From Aphrocallistes beatrix (Eukaryota > Porifera > Hexactinellida > Sceptrulophora > Aphrocallistidae): a DNA stretch of 64,000 bases. The notes below the pieces were generated by a model that saw only the letters and a list, made by a program, of their open reading frames with translations, was not told the DNA's origin and made no database searches. The position numbers were made by a program, and so were the translations under genes. How positions within the stretch are numbered: the stretch's first letter is position 1; every line of letters begins with the position of its first letter. Positions 1 to 64,000 of the stretch are shown piece by piece. The stretch covers positions 868,001 to 932,000 of the forward strand of contig OY725489.1 of NCBI GenBank assembly GCA_963281255.1, in the 5' to 3' direction.

Positions 1-606
1 TCAGATCTTTCCCGCTCGCTCTGCGTTTCGCTTTTGTCGTTCAAATGCACCTTCACAGTCTTACCATGCACCGTCCTTAGAAGTATAATGTTTGAATGCC
101 TCTACACAGTCTTTGCAGGCTGGATAGATAAGAGCGCTAGTGAGATAACTTATTCTTTCATCTTTATCTCAAAGTCGAATAAAACAAAGGAGATTTTATT
201 ACGATTGGTCAAAGATATCTCCTATAGTGTTATCGATTCAAATGAGATGGTACAATTGTGGTTTGTAGTAAGTGTTAGTCAATTGACTAACAACTTTGTA
301 GTGGCTTTATTTTAAAAGGATTGAATTAAGTAGGCTAGACTGTATTATTGAAATATGAAAACCGACACGCTAGTGTTACCACAGTTGATATCCCAAACCA
401 TTCACATGTTCACATTTCTAAGGAAATTAATGACTCAATTTCGTTATTAAAAGCTCATTTATATGACATTAACGTTTTAATTCTAAAATTAGAATATTCT
501 TACAAATATCTAAATCAATTACACCTCAAGGTTATTTTGCAATTCTATTTGATATAAAAAGATTTTTTAACAAAAAAGTTCTAATTCTATTCAGAATTTA
601 GAAAAT
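1..606. other. Gene-free stretch upstream of IST1
   Basis: No convincing coding region. The open frames here start on non-ATG codons and show no recognisable protein. A pyrimidine-rich tract ending in CAG at about 580-594 lies 12 bp before the IST1 ATG and could be a 3' splice acceptor for a 5' UTR intron or a trans-spliced leader. Confidence 0.5.
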
Positions 607-1380
607 ATGAATTCAGGGTACAAGAGTGTCAAACTACAAACAAATCTTCGTCTCTGCGTGAGCAGGTACGAACTTTTGATCAAGAAGAAAACGGAACAGT
701 CCCAAAGGGCCCGCAGGGAGATATCCGATCTCTTGAGGACAGGCCGATATGAACGCGCCCGTATCAAAGTGGAGCATATCATCCGGGAAGACTACATAAC
801 AGAAGCGATGGAGATAGTCCAGCAATACTGCGACCTCTTGCTTGCACGCATCGGCCTACTAGACACGATGGCGTACTGTGATGAAGGTCTGCTCGAGTGT
901 GTCAACACTGTCATCTGGATCACCCCCAGACTCCAGCATGATGTACAGGAGATGGCGGAGGTAGAGAAACAGCTGGGGAAGAAGTTTGGGAAAGCTTTCG
1001 TGGAGCAAGCGCATGGCAACAAGACTAACATTGTGAATGAGAAGGTGGTGCATAGGATGGGTGTTGTCCCGCCCTCTCCCGTGTTGATAGAGCGGTACTT
1101 GGAGGAGATCGGAAAGAATTTCGGTATCTCCTACACACCGGATGCTCAGGCATTGCTAGCCAACACCGTGCCGGAACCGTTATCTGATAAATTCGTGAAA
1201 AATCTTGAGAACGAGTCGGGCATACCAGCGGCTACCATGGATACGCAAGGTGCCAATGCTATGCCGAATCTCCCTCCGCCCCCGGTTCATGATACCTCCG
1301 AGGAGAAAGGCAAGGAAGGTAGCGGAGATGAGGAGCTAGACGATCTGTTGGATCGCTTCAACGCGCTCAAGAAGAAATAG
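607..1380 (+). CDS. IST1: IST1-like ESCRT-III associated protein
   Basis: A 257-residue IST1 homolog. Family knowledge: IST1 is an ESCRT-III-related protein that binds CHMP1 and VPS4 and acts in multivesicular body sorting and cytokinetic abscission. The N-terminal 180 residues carry the whole IST1 helical domain, including RARIKVEHIIREDY (about 50-65), the following YCDLLLARIGL segment and RYLEEIGKNFGISY (about 160-175). A low-complexity Pro-rich linker leads to an acidic C-terminus ending DDLLDRFNALKKK, a good MIT-interacting (MIM1) helix that should bind the VPS4 MIT domain. It is shorter than vertebrate IST1 because the Pro-rich linker is short. The ATG is the family start, since the preceding in-frame codons lack homology. 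No introns are seen in the coding region. Confidence 0.95.
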   Translation: MNSGYKSVKLQTNLRLCVSRYELLIKKKTEQSQRARREISDLLRTGRYERARIKVEHIIREDYITEAMEIVQQYCDLLLARIGLLDTMAYCDEGLLECVNTVIWITPRLQHDVQEMAEVEKQLGKKFGKAFVEQAHGNKTNIVNEKVVHRMGVVPPSPVLIERYLEEIGKNFGISYTPDAQALLANTVPEPLSDKFVKNLENESGIPAATMDTQGANAMPNLPPPPVHDTSEEKGKEGSGDEELDDLLDRFNALKKK

Positions 1381-1543
1381 AGAGGTGTATAATAATAATA
1401 ATAATTATATATTCTTATTTGTATGGCCTGCTTTACACTATATTTATATTTATGCATGTAATCCATGGTTGTATGCTCTGGTGTGGATTTTGCTATGAAT
1501 CAATTGAACAGTTCCATGCAGTGCAGTGGATAAGTACGAAGGA

Positions 1544-1762
1544 CATACATGCCAACTTGAGCCATGATAAAAGCGGGACTCGGCGTTGAATTCCGCGAGA
1601 CATGGTGGGACGCAATAGAAAAAAAGAAAATAATCCATAGAATGAAATAAAGCGAGAACATGATGGGGAAATTTCATGTAAAACGGAATCGTGAAAATTA
1701 GCTCAATAGAAGAGTGAAAAAAAGCCGGACGCCCGCTAAAAATGGGACAGTTGGCATGTATG
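1544..1762 (+). mobile_element. MITE, CATACATGCCAAC terminal inverted repeat, copy 1
   Basis: About 219 bp bounded by perfect 13-bp inverted repeats CATACATGCCAAC and GTTGGCATGTATG. The interior contains repeated AAGCGGGAC-type motifs. Two more copies lie at 7663 and 18189. Non-coding. No clear target duplication at this copy. Confidence 0.8.
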
Positions 1763-2214
1763 GAATTCCAGGATACACCTTGTAATAGTTTTTTCCAGGC
1801 CCTAAATCGGGACTATTAATTTTTTAAATTCTTATATAGTGTATCCGCTGTAGTATAAGCAGGGATAAACATATTTCCTTTTGCTTGAAGTACTTCAGAT
1901 ACATTAGTCTTCACCCACATTTTCTCCTTATTAAGTAGAGTTGACCAAACCTAAATCCTTGGCGACATTTTAAGGAATTATCTACGGAACATTTTTCCCC
2001 ATGAGTAGTTAATTCCGTCTAACTTTATATGAAAGAATGAAGTGATGCGTCAGTTAAATTCCAAACCATTATAATAGTTAAAATATTAAATAATCTTAGT
2101 TACATTCAGTAAATTCCACTGTAACATTTTAGTTTTTAATATATTTGCGCTAGAGCGGGGAATTTTATATGCATTCCCAGAATAACAGACTTCCTTCCGA
2201 ATGACGGCGATTCC
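1763..2214. other. Intergenic, no gene seen
   Basis: AT-rich sequence between a MITE and the promoter of the first family A gene. I see no coding, RNA or repeat feature I can support. Confidence 0.5.
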
Positions 2215-2222
2215 TATAAAAA
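2215..2222 (+). promoter_or_regulatory. TATA box of secreted family A gene 1
   Basis: TATAAAAA 53 bp before the ATG at 2275. Every family A and B gene in this window has a TATA box in a similar position. Confidence 0.7.
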
Positions 2223-2274
2223 GGAAGCGTCGAAAGGAATAGTCACACAATCTTCGCAACTCACAGACTCAAGA

Positions 2275-3093
2275 ATGATGATATCTACACTCATTCTCTT
2301 CGCGTTTCTCGCTGGATCCTTCGCCAACGACATCCGTTGTCCATGCAAAGTCAACGACAACTACTACTCCCGCGGTGGAATGTACGGTTCGATTCACCCT
2401 GGTCTGAACGGGATGGGATTCTATTCCGTAGTGGGTGTCTATGAAGAAGGGGTCTTCATCGACGCAAATAACCCTAAGAACAATAAAGTAATGGTCAACA
2501 CGACCTTGACGATCACGGACGGTATCACAGGAAAGCTGAACGGCACCTGGTGGGAATGGACTCTGGGCACGAGTGAGGGGACCTTCAAGAAGTCAGCCGT
2601 GGATGGGAAAGAAGGTTCTTGCATGAAACACGATGCTCTCCCCATCCCCAAGCTAACCGAGGTGGTAGCAACCCTCTTCCAGATCTACCCTCCCAACGAG
2701 CCTGTGATGGGGGGACCTACGACCGGGCCTCCAAAAGGGACACCAACTGGACCGCCAAAAGGAACACCAACTGGACCGCCAAAAGGAACGCCAACTGGGC
2801 CAACCGGAGGCATTATCTGCCAAGGCGCTCCAAATAAGAACGAGGTGCTAACCATCGGGTTTACAGGGCTGGGGGGTAATGGGAATCTTCCTCGGATGAC
2901 GTTCACTACCTGGCTGACAGAGACTGATTGCCTTACCACGGATATTATCGAGTTTCGCCCCGTCCTAACTGACAATCCAAGCATCTTCAGAAACAGGTGT
3001 ACACCACGCGTCGAGTCCACAAACAAACAGACAAAGCTGCGACCCAGTTTACACGAAAAGATTAAGGAATTTCTTCCGCTACCTGAGGAGTGA
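2275..3093 (+). CDS. Secreted protein, family A member 1 (Pro-rich insert)
   Basis: A 272-residue single-exon protein with an N-terminal signal peptide (hydrophobic residues about 2-17, cleavage likely after SFA). It is the first of six paralogs in the window. Shared features are CxCKVNDNYY near the mature N-terminus, a Gly-Trp/Thr-Trp-x-Trp motif about residue 95, a Cys followed by a P-I-P motif (about 115-125), LFQIYP, ICQG, and a C-terminus of the form K-LRPSLHEKIKEFLP. Four conserved cysteines suggest two disulfides. This member alone has about 30 extra residues of repeated GPPKGTPT between LFQIYP and ICQG. I do not recognise the family, and export from the cell is the only functional inference. 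A start two codons later (second Met) is equally possible. Confidence 0.8.
   Translation: MMISTLILFAFLAGSFANDIRCPCKVNDNYYSRGGMYGSIHPGLNGMGFYSVVGVYEEGVFIDANNPKNNKVMVNTTLTITDGITGKLNGTWWEWTLGTSEGTFKKSAVDGKEGSCMKHDALPIPKLTEVVATLFQIYPPNEPVMGGPTTGPPKGTPTGPPKGTPTGPPKGTPTGPTGGIICQGAPNKNEVLTIGFTGLGGNGNLPRMTFTTWLTETDCLTTDIIEFRPVLTDNPSIFRNRCTPRVESTNKQTKLRPSLHEKIKEFLPLPEE
2721..2808 (+). repeat. In-frame 24-bp tandem repeat encoding GPPKGTPT
   Basis: Three to four near-identical 24-bp units inside the coding region, each encoding eight residues. The other five family members lack it. Confidence 0.85.
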
Positions 3094-3557
3094 AATTCTC
3101 TTCTCAAGTTGAGACTTAGATTCGTTTAGTAGTTTAGTAGGTAGATTCGTAATATAGAGAGATCTATGATAAATTTGTATAATGAGAGATTGGATTTGGA
3201 TACTATTCGATAATTAAATGATTTATTTTGAATATAACCTTTCGAATTACAGTTGATTACCGATAATGCAGTTCCAGAACATGAACCAGAGGTGTGAAAA
3301 TATCGTTTCTTCCCAACGAGTTGGATTATTCTGTTTTCGCAGATGAATAAATTCACTTAGATTTTCGGGGTTCACTATACTGAAACTTATCGGACCTCCC
3401 AGGGAAGTCAGGTCCCGGTCGTGATATTCGTCCATAAGAAAGAATTCCTTATGAGGAATAATTCTCCGATTTTCATGGAAAAATCCCCTTTGGACTGTCC
3501 ACTCCTCGGTTTTATGCGGTTCAGAAATCGTAATCCATAAGGTACATTTTATCAATT
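3094..3557. other. 3' flank of family A member 1
   Basis: No gene supported. Two minus-strand open frames here have no conserved content. Confidence 0.4.
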
Positions 3558-3700
3558 GATGTATGCAGAGGCGTAGCTTACACCTATGTCGCCCGGGGCG
3601 GATGTATTTCATGCCGCCCCTCAACACATATTTCTACCTCAACTTGGCAGGTGTATTAACTTAATTTGTGGTGTGTTTTGTGTGTTAATTTAAAATACTA

Positions 3701-4461
3701 AGGGCATTCAAAAAGTTCTCATCACATATCTGTATCTCAAATGATAGTGAAAATAGGATATTTTCTATTTGTCCATTGTATTCCTTAGGGGATCAGCTTC
3801 CAATTTGTATATTGGTTTATTTTAAAAGGACAATTATTGTGGTTCCTACATTAGATTTTTTGTGCATCGGTTTAAGGTAGTCCCTTTGAACGTGATTTTT
3901 GGGGTTCCTTTTGATATATTTCAGTTCTGAGCAAATTTAGATTAAAACTGATCCCTCCATCGAATTCTACGCATCAACTATCATATAGATTGAATTTTCT
4001 GAAGTATTATAGTTTGAGGCTGAGGGAATACTATGTTTTGAAGTGGTTTACTACCATTTTTGTCCCACTTTTTGAGTGGCGAAAATTGACAAAAAATCCA
4101 CTAAAAGTAGCATGATATTTTTTCAACACGAGCAATACTATTGAACACCTCCCGTTTACTTTTTCACATTGGTTCTTAATTATTTAACCTTTTAATGACC
4201 TTATTCTACGATTTTCACAACTTTTATTCTCCAAATTTAGTTTTAAGCCATTTTCAATGGGGAGATTCCAACTTTTCGACACTACCCTAAACCGATGCAC
4301 AAAAAATCTAATATAGGAACCACAATAATTGTCCTTTTAAAATAAACCAATATATAAATTGGAAGCTGATCCCCTAAGGAATACAATGGACAAATTGAAA
4401 ATATCCTATTTTCACTATCATTTGAGATACAGATATGTGATGAGAACTTTTTGAATGCCCT
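3701..4461. mobile_element. Foldback element with ~180-bp inverted arms and mariner-like tips
   Basis: The arm at 3701-3877 is repeated in inverse orientation at about 4283-4461 with only scattered mismatches. Both tips read AGGGCATTCAAAAAGTTCTC, close to the terminus of the mariner copies in this window. There is no coding capacity in the ~400-bp spacer. Confidence 0.8.
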
Positions 4462-4565
4462 AAGTACTATTCATACTCGTATTAGCTGGAAAAAGCATGT
4501 TCAAATTCAAAATACCTTGGAAAAATTCTGAGTTTACCAATATATACAATACACATTATATCATA

Positions 4566-5649
4566 TCAAAACATTACTAAATGTTCAAAGTAATCTCCCT
4601 TGTACTTAACTACGAGCTTTAACCGCTCTACCCACATATAAAATGTCTTTTTATACTCCTCTTCCGGGATGTTTCTAAGGTACCGCTGAATTGTCCTCCC
4701 AAGTTGCATCCTCTCATCAAAAGTCTTCCCTGCTAGGTGTTTTTTGAGACCATCAAATAGCCAAAAGTCACAGGGTGCTAGGTCTGGACTATAAGGAGGG
4801 TGATATAATTCGACAAGCCTCATGGACTCCAATTTGTCCTTCACCTGCTTCGATTTATGGGGTCTGGCATTATCGTGCAATAATTTTATCCCCCTGAGTC
4901 CACATCCTGGACGACGCTCTAGATAGTGTTTCTTTATAGCAGGAAGTATCACCGTTGCATAAAGGTTTCCTGTAACAGTCCTACCCTTTGGGGGTGCAAA
5001 TTTGACACACTGGGCCATATGCATCAAAGAATATCGTGTACATAACCTTGCGGCCCCAGTGGTCCGGACGGGGGATTGCAAGTGGATCTGTGCCTTTCGG
5101 GAGCCATACTCTATTCTGTTCCTTACGTAATGGCTCTGAAAACCGTATCCAGGTTTCATCTCCTATACAGATCTCGAATAATCGCCTTTCATTGCAATGA
5201 CCATAAATTTTCAGGAGAGACTTAGCTGCATTCAATCGGGCCTTCTTTTGACTGTCCGAAAGCAAATGCGGGACCCAACGGGAACAAACTTTCCTCAGGC
5301 CAAGATGCAAACTCAAAATCTCATGAACTGTTCCCGATGACAAGTCAACATGGTTAGCAATACCCTCAATCGTGATATGTGGTTCTTCTTCAATCATTTT
5401 GGATACCAGAGAGATATTATTAGTGGTGGTCGCCGTAACCGGTCTTCCAGCCCGAGGGTCATCTGCTATCGCCTCTCTCCCCTCACGAAAACGAATACTC
5501 CACTTCTTGACGGTAGATTCTGAACAAGCATCACTGCCATAAACTCGGGATAGATCATTGAAAATATTCCTCGGAGTGTCTCCAAGAAGCGACCTGATTT
5601 TAATATAGGCTCTATGCTCTATATTAATTTCTGGTATTTTTGATGCCAT
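4566..5649 (-). pseudogene. Mariner transposase, frameshifted
   Basis: A DD34D mariner transposase read in two overlapping frames that switch near 4990-5010, so one small indel breaks it. The first part (from 5649) has the N-terminal helix-turn-helix region and GDETW, the first catalytic Asp. The second has HDNARPH and PYSPDLAPCDFWLF, the second and third Asp separated by exactly 34 residues. The catalytic triad is intact, so the frameshift is the main lesion. The right end of the element is near 5836, where GAATGCTC is followed by TA. The left tip is probably shared with the foldback element. Family knowledge: cut-and-paste transposition into TA. Confidence 0.9.
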
Positions 5650-6076
5650 AAATATCACAGTGAGTCAAACAGCCAAATGTAAAATTGATGTAACTTCTCA
5701 AGTATTTGATCAATTTAGATAAACTAAACAGTAAATAGAGTTTTTAAATATGGATCTGTAATAATCACACTAGAACTGATTTTAAATAAGGCTAGCAAAG
5801 AAATGATAGGTAGGGTTACGAACTTATTGAATGCTCTAAGTATTTTATGAAACACAAGGTCAAGTGCCGCCCCCTATTAAGCGCCGCCCCCCCCCGCCCC
5901 CCTAGCTACGCCACTGGATGTATGTATGTCTAGGATATTCACCTAGCATGTGGCAAAAGTAAAACAGAGCATTTTCTACAAGTAATTGGATGCAGTTACA
6001 CTTGTAATTAGATCTTTAGCACAGGATGTGTAGACCACGTGAGTATATTATACAATAGTTCTTTAAACACAATTAT

Positions 6077-6084
6077 TATAAAAA
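6077..6084 (+). promoter_or_regulatory. TATA box of secreted family A gene 2
   Basis: TATAAAAA 65 bp before the ATG at 6142. Confidence 0.65.
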
Positions 6085-6141
6085 GAATGGTTCATTGAAC
6101 TCTATCAATAGTAGACCGTAAACTTGCAGTGAGAAAGAGCC

Positions 6142-6843
6142 ATGAAATCAGTACTGATACTGTTTGCCTTATTCGCAGTAGCGTACAGTGACTTACCCAG
6201 GTGTGCTATCAAGGTAGACGATAGCTTCTTTATGAATGGGACATTTTATGGTGCAACCACATCCGCAGTTAACAGTAGTAGTTTCAATTTCTATACCGGA
6301 ACCGTAGTAGAAGGAATCTATTATGTGGAAGATAATCCAAAGCTGGGAAAGTTGATGACGAATACATCGTTCGTTATTTCAGATGGAAGTACCGGAAAAT
6401 TTATAGAAGCGGGATGGTCTTGGGAATTAGTAACTGGATCAGGCGTTTATACACAGGGTAAAACGAATGATGTAGCAATTCCTTGCAAATTTAATTCCGT
6501 GGTGGTACCGATTCCACAGAATTCCAAACTCGTAGGACAACTATTTGAGTTGTACCCATTCTCCCAGAGTATGCCCCATCACCCTGGTACCATCTGCCAA
6601 GGTCTTAATCCAGATACGAATTCGATTCAGACCATGGCATTTGATGGTAATAACCATCTGTTAGTCACAAATTCGGTGTCTAAAATTTCAAACATTAATC
6701 TTTTTGTCTCTGAAATGAGGCCTCTTGTAGATCACGATGCATCAAAGTTCATACCTTGTAAGCCCGCTGAATTTACTGATAAGAAACCAAGCCTCCATCT
6801 GAGTTTGTACGAAAGAATGAAGGTACTTCTCCCGGAGCTGTAA
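6142..6843 (+). CDS. Secreted protein, family A member 2
   Basis: A 233-residue single-exon protein with a clear signal peptide (residues 1-16, ending AYS). It carries the family pattern: RCAIKVDDSFF at the mature N-terminus, DNPKLGKLMTNTSFVISDGSTGK, AGWSWEL, a Cys followed by VVVPIPQ, LFELYPF, ICQG, MRPL, a final PC and SLYERMKVLLPEL. It has four cysteines after the signal peptide and several N-glycosylation sequons. It shares orientation with member 1, while members 3-6 lie on the other strand. Function unknown; probably an extracellular protein stabilised by two disulfides. Confidence 0.8.
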   Translation: MKSVLILFALFAVAYSDLPRCAIKVDDSFFMNGTFYGATTSAVNSSSFNFYTGTVVEGIYYVEDNPKLGKLMTNTSFVISDGSTGKFIEAGWSWELVTGSGVYTQGKTNDVAIPCKFNSVVVPIPQNSKLVGQLFELYPFSQSMPHHPGTICQGLNPDTNSIQTMAFDGNNHLLVTNSVSKISNINLFVSEMRPLVDHDASKFIPCKPAEFTDKKPSLHLSLYERMKVLLPEL

Positions 6844-7655
6844 CCGAGTCGAGTTCAGCTTTGCATCCGTCTATGTTTTATCTAATTTAGACTGTAAAGT
6901 AGGATCCTTGGAGTTCGTAGAGATTTATGTTAGTTAGGCCCTTATACTCATGATTTCGAGTTTTAGTTGTTAGTTTTTTTTGGTTAACTGAACGGTTAAG
7001 ATTTATATTGTTGTCTATTGTTGATCTCTTTTTGCTCGTTAAGCTAAGGGTACGTAAAGTATAATCTCGGTAATACGAACATATATTCAAAACCCCTGTA
7101 GATTAATAAATACCTCTATTCTTCAATTTATAAAATCACTCGGCTTTGATGGCATTGATTAAGAACGAAATTATTTATTCCAGGACCTCAAGAATCCAAA
7201 ATTTTATATACCTGGAATTGTACTATACTATTAGTCAAAATTATATATTTCATTCTGCAATTATTTGCTAATCGCGAACTATGTTAAGTATCCAAATTTA
7301 AGAGTAATTCCATGGTTAGTCGAATATATTTGTCCACATATTGTACGCACAGACATGTACCTAGCCAAAGTGAGGGGGAAGGGACACTTTTCAGAAGTCT
7401 GGATAGTTTTACTCCGATACCAACCATCCTTGTTTGTCTCTAATTTTGGAGTAGGCTATGATGGAAGCTGTATTACAATATTTAATTACCATAGTTACAA
7501 AAAACTTTGCAACTATGTACTATAAGGATATCGCTTGTTGGTCATGATGCTCTTATTCATTCTACGTAAGAGTAATTAGTCTAGTTCATGGAAATGAAAC
7601 TGATGTAGTCTCAAGATATTTTTACTTAAACTTCTAAAGTGATTAATTTGTCCAG
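6844..7655. other. Intergenic, no gene seen
   Basis: AT-rich, with short open frames lacking recognisable content. Confidence 0.45.
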
Positions 7656-7885
7656 ATAATATCATACATACCAACTTGAGCCACGATTAAAGCGGGACGC
7701 AGCGTTGAATTTCGCGGGACATGGCGGGATGCAATAGAAAAGTATTATACATAGGATTAAAAAAAGCGGGACATAATGGAGAAATTTCATGCAAAAGCCG
7801 GACACTCGTGAAAATTATCTCAATAGAAACGTAAAAAAGCGGGACGTGCCGCTAAAAATGGGACAGTTGGCAAGTATGATAATAT
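7656..7885 (+). mobile_element. MITE, CATACATGCCAAC family, copy 2, with target duplication
   Basis: The element spans 7663-7878, begins CATACATACCAAC and ends GTTGGCAAGTATG. It is flanked by ATAATAT on both sides (7656-7662 and 7879-7885), a 7-bp direct repeat, or 8 bp if the terminal G is counted. It lies in the same orientation as copy 1. Confidence 0.8.
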
Positions 7886-7993
7886 AGTGATAAATTTTTA
7901 ACAATCGTTTATGACAACCAATGGGAACTGAAGTTATAGCCTAAAGGGTCTAGTTAGTTAAGGGGGAAGGATTAGGAAATTTTCGTCTCATGA

Positions 7994-8704
7994 TTATGAA
8001 GGTAGAAGCTCCTTGAATCTTTCGTGCAGACTATGATGCATTTTTGTTCTTTTCTTTGTGGCTTCAGCTTGACTGCACGGGTTATAGAAGAGCGATCCAT
8101 CGCTGGATTGAAGTGGCCTCATCTCCAACACATCAGTCATTATACTACTCGAATTGGACTGCGTTGATATGAATGTAGCTAGCGTATCACAGTCATATTC
8201 CATTGTAAATTCCATGGCTATAATACCATTCATGTCAGGAGATAAACCTTGACAGAGAATGGAACTGCCATCACTCATTTTATACAGCTCGTTAGAAAAG
8301 GGGTAGATTTGGTAGAGATTGCTAACAACCGCAGAGAGTTGTGGAACTGTTTCGGCATCGTACAATTGGCATTGCTGGTATTCTCCGTTGAAATGAGACA
8401 CTGAATAAACGCCCGAACCAGTCAACAAGTACCAGATCCATCCAGCTGCGATGAAACTTCCATCCACTCCATTTGTAATGATTATGGATGCGTTGCTGGC
8501 TAGCATGCTGTAGCTCGGGGTGTTCACATCATAGTAAATAGCTTCATCGTACATCCCTATCAGAGAGTAGAAACTTGTGCTGTTATATGCCGACCCATAA
8601 AATTGTCCTTTAAGAAAGTAGCTGTCATCTACCGTGACAGGGCATTTGGGATTATCAGCGAAAGAAAGCGCGAACAGCGCGAATAGAAACAGGACAGATG
8701 GCAT
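7994..8704 (-). CDS. Secreted protein, family A member 3
   Basis: A 236-residue single-exon protein with signal peptide (residues 1-16, ending SFA), then KCPVTVDDSYFLKGQFYGS. It shows the family blocks: SxFYSLIGMYDEAIYYDVNTP, NGVDGSF, AGWIWYLLTGSGVYS, CQLYDAETVPQ, LYQIYPF, ILCQGLSPD, LEMRPL, YNPC and SLHERFKELLPS. It has one extra cysteine pair candidate (DCDTL). This copy begins the minus-strand half of the array. Role unknown. Confidence 0.8.
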   Translation of the reverse strand: MPSVLFLFALFALSFADNPKCPVTVDDSYFLKGQFYGSAYNSTSFYSLIGMYDEAIYYDVNTPSYSMLASNASIIITNGVDGSFIAAGWIWYLLTGSGVYSVSHFNGEYQQCQLYDAETVPQLSAVVSNLYQIYPFSNELYKMSDGSSILCQGLSPDMNGIIAMEFTMEYDCDTLATFISTQSNSSSIMTDVLEMRPLQSSDGSLFYNPCSQAEATKKRTKMHHSLHERFKELLPS

Positions 8705-8747
8705 TGTTCTCTCTGAGTAGAAGTGACTAATATCCTCAATTTTCTCC

Positions 8748-8754
8748 TTTTATA
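8748..8754 (-). promoter_or_regulatory. TATA box of family A member 3
   Basis: TATAAAA on the minus strand, about 45 bp upstream of the ATG at 8704. Confidence 0.65.
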
Positions 8755-9229
8755 TGATTTTAATTTAGATTTACACGTAACTTATATCTACGGTGTAGGA
8801 CAGGATTCTTTTTGAGATGGTTTCTTTCTAAGACGGTTTCTCTTGGGGAGGGTTTCCCTCAAAATTTCTCTCTCCATATATGTTAAAATATTATTCTACT
8901 CTTTTATACAAATATATGCACCTACTATATTGTTATGGAATGTCATCAAACCATTGATTATCGAGCCTGTGATGTATCTACGTATATGAATGTGCTTAGC
9001 CATTTAGGCTACGGCCGTTAGGAGATCGTGGTGTATTTTTTATGTTAACGAATAAGAGAAATATATGTGCATATTTCGCACTGTTAAACTCGTTGAAAGC
9101 CATTGATTTCAAAAAATTTCAGTGATGTGTCCTACATTGTTATTTGTGTTCGAGCGTTTATGACGCTCTACATTACAGATGTAGAGTCTGAATTCAATGA
9201 ATCTTACTTGAAAACAAGTCAGCACAAAG

Positions 9230-9398
9230 TACAGTAGATACCGGAATAAGAACACCGGTTATAAGAACATACCGGATGACGGGATATAAGAAAATTATAC
9301 TAGAAAAACGGTTGACCTGTACCCCATATAATTTATGCCGGTTATAAGAACCTTATATGCAGCTCCCCACGGTGTTCTTATAACCGGCATCCATTGCA
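9230..9398. mobile_element. Small TA-target MITE with a matching empty site
   Basis: The element at 9232-9396 begins CAGTAGATACCGG and ends CCGGCATCCATTG (imperfect inverted termini, 10 of 13). Its interior has several copies of CCGGTTATAAGAAC in both orientations. It is flanked by TA on the left and CA on the right. The paralogous flank at about 10965-11010 reads straight through (ACAAAG TA TCTATTTCCGG) without the element, so the insertion site is defined by an empty duplicate. Confidence 0.8.
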
Positions 9399-9532
9399 TC
9401 TATTTCCGGATATACCAAAACTATCAAATTAACAATATAAACACGCACTTACATCCTACCTCTAGAATACTGGCCTAATCATAATCAAAAACTAGAATCG
9501 ACTAAAACACGAGACAAATAAGACTAAAAGTC

Positions 9533-10237
9533 CTAATTTTGTGTGGGCACAAAATCTCTGATTTTTTCGTACAGGGTTTGATGCAGCTTTACTTTCTTGT
9601 TGGTTTCCACAGCATTTTCACATGGTTTGAATAAATCTGCATCTTTAGTAGGATCAAACGGTCTTACTGTTCTTGGAAAAGTTGTTACGGACGCCTCTTT
9701 AGACAGTGCATTTATATTTATCAATTTCATATTCACTCCCTCTTTACTGAAAATCATAGTTAATATAGGTTCCATACCTCCCATATAGTAGCCTTCGCAA
9801 ATGACAATGTCACCCTGCGGCTGGTCGCCCACGGGAACAATCTGGAAGAGATTACCAACTATTTGTGAATACTTGGGAATAGGCTCATGATCATGTTTTT
9901 GACATTTGTCCATGTTTCCATTAAATTCTGACATAGTATAAGTCCCTGTACTATTGATTAACGTCCAGACCCAACCGGAAATAATCAATTTACCGGTAGC
10001 CCCATATGTAGCATAAACAGTGCTGTTGTGCACCATCCTGTGATTATCAGGGTTTTCATCGGTACAGTCGATTGCCATCACTGTTTCTCCAATTATAGAG
10101 GTATAAGCAGACCTATTTAAGGCTTCATCAAGATATCCCCCTATTAAAACGAAACAATCTCCAAACTTGACCTGGCACTTATGGTCCTGAGCGAAAGCAA
10201 CTGCCAGCAGCGCGAAAGGTATTAAGAGAGATTTCAT
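9533..10237 (-). CDS. Secreted protein, family A member 4
   Basis: A 234-residue single-exon protein with signal peptide (1-16, ending AFA) and mature start QDHKCQVKFGDCFVL. Family blocks are present: TDENPDNHRMVHNSTVYATYGATGKL, SGWVWTLINSTGTYTMSEFNG, KHDHEPIPKYSQIVGNLFQIVP, VICEGYY, RPFDPTKDADLFKPCENAVETNKKVKLHQ and FVPTQN. It is very close to member 5 over the last ~60 residues and in the flanks, showing that a block of gene plus flanks was tandemly duplicated. ICQG is changed to ICEG here. Confidence 0.8.
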   Translation of the reverse strand: MKSLLIPFALLAVAFAQDHKCQVKFGDCFVLIGGYLDEALNRSAYTSIIGETVMAIDCTDENPDNHRMVHNSTVYATYGATGKLIISGWVWTLINSTGTYTMSEFNGNMDKCQKHDHEPIPKYSQIVGNLFQIVPVGDQPQGDIVICEGYYMGGMEPILTMIFSKEGVNMKLININALSKEASVTTFPRTVRPFDPTKDADLFKPCENAVETNKKVKLHQTLYEKIRDFVPTQN

Positions 10238-10275
10238 GTTTCTTCGAGATTATAAATAAATCTATTTTACATTTA

Positions 10276-10282
10276 TTTTATA
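10276..10282 (-). promoter_or_regulatory. TATA box of family A member 4
   Basis: TATAAAA on the minus strand, about 40 bp upstream of the ATG at 10237. Confidence 0.6.
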
Positions 10283-10299
10283 GATGCAACCGCCTATGC

Positions 10300-10600
10300 T
10301 GTTTGTAAGGGATTAGTGTACGCATGGCATGTATCATCTGACTCCAGAGTTCATTCTGAAGTCAAATGGTTTAACCACACACTGCTTATCATCCTACGTA
10401 TCCAATTGCAATAACATCTCTAGTTCCAATAAACAAAAGAACAATCGTATTAAGTATCAAAAGTTTTTTAAGAAAACAACCAAGCCCATCTATTATTTGG
10501 TTATAATTGTTGTTGATAATAACTGCACTTTGAGCACGAGTCTAAAAGAAAATGTATTAGCTCTAAGATCCCTAATTTTGATGGCTCACTAGCTCGTAGA
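10300..10600. repeat. Duplicated 5' flank of family A members 4 and 5
   Basis: This flank resembles 12505-12720. Shared landmarks are GTATTAGTGTAC-type sequence, TACGTATCCAATTRCAATAACATCTCTA and TTGTTGTTGATAATAA. It shows the duplication unit included about 300 bp upstream of the gene. Confidence 0.65.
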
Positions 10601-11034
10601 TACCGGATTCTCACTGTCTCCCTAACAAATTACTTCCTCCGCCACTGGTGCATAAGATCAATTTTACTAGCAAAAATAATTTTTTCTATCTTATAGGCGA
10701 ATTACATTTTAAAACTGGCCTCTGAGTGTATAGGGCCAATTTCTTCCCCCAGACACCCTAATAATAATTTGCTTCCGCCGCCACTGATTCAATTATGCGG
10801 GATTAGTGTACACATGTACATCTGACCCTGAGAGGTGTCCATGTAGCGAAGTTTCGTGTAGCGTGGTGTCCGTATCCCTTATTCCACCTCCCGTTTATTA
10901 AATTATAAATTGACTTTGTATATGCAAACAACCCCTAAGGAATATTCTATCGTTTGAATACAATTAATCTTACTCGAAAACAAGTCATCACAAAGTATCT
11001 ATTTCCGGATATATACATATGTATATATAGATAC

Positions 11035-11188
11035 CAGGCCTGGGGTAATAGTAATATGTAATAGTAATTGTAATAGTAACGATTACATTTTAGAAGTAAT
11101 AGTAATAGTAATAGTAATAGTGTTTTCAAAATAGGATTTAATAGTAATAGTAATATATTACATTTCAAAGTAATTTACCCCAGGCCTG
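11035..11188. mobile_element. TIR-bounded TAATAG repeat element
   Basis: Perfect 14-bp inverted termini CAGGCCTGGGGTAA and TTACCCCAGGCCTG enclose a run of TAATAG-type repeats. No target duplication found. The long minus-strand open frame of Leu/Ile/Thr runs is a repeat artefact. Confidence 0.7.
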
Positions 11189-11429
11189 ACCTGTAGGGAG
11201 ACTATTTAGCATCGTAGGAAAATTATTTAAGCCAGATAGATGTTCATTGTCTGATGCAGTTTTTCATAAGTTAATCATGATCAAATGTAATTCACACGTA
11301 TGATAAATTTAGTGGAATTAGTTATTTGCTTAGGTTTGATAATAGGTTAGATATTTTGTTTGTATGGGATAATCAATTAAATAATAAACTTCAAATATTC
11401 TGAATCATAGCAAAGTCTTAGTAATTGTC

Positions 11430-11670
11430 AAGAAATTTGTAATAGTAATAGTAATAAGTAATAGTAATAGTAATAGTAATAAGTGATAGTAATAGTAATA
11501 AGTAATAGTAATAGTAATAAGTAATAGTAATAGTAATAGTAATAAGTAATAGTAATAGTAATAGTAATATATTACATATAAACAAAATGTAATTGTAATA
11601 GTAATAGTAATAGGAAAAAATATAAGTAATAGTAATATATTACATTTCAAAGTAATTGACCCCAGGCCTG
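11430..11670. repeat. Second TAATAG repeat copy, one terminus
   Basis: Expanded TAATAG/TAATAAG repeats ending ACATTTCAAAGTAATTGACCCCAGGCCTG, almost the same right end as the element at 11035. The left terminus is missing or diverged. Confidence 0.65.
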
Positions 11671-11731
11671 ATATTAGATACTACAATTATCGAATTTACA
11701 AAATAGACACCACGCAATACATCCTATTGTC

Positions 11732-12439
11732 CTAATTTTGTGTGGACACAAAATCTTTAATTTTTTCGTACAGGGTTTGTTGCAGCTTTACTTTCTTGTT
11801 GGTTTCCACAGCATTTTCACATGGTTTGAATAAATCTGCATCTTTAGTGGGATCCAACGGTCTTAATGTTTTTGGATAAGTCGTTACTTCGGTCCCTTCA
11901 TTCAGAAAATTGGTTTCTAGCAAATTCATCTTCTCTCCATCTTTTTGGAACGACATAGTTACTATAGTTGAAGGTCCCGGACCTTTATCATAGCCTTGGC
12001 AAATGACAGTGTCACCTATCGACTCGTTGCCAAAGGGAACAATCTGGAAGAGGTTGCTTACCATCTGTGAATACCTAGGAATGGGTATGGTCTCATGTTT
12101 TTGACATGTTTGCAGGTTGCCATTGATTGATGACATTGTATAAGTCCCTGTAATGTTAAATAACGTCCAGTCCCAACCGAAGAGAATCAGTTCGCCGGTA
12201 TCGCCGTGTGTAGCATAAACGGTTCTGTTTTCCATCATCATATGCTTAGCAGGATTTTCATCGGTACAGTTGATCGCTAAAACTGATGGTCCAGATATAG
12301 AGATATAGACGGAGCTACTAAAATCTGTCTCAAAAGATACTCCTTGAAGAACGAAAGTGTCATTGAACCCGCACGGGCATTTTTTGTCTTGAGCGAAAGC
12401 AGATGTGAGCAGCGAGCAAACCAGCATAAGGTATTTCAT
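11732..12439 (-). CDS. Secreted protein, family A member 5
   Basis: A 235-residue single-exon protein with signal peptide (1-16, ending AFA) and mature start QDKKCPCGFNDTFVL. It shares with member 4 the blocks SVLAINCTDENPAKHMMMENRTVYATHG, FGWDWTLFNITGTYTMSSINGN, QTCQKHETIPIPRYSQMV, LFQIVPFGN, VICQGYD and LDPTKDADLFKPCENAVETNKKVKL, and the C-terminus FVSTQN. It is a recent tandem duplicate of member 4. The divergence is concentrated in the middle of the protein. Function unknown. Confidence 0.8.
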   Translation of the reverse strand: MKYLMLVCSLLTSAFAQDKKCPCGFNDTFVLQGVSFETDFSSSVYISISGPSVLAINCTDENPAKHMMMENRTVYATHGDTGELILFGWDWTLFNITGTYTMSSINGNLQTCQKHETIPIPRYSQMVSNLFQIVPFGNESIGDTVICQGYDKGPGPSTIVTMSFQKDGEKMNLLETNFLNEGTEVTTYPKTLRPLDPTKDADLFKPCENAVETNKKVKLQQTLYEKIKDFVSTQN

Positions 12440-12470
12440 TTTTCCTTCGAGATGGTAGATAATATCTCCT

Positions 12471-12477
12471 TTTTATA
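12471..12477 (-). promoter_or_regulatory. TATA box of family A member 5
   Basis: TATAAAA (preceded by GATGCATC-type sequence shared with member 4) about 35 bp upstream of the ATG. Confidence 0.6.
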
Positions 12478-12684
12478 GATGCAACGTCTATGATGTTTGA
12501 AAGGTATTAGTGTACTTTGGTACATTACATGTCTCATATGAAACTCGAAGTCAAATTATTCATTCACTCTTATCGTCTTACGTATCCAATTACAATAACA
12601 TCTCTAACCCCATCAACAAATTGACGCTCATTTTAGGTATCAAGAGTTTTAATAAACAACCAACCAACTGTATTATTTAATTAT

Positions 12685-13440
12685 CTAATAAATATTAATT
12701 TGTTGTTGATAATAAGAAAACAGAGACTTAATCTTGTGTGGGAACGAAATCCTTGATTTCCCGTCCATGCTTTGATACAGCTTTACTTTCCTGTTGGTTG
12801 GCTTAGCATGGGTGCATGGGTTGTAGAATAAATGTGAATCGTTACTACCTAATGGTCTAACCTCTTGTACATTTGTCGTTATGTCACTGCTCCCTTTAGA
12901 CAGGGAATTTGATAAGATCAACTTCGTATTGCCACCAGCATTTTGGAAAATTAGAGTATCTATCGTTTCCGAATCTTCCACGTAGCCTTGACAAATGACA
13001 TTTTCACTTCCGGTCGAGTTTTCAGAGGGGAAAATCTGATAGAGGTCCTGCACTATCTGTGAGTACTTGGGAATGTGCATGTGGTAGTGCTTTTCGCACC
13101 CATCCATTCTCCCATTAAATTTAGACATCGTATAGAGCCCCGTACTGGTAATCAACTCCCAAAACCATCCGTGAAGAATTTCTTTGCCAGTCACGCTATC
13201 TGAACCATTCGTGGTTGTGTTTTGCATTAGCATGCTAGCAGTATGGTTCCCCTCTACATAGAGAATCGCTAGCTCTGTCATTCCGATGAGAGAGATGGAG
13301 CGTGAATGATTAGCTGAAGAAGTAGCTGACCCAAAATATTCTCCTCGAAGAAAGAAACTATCATCAAATTTACATGAGCAATTTTTATTTCGAGCAAAAG
13401 TGATTAGGAACAGCGTGAAAAGTATCGATAGAGATTTCAT
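12685..13440 (-). CDS. Secreted protein, family A member 6, frameshifted C-terminus
   Basis: I place the start at the ATG at 13440, giving MKSLSILFTLFLITFA as signal peptide. The open frame extends 18 codons further up, but a TATA box at 13479 lies inside that extension. The family blocks are intact through NPCTHAKPTNRKVKLYQS. After that the frame shifts: the reading frame used gives a 30-residue novel tail. With one extra base near 12755-12765 the other frame reads IKDFVPTQD followed by TAA, the family ending. So a single-base deletion has replaced the conserved C-terminal helix. Either this is a recent pseudogene or the tail is tolerated. Confidence 0.75.
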   Translation of the reverse strand: MKSLSILFTLFLITFARNKNCSCKFDDSFFLRGEYFGSATSSANHSRSISLIGMTELAILYVEGNHTASMLMQNTTTNGSDSVTGKEILHGWFWELITSTGLYTMSKFNGRMDGCEKHYHMHIPKYSQIVQDLYQIFPSENSTGSENVICQGYVEDSETIDTLIFQNAGGNTKLILSNSLSKGSSDITTNVQEVRPLGSNDSHLFYNPCTHAKPTNRKVKLYQSMDGKSRISFPHKIKSLFSYYQQQINIY

Positions 13441-13478
13441 GTTTCCTCTGAGATTGTAGATAGCTGCTTTACAGCTCA

Positions 13479-13485
13479 TTTTATA
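13479..13485 (-). promoter_or_regulatory. TATA box of family A member 6
   Basis: TATAAAA on the minus strand, about 39 bp upstream of the chosen ATG. It decides against the longer open frame. Confidence 0.6.
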
Positions 13486-14045
13486 GATCTGCAATGGCCA
13501 TACAGATTAGTGAGTTATCCATGGTATCAGTAGCACCACAGTAGTCTGCCTTATCATGCAACTTGATACATGATAGTACTACGTATAGTGAAACCTCGGA
13601 ACTACGACCACTTTTGATATAAAACATTTGTAATTTCGATATTTATAATACCTGCAACATCATACTACGTAATGCGATCTCGATCTTTATCTTTGAAATT
13701 CGATTCTCTTGGTTGTATAATTGTTCTACAGAAGTTAGTTGGTCTTAGTTTTCTTATGAGTACCTGCTTGTCGAGGGTATCAATCCATTTTGGTCGTTTG
13801 GAGAACTGGACTAGTAAAGCTTTACAATCCCCACCTTGTTTTTTAGACTACAAACTAAGAGTAACGTTTTAGTAACTTTTAACCCAAAACAAATAATACA
13901 TATAACATACATGAATGTTAGAAGATTGGTACTGAATTTCGCTCTTCACTGATCACATTTACTAATACTAGGCCGGTGCGACCGGGGATATCCTGAGTGT
14001 CCATACTCCACTACCTCTCCCTTAGTGCATCGCTGTAGATGCCCA
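13486..14045. other. Intergenic between secreted families A and B
   Basis: No gene or repeat that I can support. Confidence 0.4.
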
Positions 14046-14645
14046 CTACCTATGAAACGTAGCACCTGACATGTTGCATTGCTTATTCAGACATGCCTTG
14101 GGTTTTGCTAGCAGAGTCGAGTTGAACTTGTCTGGTTGATAGTGATCGAACTGCAAATATGCCAAATCAGGACCTACCATTACTCGATATTCTTGAACAG
14201 GAATTGTCGGCATATTTTCCCGTACACACACCTCTTCATCTACACGAGCTACCGATCCCCAGCAACTGAGACCTTTCGCGGGAGATGGAGGATCTGAAAT
14301 TTGTGAGACTGGTACCCACCACCAATAAGGCACAAACGGAAAAGCACCGCATTCACATTCATCATTTCCGCTAGCATCTGGCTGTACGCTATAGTGAATG
14401 TCGCTAGTTTGGATTTCCATAAGATTGCCACCGTTTGGAAACTGGCGGGTGCCTTTCGGGAGCATTATTATCATTCCGAACATTTGATTTGCAAAATTTT
14501 GTGAAATCCAACCCTGTGCTTTGGTAACATTATCATAGAAATGAACTGTCATATTAGTCATAAATGTCTCAGAGATTGCTGGTGGGTTTTGAGTGAACCC
14601 CAGTGCAAATAGTGCACAGAGCAGGAGAATGGAGTAAGAATTCAT
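14046..14645 (-). CDS. Secreted protein, family B member 1
   Basis: A 199-residue single-exon protein with signal peptide MNSYSILLLCALFALGFTQ. The mature part has ETFMTNMTVHFYDN, a conserved GMIIMLPKG block, QTSDIHYSVQP, ECEC, a Trp-rich WWW segment, CWG, VCVRENMPTIPVQEYRV, FDHYQPDKFNSTLL and a closing KPKACLNK. It is a paralog of the next gene. The layout (beta-rich, single Cys-containing strands, a C-terminal P-x-x-C) is reminiscent of LolA-like/ependymin-fold secreted proteins, but this is a weak impression and I do not assign a function. Confidence 0.75.
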   Translation of the reverse strand: MNSYSILLLCALFALGFTQNPPAISETFMTNMTVHFYDNVTKAQGWISQNFANQMFGMIIMLPKGTRQFPNGGNLMEIQTSDIHYSVQPDASGNDECECGAFPFVPYWWWVPVSQISDPPSPAKGLSCWGSVARVDEEVCVRENMPTIPVQEYRVMVGPDLAYLQFDHYQPDKFNSTLLAKPKACLNKQCNMSGATFHR

Positions 14646-14690
14646 TTTGATTCGTGATTGGAGTAATTCAATTATGAAACTGTGTTGTCC

Positions 14691-14697
14691 TTATATA
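14691..14697 (-). promoter_or_regulatory. TATA box of family B member 1
   Basis: TATATAA about 46 bp upstream of the ATG. It lies in a ~90-bp promoter segment nearly identical to that of member 2. Confidence 0.65.
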
Positions 14698-14759
14698 GTT
14701 ACCAGGTTCAGACCTCGTGGAGTTTAGAGTGCACAAGTTAATGTTGTCGTTCTGATAAT

Positions 14760-15475
14760 TTTGTCAAATAGGCAAACTTAGAGGCATAGGCGCCAAGTGT
14801 GGGTACCTGTGGGGGCCGTGGTGCTGGGCAGTGGAGCAGTGGAGGAAGCTGTGGTATGGCAGGACTCCACACAAACTTATAGGTTACAACTAAACCCCAA
14901 AATTATGTTAATTGAGTCTAAATATATATCCCAATTACATTTTTCTTCCACTATAGTTCGAGGTTTTATTTTCCCTAGGTTGCAACAAAAGCTGTATATC
15001 GATATTTGAGCTATTATTTTGAATATTTTCTGGAAAATTTGTTTTAAAACTTTTACGTTTTCTTGATAAGTTTATCTGCCTGTCAAGGGTAGCAATTAGA
15101 TAACGAAAGTAACAAAAAGATAACAACTAGTGTTATTTTAAAGGATAGGGATGTTAGAAATTCAAATTGACTCGTGTAGTTTGTATTATTTTATTTTCCC
15201 AAATTGGTCCATCTAATTTGGAGACTTTCGAAGTGAAACGAGCGTTAAAATAATATGGAATCTGGTTTCACTGCATATTATTTATACTATACACTGCTTT
15301 GTCTAAAGGTGGCCGTGTAATGTTGGTTACTTGGGACAATTGAGATAAGTCTTGGTAAAATTCATATATCAATCACCAAATCGAACAACAGACTACTAGT
15401 AGATAAATACAAATACAATATTACCAGTACTTAGTTATAACTGGAAAACCACTAATACTATTAGCACATCAATAA
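14760..15475. other. Intergenic between family B genes
   Basis: No gene supported. Short open frames here lack conserved content. Confidence 0.4.
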
Positions 15476-16063
15476 CTAACATACTTTATTCATACATAAC
15501 TTAGGGATCGTCAACAGAGTAGAATTGCACGAGTCCGGTTTGTAGGAGTGATCAAACTCAAAATAAAAGATATCAGGACGCATGCGTAATATATACTCTT
15601 GAACCGGTATTGTTGGGTTATCCTTCCTTACGCAAACTTCCATATCGACATGCTCTCCCACCACCCAGCACTGGAGACCTAGGGGGACAGAGGGGGAAGG
15701 AGGGTCTTTTGAAAGTTTTGTATGTGGCATATACCACCAATTAGGCACGTACGGGTCTGCGTGGCATTCGCATTCAGGTTCTCCCTTTCCATTGGGTTCT
15801 ACCATATAGTGAATATCGCTAGTTTGGTAGTCGATGAGAACGGCACCCATTGGAAACTGGTGGTGGCCTTTCGGGATCATTATTATCATTCCGAACGCCT
15901 GTTTATCCTCACACTGCGAGACCCAGCCTTGTGCTTTAGTAGCATTGTTATGGAAATGAACTGTAATATTAGACATAAATGTCTCAGAGATTACTGGTGG
16001 TGGGGTTTGAGTGAATCCCAGTGCAAATAGTGCACAGAGCAGGAGAATGGAGTAAGAATTCAT
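15476..16063 (-). CDS. Secreted protein, family B member 2
   Basis: A 195-residue single-exon paralog of the preceding gene. The signal peptide is identical (MNSYSILLLCALFALGFTQ). The mature part keeps ISETFMSNITVHFHNN, GMIIMIPKG, QTSDIHYMVEP, ECEC, CWV, VCVRKDNPTIPVQEYIL, FDHSYKPDSCNSTLL and KLCMNK, and lacks the C-terminal extension of member 1. The 5' regions of the two genes (about 90 bp plus the first ~60 coding bases) are nearly identical, indicating a recent tandem duplication or conversion. Function unknown. Confidence 0.75.
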   Translation of the reverse strand: MNSYSILLLCALFALGFTQTPPPVISETFMSNITVHFHNNATKAQGWVSQCEDKQAFGMIIMIPKGHHQFPMGAVLIDYQTSDIHYMVEPNGKGEPECECHADPYVPNWWYMPHTKLSKDPPSPSVPLGLQCWVVGEHVDMEVCVRKDNPTIPVQEYILRMRPDIFYFEFDHSYKPDSCNSTLLTIPKLCMNKVC

Positions 16064-16108
16064 TTTGATTCGTGATTGGAGTAATTCAATTATGAAACTG
16101 TGTTGTCT

Positions 16109-16115
16109 TTATATA
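16109..16115 (-). promoter_or_regulatory. TATA box of family B member 2
   Basis: TATATAA about 46 bp upstream of the ATG, in the promoter segment shared with member 1. Confidence 0.65.
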
Positions 16116-16567
16116 GTTACCAGGTTCAGACCTCGTGGAGTTTAGAGTGCACAGACAGATCCAGAGTGAACTCGTGGGGGGGCTGTCTTAATTAAGAATT
16201 TTGTCAATTAAGCATAAATGCAGGAGCTGAGCTCTTTAGACATAGATAGGTATTATTATCTGTTGATTTGATATTTTAAGTTGTATTTTATCCTTGAAAT
16301 GATGGTTGGCACAGCTTAATTGGAAAGATGCAGTGTTTTGACAAATTATTTTTTACACAAAGCTTTATTTTCAAATAAATCATTCTTAATATATATTATT
16401 TTTCTACTTTCAATTTTGAAACTTAATAATTCATTTTGGATTTAACAATGGGGGTGTGACCGTTAGTCGGTGCATTTACCATTATATGTTTTGGATCTGA
16501 GGGGTATCTATTAGATATCCATTCAGGAAAGAGCTAGTTGTAAGGTCAAGATTAAACATCTGTTAAT

Positions 16568-17129
16568 TATATCCTTACTATTAAAACTCGATTAATGTGT
16601 ATATACTACTATATATATATATATACGTATATATATATATATATCTGTAACGAATTGATTGAAGAAACTGCCAAGCGCAGAAAGCTGATTTTTGGCATGT
16701 GGGAGTCTTTTGGCTATGGCTCCAGTAAGTTCTGAGCTCAGACGAAAATGTCGACTCATTATGGAATTATGACGTCATTGTCACCTTTTTGAATTATAAA
16801 TTCCAGTTTTTCTACTATAACTCAGACATTTTAGGTGATAGAAGGCTGAAATTTTTATTGAATGTGTATATTAATATATCTCACATATGATACATCTATC
16901 ATCAAAAAAATGCTGACTCATCACTCTGTTATGATGTCATCATTACGCATCCAAATTTAAAAAATTGGTGATTTTTCGTGGGATAAAGATTATAACAGTA
17001 GGACAGACGTATTTGGAGATGTTATCTCCCTTATAATTAATCAATGTGACCCCAGGCGCCCAAAGGGCGCCTCCGGCGGACACAAAGTGTCCGTCAGCCC
17101 CGCAGCGTAAGCAAGCGAAGCGCGCTTGT
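16568..17129 (+). repeat. Dispersed ~560-bp repeat with three GC-rich hairpins, copy 1
   Basis: Same sequence as 36272-38160 (apart from the mariner inserted there). It begins ATATCCTTACTATT and contains an AT microsatellite. It continues through TGGGAGTCTTTTGGCTATGG and ATTATGACGTCATTGTCAC. It ends with three strong hairpins: GGCGCCC-aaa-GGGCGCC, GGACAC-aaa-GTGTCC, and AAGCGaagCGCTT. Non-coding. I cannot place it in a transposon class. Confidence 0.8.
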
Positions 17130-17326
17130 TTATCTAAAAGGCCAACCAAAATATTCAAGTGCTCCGCTCCTCACATTTCCTGCTTCCTCTTGAAACTTGA
17201 ATACTCCCTAGTCTGGCCTCAGAGGCGTAGCGAGGGTGCGGTACATGCGGTCAAGGCCTCAACCCAACAATTTTGTGTCGCACCTTGGCCCGCTAGTTGG
17301 GTATGCCTCTAGAATTGAGTTTGTAA

Positions 17327-17608
17327 TACAGGCAGCCCTCGCCGTTCGCGGAAAATACTTTGTGTCGAATTTTGCCCTTCGCGAATAAGTCCCTCGACTA
17401 TTCGCGGTTTTATTTGCAGGATATTTCGATTAGCTTGTGTAATCAGTTATGTTAGGATATATCCTCAAATTAGCTCTTATTCGAGCCTATATGAGAACTT
17501 AACCCCAGGATTTTCGCTAACCTTTAGCCCTGCCCCACCTTTCGCGGATTTGCCGTTCCCGGCAATTCTCAAGAACGTAACCCCCAAGAACGGCAAGGGA
17601 TTCTTGTA
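17327..17608. mobile_element. TA-flanked MITE (pogo-like termini)
   Basis: The element at 17329-17606 has inverted termini CAGGCAGCCCTCGCCGTTC and its partner CAAGAATCCCTTGCCGTTC. TA lies immediately outside both ends. The interior repeats TTCGCGG motifs. Non-coding. Confidence 0.75.
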
Positions 17609-17933
17609 CTATCAATTTATAATATTTTGTGATACTGACTTAGCGTTTTCACAAAACTCATTCCAAATGACAATTTCTATAATCGTGACGTACTCAGACA
17701 AATTATATGCACCCCATTCATTGTAACTGTCTGAATTCACTGAGATGTTTGCAATGGAGAGTAGGGATATCTTCACCTCAAACATTTAATTTCTCCCAAA
17801 TCAATAAGTTTATCAAAAAATGTTGAAATAGCATATCAGTCTATTTTCATTTTTCCTTATTACAAAAGTGAGAGTCAGCTTATCAAAGGTGAAACAGAAT
17901 ATGATGAAGTATGTACAGAAGCGATGGCAGGTC

Positions 17934-19349
17934 TCAACTTGGCAGAATTGGAGTCGATTTCTTTGGATAGAGAATGAACAAAAGTAACTGAATTGTAGAA
18001 AGTATTGCTCCGAGTCCGTTGGGAATCTAAAAGGATTGTTTAAATTAAAAGAATTGGAATTAAAACACAAATAATTTTCACTGGCAATGAACCATACATA
18101 TTAAATCTTATTTTCTCTATTAAATTATATTTTTCTGATTGTATTTTCCTTATATCATACGTTATACGTTATATATATATACGTATATATATGCCAACCG
18201 TCCCGCTTTTCACTCTTCGGATGAGATAATTTTCTCGAGTGTCCCGATTTTAAATGAAATTTCCCCATTTTGTCCCGCTTTTTGTGAGCCAATGTATAAT
18301 ACTTGTATATAATGTCCCGCGAAATTCAACGCCGCGTTCTGCTTTCATTATGGCTCAAGTTAGCATGTATGTACACGCGTGGATAAACAGGCAGCATTTA
18401 CCTCTATAGTTCCATCATCTAACAATATTCCGTACAGCGTCCATAACAGAGAGCAGCCAAGGCTAGCGAGTGTGAGTGTAAACGACATTCCTTCTGTTGA
18501 TTTGTGCTTAATCACTCTAAGCTAAAAATAGTTTTTAGGCTTAAAATAAATATAAAATCGCCAATTAACCGTAGAATGCCCACTGGGGACACATATCACG
18601 GATGTCTCCCAGCCATTTTCTATGCAAGTGAAGCCATATAAATGCTGGGCATTCTACAGTTAAATTCCATTTTAAACAATGCTACTTTTCTTTGAACATA
18701 CAGAGGATACTAACGGAGCTCCAAACATCATGACGGTGGAGGCGAAGCAGTAGAGAGAAGTTACTCGCTTCTGGTTGTTATATTCCACGATGTAGAACAT
18801 TGCGAACCAAATCTTGAGAACTAGCACGATCAATCCGAACCCCACAACCAACAGGAACCAATTCTATTAGAGGTGAAGGTGTCAAAATTAAATTGAGTTA
18901 AATTGGTGAATGAACTCACTTTCTGATTTCCATTGACATATTGGAAGTAAAAACTCAAGTAACAAGCTGATAGAAGTCCTCCGATTATGTTGACACCAAT
19001 AATGAAATTGTCCCTTATAACGATCCCATACAGAATCCATAATGCACAACTGAAAAACAAATTAAGTCAAATGTATAAATATATCAAAAAATAATTTTTG
19101 AAATCAGCGATCAACTCACTTTAAGAATATAGCTAAAAACGGGAAAAAGCTGATGTTCTCAACACTGAGTTTCTGTTTAATCTCTTTACACACTTCTCTA
19201 AAAGGTGACAGTATAAATAGAGATCGATCTTTTGAAAACTGAAAAAATAATAACCCAACTTACATTCCAGATAAAAACACTGCAATTGTGAAGAAAAATG
19301 CAAACCAACCCACCAGATTGACCAAGGTAGAATTACCATCTACATCCAT
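17934..19349 (-). CDS. SLC50A1: SWEET sugar transporter (six exons)
   Basis: Exons 19264-19349, 19120-19197, 18920-19049, 18711-18863, 18402-18521 and 17934-18026 (minus strand) join in frame at GT-AG sites to 219 residues, the normal SWEET length. The first MtN3/saliva repeat has LVGWFAFFFTIAVFLSGI, SVENISFFPFLAIFLNCALWILYG and NIIGGLLSACYLSFYF. The second has SLYCFASTVMMFGAPL, KSTEGMSFTLTLASLGCSLLWTLYG and IPNGLGAILSTIQLLLFILYP. That gives seven membrane helices (3+1+3). Family knowledge: SWEETs are facilitative mono- and disaccharide transporters in plasma or Golgi membranes. A MITE (18189-18371) sits just inside the last intron. The C-terminal tail is short. Confidence 0.92.
18189..18371 (-). 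mobile_element. MITE, CATACATGCCAAC family, copy 3, in SWEET intron 5
   Basis: Reverse-orientation copy of the element at 1544 and 7663. It runs from ATATGCCAAC to GTTAGCATGTATG and lies about 30 bp inside the intron from the donor site. An AT microsatellite abuts its left end. Confidence 0.75.
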
Positions 19350-19697
19350 ATGAAATAAAAGAGCCTGTACTTGCATTGAAAATAATATGTATATACATTA
19401 TTAACACAGAAAGAGCGTATATATAGAAGCTAAGGATATAATGCAGTGTGTGCTCTGAATTATAATCTAAGCCATACATAACGCACGGCACAGATGCAAC
19501 AGTCATTTTAGGTTCAGAGACAATGATTTAGGAACTAACTTAGGTCTATCTAAGTGAGGATTCTTGCAGTTTCATCAAACCGAGACAGTTCCCATTACAA
19601 ATAAGATGGTATTAATTGCTGATATAAAAGCAGAATAATTGACCGTGGTTAAATATAGCTTTTGTCAAAACAGGTTGAAAAAGAAAAACTAAACTAT

Positions 19698-21302
19698 CTA
19701 TTGCTCGTATAGCTCAGCTGTTTGCTTCAACTCCTCTAAGGTAGGGAACTGTCCCATTTTCATTTTATTCGCGTACTCAGAAACCTTCGGGTCAGAGTCC
19801 AGACTCACCACTGCTACAACCTTGTCCGACTTCAAGTAGTAACCTACGAACTTGGGAGTTTCGAGATCTCCTTCGTAGACGAACTTGTCGTATCCCCTGG
19901 AATAGCCGCAATAGCGGACGCTTTTCCCGAATAGGACCGTCCAGAAGTAAGGCACCGTGTCCACGGGAGTCGGTTTCTTCAAGATATTCCTGGCAGCTAC
20001 TCGGCCGAGGTGGTGCGCTATCTGCCAGTGTTCAATACGCACTGGCTCCCCGTGTCCGAACGGACTGGGAAACAGGGCAATGTCTCCTGCGGCGAACACG
20101 TCTGGCTTCACAGCTAAGAACTCATTCGTGGTTACAGACCCGTCCTTGTTGAGAGGTATTCCTGACCCCTTCAGGAAGTCCGTGCTCGGTCTCACTCCCA
20201 CGGCGACAATGGCGATGTCGCAAGGAATGATCTTCCCTTCAGACAGTTTCACACCTTTCAGCTGACCTCCCTCGCTTACAAACTCTGTAACTCGCACACC
20301 CAACTCGAAATTAATTCCGTTCTTAACACTGAACTCTTTAAGTGCAGTTCCCACCTCTTTTCCTAGCACGTGGAACGGATGAGTCGAGGGCCCAATTATC
20401 GTGATAGACTGGCTGACTTTGCTCAGACACGACCCAACTTCCATTCCTATGAAAGAAGTGCCGATAATCGCAACTGTTTTATTAGTGGCGGCTTCATAGA
20501 TTGCATGCGCTTCCTCGATAGTTCTGAGTGTGAATAATCCTGGGAGGTCGTTTCCTGGGATGGGGAGAGTCCTGCATTGGGATCCAGGGGCAAGCAACAC
20601 TTGGTCGTATTTCTGTCTAGAACCGTCATTAAAAGTGGCTTCTTTCTTGTCTGTGTCGATTCCTACAACTTCTCTTCCTAGCAACACCTGGATACCGCTT
20701 TTCTCATAAAACTCAGCCGGCCTCAAAGCTATGACCCCATGAGATGACGTCATAACTTTAGAACCCTTGGGTCTATCATAAGGAAGCACTTTCTCTTTAC
20801 AAGCCATTACTATTCTCCCGTCATATCCCTCTTGTCTCAGGGTCTCCGCACAGGTGACAGAAGCAGGTCCACCCCCCACTAGCAGGACTACGTTCGGGTT
20901 CTTCTGAGAGGGTGTGGCCATCCCTTTCACTCGTTTTCCTTGCGTCAACTCGGCGACAGAGGTCTTCACTCTGATCTTACCATCGACTATGTGTGTCTCG
21001 TACTTCCGGAGACTGTCTAGTCCGGGGTAGTCCTCTATGTCGCCTGTCACTGCGTTGAAGCAGGCCCCGTGCCAGGGACAGCGAATCGTGCAGCCGACTT
21101 TGTCGCCTTTGATAAGAGGCGCTCCATAGTGCGTGCATTTGCTAGCCAGAGCTGAAATGTTCCCCTCGTGGTTGACGAGCAGTAGCTTATAGCCGTTACT
21201 CAGCTCCACCTCTCGCATCACACCCTCGCCCAGCTCAGTCACGTCCAGTACATCCTGTTCCACCACCTCGTTAGGGTCAGATTTCGCGGCTTTGCTAGCC
21301 AT
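19698..21302 (-). CDS. AIFM3: AIFM3-like Rieske/FAD-NAD(P)H oxidoreductase, copy 1
   Basis: 534 residues, single exon. The N-terminal Rieske domain has C56-T-H58 and C75-P-W-H78, the four ligands of a 2Fe-2S cluster. A class I pyridine nucleotide-disulphide oxidoreductase domain follows. It has FAD-binding GGGPAS (143-148), a second dinucleotide fold VAIIGTSFIGME (277-288), FAAGD (403-407) and a C-terminal dimerisation-type domain (440-530). In the second fold the acidic residue expected at the end of beta-2 to hold the NADH ribose is replaced by Gly304 (IIGPSTHPF), whereas copy 2 has Glu (AIEYLPQPF). An in-frame TGA directly precedes the ATG, so it has no N-terminal targeting extension. Family knowledge: AIFM3 is a mitochondrion-associated relative of AIF. 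Confidence 0.9.
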   Translation of the reverse strand: MASKAAKSDPNEVVEQDVLDVTELGEGVMREVELSNGYKLLLVNHEGNISALASKCTHYGAPLIKGDKVGCTIRCPWHGACFNAVTGDIEDYPGLDSLRKYETHIVDGKIRVKTSVAELTQGKRVKGMATPSQKNPNVVLLVGGGPASVTCAETLRQEGYDGRIVMACKEKVLPYDRPKGSKVMTSSHGVIALRPAEFYEKSGIQVLLGREVVGIDTDKKEATFNDGSRQKYDQVLLAPGSQCRTLPIPGNDLPGLFTLRTIEEAHAIYEAATNKTVAIIGTSFIGMEVGSCLSKVSQSITIIGPSTHPFHVLGKEVGTALKEFSVKNGINFELGVRVTEFVSEGGQLKGVKLSEGKIIPCDIAIVAVGVRPSTDFLKGSGIPLNKDGSVTTNEFLAVKPDVFAAGDIALFPSPFGHGEPVRIEHWQIAHHLGRVAARNILKKPTPVDTVPYFWTVLFGKSVRYCGYSRGYDKFVYEGDLETPKFVGYYLKSDKVVAVVSLDSDPKVSEYANKMKMGQFPTLEELKQTAELYEQ

Positions 21303-21477
21303 TCACTAAATTAGTTAATTATTAAACGCTTTGTTAGCTAGTCTATGCTCATAGACAGTGCAATCTGTTGGAAGAAAATTTTAATGTTTATTTGATAGAA
21401 CTTTCTGGCAACACAAAAGTCCACGGTATGAAAGTAAACTTGATTCGTTTTAAAATTGCAATAAAGTTTTATGATAG

Positions 21478-22078
21478 TACAGGGTGTAACAAAAAGTCTT
21501 GGCCGGTTGTGAATCTAATTAGTATTCATTCTTTACGAGTACCTCCTATCATAGTATCTAGAGTACTACTGCACCACAATTAGTTACTAGATAGATATGC
21601 AATTTAAATGGTAGGCTGATTTTAACTAGATCACACCTCTTTAGTACTTTCGGGTTTATTTTTCTGAACATCACTTTTCCTGATAAGATTAATGTCGGCG
21701 ATCTTGGAATTGAAGTCCGCTGTAAAAAAATTTGAATGGTAGAAGGAGGCCTAACACGAAAAGGAACTGCTGAAAGGCTTCAGCAAGGTTTATTCGAGTT
21801 TGGAACAAAGGATTTTAACCGAGATCTCTGGGGAATTTTGTATGAACGATTGGATGAAATGAGGATCGGAGATATATTTTCTAACCGTAAAAAGGTATGG
21901 ACGGAGGTCCAACCTACCCTGCTTGAAAACATGGTTGCTAATTTTTCCCTAATAGGGTAAAATTAGTCGTAGAAAATAGTGGATATTTTGTTATTTAGTA
22001 ATTCGAGACAATACAAACAAAAAATATTATAGTTTTATGCTATAATACAACCGGCCAAGACTTTTGTTACACCCTGTA
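21478..22078 (+). mobile_element. Internally deleted mariner/Tc1-type element, TA-flanked
   Basis: The element at 21480-22076 has inverted termini of about 33 bp. The left reads CAGGGTGTAACAAAAAGTC and continues TTGGCCGGTTGT. The right end is its complement with one base fewer in the A run. TA flanks both ends. A remnant frame at 21736-21960 includes DLWGILYERLDEMRI, the segment following the last catalytic residue of Tc1/mariner transposases. The rest of the transposase is gone. Confidence 0.8.
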
Positions 22079-22181
22079 TATAAGAGGAGGCAATGTAGGG
22101 GGTATAAATAGGTGGTTATCATAATATACAATGTCTAATAGGAATCGACCAGAATTCCTACATGAATCGCGGTTTTGCATA

Positions 22182-22598
22182 TACAGTACACCCTCGGTTA
22201 TCCGAACACCTCCGTTTGTTAGCTCAAAGATTGGTGTTCGGATAAGTGAAATCGTTCGGATAAGCGAAATACGTATTTTACGCTCTTAAATGCACATGTA
22301 CCAACTTAGATGTTATTAAAGAACGTATTATGATTTAAATACTACTTACACGCATGTATAGCCAAACAAATTGACAATGCTACGCACATCATTTCAGTTA
22401 TCCGAACACATATTTCAGTTATCCGAACACATCATTTCAGTTATCCGAACACATTATTTCAGTTATCCGAACACATTATTTCAGTTATCCGGACACATTA
22501 TTTTCACAAATTCGATTGAAAAAGTATTTGATAAAATGAGTGGTACTCGAACACACTGTTCGGATAATCGAGGTTCGGATAATCGAGGGTCTACTGTA
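22182..22598. mobile_element. Pogo-like MITE with internal minisatellite
   Basis: The element at 22184-22596 has termini CAGTACACCCTCGGTTATCCGAACACC and the inverse ...TTCGGATAATCGAGGGTCTACTG, flanked by TA on both sides. The terminus matches the CAGTA-ACCTCG-TTATCCGAAC style of pogo/Tigger elements. Confidence 0.8.
22391..22500. repeat. 21-22-bp minisatellite made of a terminal motif
   Basis: Five tandem units of ATTTCAGTTATCCGAACACAT(T/C). The core TTATCCGAACAC is the same as the terminal inverted repeat of the enclosing MITE. Confidence 0.85.
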
Positions 22599-22822
22599 CT
22601 TCGGTCAATTTGGTTCCGAAATTTTAGTTTCAGAAGTCGCCGAAACACTTATAAGGAACACTGGTGCTGTGCATAGTGGCACTAAACCGGTTTAGATGGA
22701 AATTAATTGTACAAGGTTACAGGTAAAATAAACTAACTAATCACGGCATAAGAGCGACTACTAAACCAAAAACCTATATGATCGAAAAATACTCTCGGGG
22801 GAAATCAAATAAATACGACTAT

Positions 22823-24568
22823 CTATTGCTCGTGTAGCTCAGCTGTTTGCTTCAACTCCTCTAAGGTAGGGAACTGTCCCATTTTCATTTTATTCGCATA
22901 CTCGGAAACCTTCGGGTCGGAGTCCAGACTCACCACTGCTACAACCTTGTCCAACTTCAAGTAGTAACCTACGAACTTGGGAGTTTCGAGATCTCCTTCG
23001 TAGACGAACTTGTCGTATCCCCTGGAATAGCCGCAATAGCGGACGCTTTTCCCGAATAGGACCGTCCAGAAGTAAGGCACCGTGTCCACGGGAGTCGGTT
23101 TCTTCAAGATATTCCTGGCAGCTACTCGGCCGAGGTGGTGCGCTATCTGCCAGTGCTCAATACGCACTGGCTCCCCGTGTCCGAACGGACTGGGAAACAG
23201 GGCAATGTCTCCTGCGGCGAACACGTCTGGCTTCACAGCTAAGAACTCATTCGTGGTTACAGACCCGTCCTTGTTGAGAGGTATTCCTGACCCCTTCAGG
23301 AAGTCCGTGCTCGGTCTCACTCCCACGGCGACAATGGCGATGTCGCAAGGAATGATATTCCCTTCAGACAGTTTCACACCTTTCAGTTGACCTCCCTCGC
23401 TTACATACTCTGTAACTCGCACACCCAACTCGAATTTGACCCCCTTTCCCATACAAAACTTCTTAAGTGCTATGCCGACCTCTTTTCCTAGCGCAAAGAA
23501 TGGCTGAGGCAAGTACTCTATCGCAGTCACAGATTTGGCGACGTTAGCCAGACACGATGCAACTTCCATTCCTATGAAAGAAGCGCCTACGATTGCAACC
23601 GTTTTGTCAGTGGCTGCTTTGTAGATTTCGTTTGCTTCATCGATAGTTCTGAGTGTGAATAATCCCGGTAGGTCGTTTCCTGGGATGGGGAGTGTCCTGC
23701 ATTGGGCTCCAGGGGCAAGCAACACTTGGTCGTATTTCTCTCTAGAACCGTCATTAAAAGTGGCTTCTTTCTTGTCTATGTCCACTCCTACAACTTCTCT
23801 TCCTAGCAACAACTTGATGCCATTTTTTTCATAAAACTCAGCCGATCTAAGTGCGATCTTAGCATGAGATGACGTCATAACTTTAGAACCCTTGGGTCTA
23901 TCATAAGGAAGCACTTTCTCTTTACAAGCCATTACTATTCTCCCGTCATATCCCTCTTGTCTCAGGGTCTCCGCACAGGTGACAGAAGCAGGTCCACCCC
24001 CCACTAGCAGGACTACGTTCGGGTTCTTCTGAGAGGGTGTGGCCATCTCTTTCACTCGTTTTCCTTGCGTCAACTCGGCGACAGAGGTCTTCACTCTGAT
24101 CTTACCATCGACTATGTGTGTCTCGTACTTCCGGAGACTGTCTAGTCCGGGGTAGTCCTCTATGTCGCCTGTCACTGCGTTGAAGCAGGCCCCGTGCCAG
24201 GGACAGCGGATCGTGCAGCCGACTTTGTCGCCTTTGATAAGAGGTGCTCCATAGTGCGTGCACTTGCTAGCCAGAGCTGAAATGTTCCCCTCGTGGTTGA
24301 CGAGCAGTAACTTATAGCCGTTACTCAGCTCCACCTCTCGCATCACACCCTCGCCCAGCTCAGTCACGTCCAGTACATCCTGTTCCACCACCTCGTTAGG
24401 GTCGGACTCTGCTGTTTTACTAGCCATTCCTTTGATTTGTGTGAAAGAGTTTAGATTATTAGTAATTGGCTTATGCGGATTTGTTTGAGGAAGTTTTAGA
24501 GTGTTGTATCTTGCAATTGATTTTGTGAATACAAACAGAAGCTTTGGCCTAAACCTATATAAGTTCAT
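22823..24568 (-). CDS. AIFM3: AIFM3-like Rieske/FAD-NAD(P)H oxidoreductase, copy 2, with presequence
   Basis: Start at the ATG at 24568 (an upstream in-frame TTG is not credible), giving 581 residues. The first 47 residues (MNLYRFRPKLLFVFTKSIAR...) have no acidic residue and many Arg/Lys, typical of a mitochondrial targeting sequence. They precede the MASKTAESDPNEVV that is residue 1 of copy 1. Rieske ligands, GGGPAS, GASFIGMEVAS, the NADH-ribose Glu in AIEYLPQPF and FAAGD are all present. The first and last thirds are almost identical to copy 1 at DNA level. The central third (about 23400-23880) is clearly diverged. If transcription starts lower, the protein could also begin at MASK, 47 codons downstream. 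Confidence 0.9.
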   Translation of the reverse strand: MNLYRFRPKLLFVFTKSIARYNTLKLPQTNPHKPITNNLNSFTQIKGMASKTAESDPNEVVEQDVLDVTELGEGVMREVELSNGYKLLLVNHEGNISALASKCTHYGAPLIKGDKVGCTIRCPWHGACFNAVTGDIEDYPGLDSLRKYETHIVDGKIRVKTSVAELTQGKRVKEMATPSQKNPNVVLLVGGGPASVTCAETLRQEGYDGRIVMACKEKVLPYDRPKGSKVMTSSHAKIALRSAEFYEKNGIKLLLGREVVGVDIDKKEATFNDGSREKYDQVLLAPGAQCRTLPIPGNDLPGLFTLRTIDEANEIYKAATDKTVAIVGASFIGMEVASCLANVAKSVTAIEYLPQPFFALGKEVGIALKKFCMGKGVKFELGVRVTEYVSEGGQLKGVKLSEGNIIPCDIAIVAVGVRPSTDFLKGSGIPLNKDGSVTTNEFLAVKPDVFAAGDIALFPSPFGHGEPVRIEHWQIAHHLGRVAARNILKKPTPVDTVPYFWTVLFGKSVRYCGYSRGYDKFVYEGDLETPKFVGYYLKLDKVVAVVSLDSDPKVSEYANKMKMGQFPTLEELKQTAELHEQ

Positions 24569-24609
24569 TTGCAAGAATACTATAACGTGATGGATAATGT
24601 ACAAGTAAC

Positions 24610-25104
24610 ACAGTCTTCTATTACCTCACATGATATCCAAGCTTAAATTAATTAAGGGAAAGTCTAGATTTAATCTACTAGTTCTAAGGTACTTCGTATA
24701 TATGAACACTGGTAAATAATATACTAAAATTATACAAAACAAGAGTTGAAAATTGCTGGGAGAAATAACAACTTATGGTTGGGCTATCCATATGGATTCC
24801 ATGGATTGTAACTATCAAGGAAGGAGTGACATTAAAAGGATTAGAATTGGGATCTTTCAATGAAAGTGGATGGGAACCACTGTGCTAGATACTTAAGTCA
24901 ATAAATACATTGAATATAGAATTAGAAGAATTCACCTCCACAATACAACAAATTCCAATTAAGTACGCATATTACTCTGTGAGTGCATTGGTTCATAGCA
25001 CATGGAGGTAATCTCAATTTCAAACATTAAAATACATAAATCTGTTAAGAATGAAATATACAGCTAAAACTCTAAGTGAGCGATATCAAACCGCACATAT
25101 TGCG
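24610..25104. other. Intergenic between AIFM3 copy 2 and RAB18
   Basis: No gene or repeat that I can support. Confidence 0.4.
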
Positions 25105-26307
25105 CTAGCACATGGAGGAGCAGCTGGCCTGTGTGCTGCTGGAGTCTTCTACTGAGGGCATGGTGAGAGGAGAGTACTTGTCCTTCACGGCTGTGAGGAG
25201 GGTAGGGGTCTGTAGGATTTTACGTACCAACTCTTCAAAAGCTACTTGAACGTATTCGTTCAATTTTGCACTAAAAAATATTACAATACGATGACAGTTT
25301 GTACTGCTATTCCCTTTCAAGAATAAAGTCGACTCGCGACCCGATAAACCAAAACAGCCTTGAGAAACCCCAATAATTCATATTTTTAAGATTTATTTTC
25401 AACTGATTTTGTATAGTCGAAGTTTGAAATGGTTAAAAAGTTTTGTTAAGATATCCGTACGTGTGATTACCTTGTCTCAATAAACAGCATTGAATGCCTC
25501 CGAGCGAACTGTGATGCCTGTTCCCTCGTGATAGTACGCTCTTCCTAGTAAATAATGCAATTCTCCCGTAAACAATAACATCAACGTTCCTGGGTAGATT
25601 CTATTTAAGCACTACCTTTCTATCCGTCTTGTTACCAACCAGCATAGCTACGAAGTCAGGATTGGTACAGTAAGTCCCCATCTCGTTAATCCATGTTTGA
25701 AGACTGTTGAACGAGTCCACGTTAGTTGTGTCATAGACTCAAGAAGAAAATGGTCCGTAAGCTAACTTATTAATTGTGTTGGCAATTGCCGAATAAAGGA
25801 AATTCAGTGCTAATATTCTAAAACGCGGTCATAGCAGGGACAGTCACAGGAATTTCCAAGCCCTGGGCGAGGCAGGACCAAAGAAAAAAAATCTGTAACT
25901 GTTACTATGATTTGGCTTAGGTAATCGAATGAAATCCGGGGCCGCAGAATCGAACTCGGGGCAGGTGCCCCGGATGCCGCCCCCCTGGGTCATAGGCGTC
26001 GTAACCCACCCGATCATTCCGGTTAGCTATAACAGCTGAGAGCACAGCGTCCTGAGCGTTGGGGACCGGGCGGCCCAAAGGGCCAACCATAAAATTACGA
26101 CGCCTATGGGAACCCAAAGGAGTGACTAAGAAATGACAGCTTTCATTCTTATGAAAATTTCAGTTTTATCCATCATGAGGTGTGAGGTGTTTTCATCATA
26201 AAATTTGCCATATTTTCTATGAAATAAAACTAACCAATAATAACACCGTGAGCTCCTCTGTAATAAGACGGAGTTAAAGTTCTGAAGCGTTCCTGGCCTG
26301 CCGTGTC
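25105..26307 (-). CDS. RAB18: RAB18 exons 4-7 (3' part)
   Basis: Exons 26235-26307, 25616-25737, 25471-25544 and 25105-25270 on the minus strand. They encode DTAGQERFRTLTPSYYRGAHGVII (switch II and G3), VYDTTNVDSFNSLQTWINEMGTYC and MLVGNKTDRK (G4, NKxD), then REQASQFARRHSMLFIETSAK (G5, ETSAK) and a C-terminal tail. All junctions are GT-AG and keep frame with exons 1-3 at 47908-48217; the total is 206 residues, the same length as vertebrate Rab18. Family knowledge: Rab18 acts at the ER and lipid droplets. The tail ends SCSSMC rather than a plain CaaX or CC box, so the prenylation signal is unusual. Confidence 0.9.
25991..26108. repeat. Short TIR element in RAB18 intron 4
   Basis: Perfect 14-bp inverted repeats CATAGGCGTCGTAA and TTACGACGCCTATG about 118 bp apart. 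Next to it, on the minus strand, GAGTTCGATTC resembles a tRNA-type B box, so a tRNA-derived SINE is also possible. GC-rich compared with its surroundings. Confidence 0.5.
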
Positions 26308-26433
26308 CTATTTAACGATAATAAGACAGAGTATAAATCAATGATAAAATGCTGAATATAATATCTCACACAAAATTCACCATAATACATGCATATTTAT
26401 AAATAGCAACACTTATTTATACAAACATTCCAT

Positions 26434-27540
26434 TCATTCCCATGCACGAATAAGAGGATTCGTAGTATCTGAAAAAGCAGAATATCTATAGCGGCCATTC
26501 TTATACATCATATACCGAGAAATGGCGTAATACAGAGCCATGCAGATATTGGTCACGAGCACGGTCAGTAAGAATATGCCAGCTGTGAGTGTGCGGAAAC
26601 ACCAACTCAGGATCGTTACTAGTTCTAGCGCCTGTTTGCTGTACTCTATCTGCGGAATGTTCAAGTGATAAGAGTAATTGAACCAGCATGGGTTTTTAAG
26701 TATGTTAGAAATCAATTGTTCGACAAGGTCAACAATCTGACCTAAAAGCAAAGGCTGGAAAGTGATGGCAATAGGCAACATTGTAATCTTGAAGTGTTTA
26801 AGTATTCTCACTTCTTTCTTATAGCGATATGAGTTTACTGATACTTCAAACCCTAAGTCATCCACTTTTCTTTTCATTAAGCGGTAGAAGAGAACGCAGT
26901 AGCGTGCAGTAATGACGTAGATTATTTGTGTGGCGAAATAGAACGCGAAGTAACCGAATAGATAGCCTTGTGGGAACGAGTTCAATGCGAAGATAAGTAG
27001 AGCTACAATCACAATACAAACTATTCTGTATTTTAAGAAAGAGACGTTAGTTCTTTTAACTGTATGAACGTAGTAGAGGTATGCTAAAACGAGGTAGATG
27101 AGAGATATTTCTGTGAATGTTAACATTTGCCTTATCCCGTCTAATGCCCAGGAGTATATCCCACGTTTGTATGCATTAATGAATGAACGATGGGTCACGT
27201 TGCACGAAGGAGTGAGATGGTACACATGTTTAGATTCGAAAATAAAATCCAGTTTTATGAGAACTAGCACCAATGACGTCATTACATCCAGAAACAAGAA
27301 AATGATCAATAGTACGTTCTTAACCAATTTCACTTTATAATTGTCTCTTGAGTATGTTTGTGCGTTGTAATGTAGAGGCCATTGCTTCCATATATGGTAT
27401 GATTTCTTTGCCGCATGAACCAAAAAAATAATCCAGATGATGGACAGAAAACTCGTCAGGGTAACGAGTACTGTGAATCCATATTCAAGATATCTGCCAA
27501 TCTCACTTAAGAAGAAAAATACTCCAATCGAAAGAACCAT
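26434..27540 (-). CDS. 7TM receptor-like protein, NPCW family, member a
   Basis: 368 residues, single exon, seven predicted membrane helices. Helix 1 is followed by the basic segment KKSYHIWKQW. The loop between helices 2 and 3 has the Cys and sequon SCNVTHRSF. Helices 4-5 carry LFGYFAFYFATQ, and the helix 6-7 loop has LKNPCWFNYSYHLNIP. The C-terminal tail ends near TNPLIRAWE. Basic residues lie in loops 1-2, 3-4, 5-6 and the tail, so the predicted topology is N-outside, as in GPCRs, with the two conserved Cys on the outer face. No DRY, NPxxY or other class A motif. Unrecognised family; a chemosensory or other receptor role is only an inference. Same strand as the host RAB18 gene. Confidence 0.8.
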   Translation of the reverse strand: MVLSIGVFFFLSEIGRYLEYGFTVLVTLTSFLSIIWIIFLVHAAKKSYHIWKQWPLHYNAQTYSRDNYKVKLVKNVLLIIFLFLDVMTSLVLVLIKLDFIFESKHVYHLTPSCNVTHRSFINAYKRGIYSWALDGIRQMLTFTEISLIYLVLAYLYYVHTVKRTNVSFLKYRIVCIVIVALLIFALNSFPQGYLFGYFAFYFATQIIYVITARYCVLFYRLMKRKVDDLGFEVSVNSYRYKKEVRILKHFKITMLPIAITFQPLLLGQIVDLVEQLISNILKNPCWFNYSYHLNIPQIEYSKQALELVTILSWCFRTLTAGIFLLTVLVTNICMALYYAISRYMMYKNGRYRYSAFSDTTNPLIRAWE

Positions 27541-27599
27541 TGCTCTATAATGATGAAGATATCTCCCATCTCTAATAAATAGATACTTTTTGCTGATAA

Positions 27600-28674
27600 T
27601 ATGAAGGGACGTTTTATAAAGGAATTTTCAATGATGTGTTTTACGTAATACTATGGACTACGGTTGAGCAATATGGTGAACTCTTCTACTGCTAATAAAT
27701 GCTGAGGAATATTAGTTAAATAAGAATAACTGAAACTTAGTACGTACTAAGCATATTCATAATACAACTCTGAGGTAAATGTCCTCGTCAAGGATAATCT
27801 TATCAGATTGGTTTATTTCGTTATTTTCTATAAATTGCATTGCTCAGCAGAATTACGTGAAGAATAATAGAATGTTGATGTGGTAATTAATTAATTAATA
27901 TTGGAAATAGCTTGATTGCTCAAGTTTGCGAGAACAAGTGTAATAAAGCACTTTCAAATATGACTTCATTAATACTCAGCATTAGTAGCTGAATCTTACT
28001 GAATATTATTCCATCTTATTCTACCTTAAAATCTGCTAAAAAACTTTCAAACTTATGTCAACTTCGTGGCACAGACAATTCATTGAACAAGTATTTTAGA
28101 AAATTATCTTCCATAAACACGTATGGATATGATGTAATTAATAATAGTAGAAACAGTGGCACACTTTTAAAAACAGCAACATCTGGATAACTGCATTCTG
28201 CACTTAGCAGAATTCAAAGATAACGCATTAATTAACTTGGAAATTTACACTGCAAAAATCTCATCTTTCAACACAGTATTGCAATGAAGGTGTTAAAATA
28301 TGAATATACGCTTATACAAAACATAAGTTAAGGAATTTCGCGTAAAAATGGATCGGGCAGTTAGATTTCGTAAGATCGCGTATACGGAAGAATGCTATTA
28401 TAGGAGCCGCACTAAAATTGAAAATAATGAAATTATGGCTTCCTATATGATCGAAAATAACACGAGGCGTCCCTCTATGACTATGTTACGAGTAGATTTC
28501 AAATTTCACACTTGTAAAGTTATAACAAGATTATTGCCCTGATGTAATAACATCCCTCTAGTCACTTACACGAGCTGTACACAGGTCTGTGGACCGACTT
28601 ACTATTTATTATTAATATTTAATGAATCAAATAAGCCATTACATCAAATACATTTAACACATAGTATTATAAAA
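27600..28674. other. Gene-free stretch in RAB18 intron 3
   Basis: AT-rich, no supported feature. A 64-codon open frame at 28348 shows nothing recognisable. Confidence 0.4.
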
Positions 28675-29778
28675 CTACACTAAAAGTCTCTGTTTGACAT
28701 TTCTTTTGAAACATATGGGACACAGATTGTAGAATCTGATTTCCAGACAAATTCTCTTCCAAATGACTCGACTAAAATAACACAAACTGAGGAGCATAAT
28801 AGATGAGCTGAGCGTAGATGCAGCTATGGTGCGTAGTATCCACACTGAATAGGATATTGTGTAGAAAATATGTTTATTGATGGGAAGTGTTGGAATATCC
28901 ACTTTAAATTCACTTTGTATCCAACATGGATTCAGAAAGAATGTTTCCAATACTAAGACTACGAGTAAATATAAGATTAAAGTGAAGACGTAGAATTGAA
29001 ACCCCACGTATATCGAGAGAATAGCTCTCTTCGATTGTTTCAACTTCGTTTCTAATCTTTGAGGAGCTGGATTCCGTAGAGACATTTCATGTTTGAGATC
29101 ATTAGCGTACCAAAACACACTTTTGTAAAGGCGTGAATAATCGCGACAAAGCTGGACTAAAAGTATCTGCATAAATATGACAGATATTCCGAAGCCGAGA
29201 ATATATGTTCTCTCATACGAACATAGCACCAAAACGATGTTAGCAATGGTCAGGCCTGGAATTATTTTGAAAATCAATTTCTTGATAGTTTCTCGCCTTT
29301 TCAAATAGATTTGTTCTAAATGCAGAATCACCAATCTGTAAATATTCAGGTCAACAATAATGGAAAATTGTCTGAATCCTTCGAGAAACCAGTTCGAATA
29401 GCTAACCGAATAAAAATCATTCAACCAAGTTTGCTTATCAAGAGTACAGTTCTGGTTGAGAGTGAACGTTGTATTGTTCGATTTCCACTTTCGTGCGAAT
29501 GAAGATTGAGTTATAAAACAATCAACTATGTTAGCCAGCTCTACAAGAACTATCATCAGGAGTAGAATATTCCTGATCAACTTGTTCCTACTGTTGGTGA
29601 GATCTACATCCGAACTTTTGTACTGGTTCCTTACTTGATATTTCCAAACATGATAAGCACGCTTTATTTGAAAAATACAGAAGATTACCCATGCGATTAA
29701 AACTAATATAAATAATGGGCAGAATGTCCACATGGCAATATCCGCAAGATAGCCAAACTGTCTCACATTGTAAATCAT
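28675..29778 (-). CDS. 7TM receptor-like protein, NPCW family, member b
   Basis: 367 residues, single exon. Helix 1 is followed by IKRAYHVWKYQ. The outer loop has NCTLDKQTWLNDFY (conserved Cys in a sequon), the helix 4-5 hairpin contains YILGFGISVIFMQILLV, and the helix 6-7 loop has FLNPCWIQSEFKVDIPTLP. The tail (SLCYFSRVIWKRI...CPICFKRNVKQRLLV) carries an extra CPxC pair not seen in the other members and lacks the usual PLL ending. Predicted N-outside. Member a lies 1.1 kb away on the same strand. Function unknown. Confidence 0.8.
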   Translation of the reverse strand: MIYNVRQFGYLADIAMWTFCPLFILVLIAWVIFCIFQIKRAYHVWKYQVRNQYKSSDVDLTNSRNKLIRNILLLMIVLVELANIVDCFITQSSFARKWKSNNTTFTLNQNCTLDKQTWLNDFYSVSYSNWFLEGFRQFSIIVDLNIYRLVILHLEQIYLKRRETIKKLIFKIIPGLTIANIVLVLCSYERTYILGFGISVIFMQILLVQLCRDYSRLYKSVFWYANDLKHEMSLRNPAPQRLETKLKQSKRAILSIYVGFQFYVFTLILYLLVVLVLETFFLNPCWIQSEFKVDIPTLPINKHIFYTISYSVWILRTIAASTLSSSIMLLSLCYFSRVIWKRICLEIRFYNLCPICFKRNVKQRLLV

Positions 29779-29812
29779 TTTGCTGTTCTGTATGATTTGC
29801 TATTGTGCGCCT

Positions 29813-29819
29813 TTATATA
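29813..29819 (-). promoter_or_regulatory. TATA box of 7TM member b
   Basis: TATATAA followed by AGG, about 35-40 bp upstream of the ATG at 29778. Confidence 0.6.
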
Positions 29820-29986
29820 CTGTCTTTACTTGTGCCGTAACTAAATTTTGAAATTCCACCATGGCATATTTGCAAATGTGGATCGTCGACAAATATTTCC
29901 ATGTGACAACGAAGCAAATAATTTTACACACAACTTTCATAATCCCTGATATCATCATATATAGGTATTATAATAATTGATTAGTT

Positions 29987-30046
29987 GGGTCAGGATGGGT
30001 CAGGAAGGGTCAGGAAGGGTCAGGATGGGTCAGGATGGGTCAGGAT
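29987..30046 (+). repeat. 10-bp tandem repeat GGGTCAGGAT
   Basis: Six units of GGGTCAGGAT or GGGTCAGGAA in a row. Confidence 0.85.
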
Positions 30047-30332
30047 TTTTTTCTCCTATAATGCCATCATATATTAATCGTAATTTTTATTGATTACCAA
30101 TAAATACATTGATGAAAATAAGTAAGAAATATTTCTATTAGATTTATGCACGAGACAAATTAAGGCGTTTCAATTTTATCCATTTTCAGTAGCAAACACA
30201 TATTACGTTATCTTGGTAAAGTCGATAATATATCAATAATTATATTAGAAGGTAAGGGAACTCTTTTCTTACATGGTATTTATCCATTTTAGATTATGGT
30301 TAATTGAATTCTCTATGTTTCTGTTTTTTTCA

Positions 30333-30508
30333 GATAGGCTACTTTTTAGTATGGATTCGCAGTACTACTCGTTACCTTGGCTTTTCTGTCCATTATATGG
30401 ATTATCTATTTGTTTTAGGTCGTAAAAAAATCCTACCATATATGGAAGCTATGGCCTCTACAAATGCACAAACATACTCAAGAGACAATTATAAAGTGAA
30501 ATTGTTCA
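30333..30508 (+). pseudogene. Truncated 5' fragment of a 7TM gene (member a relative)
   Basis: About 175 bp align, in opposite orientation, with the 5' coding part of member a. The match runs from its helix 1 through ATATGGAAGC-ATGGCCTCTAC and TCAAGAGACAATTATAAAGTGAAATTG, encoding NAQTYSRDNYKVKL. Indels break the frame before this block, and the gene ends abruptly at a foldback element. A dead duplicate. Confidence 0.8.
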
Positions 30509-30519
30509 AAGGTAAAAAC

Positions 30520-30719
30520 GGCGTAGAGATATCGAGATCAAAATTGAAAAATGCAAAAAAGTCGACTCTTTCGTACCGGAATGAGGTTGAGATTTACAGT
30601 TTACAACCAGAAACCCCATCAAACACTCTTTTGGGGATTTTGGTAGTAAACTGCAAATTTCAAAATCATTCCGCACGAAAGTGGGATTTTTTAACAAATT
30701 TTCAATTTAGATCTCTGCC
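30520..30719. mobile_element. Foldback MITE next to the 7TM fragment
   Basis: Imperfect inverted arms of about 80 bp. GGCGTAGAGAT and ATCTCTGCC are the tips; further in, GGAATGA...GAGATTTACAGTTTA pairs with ...AAACTGCAAATTTC...TCATTCC. It directly abuts the truncated 7TM fragment. Confidence 0.65.
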
Positions 30720-30849
30720 ATGATTTAAGACACTTCATATTTGCTACAGACCAAATGCTGAATATTTTATGCAGGGCTAAGAGGTGGTACTTGGATGGGA
30801 CATTTTAAATCGTTAAGGAGCCATTCACCCAGCTATTTTCAATCAATGC

Positions 30850-31410
30850 TTTTGTAAAATCAGAAAGTTCAATTAAGCTACTACCATTAGTGTTCGTTAT
30901 AATGTCGGGTAAACGCAAAAGGGACTACAGAAAGGTACTCAAGAGGGTATTAGAATGTCTTCCCGGTGCACCAGCTGTGTTAAAAGTGCCGTGATGGATT
31001 TTGAATCTTCTTTATGGAAAGTCTTCCCAAAAGTGTATCCAGGAGTGGAACTTCAAGGTTGTTCCTTTCACTGGACACAGGCAGTATGGAGGAAGATTCA
31101 ACCTTGAATTTGCAGCCACTATATTTGAGTAACAATTCAACTCATGATTTTGTCGAAGATTAATGGCTCTACCATTTTTGCCATGCGAGCATATAGAACC
31201 TGCTTTTAGAATTCTAGAAGGGCGCGTCAGTAATGATATGGAACATCAACTGACAACTTATATCGATAATACATGGATTGTTGGACAGTGGAAACCTAAA
31301 GATTGGTCCGTATTTAATCAAACTGTACGCACCAATAACGATGTCGAAGGATGGCATTTAAGAATTAATACTAGAGCAGAACATAAAATTGCAACTTTCC
31401 TCTTCGAAAG
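30850..31410 (+). pseudogene. MULE-type transposase relic
   Basis: Fragments of a Mutator-like (MULE) transposase in shifting frames. FVKSESSIKLLPLVFVIMSG then KRKRDYRKVLKRVLECLP is stopped by TGA. Next is MDFESSLWKVFPKVYPGVEL with GCSFHWTQAVWRKIQ, the conserved MULE D-F-E and C-x-F-H-W motifs. After a gap comes LPFLPCEHIEPAF to TNNDVEGWHLRIN, the typical C-terminal part. At least two frame disruptions are visible, so it is dead. A short hairpin (CAACTTTC-CTCTTC-GAAAGTTG) follows it. Confidence 0.8.
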
Positions 31411-31894
31411 TTGCAATTTTATGTTCTGATCGAACTTTTACATAAAGAGTCTCAGGTAATCACACTACAACTACATCTACTAGTATCTCTAAATAAATTG
31501 AAAAGATACCAAAGGCTAACTTAAACGAGAATGCAAGCTACAATTTTCACTCTATGGGATATAAATATTCACAAGGAAGAGTTATCCAAATGTTGTGCGC
31601 TTGCTCAAGGCTTAATGGTCCTCAAATATAAATAATATTATATGTGAACCTTTCTATTTACGTATTATTCTATATTAATGCGGTTGGCTTGGTGTTTTTT
31701 TTCTATTTATAGTCAGACCCCAAACTTGTATGGCTTCCCCGCCCAAAATGGCTTAAAACGGAAATGACGCTACAAAACACCTCGCCAAGCGCGGGTTTTA
31801 ATCAATACAATAAGTCTGCTATTGAGTGTCATTTTGTCATTTCCTTATTTAATACATAATAATTGCTATCACTTATAATGGTTTAAGGTGTCTT

Positions 31895-31973
31895 GGTTTG
31901 TGGCTATTTTAGTTTGTGGCCGTCATGGTTTGTGGCCGTTTTGGTTGTGGCCATTTGGTTTGTGTCCGTTTTG
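31895..31973 (+). repeat. ~16-bp tandem repeat GTTTGTGGCCGTTTTG
   Basis: About five degenerate units in a row. Confidence 0.7.
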
Positions 31974-32105
31974 ACCGGCATGCCGTCGTTCATTCAAAAA
32001 CCTATATTGAATACTCTTCGGAAGAATACAAACACAGCATTAGAAAATTTTCTACCACTGTAGATGTGGATAAATATATTCGATCAAAAATAACTTCGGA
32101 ACAAA

Positions 32106-32200
32106 TGACAGCAGTCTTAAAAACCATTCTGACAAGTGACAGCAGTCCTAAAAACCATTCTGATAAGTGACACAGCAGTCCTAAAAACCATTCTGATAAG
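32106..32200 (+). repeat. 31-bp minisatellite
   Basis: Three units of TGACAGCAGTCCTAAAAACC plus ATTCTGATAAG, followed by a partial fourth. Confidence 0.85.
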
Positions 32201-32710
32201 TGACAGCTAGGATAATTCTGACAAATGCAACTCCCCCGTTCATACAAAGTTTATTAATGCTTTATCCATGGTTCATACATTACTTATTCATCCTGATCTA
32301 ATCTCATATTTAATAAGAGATTATTGTCTCCGAAAAGTGGACAACCCCTCTACAAAGACAAACCTCGTGGAACGGAATTAATTCAGCTATACGAATGCAA
32401 TAGTTAAGCATTCTCCAAGAAGCGGACATCTTTATATTCGGAAACTCCACTGTCATTTATTTACTACTAAAAGATAAGCGACTATCTTTAATGTTTTAAT
32501 GTTATTTTATGTTGAGAAAAATCACATTTGGATTCAATTGCAATTGAAAAACAATGATAAAATTCTTCAAAGATAATGATTTTGGGGGGAATGGTGTTGA
32601 TGTTTATTAGAATTTATTACAGCAAAAACAAAAATTAGAAGTCAAAATTTGTATAATATATCTACCTTGGCAATTAAGCATATTATGACAGCATTAAGAG
32701 ATAGAAATAA

Positions 32711-33853
32711 CTATTCAGCATTAATCAGCGATTGTTTCAAATCTGAATCTTCAGTTCTCCGATTCTTGTACAGTTTATTCACCAAGAGACGCAATTTGGG
32801 TATCAAAACGAGCACAATACTAAAGATGACGAAGCCATACAAATATAAGCTTGCCATTACATCGCGAAAAATGATAAGATACTCGGTCGAGGCGACTACA
32901 CTATCAAGAGTGTCCTTTGAGAGCTGGAAATTTAACGGGATTTTATATACATGTTTAAACCAACAGGGGTTGAGCAAAATGGAATACAAGAAAATGACGA
33001 TGAACGTATAGACCAAATCCCCAACCCATTTGCAAGCGAACAGTACCAGGATGGAGGAAATTAAAAGCCTATTTCTATTGATCGTCTCCTCATCGTGTCC
33101 GAGCTGTTCAGTATCATCACCATTATTTTCAACTTTGGAGACCGAATCATTTTTTTTCTCTCTCAAAACTTTATCAAAACGCCAAACATTCCGCACGATG
33201 GGTATGTATAGTAGGAAGAGCAACACTGAGAACAGAAGACTGCCAAACACTGCGGTTTGTATCACGACAGAAAGAATGAATGTCACCCCTACTAGGCTGA
33301 CGGTAAAGATGATCGGACGGACGTATCTAATCTGATTTAATGACTTCCGATATGCCTTCACCAACACATTGAACAACCACATGAAAATAGCTAGCGAGAG
33401 AACGGTGCAGGAGTACCAAAGTGCGTGGTATATGCGATATCTTGTAGGGAAGATGTAGAGACGGAAGAGCCAACCTTGTTCTAGTGTACAGTCTGGTGAG
33501 ATGTTGTATTGGGCCTGCATATGACGGTACTTCTTCTCATGAACTACTATGTATGCACACATGCCGAATGCCTGACAGAGAAACACACTAATGAAAAAAC
33601 CAACCAGAAAGCCGTTTTTCAAAACCTCAACTTTGTATCTGTACTGCTTATCGTAAGCTTCCATGTCAGGAGTGCGCTGCTTTGAGATCAAATAGGATTG
33701 CTTAACATTGAGGAAGAGCTGCCTGATGAAGTAGATGGTCCAGGCTAACACGGCGAGAGCCTGGATGATTATCATCACACCGAGCATTTTACTGTAAGGC
33801 CGGTAGCCCTCAATGTTTGGAAATTCGTGTGCATGCGATTCATTGAAATCCAT
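32711..33853 (-). CDS. 7TM receptor-like protein, NPCW family, member d
   Basis: 380 residues, single exon. After helix 1 there is a long basic loop with YLISKQRTPDMEAYDKQYRY. The outer loop holds the conserved Cys in DCTLEQGWLFRLY, helices 4-5 run through FGSLLFSVLLFLLYIP, and the helix 6-7 loop has LLNPCWFKHVYKIPLNF. Loop 5-6 is the most acidic and variable of the family (NNGDDTEQLGHDEETINR). The tail ends SDLKQSLINAE. Predicted N-outside 7TM. It is head-to-head with member e, about 850 bp apart. Function unknown. Confidence 0.8.
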   Translation of the reverse strand: MDFNESHAHEFPNIEGYRPYSKMLGVMIIIQALAVLAWTIYFIRQLFLNVKQSYLISKQRTPDMEAYDKQYRYKVEVLKNGFLVGFFISVFLCQAFGMCAYIVVHEKKYRHMQAQYNISPDCTLEQGWLFRLYIFPTRYRIYHALWYSCTVLSLAIFMWLFNVLVKAYRKSLNQIRYVRPIIFTVSLVGVTFILSVVIQTAVFGSLLFSVLLFLLYIPIVRNVWRFDKVLREKKNDSVSKVENNGDDTEQLGHDEETINRNRLLISSILVLFACKWVGDLVYTFIVIFLYSILLNPCWFKHVYKIPLNFQLSKDTLDSVVASTEYLIIFRDVMASLYLYGFVIFSIVLVLIPKLRLLVNKLYKNRRTEDSDLKQSLINAE

Positions 33854-33965
33854 TTCTGGTTCACAAAAATAAATATTTGTTTGTTTATCTTCTATTCAGT
33901 CAATTTGTTGACTGAATTAAATGTATAATTATATATGAACTATAGAGCCTATAGTTATTAGTAAT

Positions 33966-34029
33966 ATAGGGACGTATCAAAATGTATATCTTACAGTAGA
34001 TGTAATATATACATTTTGATAGTCCCTAT
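33966..34029. repeat. Near-perfect 23-bp hairpin between divergent 7TM genes
   Basis: Arms 33966-33989 and 34007-34029 (ATAGGGAC(G)TATCAAAATGTATAT and its complement) differ by one inserted base, with a 17-nt loop. It lies in the shared upstream region of members d and e. It could be a micro-MITE inserted at TA or a regulatory element. Confidence 0.7.
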
Positions 34030-34689
34030 TCCGATAAGAGTATAAATTGAGCAAAGAAACAAAAGAAAATAATTAAATATTCCTTGCTAACATTATAAAA
34101 TAGTTCATAGGATAAATCCCTTCCACTCATATTACATAAGATTAAAAGTAATTTATTTTAAAGTTACGTAATACCAGGGTTTTATCGCAACTTTTCTGTA
34201 TTGCATATATCCGGATAGGATAAATATGGTGAATTTGTTTAGCTTCTGAGCCATACAAGAGTTGTGTCAGATAATAGATTTAGTAGAATGGGTAAATAAG
34301 CGGGGAAATATTGCAACTTTTAAGGAAATTTTGTAGCAAAATCAGGAGATAGGCAAACTTATTGATTCATACATGAGTAATGAGAAGACCAAATGTAAAT
34401 TGGATAAATCAATGGAGACAAACATGTGGAATCATGCATTTGCGCCGTGGACGTAAATGAAACTGAATACAGCCATATCTAGTCTACGAAGGCAACTAAA
34501 TGTGGATAAAACTATAATTTAGTCAGAGAAAGTAGTTTTTAGTCAGAGAAAATAGCACTTCGGACAAAAATATCCCCTATTGGTTGGTAGATTTGCATTA
34601 TGTCTTTATGAAAAAACTTGTAAGCATCAAGTCAGTGTGGGTAATACTTAATCTCAAATTTTACCTTCTCTGTCCCTTTTCAAAATAAC

Positions 34690-34696
34690 TATAAAA
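34690..34696 (+). promoter_or_regulatory. TATA box of 7TM member e
   Basis: TATAAAA only 12 bp before the first ATG (34708). Transcription would begin near 34720, so the in-frame ATG at 34738 is the likelier start. Confidence 0.5.
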
Positions 34697-34707
34697 TTGG
34701 GTCACAA

Positions 34708-35838
34708 ATGAAAAAAAACCAGACTAATCAAAAACAAATGGAGAAGCAAATACCTTACAAAATATTAAACTCCTTGCTGCTTACAAATTTCGTTTTAAGC
34801 ATAATCATTTCGCTGGGATGGCTCACTTATTTTATTTTCAAGACAAAAGATGCACTAAATCAGCTGCGCGGTTTAAAAAAGAGACCGAAAGATCCAGAGA
34901 ATAACATCAGAACATCTCGTATTAGAAACGACTACTACAAAAGTATCATATTCATCTATTACCTCGTGATAGAAGGTGCGCTGCTTTCGTGCATGCTAGT
35001 GGAATGCATCTACGAAGTAGTGAGCACACACAGCCCTGTTACCACAGATTATAACTGCACCATAGCGAGGGAGAGTTATCTCCAGGCAAGGCACGACTAC
35101 ACATTCGCGATTATACTCTCGACTCGTCGAGGGCTCGCTGTCTATCTAACGCTAGTTTTCGTGCTTATTCTGTACTATTTTTACAAAATATACAAACTCA
35201 AAGAACGGTTTAGGTACAGCATGAGAGAGGCTAAATGGTTGTTGGTAACAATGATACCTGCCTTCTTTGTAACAGTCACTACTCTGACACCATGGACAAT
35301 ATTAATCGACTGGATTACGAATGGAATTATACTAGAAATCGTTTATTTCATCGGTGTATACTATGCTAAGAAGGTGAATGCGTATTTAGTGATGAGACAA
35401 CAAGATCTAATTCATGCCTACGAGATAGATAGATTCACGGTTAAGCAGCACTCAAGTCAGATCAGACAGTACAAGATGTTCCTCAAACCAATCTTCATAC
35501 TCGGGCAATACTTGATTCTTTCAAAAGTCCTTGATGAGTGCGTAAAAGAATGTGTAGGGACGGTAATACTCAACCAGTGCTGGGTAGAAAAAACCTTCAA
35601 AATTCCGTTCAAGTTTGAAGCAACTGCTTACATAAAGAAAGTGTATTACATTCTGAAGTTAGCAGTTTCAGCTAATATTGCATTAGCATTGTTGCTTTTC
35701 ACAGGGACACTAATCATTTTAAATTTAATTCTGATTTGGAACAACTTGAAATGGAGAAGAAATCAGTATCAGTATACCACCAGTTACAAGGCTTCAACTC
35801 CTCTATTAGCTAACCATAACTTTCCACATGAATATTAA
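34708..35838 (+). CDS. 7TM receptor-like protein, NPCW family, member e
   Basis: 376 residues from the first ATG, 366 from the ATG at 34738 favoured by the TATA position. Helix 1 ends ISLGWLTYFIFKTKDALNQL. The outer loop has YNCTIARESYLQARHDY, and helices 4-5 hold TPWTILIDWITNGIILEIVYFIG. The helix 6-7 loop has ILNQCWVEKTFKIPFKF, so the family NPCW is NQCW here. The tail ends TPLLANHNF, the common TPLL motif. AATAAA at 35871 is a plausible polyadenylation signal. N-outside predicted. Opposite strand to the host RAB18. Confidence 0.8.
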   Translation: MKKNQTNQKQMEKQIPYKILNSLLLTNFVLSIIISLGWLTYFIFKTKDALNQLRGLKKRPKDPENNIRTSRIRNDYYKSIIFIYYLVIEGALLSCMLVECIYEVVSTHSPVTTDYNCTIARESYLQARHDYTFAIILSTRRGLAVYLTLVFVLILYYFYKIYKLKERFRYSMREAKWLLVTMIPAFFVTVTTLTPWTILIDWITNGIILEIVYFIGVYYAKKVNAYLVMRQQDLIHAYEIDRFTVKQHSSQIRQYKMFLKPIFILGQYLILSKVLDECVKECVGTVILNQCWVEKTFKIPFKFEATAYIKKVYYILKLAVSANIALALLLFTGTLIILNLILIWNNLKWRRNQYQYTTSYKASTPLLANHNFPHEY

Positions 35839-35914
35839 TATACTTTTTAATATAAAACTGAATTAAGTTTAATAAAAAATCTGAGTGACAAAATAAGTCA
35901 TGTTGATTTCGATA

Positions 35915-36107
35915 CTATAGGGCAGGGGCCGGCAACCTTTTGAATGAAGTGTGACAGTTCACCTATAATGTCGACATATTTATGACCTTGTGTGCCAGTG
36001 GCAGGCCTGCCTAGAGTTGCCGACCCCTGAATCTACATAAATGTGGTACGCCGACTATATTTATTTCCAACTCCGCGTGCTATCGGTTGCCGACCCCTGT
36101 TATAGGG
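35915..36107. mobile_element. hAT MITE with CAGGGGnCGGCAACC termini
   Basis: The element at 35923-36099 runs from CAGGGGCCGGCAACC to GGTTGCCGACCCCTG, the classic hAT terminus. The target duplication is CTATAGGG / TTATAGGG (7 of 8). An extra internal terminus-like copy, GTTGCCGACCCCTG, lies at about 36016-36029. Confidence 0.85.
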
Positions 36108-36317
36108 ATACGTGTACATACTACTATGTATATGTTGCTGCTAAAACGTCTAATCAGTTACGTATTATGTAAAATATCTGAAGATTTCAGGCGCAAAATA
36201 ACTGATGGAAAAAGCCTGGGAATTTCAGGTATTATACATAATAACTGATTTGACGTTTTAACTCTGTAACATATATCCTTACTATTACTAAAACTCGATT
36301 AATGTTTGTATATATAC

Positions 36318-37650
36318 TAGGGCATTCAAAAAGTCTTGCGGGTCACTACCATAAAATAATAAATAAATGTCATAGAATATGTTTCAATGTATTATTTATT
36401 CGAAATACCCCCCTCATAATTCTACACAGCATTTCAATCTTTCCACCTACTTTATGAATGCATTTCTGTACTCTTCTTCGGGGATGGATTTGAAGCAGTG
36501 GTACAGGGCCGACCCGAGGGTTTGTTTCGGCTCAAGTTCCCTGCCTGAAGGTAGATTTTGAGCTTGGGGAATAGCCAAAAATAACAGGGAGCTAGGTCTG
36601 GTGAGTAGGGTGGGTGGGGAAGTAAATCTAACCCCTCTGATTCCAAGAAATTTTTAGTGAGCTTGGCTGTATGGGAGCTAGCATTATCTATCAATAATTT
36701 TATTCCCCTCGTTTTAGCCTTGGCTCGGAGCTCTTCCGCGTTTTTGATTAGGTTTGGAAGTACTTTCTCTGTAAAAAACGTTGCGTTTACTGTTTTACCA
36801 CTTTCAGAAGGTATTTGCAAGACTATTCCACTACTATTGAAGAAAATCGGGTACATGACCTTCGGTTTTCTGAAGTCGGGCCTAGGAATTTGGGCCGGTC
36901 TTTCGTCCCCTCTCACCCATGATCGCATTTTATACTTGCTGTAAGGGGTTGAATAATAGACCCAAGTCTCATCCCCGGTTATAACTTTAGCTAGGCGTCT
37001 AGGATCACAACCGTCATAGGTTTCCAGGAGTTTCTTGGCAGTCTTTACACGTGCGAGCTTTTGTTGATCGCCGAGGTTATGTGGGACCCACTTACCGCAA
37101 ATGGATCGGAAACCAAGCTGAGTAGTCAGAATGGAATGAATGGCCCCCGATGAAATCTCCATACTCTGCTCTAACTGCTCGATTGTTATACACTTATCTT
37201 CCCTGACTTTGCTCTCGATTAGAGCAACATTCTCTGGGGTGCTGACGGACACCGGTCTCCCAGATCGAGGTAGATCTGACACGTCTGTATTTCCAGACTG
37301 AAATCGTGCAGCCCATTGCTCAACCGTTGATCTGGAAGGGCAGTCCATGCACAATACCTCCTGCAACTCATTGTAGATGAGTACCGGCTGGATGCGGAGT
37401 TTTGTGCGAAACTCAATGTAAGCTCTCCATTTCAGATTAAAATTGTCATCCTTGGAAGCCATAATTTTACCAGTATGTTGAAATGATGTGTGAATAAATT
37501 GATCAGAAATTTGTAATTTTCATTCAATCAAGCTAAGATTTTCAGTAAATCAAGCTAAGATATAAGGTTGTGTTATAGATGAAAACCGATTAGTTTACTA
37601 TTATAGTCTGCGAAATATACCATGACCCGCAAGACTTATTGAACGCCCTA
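36318..37650 (-). mobile_element. Mariner element, 1.33 kb, TA-flanked
   Basis: The element at 36320-37648 has termini GGGCATTCAAAAAGTCTTGCGGGTCA and, inverted, GGGCGTTCAATAAGTCTTGCGGGTCA (24 of 26 identical). TA lies on both sides. Full-length mariner size. Confidence 0.9.
36395..37462 (-). pseudogene. Mariner transposase, inactivated
   Basis: The open frame runs 37462-36452. It has the N-terminal helix-turn-helix region (MASKDDNFNLKWRAYIEFR), GDETWVYY (first Asp) and LLIDNASSH (second Asp). It then has PYSPDLAPCYFWLF, where the third catalytic Asp, 34 residues on, is Tyr. After KLKIYLQAG the frame shifts; the correct frame continues as LYHCFKSIPEEEYRNAFIK and then has stop codons at positions where Trp and Gly-rich sequence is expected. 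Active-site loss plus frameshift plus stops make it a dead copy. Confidence 0.9.
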
Positions 37651-38381
37651 GTATATATATATATATCTGTTATGAATTGATTGAAGAAACTGCCAGGCAC
37701 AGAAAGCTGTTTTTTTGCATGTGGGAGTCTTTTGGCTATGGCTCCAGTAAGTTCTGAGCTCAGACCAAAATGTCGACTCATCATGGAATTATGACGTCAT
37801 TGTCACATTTTTAAAAGTTAAGTAACACAGTTATTCGGGCATAACTCAGCCATTATAGGAGATAGAAGGCTGAAATTTTAATAGAATCTTTATACTAACA
37901 CGCCTCACATATGATGCAACTATCATCAAAAAATGATGACTCATCACTTTGTTATGACGTCATCATTACTCATCAAAATTTAAAAATTGACAAATTTGGT
38001 GATTTTTGAGTGATATCGATTTTAAAACTAAGATGTACATATTTAGAGACGATATCTCCCTTATAATTAACCAATGTCACCTCCAGGCGACCGAAGGGAG
38101 CCTCCGGCGGACACTTCGTGTCCGCCAGCCGCGCAGCACAAGCAAGCGAAGCGCGCTTGTACGTATATATATATACAAGTACATTTACATATATTCGGTA
38201 TTACGTGAGATTATGCCTAAAAAGGATATAATATTACCGGATGTATTTTCCTGAAATATCATTATTTAACCAATGTGATTCTAAAAATAAATTTGCACAT
38301 AAATATTACGGTCATGTGCCACAGAGTAAATCGAGTGCGGTAAGTACGGTATATAGCAATATTATGCATGCAAAAATACTG

Positions 38382-38389
38382 TATAAATA
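38382..38389 (+). promoter_or_regulatory. TATA box of 7TM member f
   Basis: TATAAATA 40 bp before the ATG at 38422. Confidence 0.6.
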
Positions 38390-38421
38390 CCCAAATAACA
38401 CTGATTTAGTAGTAAAAAGAG

Positions 38422-39555
38422 ATGCGTTTGAATTTACTACTTCATTATGCATATGAGGTTGAGCAGTATACGTTAATCGTGGGGGTACCTACAACTATAT
38501 TGATCTCATGTCTGTGGCTACTGTATTTCTTGAGGCAAGCTCGACTGAACTATAAGCAATGGAACAGAAATCGAAAATGTAACGAAACTGAGAGTCTCAA
38601 AAGAAAAATGTTCTTCAACAAAAGTGTGTTGATAATCTTCTTACTGGTGGCAGATATCATCATTTTCGCAGGATCTTTTGTCGAGACTTGTTCAACCTTC
38701 ATTGAAATAGGGAATCTGACGGACCAACTAATGCTTCCTGATTATCCCGGCTGCACAGTTCGAAAGCACACCTGGCTAGCAACAATCGTATACGAACGCG
38801 GCAACAGCTCATCCTACCTGGAAGGGATATGGCAGTCGGCTCTACTAGCTGAGTTCTGCATTTTCATTGCTATTCTACGCTATTTCTGGCGTATTTCTAT
38901 CGAACAGAACCCACATAAAGAACGCCAAGATTATTCATTAAAGAAAGATACTCTGTTCATTCTTCTTATCATCTTCCCCCAATCAATATTGATACTGTGG
39001 TTCGATGCTTCACCGTCGATGATAATGATAGGCCATCTTGTATTCGGGATAATGATGGTTATATATTCTGTTGTTGGAGTGAGATCATCACAACAACTCT
39101 ATCGACAACTCAAATGGAATAACGCAGATCTGAAACTTCATTTTCATTCAAAAGTTGAGCAGAGAAACGATTCGTACAACCTCAAAATGTACAAATATTC
39201 AACTATAGCTATCATCATAACAGCGCTACTGTACGTAACTGCGGAAGTTTGCTACATTATTTTCAATGTATGGATTGGGACTATCCTCCTAAATGCTTGC
39301 TGGTTCAATAAGCAATATACGTTTATGCAGTTGGAATTCGCGATGAGTATGAATCAAATATATCAATACAGACGCGTCACCTATTGCATGGCGATTTTCC
39401 GCAATGGTGCGCAGATTATATTCATCATATACGTGCTGTCGCTCAATGCTGTGTTCTTTGTGGTGGAATTGATAAGGAGGAGGAACCTCAAAAAATTATT
39501 ACGTGAAAAGCCTTGGGAGGGTCTCAACAAACCCCTCCTCGAAAATGCACCTTAG
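38422..39555 (+). CDS. 7TM receptor-like protein, NPCW family, member f
   Basis: 377 residues, single exon. Helix 1 is followed by LNYKQWNRNRKC. The outer loop has the family Cys in GCTVRKHTWLATIVY with nearby sequons, helices 4-5 contain MIMIGHLVFGIMMVIYSVVG, and the helix 6-7 loop has LLNACWFNKQYTFMQLEF, an NACW variant of NPCW. The tail ends LNKPLLENAP, carrying the PLL motif. N-outside by charge distribution. Its promoter starts only ~220 bp after the split dispersed repeat. Function unknown. Confidence 0.8.
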   Translation: MRLNLLLHYAYEVEQYTLIVGVPTTILISCLWLLYFLRQARLNYKQWNRNRKCNETESLKRKMFFNKSVLIIFLLVADIIIFAGSFVETCSTFIEIGNLTDQLMLPDYPGCTVRKHTWLATIVYERGNSSSYLEGIWQSALLAEFCIFIAILRYFWRISIEQNPHKERQDYSLKKDTLFILLIIFPQSILILWFDASPSMIMIGHLVFGIMMVIYSVVGVRSSQQLYRQLKWNNADLKLHFHSKVEQRNDSYNLKMYKYSTIAIIITALLYVTAEVCYIIFNVWIGTILLNACWFNKQYTFMQLEFAMSMNQIYQYRRVTYCMAIFRNGAQIIFIIYVLSLNAVFFVVELIRRRNLKKLLREKPWEGLNKPLLENAP

Positions 39556-40114
39556 CGTGATAGTTAATGCATGTGACTTCAATGTCTGTTATGAGTTGTG
39601 TTCGTTAAATTGGTATTATTAACTGTTAGTTTGTTACAATTAAGTTTCTATGGGAATATATTTCCAATTTCCCAGAGTTATGTGAGTGTTTGTAAGATAT
39701 ATAATTAAGAGAACAAAATTGGACTATGCTTAATTAATTGGGACACATTGATCCTGTAATTCCTATCACGATCAAACCAGGTCGCCAGGATTTTTCTCTA
39801 GGCTAGGAGGGCAAACCACAAAACTGATTTTCTGGTGGGGTCCAGGGACAATGGCCCTAGAAGCTGACAGTATATATCTCAAAATATGCTCAGATTTCTC
39901 ATTTGGACAAAATACAAAAAAATAGTTTATTAAATCCTGATGGGAGTACAAAATACAAGAAACTAGAAATAAATTTATTCCAGGGGGGCATTGCCCCACT
40001 TTGTCACCTCCCCCGTAGCGAAGTTCCTGGAAGTTTCCAAATAAAAGAATTCCGAAGCGCAACAAGCATTGAAAATCACTAGAGTGCCACAGAAAAAAGT
40101 GTATTGACGTAAGT
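39556..40114. other. Intergenic in RAB18 intron 3
   Basis: No gene supported. A C/G-run-rich segment at about 39770-40020 may be an old repeat but has no clear ends. Confidence 0.4.
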
Positions 40115-40266
40115 CAGTGTTTTTTTAAGCTAAATTAGAGGGCACAAAAGGACCTCTAATTTCTTAACATTCGTAATGTACTGAATATCATAAAATGTAG
40201 TATTCCAGGTAAGGGACCTCTAATATTTTGCAGGGCCCTCTGAGCAAATCCTTAAAAAAAACCCTG
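40115..40266. mobile_element. Short hAT-like MITE
   Basis: Inverted termini CAGTGTTTTTTTAAGC and, inverted, CAGGGTTTTTTTTAAGG, with AGAGGGC inside both ends. Flanks GACGTAAG and GACGTACT may be a decayed 8-bp duplication. Confidence 0.6.
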
Positions 40267-40269
40267 GAC

Positions 40270-40953
40270 GTACTCGTTAAAAAGTAAAAGCCAGTGACCC
40301 ATTTCAAATCGACCCAACCTAGAGCGAACTCCGATGAAGTAATGGAAACAGTTAAGAATACAATCTAGACAGAGAATTTGAGAGACTAGTACACCAATAC
40401 ACTTTGTCACCAAATTTCATACATTGAACCTAAGTTTTCCTGGGATAGTGATCATGGAGTATATCCCAGCTCCAGCTTTCCCCAAATATAAGCCCTGAAT
40501 TAATTTAAAAACTCATTTGAATTAATTTAAAAACTCATTCATATCTATTAAAAACAGGACATGTTTTCAAAATTGTTTTGGTTAAACTGGATGTTATCTC
40601 ATAAGTATTACTCTTCATCGAAAGAAAAAACTTCCTAATTAGAGATATATCCCAAATCAAAGGAAAGTACGCATGACCCAACTGATTCAAGTACGTAGAA
40701 ATGAATATAATATTACATACAGTTGTAAGCAAAACTAATTGAAATTACGTACAATATGCAGATGAACTATAAAAGTACCTTATAATTCTATGTATGATTC
40801 GTTAGATCTTATTTGTAGAAACCGAGTAATCTTGCATATACATAAAAAATCTAATAGGCTTGTATTATAAATAGTTCCAAAAGTATTTCGGGAATATTAT
40901 AATCTAAAATTAATGGCTAGGCTATATTCTATTTTGCAGATGTAAAAATATCA
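40270..40953. other. Intergenic upstream of 7TM member g
   Basis: No supported feature. A pyrimidine-rich TTCTATTTTGCAG ends about 15 bp before the ATG of member g and could be a splice acceptor. Confidence 0.4.
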
Positions 40954-42096
40954 ATGAACTATTCAAATTCGTCGCAAAACACATTTCACTACGTTCTCGT
41001 TTACGGAACACTCGGCCCCTTTTCAGTGGTCAATTCAATCACCCTATTACTATCAATTGGCTGGATTATTTACATCTACGGTAAAATTATAAAAAGCTAT
41101 CGTCTGTGGAAGCATTATGAAAAAACTTATAAATACCAAACCCAGTATCGAGACCCAATTCGTTTCCATAGAAACGCTCATATTAGGAATGTGCTAATAT
41201 TAATCTTCCTAATTTTAGAAGTAAGCACTATACTTTTCATGCTAATCGATGGCATATACGCGGAATTAGTTGTAAAAACTAAAAGAGTCGAATTTACAGA
41301 TAATTGTTGGATAGAAGAGGCCACATGGCTCTCAGCTAAATTCATCCCACAATACACATTCTTCCACATTACAGAAGCTGGATGGCAGGCCATGGCCATC
41401 ACTGAACTATCCATTTATAATTTGATCTTTATTGTCCTCATCCAAACATATAGTCACAATCACAACGAAAAATCTCACTTTAGAAAATTAGCAGTGTTTT
41501 ATATACCATTACAAGCTGTATTGTTACTTGCGCTGAATACGTATTCTAAAACGATATTGTTTGGGAAATTATTGTTTGCAATCTTACTACAACTCCACAT
41601 TATTTTCAACATGTGGTTCTCCAAGACGCTCTGGTCGCGACTTAAGCGACACCAAATCGACATGAGTTACTTCGCAGACACAGCATCGCGAGAGTACAAG
41701 ACATTCGGACGTGTCACAGAGAGGTACAGAATTGTCCAAATAAGCAACATCCTGCTTCTACAGTGCATATCCATCACCATTATTATATTCACAGTCGTAA
41801 ACGTGTTTGGAGGAACGATACTACTAAATCCATGCTGGATTGAACAGGTCTACGGCATACAACTGCCCAGACTCAGGAATGCTATAAACACGCGGGTGTT
41901 TAGAGACATTTCATACTTAGTAATCATACTGCGTGATTGGAGCGTGATGATATACTACATTTACATTATCGTCATTACAATTGGGATTGCCGCAGCATAT
42001 GTAAAGTCTAAGAAGGTTAAGAAATCCAAGTTCTCTGGATATTCAGAATTAACTACGCCACTGTGTCAAGGAACTAATAGATTCGCCTTAATTTAA
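40954..42096 (+). CDS. 7TM receptor-like protein, NPCW family, member g
   Basis: 380 residues, single exon. The short N-terminus has sequons (NYS, NSS), supporting an outside location. Helix 1 ends SIGWIIYIYGKIIKSYRLWK. The outer loop has DNCWIEEATWLSAKF, helices 4-5 carry ILFGKLLFAILLQLHIIFNMW, and the helix 6-7 loop has ILLNPCWIEQVYGIQLP. The basic tail KSKKVKKSKFSGYSELTTPL contains the TPL motif. It is one of the most typical members and a good query for the family. Function unknown; no class A GPCR motifs. Confidence 0.8.
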   Translation: MNYSNSSQNTFHYVLVYGTLGPFSVVNSITLLLSIGWIIYIYGKIIKSYRLWKHYEKTYKYQTQYRDPIRFHRNAHIRNVLILIFLILEVSTILFMLIDGIYAELVVKTKRVEFTDNCWIEEATWLSAKFIPQYTFFHITEAGWQAMAITELSIYNLIFIVLIQTYSHNHNEKSHFRKLAVFYIPLQAVLLLALNTYSKTILFGKLLFAILLQLHIIFNMWFSKTLWSRLKRHQIDMSYFADTASREYKTFGRVTERYRIVQISNILLLQCISITIIIFTVVNVFGGTILLNPCWIEQVYGIQLPRLRNAINTRVFRDISYLVIILRDWSVMIYYIYIIVITIGIAAAYVKSKKVKKSKFSGYSELTTPLCQGTNRFALI

Positions 42097-42099
42097 ATT

Positions 42100-43465
42100 A
42101 ATATTTAATTCAATTAATTTGATTTTGTTTGTGTTGTGTATAAAGAATAATGTAAAGAATTTATTAATGCTATTTTTGTATCATAACTCCTTCAAAGTAA
42201 ATATACAGATAATGACAAAGTTTCTGATTGGAAGTTTTTAGAAAGGGAAATATTGAAAATGAACGAAAGTGGGAACCCTCTCCAAGTTAAAATATCGAAA
42301 TCACCATTTTCATACCTTTTCTATACATTTTATGTAGCTTTACTATCACGAAAGTAATAATAATTGTAGGAGTTTATCACATCGTAAAACAATGAAGAAT
42401 GGAGAAGTATATTTTCATCCCTTTTTAATTATTTTCAGACGATAAAACATATGTTTACGTTTCTCTGATTCGTTTAGAATTTTCAAGGGTTTAAGTATCC
42501 TAATTTAATTTCAGTATGTCCATAAGTTTGTTCTTAATATGCTAGAGAGCTTCACATTGTCAGGCCTGGACTTTAAGTGATGTTGATTCGAATATCAGAA
42601 GTGCATTGAAAAGATATTTTTGTGCACTAACTTTAAGAAAAAAAAGAGAATCAGAAAAATGATACGTTAGAGAGCAAATAGAGAGGAAAATATCATTAAA
42701 TATCGTATACACTCGAACATTAGCCGGCCTTCGGGTAAATGTTAATTAATAATCTTCCATCATTGGTAATTAGGGCTAAATTAATAATCACTCCGGAACA
42801 TTCGAGGATCCATGGCACACCTCAAAATAAACCCTATTTGGTGCCTTTAAATGATTTAGTTTTGATTTGCGTCTTTCTAGACAAATTGCAACCATTTCAA
42901 ATAATGATTAGAAAAGAATGATGTAGTATTTTTTTTCATAGCAAAATTAAATTCCGATCACAAGATTTATCAACACCTCATTAGAGGAATTGGAATATGC
43001 AAAATTCTACATTGCTTAATATCCTACAAGTCTGTAAAATGACCACAGAGTAATACTACAGAGTAATACAGAGTAAGATTTACACTTGCGTAAGTGGAGT
43101 TACATAGTAAAAGTTATTCTGAAAGTTATGCTTACACTATAAGTATATTCCAATCAGGGTAATTTAGTTTGGGAAAAATACCGAGCGACTTATCAGGTAG
43201 CAAACATGTAGAAAGACATTCAGAAGAATTAGCAATTAATTTTTCAGAATATATAATGTAATATTGAAAGTAGTTTAGCAAATAAACAATATCAATCAGG
43301 GATTGCTAAACATTTTCAGAACAACAAAACAACTTAGGTAGGGAATTATAGGATATATATAAAAAACATTTTTTACTACAAATATACAAGGAAAAGTTTT
43401 GATTTCTACCTCGGGAAAGTCCAGCGCTAATTCCATTAGAAATTACTTAGTAATAGTACACTCAG
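42100..43465. other. Long gene-free stretch in RAB18 intron 3
   Basis: About 1.4 kb of AT-rich DNA without a gene, transposon terminus or tandem array that I can support. Confidence 0.45.
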
Positions 43466-43469
43466 TACA

Positions 43470-43475
43470 TATAAA
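43470..43475 (+). promoter_or_regulatory. TATA box of 7TM member h
   Basis: TATAAA followed by GG, 52 bp before the ATG at 43522. Confidence 0.6.
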
Positions 43476-43521
43476 GGCAGCCAACTAATTGCCAAGATTA
43501 ATTTGAACTTATATCTCCATA

Positions 43522-44646
43522 ATGAGTCCGGAGTGGGATCACATCGTGAAAATTGTATTAGAAGGCCTATTGGGCATTACTGGGCTAACGATGTTCGTTA
43601 TCCTGACGATATGGTTGGTCTATTTCATCCGAGCGATGAGGAAATCCTTCAAGACATGGAAAGCTCACCCGAGCAACTCATACGATGAAGAACGGGGCTA
43701 TGTCGTTCGAATGGAGCTGGCGAAGTTGGTATTAATCGTTTTCTTCTTAATCACAGCAATAATTCTGTTGACAATTTTTGGTGTACAGAACTCCAATAGA
43801 TTATCCAAAATAGACAAGCATGAAGATAAAATGGATCATGATGAAGATAAGTGTAAAATTGAACCAACAAGCTGGATTTGGGATAAAGTCCATGGGAATA
43901 AATATACTAATTGGTTCAAACACGGTCAATGGCAGCCATTCGCACTTATAACTATGATCGCGTTTGAATTGGTCCTAATGCAAATTCTGACTTCGCAATA
44001 TCACCACAGCAAACGTATCTTCACTTGGCAAGTCAAGGTAACTTTCATTTTGGGCATACTAGAAGCCGCAGGGATCTTCCTACTAAACGCATTCGCAGAA
44101 TCAATACTATTCGGGCACATACTATTCATATTCCTCCTGCAGTTACACTTGATATTAATCGAATTCTGTCTGTTCAAATTGTACCGGGTGATGAAGAAAC
44201 AGATCGCAGAATTGAAACATTTGAATAGCAAAGAATACTCCGCAATTCTGACAAGCAAGAGGCATTACCAGTGTTTTATCATTCCCCAAATCATCATAAT
44301 ACACGCATGCGTAATAGTCGAGTTCCTCTACGTGATAATAATAACTGTTGAAACGATAGTCGTCAATAATTGTTGGATCGAAGAAACGTACAAACTCCAA
44401 TATTCAATGCGTATTGGGAAAGTCGGCGACTTGTCAGTCTATACCCACTGCAGATACGCCATTAGCTTGATGAGGATCACATTAATGTTCACCCTCATCG
44501 TGTATAACCTCATTTTTAATGGAATCTACTGTTTCAAAGAGTGGAAGAGCAAGCGAGAGAACAAAACCAGCAATGAATGCACTATGCAGAATAGTGATGA
44601 AATCCAAAGGCCACTGATTTCAACCAACTCTTCCAATGGAGAATAG
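43522..44646 (+). CDS. 7TM receptor-like protein, NPCW family, member h
   Basis: 374 residues, single exon. Helix 1 ends LTIWLVYFIRAMRKSFKTWK. The helix 2-3 loop is the most charged in the family (KHEDKMDHDEDKCKIEPTSWIWDK), keeping the Cys and Trp. Helices 4-5 hold ESILFGHILFIFLLQLHLILIEF, and the helix 6-7 loop has IVVNNCWIEETYKLQYS, an NNCW variant. The tail ends EIQRPLISTNSS. N-outside topology predicted. It is tail-to-tail with member i, with about 190 bp between stop codons. Function unknown. Confidence 0.8.
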   Translation: MSPEWDHIVKIVLEGLLGITGLTMFVILTIWLVYFIRAMRKSFKTWKAHPSNSYDEERGYVVRMELAKLVLIVFFLITAIILLTIFGVQNSNRLSKIDKHEDKMDHDEDKCKIEPTSWIWDKVHGNKYTNWFKHGQWQPFALITMIAFELVLMQILTSQYHHSKRIFTWQVKVTFILGILEAAGIFLLNAFAESILFGHILFIFLLQLHLILIEFCLFKLYRVMKKQIAELKHLNSKEYSAILTSKRHYQCFIIPQIIIIHACVIVEFLYVIIITVETIVVNNCWIEETYKLQYSMRIGKVGDLSVYTHCRYAISLMRITLMFTLIVYNLIFNGIYCFKEWKSKRENKTSNECTMQNSDEIQRPLISTNSSNGE

Positions 44647-44834
44647 AAGTATGTACGTATTACAAATCCAGTACTAGTAACTTGGGATAAATATGTAATT
44701 CATTAATGTTTGTATTTTAATCTGGATTGTTTACTATTATATGTAAATAACAAAACTTGTGTTTATATAAAGTTCATGCAAAATGTACTAAATGTGCAAT
44801 ACAGGAAATTAAGATGTAATTAAGATAATGGTAA

Positions 44835-45959
44835 TCAAGATGATGGAATAAGTTGGCGGGTAATTCCGCGGTTTTTAAACAGTTTCCTTCTCTGGTATTC
44901 CTGGTACATCGAACTGGAAAAGTGCCAAACATTGAGACTAATAATTGTGGTAAAGAAAATTATTCCTGTTAAGAGCCAAAAGCCACCGACTGCCATATCA
45001 AAGATGATCCAATAAAACCTGAACTCTTCGCTATTAATGATGGCTGCTGTCGTGTTCACGGGTGATACATCGATATTGTAAATTTGTGAGAACCAGCATG
45101 GGTTGCTAATAATGGAATCCGCCCATACGTAAAATATAACAGATGCCACCTGACCAAATGACACCAATAATAGACTAGCTAAAAAAGGATAAATGGTCTG
45201 CCTATACCGGTGTATCACGCGGCCTTCATTCAGTAGGATTGAGTTACTGCGGGAGTAGATGTACCCAATGTCCTGGTGTTTCCAGCCGAGAACCATGCTC
45301 AGTCTCCTTGCATACTTAACGTCTAGCACTGAGTAGATGGGAAAAACGATTATGAATAAAGTTTGCCCGAAAAGAAATGTGTACTGTGTTAAGTTCAGAA
45401 GAAAAATAATGATTCCCAATGAAAAATTTATCGACACGTGTATGACGATGTGGCGTAGCTTCATTGACCTGAATTGCGTGGTAGTATAAACCTCAATCAA
45501 GTAGAGTAAAATCCCCTCGAAAATCCCGGTTTCAATGACCATTAAGGACATACGAATGCTCTCCAATCCCCATAATGAGTGACCGCCATTATAATACTTA
45601 TAGAGCCAAGTTTCATTCTTCAGAGTGCAGTTACCTACATGATGGGGCAAACCGATATCGAAGTTCCGTAAAAGTGTTTGTGGCAGAAAACTCAGGCACA
45701 TTACAATGTCTAAAAACAGGAAAACTAAAATCAAGATATTCTTATAGAATCTATGCTTGAAGTTCTTCCCTTCATTCCACTCATCCAGCGTGTACTGTGT
45801 CATCTTGTATTTCCATGTGTGGTAGGCATAGTTCGTGTCTCTGTATATGTAGATGACCCACTGAACAGATAGTAATATTAGTATTAAAATGCAGAGGTCG
45901 AAAATGGAAAGAGAGACCATTTTGACGATAAAGAGTGCGTTTTCATCAATTTGGAGCAT
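44835..45959 (-). CDS. 7TM receptor-like protein, NPCW family, member i
   Basis: 374 residues, single exon. Helix 1 is followed by TNYAYHTWKYKMTQY. The outer loop has NCTLKNETWLYKYYNGG (two overlapping sequons), helices 4-5 carry YTFLFGQTLFIIVFPIYSVLD, and the helix 6-7 loop has IISNPCWFSQIYNIDVSP. The tail ends GITRQLIPSS without the PLL motif. N-outside topology predicted. Same strand as the host gene. Function unknown. Confidence 0.8.
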   Translation of the reverse strand: MLQIDENALFIVKMVSLSIFDLCILILILLSVQWVIYIYRDTNYAYHTWKYKMTQYTLDEWNEGKNFKHRFYKNILILVFLFLDIVMCLSFLPQTLLRNFDIGLPHHVGNCTLKNETWLYKYYNGGHSLWGLESIRMSLMVIETGIFEGILLYLIEVYTTTQFRSMKLRHIVIHVSINFSLGIIIFLLNLTQYTFLFGQTLFIIVFPIYSVLDVKYARRLSMVLGWKHQDIGYIYSRSNSILLNEGRVIHRYRQTIYPFLASLLLVSFGQVASVIFYVWADSIISNPCWFSQIYNIDVSPVNTTAAIINSEEFRFYWIIFDMAVGGFWLLTGIIFFTTIISLNVWHFSSSMYQEYQRRKLFKNRGITRQLIPSS

Positions 45960-45964
45960 TATAT

Positions 45965-46594
45965 AGATACATAGTATTCGTAGTTGGTAAAGCTATTTAT
46001 TGATCAAATCTTGTTAGTAGGTAGAAGTTAGTGCTAGAGCACAGTAGAACAGTAGGGACAATTTGCTTGAATAATAATGGCACATGCACTGATATCACAT
46101 TTCAGAGATACTTCCCCCAGTGTTATAGTTAGACCACCTATCAATATTCTTATGAAGTAATGAATATACAAATGCAGATGATATCAGGGACAATGTCTAA
46201 AGATGATATAAAATTCGGATAATGTAATTGTGTTTGCCTACTCGATTACCTGAACCGATAGCATTTATTCTAACGTCAGTCGAAATGCATTTAATTAAAA
46301 CATTATTTTTAGAAATACATAATTCAAATATAGCTAAATTCTACTTGAGTCAAGCTGATGATTGCTGGACTTAGCATCAGGTACTTTTAATTAAACCATG
46401 ATGCATCCAAATCAGGAAAAGTAAATTGTAAAAAATACTAACTAGTTTGAAGTTACATACAGACCATACGTAAGATAGTCAGAAAAGAATAATGACAATT
46501 ACATACACGACAGTAAAGAAAAAAGTAAATTAGGACAAATCATGAACTATGAAAGCATATGTATATCACAGGTTTGCTGAATAATTTTGAATAT
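45965..46594. other. Intergenic between 7TM members i and j
   Basis: No supported feature. Confidence 0.4.
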
Positions 46595-47713
46595 TTATTT
46601 TTGTAATAGCTGTTGGAATAAGGATGATTTAGCAGTATCGTAAATCATACGGATTTTGTATCGACCAGACAAGATTGAAAAAAACACAGACAAGTTCACA
46701 ATCACCACAGTAAATAAGAATATACTTCCGGTCAACAAATATATCGAATTGCCAACGGCTGTGAGAGTACTAACCAAGCTAACCGTGCTACTGCTGAAGT
46801 GTGAGATATGGAGTAGGTTGTTGTACAGTGAGTTGAACCAGCATGGGTTGAGTACTATGGAACCTAAGCATGCATTGATTACGATGTATAAAACCTGACC
46901 AACTATCCCTATGGTAGCGGTAATGTATATGCTGATAGTAGTCCGTTTAAATAGAACAATCTGCTTGCGTTCCCTTATATATAGCCATTGCAACTCCGTT
47001 TCAGCATGAAACAGGTCATCTTTTCGCTGTTTCAAGCTCCTATACAGTTCCTGTGTCCGGCGAATGAGAGGGATAAATAGAGCGGGGAGAGATACGGCGT
47101 ATATGACTTCTGAAATGAGAAAAGTAGCTGGAAATAGCCTCGTGAAAATGAACAGGAATATGATAGCAATAGTTACTATGATAAAACGTTGGATGGTTTT
47201 ACGCATAGAGGTTTTCGAGTATATGGATTGGATATGTAGAGTCAACACTATGAGGAGTACAGGCAAGATGATCATGCCAACTTGTCGGAGAGACTCGGTC
47301 AAGAAGACAAGAGGGTAATTCTTGTTCCACCAAAGAACTGTATTGACTCTAAGCGTACAGTAACTATCAGTGCCATTATTAGTACTGTTAAGTGGAGTGT
47401 TTTTCAATGGTGTCGTAGCGGATGCTCGTGTGATGCCTTGTACTATCTCGAGAGAGAAAGTCGCCAGTTCTGTAATGGCAAAGATCAAAGCTATAATGAA
47501 TTTAATGAGATTGTCTTTATAATTTTTCGCTGTTGAGACTGCTTCTTTGGAATGGAGGAGAGTTTGATACTTCCAAAGAGGGTACAACCTCTTGATTTCT
47601 GAAATGATATGCACTGTCCATACGAGCGAGCAGAAAATCAAGGCAACAGAAGATATGTTGAGTGAAACCGTGATCACCTCGTGTAATGTGCTGATAAAGA
47701 GAAGAAATGACAT
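46595..47713 (-). CDS. 7TM receptor-like protein, NPCW family, member j
   Basis: 372 residues, single exon. Helix 1 is followed by IKRLYPLWKYQTLLHSK. The outer loop is long with several sequons, then YCTLRVNTVLWWNKNYP. Helices 4-5 contain ATFLISEVIYAVSLPALFIPL, and the helix 6-7 loop has IVLNPCWFNSLYNNLLHI. The tail ends SSLFQQLLQK. N-outside topology predicted. Its ATG lies only ~195 bp from exon 3 of RAB18, so its promoter sits at the very 5' end of the host intron. Function unknown. Confidence 0.8.
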   Translation of the reverse strand: MSFLLFISTLHEVITVSLNISSVALIFCSLVWTVHIISEIKRLYPLWKYQTLLHSKEAVSTAKNYKDNLIKFIIALIFAITELATFSLEIVQGITRASATTPLKNTPLNSTNNGTDSYCTLRVNTVLWWNKNYPLVFLTESLRQVGMIILPVLLIVLTLHIQSIYSKTSMRKTIQRFIIVTIAIIFLFIFTRLFPATFLISEVIYAVSLPALFIPLIRRTQELYRSLKQRKDDLFHAETELQWLYIRERKQIVLFKRTTISIYITATIGIVGQVLYIVINACLGSIVLNPCWFNSLYNNLLHISHFSSSTVSLVSTLTAVGNSIYLLTGSIFLFTVVIVNLSVFFSILSGRYKIRMIYDTAKSSLFQQLLQK

Positions 47714-47751
47714 TTCAATAATTTGGGTTAAGTTAGCATAACCAGTCTATT

Positions 47752-47760
47752 ATATATACT
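47752..47760 (-). promoter_or_regulatory. TATA-like element of 7TM member j
   Basis: TATATATAA about 40 bp upstream of the ATG at 47713. Confidence 0.5.
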
Positions 47761-47907
47761 TGATTTCAATTACGATAAGACTCTGAAATGCAACGTGTTA
47801 TCTTGATTCTGCAAACAGAATAGTGTATATTATCCCATATGCTAAGCCCGAGGTAGTTATATCATATCCATAACTAACAACAATGGAAAATAAATAGGAT
47901 TACTCAC

Positions 47908-48217
47908 CCAAATGTTTAATCTCACATTCTGTCCGTCGATTACAGATAGTCTGACTTTATAGTCTACCCCTATAATACACAAAACAGAAGAGATTATGTA
48001 TTATCCTAGCACAGCATTGGATATGATGGAAATTACCAATTGTGGAAGGTTGATCTGAATCGTAGTAGTTGTCAGTGAACCTCAATAGCAAGCTAGAGAA
48101 TCAGCAAAAGTAAGAATTCTGAAAAAACATTGCATAATCTGCTTATTACCTTGACTTGCCCACCCCGCTATCTCCAATCATGAGGATTTTGAGTGAGATC
48201 TCTTCCCTTTCTGTCAT
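47908..48217 (-). CDS. RAB18: RAB18 exons 1-3 (5' part)
   Basis: Exons 48150-48217, 48037-48092 and 47908-47969 on the minus strand. They encode MTEREEISLKILMIGDSGVGKSS (G1 P-loop), LLLRFTDNYYDSDQPSTIG (switch I and G2 Thr) and VDYKVRLSVIDGQNVRLNIW (interswitch). The small introns have GT-AG ends and preserve frame. The sequence stops exactly where exon 4, 21.6 kb away at 26307, takes up with DTAGQER. No other G3-encoding exon is visible nearby. A CAG acceptor-like site 25 bp upstream of the ATG suggests an untranslated exon or trans-splice site. Confidence 0.9.
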
Positions 48218-48658
48218 TTTAAACAATAATTGCTAATAATTCTGAAAAATAATCGTATAAATGGTTTTAGTTTTGTGCAATTGTATACAATCAGGTCTCA
48301 CTCTGTATGCTCAGCAGCTGAGTAGCTAAATTCCTCACAAAAAGTGGAAAATTAAAAATAAATTATTAGTAATTCAACTATGTTTTGTTAAAACATCAGA
48401 CATTTTATGCATAATTCAGTATGAATTATTGAGCTATCTATATTTCTACAATTAAGTCCGTTTCTAATACGTACATAAATAACTTTATGATTATATAATA
48501 ATAATATTCAGGCGAGGTTGAATAGAAAATTATTAAAATTCTCTCAGGAATAAGAAGGTAATTCAAAATTATCATTTAAAGCAACAGTTCATTATATTTG
48601 CAAGCTCCATAGCTCAGGGATCTGACGTGAAAATGCACTATTAATACGGAAATGAAAC

Positions 48659-49765
48659 TCAATCATTCTTATCATGCAACCGATCAGTATTCCAGATGTG
48701 TATCTTCTTAATCCCCCAACCAGCCGCAGCACCTAGAGACACTCCCCCCACCCCAATCAACGCGGCCCCTTTCAGCCCGGCCAATGCTCCGATCGGGCCC
48801 CCTATAAGCCCGCCGATGAGAGCACCCGTGACAGGGAAAGCTGCAGCTTTGAGCTTTGCTGCATAGTTTAGATTTTCCTGCCCTACGGCCAAGTTTGCTT
48901 CTGTGTGCTGGGTGTGTTCCTCCAAGCGCAGGATCGGTCTCTGCTGCTCTGTGGCTAGCTGCACCAACTGATTGAATAGGGCCTGTATCTCGATGAGGTC
49001 GGATTGCAGCGCTTCGGCTGAGGCGAGTGCCGCTCTCTGGTCGGGAGTGAGGGAGTTGGAGGAGACCAGTGGGGACATGGTGACACGCTGCCAGTTGGAA
49101 CTCTCTCCGAAGGACTCCGGCTCTATCAGCAGGTCTGTCTCGGAGGAGGAGGCAGTTAGGGGCTCCACGTGCATGAGTGTTGGGCCAGGACAAACCTCCT
49201 AAAAGATAAAGCACTGTCTTCTCAATTGAATAATTCAGATATACCAATCAATTACTAGCTACGTGGGGTGCTTCATGAATGGGGAATTACGGAATAACAT
49301 TCTGTAATGGATATGACATAATGTCTATTCAATATATCCTGCATGATAGAAAATGGAAGAAATCAACTTCAAAAGAAATGTCGTATATTGCGCATGTAAT
49401 GCTGACTTCTGAAATCGATACATACTGACTACGTAATTATGATGATGTAGCTCATTATTATAGAGATTACGTACCTGAAACTTGCATACCACTTGTTCAA
49501 TCTTGTCTCTAAGAGGCGCCATCTTCTTCTCAGCCTCTCGTTTATCCCGATTAGACAGCCCCAATATTGCGTTATTTAAGGTCTTGAGATTAGACTTGAG
49601 GTGTCGCAGGGTGCTTCTGGCCCCTGTCTCCTCCTCTGCGAATAAACCCCTTTCTCCTTCCGAAGAGTACCTCGCTAGTTTCTCTGTGTGGTCTTCGAGC
49701 CTGGAGAGGTCGTTAGGAACGACAGTTTTGATGTACTTGTCCAATTCTTCTAGCGTGTGAGTCAT
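48659..49765 (-). CDS. STX17: Syntaxin-17 (two exons)
   Basis: Exon 1 49475-49765 and exon 2 48659-49198 join in phase 0 (donor CAG-GTACGT, acceptor TTTTAG-GAG) to 276 residues. The N-terminal helical region has LDKYIKTVVPNDLSRLEDH and RHLKSNLKTL. The Qa-SNARE helix (about 175-235) has LQSDLIEIQALFNQLVQLA with a following zero-layer Gln region and NYAAKLKAAAFP. The end is a hairpin of two Gly-zipper membrane helices (ALIGGLIGGPIGALAGLKGA and the next one), the diagnostic feature of STX17. Family knowledge: STX17 goes to autophagosomes and drives fusion with lysosomes through SNAP29 and VAMP8. The ATG (49765) was chosen by homology over an upstream open frame. Confidence 0.92.
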
Positions 49766-49887
49766 GGAATGAGGTGATAGGCTGGATCTATACAACTTGG
49801 GTGTGAATCTTAGACATAAATTAACCATTGTACAATCTCTAAAGTGAGATTGACCTATAAATGACATGATATCAGTCAAGGCCCAAT

Positions 49888-50407
49888 GCATTAGTTCGAA
49901 TTTCAAAGTAGTCGTTAGTTCGAATAGAATTTGACATGTACTCATTAGTTCGTATTGATTTTCAAAATAATGTCAATAGTTTGAATAGATTTTCAATGCA
50001 CTGTCATTAGTTCGAATATGTAACCAACGTATTATTTGTTGCTAACACCGAAGTTAACAACGTACTTTTGAGGTAAGAATTTCATCTAAAGTTCTTATAA
50101 ATAGCTCTCCATTATGGCACTCAACCACCCCTTCGTTCAGAAATGCATTTTTCATCCTCAATTTTCTACTATTCTCTAAAGAAAATGCTGCTTTTCCCCC
50201 AGTTCTTATAAATATCTCTTTCAAATGCCACTCGACAGTATTACATTGAAAATATATTCAAACTAATGACAATACTTGAAAATCTATTCAAACTAATGAC
50301 AATACTTGAAAATCTATTCGAACTAATATTATCCTTCAATTTACGTTAATTCGGAATTCGATTCGAACAAATGATTGCATTATATCAAATTCGATTCGAA
50401 CTAATGC
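49888..50407. mobile_element. Foldback element upstream of STX17
   Basis: Perfect 14-bp ends GCATTAGTTCGAAT and ATTCGAACTAATGC. Each arm is built from several ~30-bp subrepeats such as AATCTATTCRAACTAATGAC plus AATACTTGA. It starts about 120 bp upstream of the STX17 ATG, so it probably overlaps or adjoins the promoter. Confidence 0.75.
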
Positions 50408-50409
50408 TG

Positions 50410-51195
50410 CGTCTCTGAGTCATATAAAATAAAATTAGCAAAAATTCTATGAATTTGAAGGGACTGTCCCGAAAAATTGACTGAATAAATATTTGAATAA
50501 ATATTACGTGGGGAACTATTTTTAGGTTAGCATTCTACTTCGTGTTTTTGTCCCTTTTGATTAGCTGTGTTTTTCTGCTCGAAATAGTCTGATAAAATAT
50601 TATTATTTCTTTGGTAAGCACAATGGAACCTATCTCGGCGATGTGTGAAAATTTCGCTTGGCTCTTCGAAGCTAGAACTCCTTTGACTAATTTTTATTTA
50701 CCTGTGTGTCAAATTTCACATTTCCACACCTCCCAGTTCTTCAATCAACTTGCACAAAAAAACAATAACAAAACCATTAAGTTTTAATATAGAAAATGTT
50801 GAATTCTCTGCAATCAAGTTTTACTAGAATCTATCTATCTATGAGTAAACATGTATCAACAGTTCAGAAGGGGCATAAGCTATTAACACCCCGGACCAGC
50901 TGAACTATTGAGAGTATTGTAGTGAGATAGAAAGGAGAACAGTATAAGGAACTGAAAACACGAAGGATCTCACAAATAACATACTCAATACAACTTATAG
51001 TGAGCTTTGGTGTAAAATTACTTTGAATAATGATGTATGTATGTGTGAAAAAGGATTCAATATTTCAGGATGCAATTGGAAGTCATAAATACTATAATCT
51101 CCTTCAACTGATAATTAAACAAAACATATCAGTAGTCAAACATCAAAAATTCAGCTAGATAATAACTATGTATGAGGTGTGAAAAAAAAGTGAGA
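50410..51195. other. Intergenic between STX17 and CHD1
   Basis: No gene or repeat that I can support. Confidence 0.4.
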
Positions 51196-51201
51196 AAAAT
51201 T

Positions 51202-54200
51202 TTATTTTCGCCTCCGCTTTGCTCCAGTCTTTGTTCGTTCTGAGTCTCGGGATTTGGGGCGTTTCCGAATTTTACTTTTGTCTGAACGAGATTTAGAAGA
51301 TGGCTGTTTTTTCTGAGATTTCGAGTGCGTATGCTTTTTGTAATGACTCATGAGTTCCTTAGAAGTGACTGGAGTGAACAATGCTACGAATTCCCACAAG
51401 TTTCGCCGCATATCGTCCACGTCATCATCATGCTTGTGAACCTTGGCGTATTTGTCTATCTCGCTCCCGATTTCGAGGAGACTGGAAGTGGAGGGAACCC
51501 CCGACCTGGATTTCTTACCGGCACTCGCGTACGCACGTTCGAGTTTGTTGAGCGGTTTTTTCACCGGTTTTAAGATGCGTTTACAATCCTCGAAAGTGTC
51601 AACATCCATTTTCCCAGAAGTCTCCGATCCTGAATCTGAGTTGGATTCATCTTCATTCAGCGCAGAGACCGAGTCGGGCACATGCTCCAGCTGTTTCAGC
51701 TGGATCTTAATCTCCAGTTTCTCCTTGGTGCTCAGCGATTTTTTCTTGACACGACTCCTGCTCTTCGAGCTATTCGAGATGCTGCTTCGTTTCATGGCCT
51801 TTGCTCTGCTCAGATTCTTCAGCAGACTCTCCGCTCTCGTCTTCAAGTGGCTAGCTTGCGGTCTGGAGTTCGGATTTTTCGGAAGAATCCCGGACAATTT
51901 CAATTGCTTATCCGCCTTTAAAGCTTGCCAGTTCCCAAACCCGTGCAGACTGATTCCAACCAGCAGCATCGAATCCTCCACACTCGTCCAGCGAATGAAC
52001 CCCCAGTCCGGGGGTCTCACGAGTTTTCCCGCTCGGAAAGAGAGCGGATCTTCTTTAGGAATCGCTCCCGCTAAGTTCTCCAACTCAGCCGTGCGCTTCA
52101 TCACAGACTTAGCACTGACCAGCACGCCGCCAATTTGAAACAGTCCGTTCTTACTTCCGGTCTCCCGACAGCCCTCGCTAATCGCGTCTACAAGAAAGTT
52201 GAGCTCCACTTTAGAGCGATCCACAAGGTCAGCGTCCTGTGCGATAGCCTCGAGCCTGGACTCAGGTTTCGGGAACTTGCTGTAGCTCTTGATAAACCGG
52301 CGAATCTCACTATCTTCAAACGAATCCGCTTCCAACTCCAGCACCTCCTCATCTGAATTCACATACCCAGACTTCCTGTCCTTTCTAGACTTGGAACTGG
52401 ACTTAGCGTGCTTACTTCCGGTCTGTTTACTCTGCATGGCTGGTGGTAGCTGTGCAATCGTCTCCTTGTAGCGTACGTTCTTCCTCGCACGACGCGTCCT
52501 GTGGTCTAGAAACACGAATTGGTCCTCTTGGTTCGACTCCTCATCCGACCCATCGTCCAGGTAGTGCTTAGGGATGATCTCGTCCCAGGTTTTGAGGTTC
52601 ACCGGCGCATCGAGGGGATAGTCCGAGTAGGACTTAGTGGTGGACCTCCGTGCTGATTTCTCTGGAGACTTGTGCTCTTCATTCTCGATTCCGAGAGAAG
52701 CGAAGTTGGATATTTTGAACTGAGACAGCAGTTCCTCCGCTTTGCTGCTGTGCGTTGGTTCCATTGTAGCGGTCTCGGCTTGATTGATGATTGCGTCGAT
52801 GTCCATTTCCTGGAGACGTTTGTCTTGCTCGCCGTCCTCTCTGAAGATCTCTTCAGCTCCGAACTTCAGCAAGGCGTCCAATTCGTCCTTACTGAACGGC
52901 ACCTGTGTGTTATGCCCCCCTTCCGAGTTGGAGAGCACCCTACGGCCTGTGGTATCCATCCGCTGGATCACCAGATGGTCGAGCACCATTTTGCGCTTGG
53001 CTCGCTCGATAATATTAACTTCGATGCTGTTTTTGGTCACGAGACGGTAGATGTTGACCTGTTTCTTCTGCCCGATACGGTGCGCCCTTGCCTGTGCTTG
53101 CAGATCGTTCTGTGGGTTCCAGTCTGAATCGTAGATGACCACCGTGTCAGCTGTGGCCAGGTTGATGCCGAGTCCGCCGGCTTTCGTGCTGAGCAGGAAA
53201 CAGAAGTCAGTGGAGTTGTCGGCGTTAAAGTGGTCGAGTGCGTTCTGTCTGTCCTCCCGCTTGATGGAGCCGTCCAGGCGCTGGTGTTGCCAGTGCTTCA
53301 GCTGGAGGTAGTCAGAGATGATGTCCAGCATCCGGACCATCTGCGAGAATATCAGGACACGGTGTCCCCTCTCCTTCATCCGGGTGAGGAGCTTGTCCAA
53401 CAGAACCATCTTCCCACTGCCAGTCAGTATCTGCTGTAGCCTGGCTTCATTGCGAATTTTCTCGTCTTCTTCCACAGAGACAGTCAAGTGTGCGTGATTG
53501 CAGCACTTCTGCAGTTCCATCAGAATGTTGATGAAGCTAGAACGATGCGTCTTGACTCGAGTTGACTGAGTGAGAGCTTTAAAGTTGCGTGTCAGAATGT
53601 GTCTGTAGTACTCTCGCTGTAGAGCGGACATCTCAACGGTTAGAATTCTCTCGACTTTAGACGGCAGAGATTTCTCTACATCCTTCTTAACACGCCGTAG
53701 CAGATACGGTTGCAACTCTGCGTGCAGTTGGTTCAATCCCGACGCGTCCCCTTCGTCGTATGCGTTGTGATGCTTCTGGAACTCTTCCCACTTCGGGAAC
53801 CGTTCTGCCTGAGTGAAGTGCAGCAGGCACCAGAGTTCTCTCAGAGAGTTCTGCAGAGGAGTGCCGGTGATGCACATCCTGAAGTGAGTGCTGAACTCCA
53901 TCAGGGCCTGGTACACCATGGAGTCGTCGTTCTTAAGCCGGTGTCCCTCATCCACGGCCAACACGGCCCAATTAAGCTCCCCCAGTGCTTCCTTGTCCCG
54001 TAGCAAGATCTCATACGTCGTGACCAGCACGTTGAACTGGATCTTACCAGCTTCATTCTCCCACTCGTACTGCTTGATCATAGCACGCGAGTGGGCATCG
54101 CCGATGTACACAACGATATTCAGCTCAGAAGCCCACTGTGCGAACTCTCGCTGCCAGCCAGACAGCGTGCTGAGCCTGACAACGATGAGGAATGGGCCGT

Positions 54201-56631
54201 AGAGCATGTGCACCTTGTGGAGGTAGTAGAGGAACGCGATGGTCTGGATGGTCTTCCCGAGTCCCATCTCGTCTGCCAGGATGACAGAGTTGTGCCTGCA
54301 CCAGGAGTAGACCAACCAGTTCAGGCCTTCCAGCTGGTAGTCCCGCAGCAGGAGGGGGGCAGGGGGCGGAACGAGGGGGGTGCTGTCCCCTGTCTGGGGA
54401 TTCTGTGCGGGTGTACCCAGCCAGGACGGCTGTGAGGGGATCGGTTTAAAGGAGGGTCTATTTTTAGAAACTTTCGCGCTCCTATGTGGAACGTTTGTCA
54501 GGTTTTGGCGCTTAAAATAGTCGTCAATGGTGTGCTGGAACTTGTCAGAAATGCGCGCCTCTTCCTCCCAAGTAGAGTCCGCGTATGGCAGCCCCTCCCA
54601 CTTGCAGAGGAACTCCCGCCCCCCCGCCTCCCCAGCGGTGCTGTCCAAGCGCTTGACAGAGATGACTCGTTCCACGGACTGATAGGAGTCCAGGATCTCG
54701 TGCTGCATTTCCTGCTGCAGCTGCTGGTCTTCTAGCTCCTCAGGGGTGGCGTTACGCGCCCATTCCCGCTCCTCTACACATTTCTGATTGTACACATGGA
54801 CCTTCTTAGCCCCCTTCACCTCCCCTGTCAACAGCCACTCCTCCAGATCCCACGTGTTGTGGATATGGGACTTGTTGGCCCACTTGATGAGGTACTCCCT
54901 GCCCGTAGCTCCCTCTCTATGCTGCAGAACCTTCTCAATCGCTTCCACGTTCTCCTCCATCAGATCCATCTCCCCTTCCCCTCGCGACCCCGCGGAGTTC
55001 TCCTCCCCTAGCACGCCCCCTGTCTGAGAGTGCTCCGACTCAGACACTTCCTTATACGTCACGCCGCGAGCTGCTCGTCTGCTGCTGCGCATTGGACTCG
55101 TATCGGGTCGGATGACGTCATCGCTGCCCTCTGACAAGTCAGAAGTGTGCTTGCTGATCTCGCGCACAAACGTACGCATACGCTTGTTAGCCGCGGAGTG
55201 CCGGAACTTTTTCAGCGTCAGAGACTCGGCACTGCTGGAGTCGCTGTAGCTCATCTTCTTCCGTCGCTTGCTCACGAACACGTCAGACCCGTCCTGCCGC
55301 CCGCGGGCGCCTTTCCTCCGCTTGGGCAGGAAGCTGAGGTCGCTCTCGGTGGAGGACTCCTGCTCCGAGTAGGAGGGGCTGCTCTCAGTGGCTGTGTAGT
55401 AGGAGGAACCGCCTGAGCGGGACACCTCCCCACTGAACGCTGAAGAGTATTCGTCGTCGTCGTCTTCGTAAGAGCTGTCGCGTTTCCGGCCCACGCCCTG
55501 CCTTTGCACCGGTTTGCTCGCGCGAGCGGACCGCCGGTACTCACTTGTCACCCAGCTGGACGCCACCGGGTGTCGCTTCTTGGGCGGGAGTTGTTTCTTG
55601 AGAGGGGGCAGGTCATCGTCCGGTTCGTACTCCGATTCAGAGTTGTGAGCGGAGCGGTCAGATTTCTCCTCCAGCTCAGAGGAACTAGCTTGGAACTCGC
55701 TCTCGCTATCTTTCCGGTTCTCCGGCTGTGTGGGGGGTCTCTTCCTCCTGATGATCAGTTCTTCATCGGAATCCTCCTTGAAATCCTTCACAGGAGAAAA
55801 CGCCTTGGACAGATCTTCCTCCTCCCTCGGGCTAGTCCCCTCCATATCACCGGCTCCCTCCTGTGTTGAGTGATCAACATTTTTCTCCGGCACTTCTAGC
55901 TTCACATCAGTTGGTGGGGGAGTGTAGCTTTTATCTGTGTTCGCAGACTGTTGGGGTGGATCCAGGGTCTTTTGGGCTGTGCTTTCAAAGTCCATCTTGC
56001 CTCCTTCAAGCAGCTGATCGAGATTCCCCTCTGTGTCAATCATGATGTTACGGAAATCTTCAAAATCTGGACTCTTCTCATCGAATGTAGGAAATGAATC
56101 GGCACTTTTAGACGGCAGGAGCGAAGCGGTGCTATCTTCCGCAGTTTTGGAGTAAATACCCTGCAGCGGATTCTGAGTGCTCGGGTCCTCCCACTGGATG
56201 GGGCGAGAGGAGGGGTCTAACTGGTTCAGAGAGGGGGGAGGGAAGAAAGAATCCATCCGGGGGTGAGCGTCTGAGGAGAGAGCTTGGTCGTAGGAAGGCA
56301 GGGCGGACTTGGGCTGCTGTATGGGGGACGGGATGTGGTTGGGACTGGGTTGTAACTGCGGCTGAGGATTCGTGTTGTAGTTCGGATAGCTGGACCAGGA
56401 GTAGCCCGGGTTGACGTTCTGAGTGTGTGAGTAAGGGTAGAAGTTATTCTGCGGTGGGTTGGAGGGGTGCATCATTGGGCGTGGGGGACAGGAGTAGGGT
56501 ATTTGGGTGGGTGGATTGGTCTGGGGCGGGTAGAGAGGGTAGGACGTGCCAGTATTGTCCGGATAAAAGGGTTGGTTGGGGATAGGAAAAGGGATGTCCT
56601 TGGAATGGAAAGGATTCGGATTGTTGTTCAT
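51202..56631 (-). CDS. CHD1: CHD1 chromodomain helicase
   Basis: 1809 residues in one exon. Order: Pro/Asn/Gln-rich N-terminus; acidic/Ser-rich region (about 200-540); two chromodomains (about 555 and 645); SNF2 ATPase with LADEMGLGKT (Walker A, about 785), a DEGH box (about 894) and RAHRIGQKKQV (motif VI, about 1187); SANT/SLIDE-type DNA-binding region with FIRWTSVEDSMLLVGI (about 1550); then the CHD1 C-terminal CHCT domain (FEDCKRILKPVKKPLNKL, about 1680) and a basic tail. This order is specific to CHD1. Family knowledge: ATP-dependent nucleosome spacing in transcribed genes, with chromodomains recognising H3K4me3. Odd points: the DEAH Ala is Gly, and the usual V-P-L-S-T-L reads VRLSTL. The stop TAA lies inside an AATAAA. 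Confidence 0.95.
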   Translation of the reverse strand: MNNNPNPFHSKDIPFPIPNQPFYPDNTGTSYPLYPPQTNPPTQIPYSCPPRPMMHPSNPPQNNFYPYSHTQNVNPGYSWSSYPNYNTNPQPQLQPSPNHIPSPIQQPKSALPSYDQALSSDAHPRMDSFFPPPSLNQLDPSSRPIQWEDPSTQNPLQGIYSKTAEDSTASLLPSKSADSFPTFDEKSPDFEDFRNIMIDTEGNLDQLLEGGKMDFESTAQKTLDPPQQSANTDKSYTPPPTDVKLEVPEKNVDHSTQEGAGDMEGTSPREEEDLSKAFSPVKDFKEDSDEELIIRRKRPPTQPENRKDSESEFQASSSELEEKSDRSAHNSESEYEPDDDLPPLKKQLPPKKRHPVASSWVTSEYRRSARASKPVQRQGVGRKRDSSYEDDDDEYSSAFSGEVSRSGGSSYYTATESSPSYSEQESSTESDLSFLPKRRKGARGRQDGSDVFVSKRRKKMSYSDSSSAESLTLKKFRHSAANKRMRTFVREISKHTSDLSEGSDDVIRPDTSPMRSSRRAARGVTYKEVSESEHSQTGGVLGEENSAGSRGEGEMDLMEENVEAIEKVLQHREGATGREYLIKWANKSHIHNTWDLEEWLLTGEVKGAKKVHVYNQKCVEEREWARNATPEELEDQQLQQEMQHEILDSYQSVERVISVKRLDSTAGEAGGREFLCKWEGLPYADSTWEEEARISDKFQHTIDDYFKRQNLTNVPHRSAKVSKNRPSFKPIPSQPSWLGTPAQNPQTGDSTPLVPPPAPLLLRDYQLEGLNWLVYSWCRHNSVILADEMGLGKTIQTIAFLYYLHKVHMLYGPFLIVVRLSTLSGWQREFAQWASELNIVVYIGDAHSRAMIKQYEWENEAGKIQFNVLVTTYEILLRDKEALGELNWAVLAVDEGHRLKNDDSMVYQALMEFSTHFRMCITGTPLQNSLRELWCLLHFTQAERFPKWEEFQKHHNAYDEGDASGLNQLHAELQPYLLRRVKKDVEKSLPSKVERILTVEMSALQREYYRHILTRNFKALTQSTRVKTHRSSFINILMELQKCCNHAHLTVSVEEDEKIRNEARLQQILTGSGKMVLLDKLLTRMKERGHRVLIFSQMVRMLDIISDYLQLKHWQHQRLDGSIKREDRQNALDHFNADNSTDFCFLLSTKAGGLGINLATADTVVIYDSDWNPQNDLQAQARAHRIGQKKQVNIYRLVTKNSIEVNIIERAKRKMVLDHLVIQRMDTTGRRVLSNSEGGHNTQVPFSKDELDALLKFGAEEIFREDGEQDKRLQEMDIDAIINQAETATMEPTHSSKAEELLSQFKISNFASLGIENEEHKSPEKSARRSTTKSYSDYPLDAPVNLKTWDEIIPKHYLDDGSDEESNQEDQFVFLDHRTRRARKNVRYKETIAQLPPAMQSKQTGSKHAKSSSKSRKDRKSGYVNSDEEVLELEADSFEDSEIRRFIKSYSKFPKPESRLEAIAQDADLVDRSKVELNFLVDAISEGCRETGSKNGLFQIGGVLVSAKSVMKRTAELENLAGAIPKEDPLSFRAGKLVRPPDWGFIRWTSVEDSMLLVGISLHGFGNWQALKADKQLKLSGILPKNPNSRPQASHLKTRAESLLKNLSRAKAMKRSSISNSSKSRSRVKKKSLSTKEKLEIKIQLKQLEHVPDSVSALNEDESNSDSGSETSGKMDVDTFEDCKRILKPVKKPLNKLERAYASAGKKSRSGVPSTSSLLEIGSEIDKYAKVHKHDDDVDDMRRNLWEFVALFTPVTSKELMSHYKKHTHSKSQKKQPSSKSRSDKSKIRKRPKSRDSERTKTGAKRRRK

Positions 56632-56639
56632 TTGGCTAA

Positions 56640-57380
56640 GCTAACTAGAACTGAATATTTATCTACGGGATCTACCAATGATTAATTAGGGAATACACCA
56701 AATGTATACACTCAAGTGGCCAGCATTTGCGAAAAAAAGCAACCAAAATGTAAGAAACAGAAGAATTTTGGGGTTTATTGGTCGTCTAAAATCTAAGATA
56801 ATAGCTTAATTAGCTCGTCATAATGCTTATAGTAATTCGCAATCAAGCGTGATATGCATAAATATAAATAGTATATCTGATCTATTGACAGGTGGCTGGA
56901 ACATGATCAACATTGACACTCCATAAGTTGGGGGCTATGCAAATAAACTAATTAGCTAGTTTCAAAAAATAATATGAAGTATAATAAAATTATTCCTATT
57001 ATTTTCAGATTGTGCAAACTAGCTTATACGACCTATGAAGTGGGCTATAGTTAATAATGCGATATGTTGGGATGATACAACATTATTTTACAGTAATCAT
57101 AATCCATGTTGTAACAACAGCGCTGTCTTAAGTTTTAGGAACCGGGAGGTCCGAAGGGCTGGTCATAAAGTAGGACGCCTATGTTTACATCATATTGGTA
57201 AATCTTGTCAACTGCACATTGCTAAACCCAAAAAAACTCTAAGTAAATTTCAGTCAAATTACTATGCTAAATATGGTACAATGAGAGCTAAATTAGTTCA
57301 GTATAAACGTTGCACATTTGAAATAATGTCAAATACATATGACTCATATATTATAGTCGTGAAGGAGTATGCAATGTGTC
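56640..57380. other. Intergenic between CHD1 and the Grl-like gene
   Basis: A 124-codon plus-strand open frame (57035-57409) overlaps the TATA box of the next gene and has no recognisable content; I do not call it a gene. Nothing else supported. Confidence 0.45.
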
Positions 57381-57382
57381 CG

Positions 57383-57390
57383 TATAAATA
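57383..57390 (+). promoter_or_regulatory. TATA box of the Grl-like gene
   Basis: TATAAATA 41 bp before the ATG at 57424. Confidence 0.6.
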
Positions 57391-57423
57391 CTTGAGAGAT
57401 GATGAATAGTGAAAGGAAGAAAC

Positions 57424-58704
57424 ATGGATGAACAAATGAACCTACTTACACAAGTACGAAAAGTAGGAGTTGGAGATACTAGAATAAATGCTCGAAACGA
57501 GAAAAATAAGCTAGAGTTACTCTACAATAAGATAAGATTGCCTTGTCTGTGGATATACGCTTTTATCATTGTCTTCACTCTAACTATCTACCTCGTACTC
57601 AACATAAGCCTCTACACGCTCTATGCCAGACATTTCATTGAGAAATGCAATAATGACTTAACCGTCAATGAGAATCATAAGTGTGTGAAAAAAAATCTCG
57701 GAACCGATGAGTACTTTTTTGTATGGAACGTAATGTTTAATGTTAACTCAATCATAACGACCAGTTTCATATTCTATCTTTGCATTAAATATACCCCGAG
57801 GAGTGGTTCACTGAAAGAAAACTGCAAAACTATCATTAGAATCTTCCTACCATTTCGTGGAGTTTGTAGTGTGATAAATGGTGTGTTATTTATGGTGGGA
57901 TGGTCACTCTTAACCTATGCCAAGTTCCGTGCTCTTACAGACAAAATTCCGAATCCAATAGAAGGGTATGAGTTCATGTTCTTCCTATCCACACAGCCTT
58001 ATCTCTACCTATCGCCTATCATTGTAAGCGCAACTGTTGACGTTAAATGCATGTCTCTGATCCGATTAATTGATGAGACACTTGAGAAAACGAAGATGAA
58101 GTTAAGGGAAAAGTTGAGAGACGATAGCTATAATGGGAAAATGACATTTCTGCTTGAGGAGCATAATGAAGTTTGCGACAAAGTGAAACATGAAAGCAGG
58201 AAAATGAGCAAAGCAACCACGTCCATAGTGTTATGCATCTTATTCATAATTCCAGCACTTGTGCTCGGCAGCTTTACAGGAGGAGAGGAGTTGCTCGATC
58301 GAGTGGATGACATGGATTCTATCATGAAAGTACTCGCAATGAACATCCTCTATCTCTTGCAGCTGATCTATGCCGTGAGGATGCTCTATATAATCTCGAT
58401 CGTCAACAAGAAACTCGAAAACTATTCAGACGAAATAAGAACGAGTGACGACTTCAATAAGTTGGTGAAGAAAAATGAAGAAATACGGGAAAAGCAGGTG
58501 ATTAGAAAGGATATCTTCAATTTAGAGATGAGATTCGATCTGATGCTGATCGCGAACAGCCGTAAGAGGTACACCATATCCTGTTTCGGGGCGATGGGAC
58601 TATTCTCTATTCAGGTACTTTTCTTCATCATGATCGGTTGTGTGTCAAAGATCTTGTTAAGCACTTTTAACAACGACATTTTCTTCATTGATAATTTGTT
58701 TTAG
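57424..58704 (+). CDS. Gustatory receptor-like 7TM protein (putative)
   Basis: 426 residues, single exon, started at ATG 57424 because the frame upstream opens only on GTG and lies too close to the TATA box. Seven hydrophobic segments: about 45-70, 105-125, 140-168, 180-208, 262-285, 308-335 and 390-422. A long basic, coiled-coil-prone loop (about 210-262) separates helices 4 and 5. Basic residues fall on the N-terminus and on loops 2-3, 4-5 and 6-7, so the N-terminus is predicted inside, the inverted topology of insect gustatory/odorant and Grl proteins. The last helix follows MRFDLMLIANSRKRYTISCFGAMGLF, similar in style to the helix 7 region of that family. The family call is tentative. It is unrelated to the NPCW cluster, which has the opposite topology. 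Confidence 0.5.
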   Translation: MDEQMNLLTQVRKVGVGDTRINARNEKNKLELLYNKIRLPCLWIYAFIIVFTLTIYLVLNISLYTLYARHFIEKCNNDLTVNENHKCVKKNLGTDEYFFVWNVMFNVNSIITTSFIFYLCIKYTPRSGSLKENCKTIIRIFLPFRGVCSVINGVLFMVGWSLLTYAKFRALTDKIPNPIEGYEFMFFLSTQPYLYLSPIIVSATVDVKCMSLIRLIDETLEKTKMKLREKLRDDSYNGKMTFLLEEHNEVCDKVKHESRKMSKATTSIVLCILFIIPALVLGSFTGGEELLDRVDDMDSIMKVLAMNILYLLQLIYAVRMLYIISIVNKKLENYSDEIRTSDDFNKLVKKNEEIREKQVIRKDIFNLEMRFDLMLIANSRKRYTISCFGAMGLFSIQVLFFIMIGCVSKILLSTFNNDIFFIDNLF

Positions 58705-58709
58705 GACAT

Positions 58710-59700
58710 AACTACTTAGTAATGATGACGCGTGCATTTTGTGATGTTGCAAGCTGTTGGCTTATTATGCTAACCGCGCTCAAGCATATTCATTGTTTTC
58801 TTGATTACTTTTGTATTATTCTTTGTTGTGTTGATTGAGTAGAAACCAAAGTGTAGAATACACATTTTTATTCACTTTTATTTTTAAACTAATGCTTACA
58901 TCCTGACGATCAGTAATAAATAGGGATAAAAGCTATTTGAAAGGTCATGCACAGATATTAGTTGGAGGATATTATTTCATTTGTAGCAAATATTAGCTGT
59001 TAATATATTGATTATCGTAGTCTACCATGGTTTCTCAACCTTGACTTAATTTGACCACACTTTGGTCAATGGAAGCAGTTTATAATTTTAATTGAAAAAC
59101 TTTAAATCTAAATGTCGATATTTCAACAGCCAACTAAAATTAAAAAGTGGAAATATACCCACAATTTATAGTTCATAATCAATTATTCAAGTTGATTATT
59201 TAATTAAGGTTAAATCACGGTGTGAGGTGAAAATTGAAAAATTCACATTTGAAATTGGTGATTAGGAAAACTAAACATGTCAAAAATGAACTTTGTCAAG
59301 TACTGACAGGTACAGAAGATAAAGAAGAATATTATTTACATCGCATGACGTACAAAAGTCATTAGTGTTTGTAAACAAGGGAAATCTTTGCAATTTGTAT
59401 AAACTATTGATTCAAGTAACATTAATGACTCACAATATTTCACACTAGTAGGTCTACTCGTAGCTGAGGCCATAACACGAATGAATGAACTCTGGCTTGA
59501 ATAGTTCGCAAGAACAGCTATACCCAAGCCTTAAAAATCTTGAATAATCAAAAGCTATTCGATATATACAATCGTCAATGCGAAGATAAGGATTTTAGTA
59601 GTTGGATCAGAGAATAACTAGATCGACTACGTCGATACATTATGCATATTCTCTACTGACTGAGTCTAACTGAGTAGTTTCTAAAGTTACTGATAGTAAG
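58710..59700. other. Intergenic, no gene seen
   Basis: AT-rich; no supported feature. Confidence 0.4.
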
Positions 59701-59703
59701 AAA

Positions 59704-59711
59704 TATAAATA
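59704..59711 (+). promoter_or_regulatory. TATA box of the coiled-coil gene
   Basis: TATAAATA 52 bp upstream of the ATG at 59756. Confidence 0.5.
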
Positions 59712-59755
59712 CATGAGAATCAAGCCAAATAAGCCAATTGAGAACAAGAGCAGAA

Positions 59756-62700
59756 ATGTATCAAAGTGGACACAGAGCCTATTCACCCTCTAATGAAGTG
59801 GACAGAGACATCTACACACCAATTCTCTCACACACGAAGTCTAACTCGTCCACCAGCTCAAGATATTCTCAGTCGAGTTCAACCAGTAATCTAAGCTGTC
59901 TCTTAGACACACCTTCAAGATCTTCTAGTGCTGTGACCACTGATAGCAGTAACAGCTACAGCTCAATAGACTCGTCTGAGGCAAATATGAGGCCTTCTCT
60001 CTCAAAGATGAGGTCGAATTCAGGCCTATTAAAAGGTGAGCTTTTTTAGATATTTGAAAATTGAGACGATATTTTAGATTGTTGGAATTGATCGAGAGAA
60101 TAAATCCTGGCATTTGAGAGGAATGGAAGGAGCTATGCTGTACTAGACCAGGTCTGACCACGTGAACCAATCCTCTTATGGTGATTCTCAAACTTGTTTT
60201 CCTCCTGAACAAATCTCTCCGATCATTTTGATTGCGATCCCTCTCCCCAGCGATAAATTAGCGATCATCATTTTAAATTCTTTTATATCAATCAATGGCA
60301 TTAAAATAACATATAAAAAAATCGTTTGTCGTTTAAGATTGTTGTCACTCCCAATGATTTCTTATATATACGTATATTTTAGATGTATTACATAGTTGAA
60401 ATAGGAGAAATCAGGAAAGAGGCGTATGATTTCTAGGAATTCTAAAGGAGTAAAACAGTTTGAGAAACGCTGTTCTAAACAAACAAACAATAACTATGCG
60501 ATATCATGTTTGAGTTGGTTGGGGGTGATACTAATCTAGTGGGCGTGATCATGATAGTTATAATTGCAGATTTGCTTTCAATCACTGCTTTCAAGCACGG
60601 TTTGCTCGCACTCCTTCCAATTAAGCTATTGCAGACTATTAATTACTAGCCATAGGGTTGCACAGATATATTCTCTGTGCTGACATAAGCCAGGTAACTC
60701 TATCTCAATACAATGTCCATCTGTATTAGTGATCACATCAAATACAGTCTAATCCCACACAAAACCTCTTTGAGAGCCTTTCTCTTCCATTAAGAATCGA
60801 TTAAAATAGAATATTTTGAGCAACCTTTACTATACGGCAACAAGCACATCGTTTCAAATTACATTAACAATTCTACATCAACTGACGTTTACATATTTCA
60901 ACCTAATTTCCAAGATAATATTTTAATCTGGTTAGGATAGCGACATAATATTGACCGAGTAGTACTGTATATTGCTATGACAAGTAAAATGAGCAGAAGA
61001 AGGATATTGCATAAGAGGCAGATATACAACTATACACAGCAGTTTATGTTTCTTGTAGAGTATTCCTTTAGAAAGAATCATACAAATTTGACTATTAATT
61101 AGTAATCTGCAAATTGGTTGCTTGCTTAACCTACTAAATTATGCTGTAAATCGTGTGGTCGAAAGCTAATGATGGAAGATGTTTCAATAATGATTATAAA
61201 TAATTCTATAAAAATACATGATTTCAGTTTAAATTCATTATTGTGTTAAAATTCCTTGAATCTGAGCAAATATGTGTGTTCGGGGGATAAGCGCTAGAAT
61301 CCATTAGTTCAGCAGGCAAGATGTAGTTCAAGAATATTGCATTTGTGTAGGGAATTCTTTGATGATTGAAAGCGGGGGATATGTTGCTTATCGAACCTTT
61401 CAGATGGTTCGCGGTCAATTAGATTATTCTAACATAGTTTAAGCATTGAAGTTTTTAATAACAATTTAAATAATTGAAAATATGCTAAATGTTCAACATC
61501 TTGTCGTATTAATGTGTCATCTTGCAGATGTGGTTTGTAAAATCCATTTACGCCTTTTTGTGGGAGAAAAGTAGTTTATCTTCAATCCCAGCTGATAGAG
61601 AATATTAGCCATTCACTTGTTAATATTAGTTTTGTTAGTGTAATGTGTTAAATCATTTGAATATATTCATTAGATGGCAGCCTGGTTCACCATATTATCT
61701 ATCAGATAAGTTCTATCTTTTATTTTCTGCTTTTGTAGATTTCCAGTGTTTGAGCCCTCGCAATTCGCTAGAATGGGATAGAGAAACAGGTGCCAGTCAA
61801 TTGTACGAAATAAAAGAACGCGTCTATACGGACCAGAACACAATCATATCAAATCATAGAAAAGAGATAGCAGAGCTGAAATGTCAGTTGCAAAACAACA
61901 ATCTACAAATGCTCAAAATGTTAGACTCAGAAACGGAAATGAGTGCCAGGAGTATGACCGATCAAAACGTCGAATTAGAGAATGCAACCCTCAAGCTAAA
62001 GCTAGCAGAGATGGTGGTAATCCAAGAGCGGAATGAAGAGCTAAGGAAGTCGAACTTGGATGAAATGCAAGTGAATTACGGACAAGCCTTAGAGGCAATT
62101 GGGAAAGAAGGGGAAGCGAAGACGAGACATATTCTGATACTTGAAGACCAGGTCGCAGAGAAAGAACAAGAATTGCAGAGTAGTCAGAAAAAGTTGATGG
62201 ATAGAGACGAAGAGATTCGCGTCTTACAATCGCAAATCACGAATCTACACTCAAATATCCTCAAACAATCCCAAGTCAACTCAAGTAGTCATGCACAGAG
62301 CGAAACGAAATGGCTCCACCACATCGAGAAACAGAACACGGCCATAATGGGCTTGCAGGAGCAAGCTAAGATGGATGAGAGGAAAATAACAGGTGCTTTC
62401 ACGGAGATGAAACAATTGAAATATGACAAGAATTTTTTAAGAACAAAAATCGAAACGATCCAAACTCAGTTAACCGAAACTGAAACAGAATTAGCAGCGG
62501 CGAATACTAGAACAGAAAAAGAATTAACAGCCATGCGACAGCGACACAAGGAGAAATATGGACAGTCTCTAAGAAGCATTAATGACGAAAATATCAACCT
62601 CAAAGCTAAACTCACTGCCTATGAGAATGAACAAAAACGTCTTGAGAAGATATTGGAGGAATTGAAGATGGAACTTGAGCTAACAAAAGTTGCAAAAGCA

Positions 62701-62976
62701 AGTGGAGAACAACCCTATTTGATCGAAAATCTATACACTAAAATCCGAGAATGTATTATCGAGTTTCAAAATATTTTCTGCTACTTACCAGAATTAGGCA
62801 ATGACTCCAATTCGTCTCCAAACACAAGCTCCGACTATACACTCCAAATCTGGCACACGAACCCGGAAGATAGGATTAAACAATTGACGAAAATTCAGAC
62901 TAGGATGAAGCAATATCGCGAATATTTAGAGGAGAGGTTTTTAACTGACATGAGTCAGGAATGTAAAATTCAGTAA
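59756..62976 (+). CDS. Coiled-coil protein, two exons
   Basis: Exon 1 59756-60035 and exon 2 61739-62976 join across a 1.7-kb GT-AG intron (AAAAG-GTGAGC, TTTTGTAG-AT) in frame to 505 residues. Exon 1 encodes a Ser/Thr-rich, probably disordered N-terminus (TKSNSSTSSRYSQSSSTSNL). After the junction (LLK-DFQCLSPRNSLEWDRETG) most of exon 2 is heptad-rich coiled coil (about residues 120-390), with a C-terminal globular part including IRECIIEFQNIFCYLPELG and DRIKQLTKIQTRMKQYREYL. AATAAA at 63047 could be the polyadenylation signal. I do not recognise the protein; a structural or cytoskeletal role would be a guess. Confidence 0.7.
60036..61738 (+). other. Intron of the coiled-coil gene
   Basis: 1.7 kb; no nested gene or clear transposon seen. 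Confidence 0.6.
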
Positions 62977-62979
62977 TGA

Positions 62980-63457
62980 ATTGTGTTCATAGCATGTGCT
63001 TAGTTTTTGAGTAAAGTTCCTTCTGAACAAATGTACTGTAAATTAAAATAAACTTCGGACAAAAAATGATCCGAGAGAAAAGAAATAAATTGTATTTGCT
63101 CTAAATTATGGTTAATCAGGGAATAGTGAGGACAGATTATAGATGGTGATTATCAATCCATTTATCAGGTGTAAAGTCGTTGCAATTTGCAGAATAGATT
63201 ATACATAGATTGATTATGCTAATAAGATTAGAACCATCTTGTGAAATCTGAGATAAATTGAATTAATTACGTAGCACTTGTTCCATAATTGTTGCCCATT
63301 AGATCAATGTTAAACTGTGTCCCTATCACCAACACATATGGAAACAAATGCTCTGAGGTGTAAAATATATAACATTTTACACAAGATAAATTGGAACTTG
63401 AGAAGTGATCATTTTAATGAAGGTAGAAAACAGGAAAATATAAAATAAACTTTGACA
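62980..63457. other. Intergenic, convergent gene ends
   Basis: Contains the putative AATAAA at 63047 of the coiled-coil gene; otherwise no supported feature. Confidence 0.4.
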
Positions 63458-64000
63458 TCATTTCCACTTGTCTAAAAGGACATTGCACACAGCCTCAAAC
63501 CAGATGCTGACTGCGATTGCGCCGGGATCTGGTTCCGTGAGAAGTTCTTGGCTCACGTAACTCGCCCTCCCGGCCCTGGCCTGCATCCCTTCAGTAGCTT
63601 TGGCGCCTTCTCTGCAAGCAGTAACAGCCGACTCAAGAGCAGACTTGTCAATAGTCGCAGAGTTCGTGAGGAGGTGTAGAGCCGGATAAAGAGCATCAAT
63701 CATCGTCCTTTCCCCCACACCAGCACCTCCGTACTTCACAATAGCCTCAAAGCCTCTCGCCAGCGCTCCAACCCAGCTGCTCGGAGACTCGGGGTGAACT
63801 AAGCCGGCAGCCGCCGCGCTTAGAAACAGAGAGTATAGAGCACCAGACGATCCCCCCATTACGCTCTCAACCACCCCAGCCATTCTAAGCAACGCCTGAC
63901 TATGATTCATCTCTGCCAACTCCTCCATACTCCCTAGCATTGCCTGTGAACCTTCAAACAGTGTGGATCCGCAGTCAGAATCGCCTCCTACTGCATCCAG
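63458..64000 (-). CDS. TKFC: Triokinase/FMN cyclase (dihydroxyacetone kinase), C-terminal part
   Basis: Partial gene; the open frame continues off the right edge. The visible part is the DhaL-type ATP-binding domain: GGDSDCG (acidic Mg-ADP site, usually GDGDCG), GGSSGALYSLFLSAAAAGL, KYGGAGVGERTMIDALYPAL and GRASYVSQELLTEPDPGAIAVSIW at the C-terminus, all diagnostic of eukaryotic TKFC. Family knowledge: phosphorylates dihydroxyacetone and glyceraldehyde and also forms cyclic FMN from FAD. The Asp-x-Asp site carries Ser where Gly is usual. The stop at 63458 gives the normal family ending plus a short tail. Confidence 0.92.
   Translation of the reverse strand: MDAVGGDSDCGSTLFEGSQAMLGSMEELAEMNHSQALLRMAGVVESVMGGSSGALYSLFLSAAAAGLVHPESPSSWVGALARGFEAIVKYGGAGVGERTMIDALYPALHLLTNSATIDKSALESAVTACREGAKATEGMQARAGRASYVSQELLTEPDPGAIAVSIWFEAVCNVLLDKWK

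Follow-up and report, generated by a model that had tools for sequence, protein, structure and literature searches.

Clusters of paralogous genes kept together within one intron of a host gene have been described in insects. The TipE/Teh cluster lies in the last intron of CG18675 and comprises, in D. melanogaster, four members that act as sodium-channel auxiliary subunits, nested together with VhaM9.7-c (PMC3240667). The locus discussed here is similar in that several paralogues share a single host intron, but it holds nine genes of predicted GPCR fold. A second likeness is the GMC oxidoreductase cluster in an intron of Drosophila Flotillin-2, where most of one family is found in one large intron, although its members are enzymes, unlike the GPCR-fold genes here (PMC3240667). 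As nested clusters are already known, the architecture at RAB18 is in itself ordinary. In the related glass sponge Aphrocallistes vastus, 19,578 genes, 12,409 single-exon transcripts and 2,432 nested genes have been reported, and tandem lineage-specific clusters are present there as well (PMC10282587). Three large clusters are described, the one with an assigned function carrying AIG1 domains, and the word "receptor" does not occur in the main text of that report (PMC10282587).

The window analysed here is a stretch of 64,000 nucleotides from Aphrocallistes beatrix, to which all positions refer. RAB18 is encoded on its minus strand by exon 1 (48150-48217, ATG at 48217), exon 2 (48037-48092), exon 3 (47908-47969, ending in TTGG before the donor gtgagt), exon 4 (26235-26307), exon 5 (25616-25737), exon 6 (25471-25544) and exon 7 (25105-25270, including the stop). 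Intron 3 (26308-47907) is bounded by GT and AG and contains nine single-exon 7TM ORFs that occupy 47% of its length. Five are on the minus strand, that of the host: g1 (26434-27540, 368 aa), g2 (28675-29778, 367 aa), g3 (32711-33853, 380 aa), g8 (44835-45959, 374 aa) and g9 (46595-47713, 372 aa). The remaining four run against the host on the plus strand: g4 (34708-35838, 376 aa), g5 (38422-39555, 377 aa), g6 (40954-42096, 380 aa) and g7 (43522-44646, 374 aa). The initial annotation of nine related 7TM genes nested on both strands is thus borne out, and with related genes in a single intron and an intact host the locus is an intron-nested paralogue cluster. Among 200 sequences simulated from the intron with a first-order Markov model, no stop-free run exceeded 230 codons, against 367-380 aa for the nine ORFs. 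The intron also carries a mariner-like element on the minus strand (36302-37666), with a transposase ORF at 36452-37519 and 44-nt terminal inverted repeats (36302-36345 and 37623-37666) that are 89% complementary. When the nine genes were compared with the window by tblastn, no match was found beyond the intron and one relict was found within it. A further 7TM-like ORF at 57406-58704 received an hhalign probability of 0.1 and is unrelated to the family.

The claim that no family member lies outside the intron stands for the window, but it fails for the genome, where a search gave about 236 loci, roughly 227 of them beyond the RAB18 intron. This count accepted rows to about E 1e-5 and merged starts no more than 1150 bp apart; it is pushed up by truncated copies and down by scoring that covered the best 107 of 448 and 109 of 288 candidates. 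The rows taken per search were 10 of 18, 10 of 19, 41 of 45, 107 of 107, 34 of 39 (after three 78-bp fragments at 1.1e-6 had been dropped), 108 of 108 and 5 of 6. Two of the queries, L043 and L026, first surfaced at E 0.32 and 3.76, and the 37 loci found through them (32 and 5) depend on the hhalign links of these queries to the family; leaving them aside, the family numbers about 199. Four singletons were examined for nesting elsewhere. One, L066 (the same locus as L051), is clearly nested in another gene; it belongs to the C16 branch and is without an aligned ECL1 cysteine. For two others nesting is suggestive: L063 stands between coiled-coil ORFs, one of which matches CCCAP, and L065 has flanking ORFs, one with a match to WD repeats in the PDB and another that matched nothing except designed propellers, Pfam giving nothing for four flanking pieces and the PDB nothing for one of the three tried. 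The fourth, L064, was judged not to be nested; its neighbours on either side are ORFs that by eye resemble a 6-phosphogluconolactonase and a polymerase subunit. No host gene was recognised by eye in the flanks of the C16 array.

The initial annotation had one 7TM gene entering the intron and multiplying there. Duplication within the intron has occurred, as an inverted partial copy of g1 survives as a relict on the plus strand at 30350-30513, with two arm pairs that are 84% and 94% complementary. A single founder for all nine is a possibility with which the tree is compatible. It is possible, though unlikely, that 7TM genes instead inserted into the RAB18 intron repeatedly and independently. 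The other eight genes share just 15-24% identity with the first, the free tree needs three changes, and 0% of 200 bootstrap trees recover the nine as one group. In genome searches with g6 and g8, one gene outside the window ranks above the two lowest-scoring nested genes in the first search and above the single lowest-scoring one in the second. However, the tree with the nine as one group has an AU p of 0.415, shuffled labels need a mean of 8.3 changes with none of 500 as low as three, and the best match of both g6 and g8 is another nested gene. The nine are also too divergent for dN/dS.

Transcription of the nested genes could be tied to the host, as the initial annotation suggested. Under this alternative they would rely on RAB18 transcription or chromatin, and the host-strand copies could leave the host pre-mRNA through spliced-leader trans-splicing, a process reported in A. 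vastus, where 4% of the long reads carry predicted leaders (PMC10282587). Nesting as such is in keeping with this, as are the five of nine genes that have no TATA-like box in a strict window upstream of the ATG. Against it, four of the nine are on the opposite strand, some 227 relatives are found elsewhere in the genome, and TATA-like boxes precede the ATG in 4/9 nested genes in the strict window (other strand: 1/9 nested and 4/13 other members) and in 7/9 nested and 12/16 other members in a wider stretch (other strand: 3/9 and 7/16). Such boxes are not specific to the family, since 10 of 13 other ORFs in the window also have one within 200 nt. For the TipE cluster, the profiles of the nested genes correlate poorly with that of their host, which is neutral to negative for this alternative (PMC3240667). 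We regard dependence on the host as quite improbable; the use of both strands and the TATA-like boxes are evidence against it, short of a test, and suggest that the nested genes may be transcribed on their own.

No name for the family was found through Pfam, a PDB profile search, a protein database or a literature search. Pfam gave no credible match for the nine nested genes, and across all 24 members searched only eight weak families at E up to 1, none a GPCR family and 7tm_1 unmatched; the family profile drew four matches from PDB sequences, none credible (best E 0.065). A first protein-database search returned two matches, both genes of the window (g1 and g4), and a further search three: P0004, which is g6 bar one residue, P0005, which by eye is L039, and P0006. 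The widest search returned 41 matches, all from the source "ena" and 24 of them from contigs of one size, 1,739,404; two of the 41 were compared with this genome, and P0006 and P0007 each match it at 100%, the latter at L040. On this basis no match could be traced to another species, in a search that requires shared 5-residue words, scores the best 8000 candidates and can let distant kin escape.

The AlphaFold model of g6 has a pLDDT of 85.2 and a pTM of 0.82. Two models from two branches of the family, each built without templates on sequences from a single species (24 for one model and 30 for the other), were compared by Foldseek with the best 1000 chains aligned, and all 50 of the 50 matches listed are GPCR-type receptors. 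Both branches are thus predicted to form a seven-helix bundle in the GPCR arrangement, a shared fold that shows no function. The matches listed, which include the class A receptors NTSR1 (6pwc) and CX3CR1 (7xbx) and the taste receptor TAS2R4 (9m8k), are 6-12% identical to the models. The family differs from them in its lack of a Pfam match, in an ECL2 of about four residues (g6 model) and in its cysteines: among 36 members the TM3-ECL2 disulfide of class A was not found, and conserved cysteines stand instead in ECL1 (35/36) and ECL3 (32/36). DRY and NPxxY are class A motifs, and neither is conserved among 24 aligned members, in which only W38 and C119 are invariant and M2 nearly so. Sequons occur within the first 135 residues in eight of the nine nested genes, mostly in the N-terminus or ECL1, but g5 also carries sequons at positions 54 and 66, close to what is predicted to be its first inner loop. 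A transporter or channel-like seven-helix protein, for instance kin of the insect-type chemoreceptor channels, would agree with the lack of a Pfam GPCR match and of any demonstrated G-protein motif. Such an identity is nevertheless unlikely in view of the listed fold matches, which come from the best 1000 chains aligned and leave room for other folds. Neither 7tm_6 nor 7tm_7 was seen among those listed matches or matched by Pfam in the 24 members.

The host gene itself was described by the initial annotation as exons 1-3 and 4-7 on the same strand, 21.6 kb apart, with GT-AG borders in phase and a product of 206 residues, and the exon model agrees. All six junctions are GT-AG and keep the frame, and the 206-aa spliced product has as its closest solved structure Rab18 (1x3s, E 1.4e-67), followed by YPT1 (1.2e-51). 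A genome search with this protein recovers the window's own exons, and no second RAB18 was found among the 150 candidates scored, the best other locus being 48% identical. A partial exon on C8, in the same set of candidates, is 60% identical over 93 residues; the locus at C8:103547 was ruled out as a second RAB18, its top match being Rab1A (1.7e-51) versus 5.5e-35 for Rab18. That the two halves are separate pieces, through a false join in the assembly or a break in the gene, which would leave the cluster intergenic, is extremely improbable: intron 3 is large (introns in exon order 57, 67, 21600, 497, 71 and 200 bp; the introns of an A. vastus scaffold average 516 bp, PMC10282587), but its 21,600 bp contain no N, both halves are intact and joined in phase, and the database records of g1 and g4 both give a contig size of 832,915 bp, an agreement in size only that is silent on the RAB18 halves.

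Taken jointly, these results probably describe an old, local group of genes in the stretched intron of an intact RAB18, belonging to a large and so far unnamed family of receptors with the GPCR fold. Each nested gene would be transcribed separately, in many cases from a TATA-type core promoter, and RAB18 would be spliced across the whole block. The proteins may span the plasma membrane, their N-terminus facing outward and the ECL1 and ECL3 cysteines joined as a disulfide, binding a ligand in the helix bundle and signalling to G proteins. We propose that the cluster occupies this intron because compact one-exon genes are tolerated there and duplicate locally, an account that requires no coupling to RAB18. 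Vertebrate OR, TAS2R and V1R genes are tandem one-exon chemoreceptor repertoires. The family resembles them in its one-exon form, arrays, many members and strong divergence, and for these reasons looks like an environmental chemoreceptor repertoire, although no sequence kinship to the vertebrate genes was found and its chemosensory role is putative. A bolder version, offered tentatively and somewhat more apt to fail than to hold, is that the family is a GPCR class found only in glass sponges, in which an ECL1-ECL3 disulfide replaces the TM3-ECL2 bond, that its several hundred one-exon genes form an external chemosensory repertoire without neurons, and that housekeeping introns such as that of RAB18 shelter divergent old members while exposed arrays turn over.

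To our knowledge, sponges have no neurons. If the assignment is true, about 200 or more GPCR-fold genes missed here by Pfam models would form an extensive set of receptors in an animal that has no nervous system. In glass sponges, action potentials travel through syncytia, and a study of Oopsacas minuta reports that no conventional monoamine receptors were found (PMC10280926); the 7TM family would be a candidate sensor set in these animals. The family also allows a test of whether intron-nested and open-array copies of a fast-evolving family evolve differently. As a separate observation, the mitochondrial DNA of this genome has its genes on one strand, reads AGR as Ser and contains the block atp6-cox3-nad2-nad5-nad1-cob, all genes except cox1 having been identified by eye, and in these features it matches what is described for Hexactinellida (PMC2267718). 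The reading frame of cox3 is interrupted at codon 140, a feature shared with A. vastus.

In Aphrocallistes beatrix, RAB18 assembles on the minus strand from 7 exons and 6 GT-AG introns that keep the frame throughout and encode 206 residues, confirming the initial annotation, which had joined two exon blocks by their matching borders. Its top solved-structure relative is Rab18 (1x3s, E 1.4e-67). The exon at 25105-25270 encodes a C-terminus ending in CSSMC, with Cys as the final residue, unlike the CaaX-like end of vertebrate Rab18. The genome comprises 100.5 Mb in 28 contigs, with the window at C2:868001-932000, and no second RAB18 was found among the genome matches listed, where the top-scoring other locus is 48% identical; a partial exon on contig C8, 60% identical, belongs to Rab1 and is ruled out as a second copy. 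The third intron (26308-47907) spans 21,600 bp, is N-free, and does contain nine nested 7TM genes, as first described. These nine ORFs (g1 to g9) encode 367-380 aa, five in the same orientation as RAB18 and four in the reverse, and make up 47% of the intron length. A simple scan gives 6-8 hydrophobic peaks for each ORF, and a stop-free run of more than 230 codons occurred in 0 of 200 samples modelled on the intron. The intron also holds an inverted partial copy of g1 (30350-30513) and a mariner-like element (36302-37666).

The nine belong to a much larger family. Genome searches with g6 and g8 retrieve the other eight nested genes at E-values from 9e-6 to 2e-22, together with single-exon genes located on further contigs. 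In one search an outside gene ranks above the two weakest nested genes, and in the other search one ranks above the weakest. The search for further copies proposed in the initial annotation, once merged with searches using five outside members, yielded 236 loci on contigs C1-C20 among the matches listed, including truncated copies. Besides many singletons, there are arrays at C1:10.88-11.16 Mb (53 loci), C2:1.07-1.24 Mb (25), C16:226-279 kb (22), and C13:4.07-4.14 Mb (13). Because two of the five outside queries had first matched at E 0.32 and 3.76, the branches were tested by profile comparison, in which the nine scored 99.5% against the L040/L039 branch, 99.0% against the C16 branch, and 96.8% against the L025/L026 pair. 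A multi-pass ORF in the window (57406-58704) was ruled out as a relative by hhalign (0.1%). Among the matches listed, the closest family loci on C2 lie at 261,533 and 1,066,467, so that ~150 kb separates the nine from the next locus.

The W in TM1 and the C in ECL1 are invariant across 24 members; among 36 members, W is conserved in 33, the ECL1 C in 35, and the ECL3 C in 32. Values of dN/dS are 0.19-0.61 in six of eight pairs, none drawn from the nine, with dS above 1.3 in two of the six. At C16:240533-246835, three members are each 100% identical over 365 aa with a period of 2,604 bp, and reflect either very recent tandem duplication or a repeat artefact of the assembly. The family combines many one-exon receptor-like genes, arrays, divergence, constraint, and a lack of large extracellular domains, and in this may resemble the chemoreceptor repertoires of other animals. 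No comparable family was found named in the portions of the literature searched, and this unrecognised receptor family is the part of the finding most deserving of follow-up.

The other eight nested genes are only 15-24% identical to the first, and their end branches measure 1.4-2.1 changes per site against a tree median of 1.36. By comparison, 21 of 22 loci in the C16 array share 62-100% identity with a single member, so the cluster in the intron seems to be old and not the product of a recent burst. A single founder multiplying within the intron, as proposed, is compatible with the tree, but several may have entered. The nine as one group are not rejected (p-AU 0.415), yet this grouping appears in 0% of 200 bootstraps; the free tree needs 3 changes.

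The suggested tie between receptor expression and RAB18 is not supported. In the stretch 30-62 nt before the ATG, 4 of 9 nested genes carry a TATAWAD box (shuffle mean 1.16; at least 4 in 15 of 1000 shuffles), as do 9 of 13 other members, the near-copies L037, L041, and L042 having been dropped from 16 (shuffle mean 1.10; as many in 0 of 1000). In the wider stretch of -110 to -25, it is present in 7 of 9 nested genes and 12 of 16 other members, against 9.5% of random non-coding intron pieces. On the reverse strand, the counts are 1/9 and 4/13 (strict) and 3/9 and 7/16 (wider), and A+T richness and the near-palindromic motif therefore account for part of the signal. The simplest reading of these boxes is that the nested genes would be transcribed autonomously.

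Nesting of family members recurs elsewhere in the genome. Of four singletons whose surroundings were read, one (C20:206033) lies antisense between exons that match adjoining stretches of a single Pfam domain, AAA_34 (positions 211-276 and 274-305), presumably that of strawberry notch; two more are putatively nested, and one sits between two genes. Nesting as such is of a known kind. Among the 19,578 genes reported for A. vastus, 2,432 are nested, and 12,409 of its transcripts consist of a single exon (PMC10282587). Clusters of paralogues within one intron, as in RAB18, are also described for TipE in CG18675, where expression correlates poorly with the host gene, and for GMC oxidoreductases in Flo-2 (PMC3240667).

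The mitochondrial genome (contig C28, 17,996 bp) carries cox1-cox2-atp6-cox3-nad2-nad5-nad1-cob-nad4-nad6 on one strand, with cox1 identified through Pfam and the remainder by eye. AGA falls at serine sites, and ATA is present at what we take to be isoleucine positions. In cox3 the reading frame is broken after the TGG of codon 140, and no frame break was found in nad6. Glass sponges are described as reading AGR as serine, preferring AUA for isoleucine, and sharing the block atp6-cox3-nad2-nad5-nad1-cob; in A. vastus, the genes lie on one strand, nad4 adjoins nad6, and both nad6 and cox3 contain a +1 frameshift, that of cox3 falling on UGG at position 140 (PMC2267718). The cox3 break found here lies at that reported position. 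Together, these features would fit a glass sponge close to Aphrocallistes.

Elsewhere in the window, a CHD1-type chromatin remodeller (51202-56640) has an unbroken open frame of 1812 aa. Two tandem one-exon ORFs (19698-21302 and 22823-24625), the latter with Rieske and pyridine nucleotide oxidoreductase domain matches, are presumably AIFM3-like. Of 13 window ORFs other than the nine, 10 have a TATA-like box within 200 nt upstream, including one at -168 and, for ORF 57406-58704, one at -41; the CHD1 gene and the two AIFM3-like genes have none. Six one-exon ORFs on both strands (2140-13506) look alike by eye, with a signal peptide and a Cys near the mature start; Pfam gave no match for the three searched, nor for the one searched from a pair forming a second secreted family (14046-16108). 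The members of this pair share near-identical upstream DNA that includes TATATAA.
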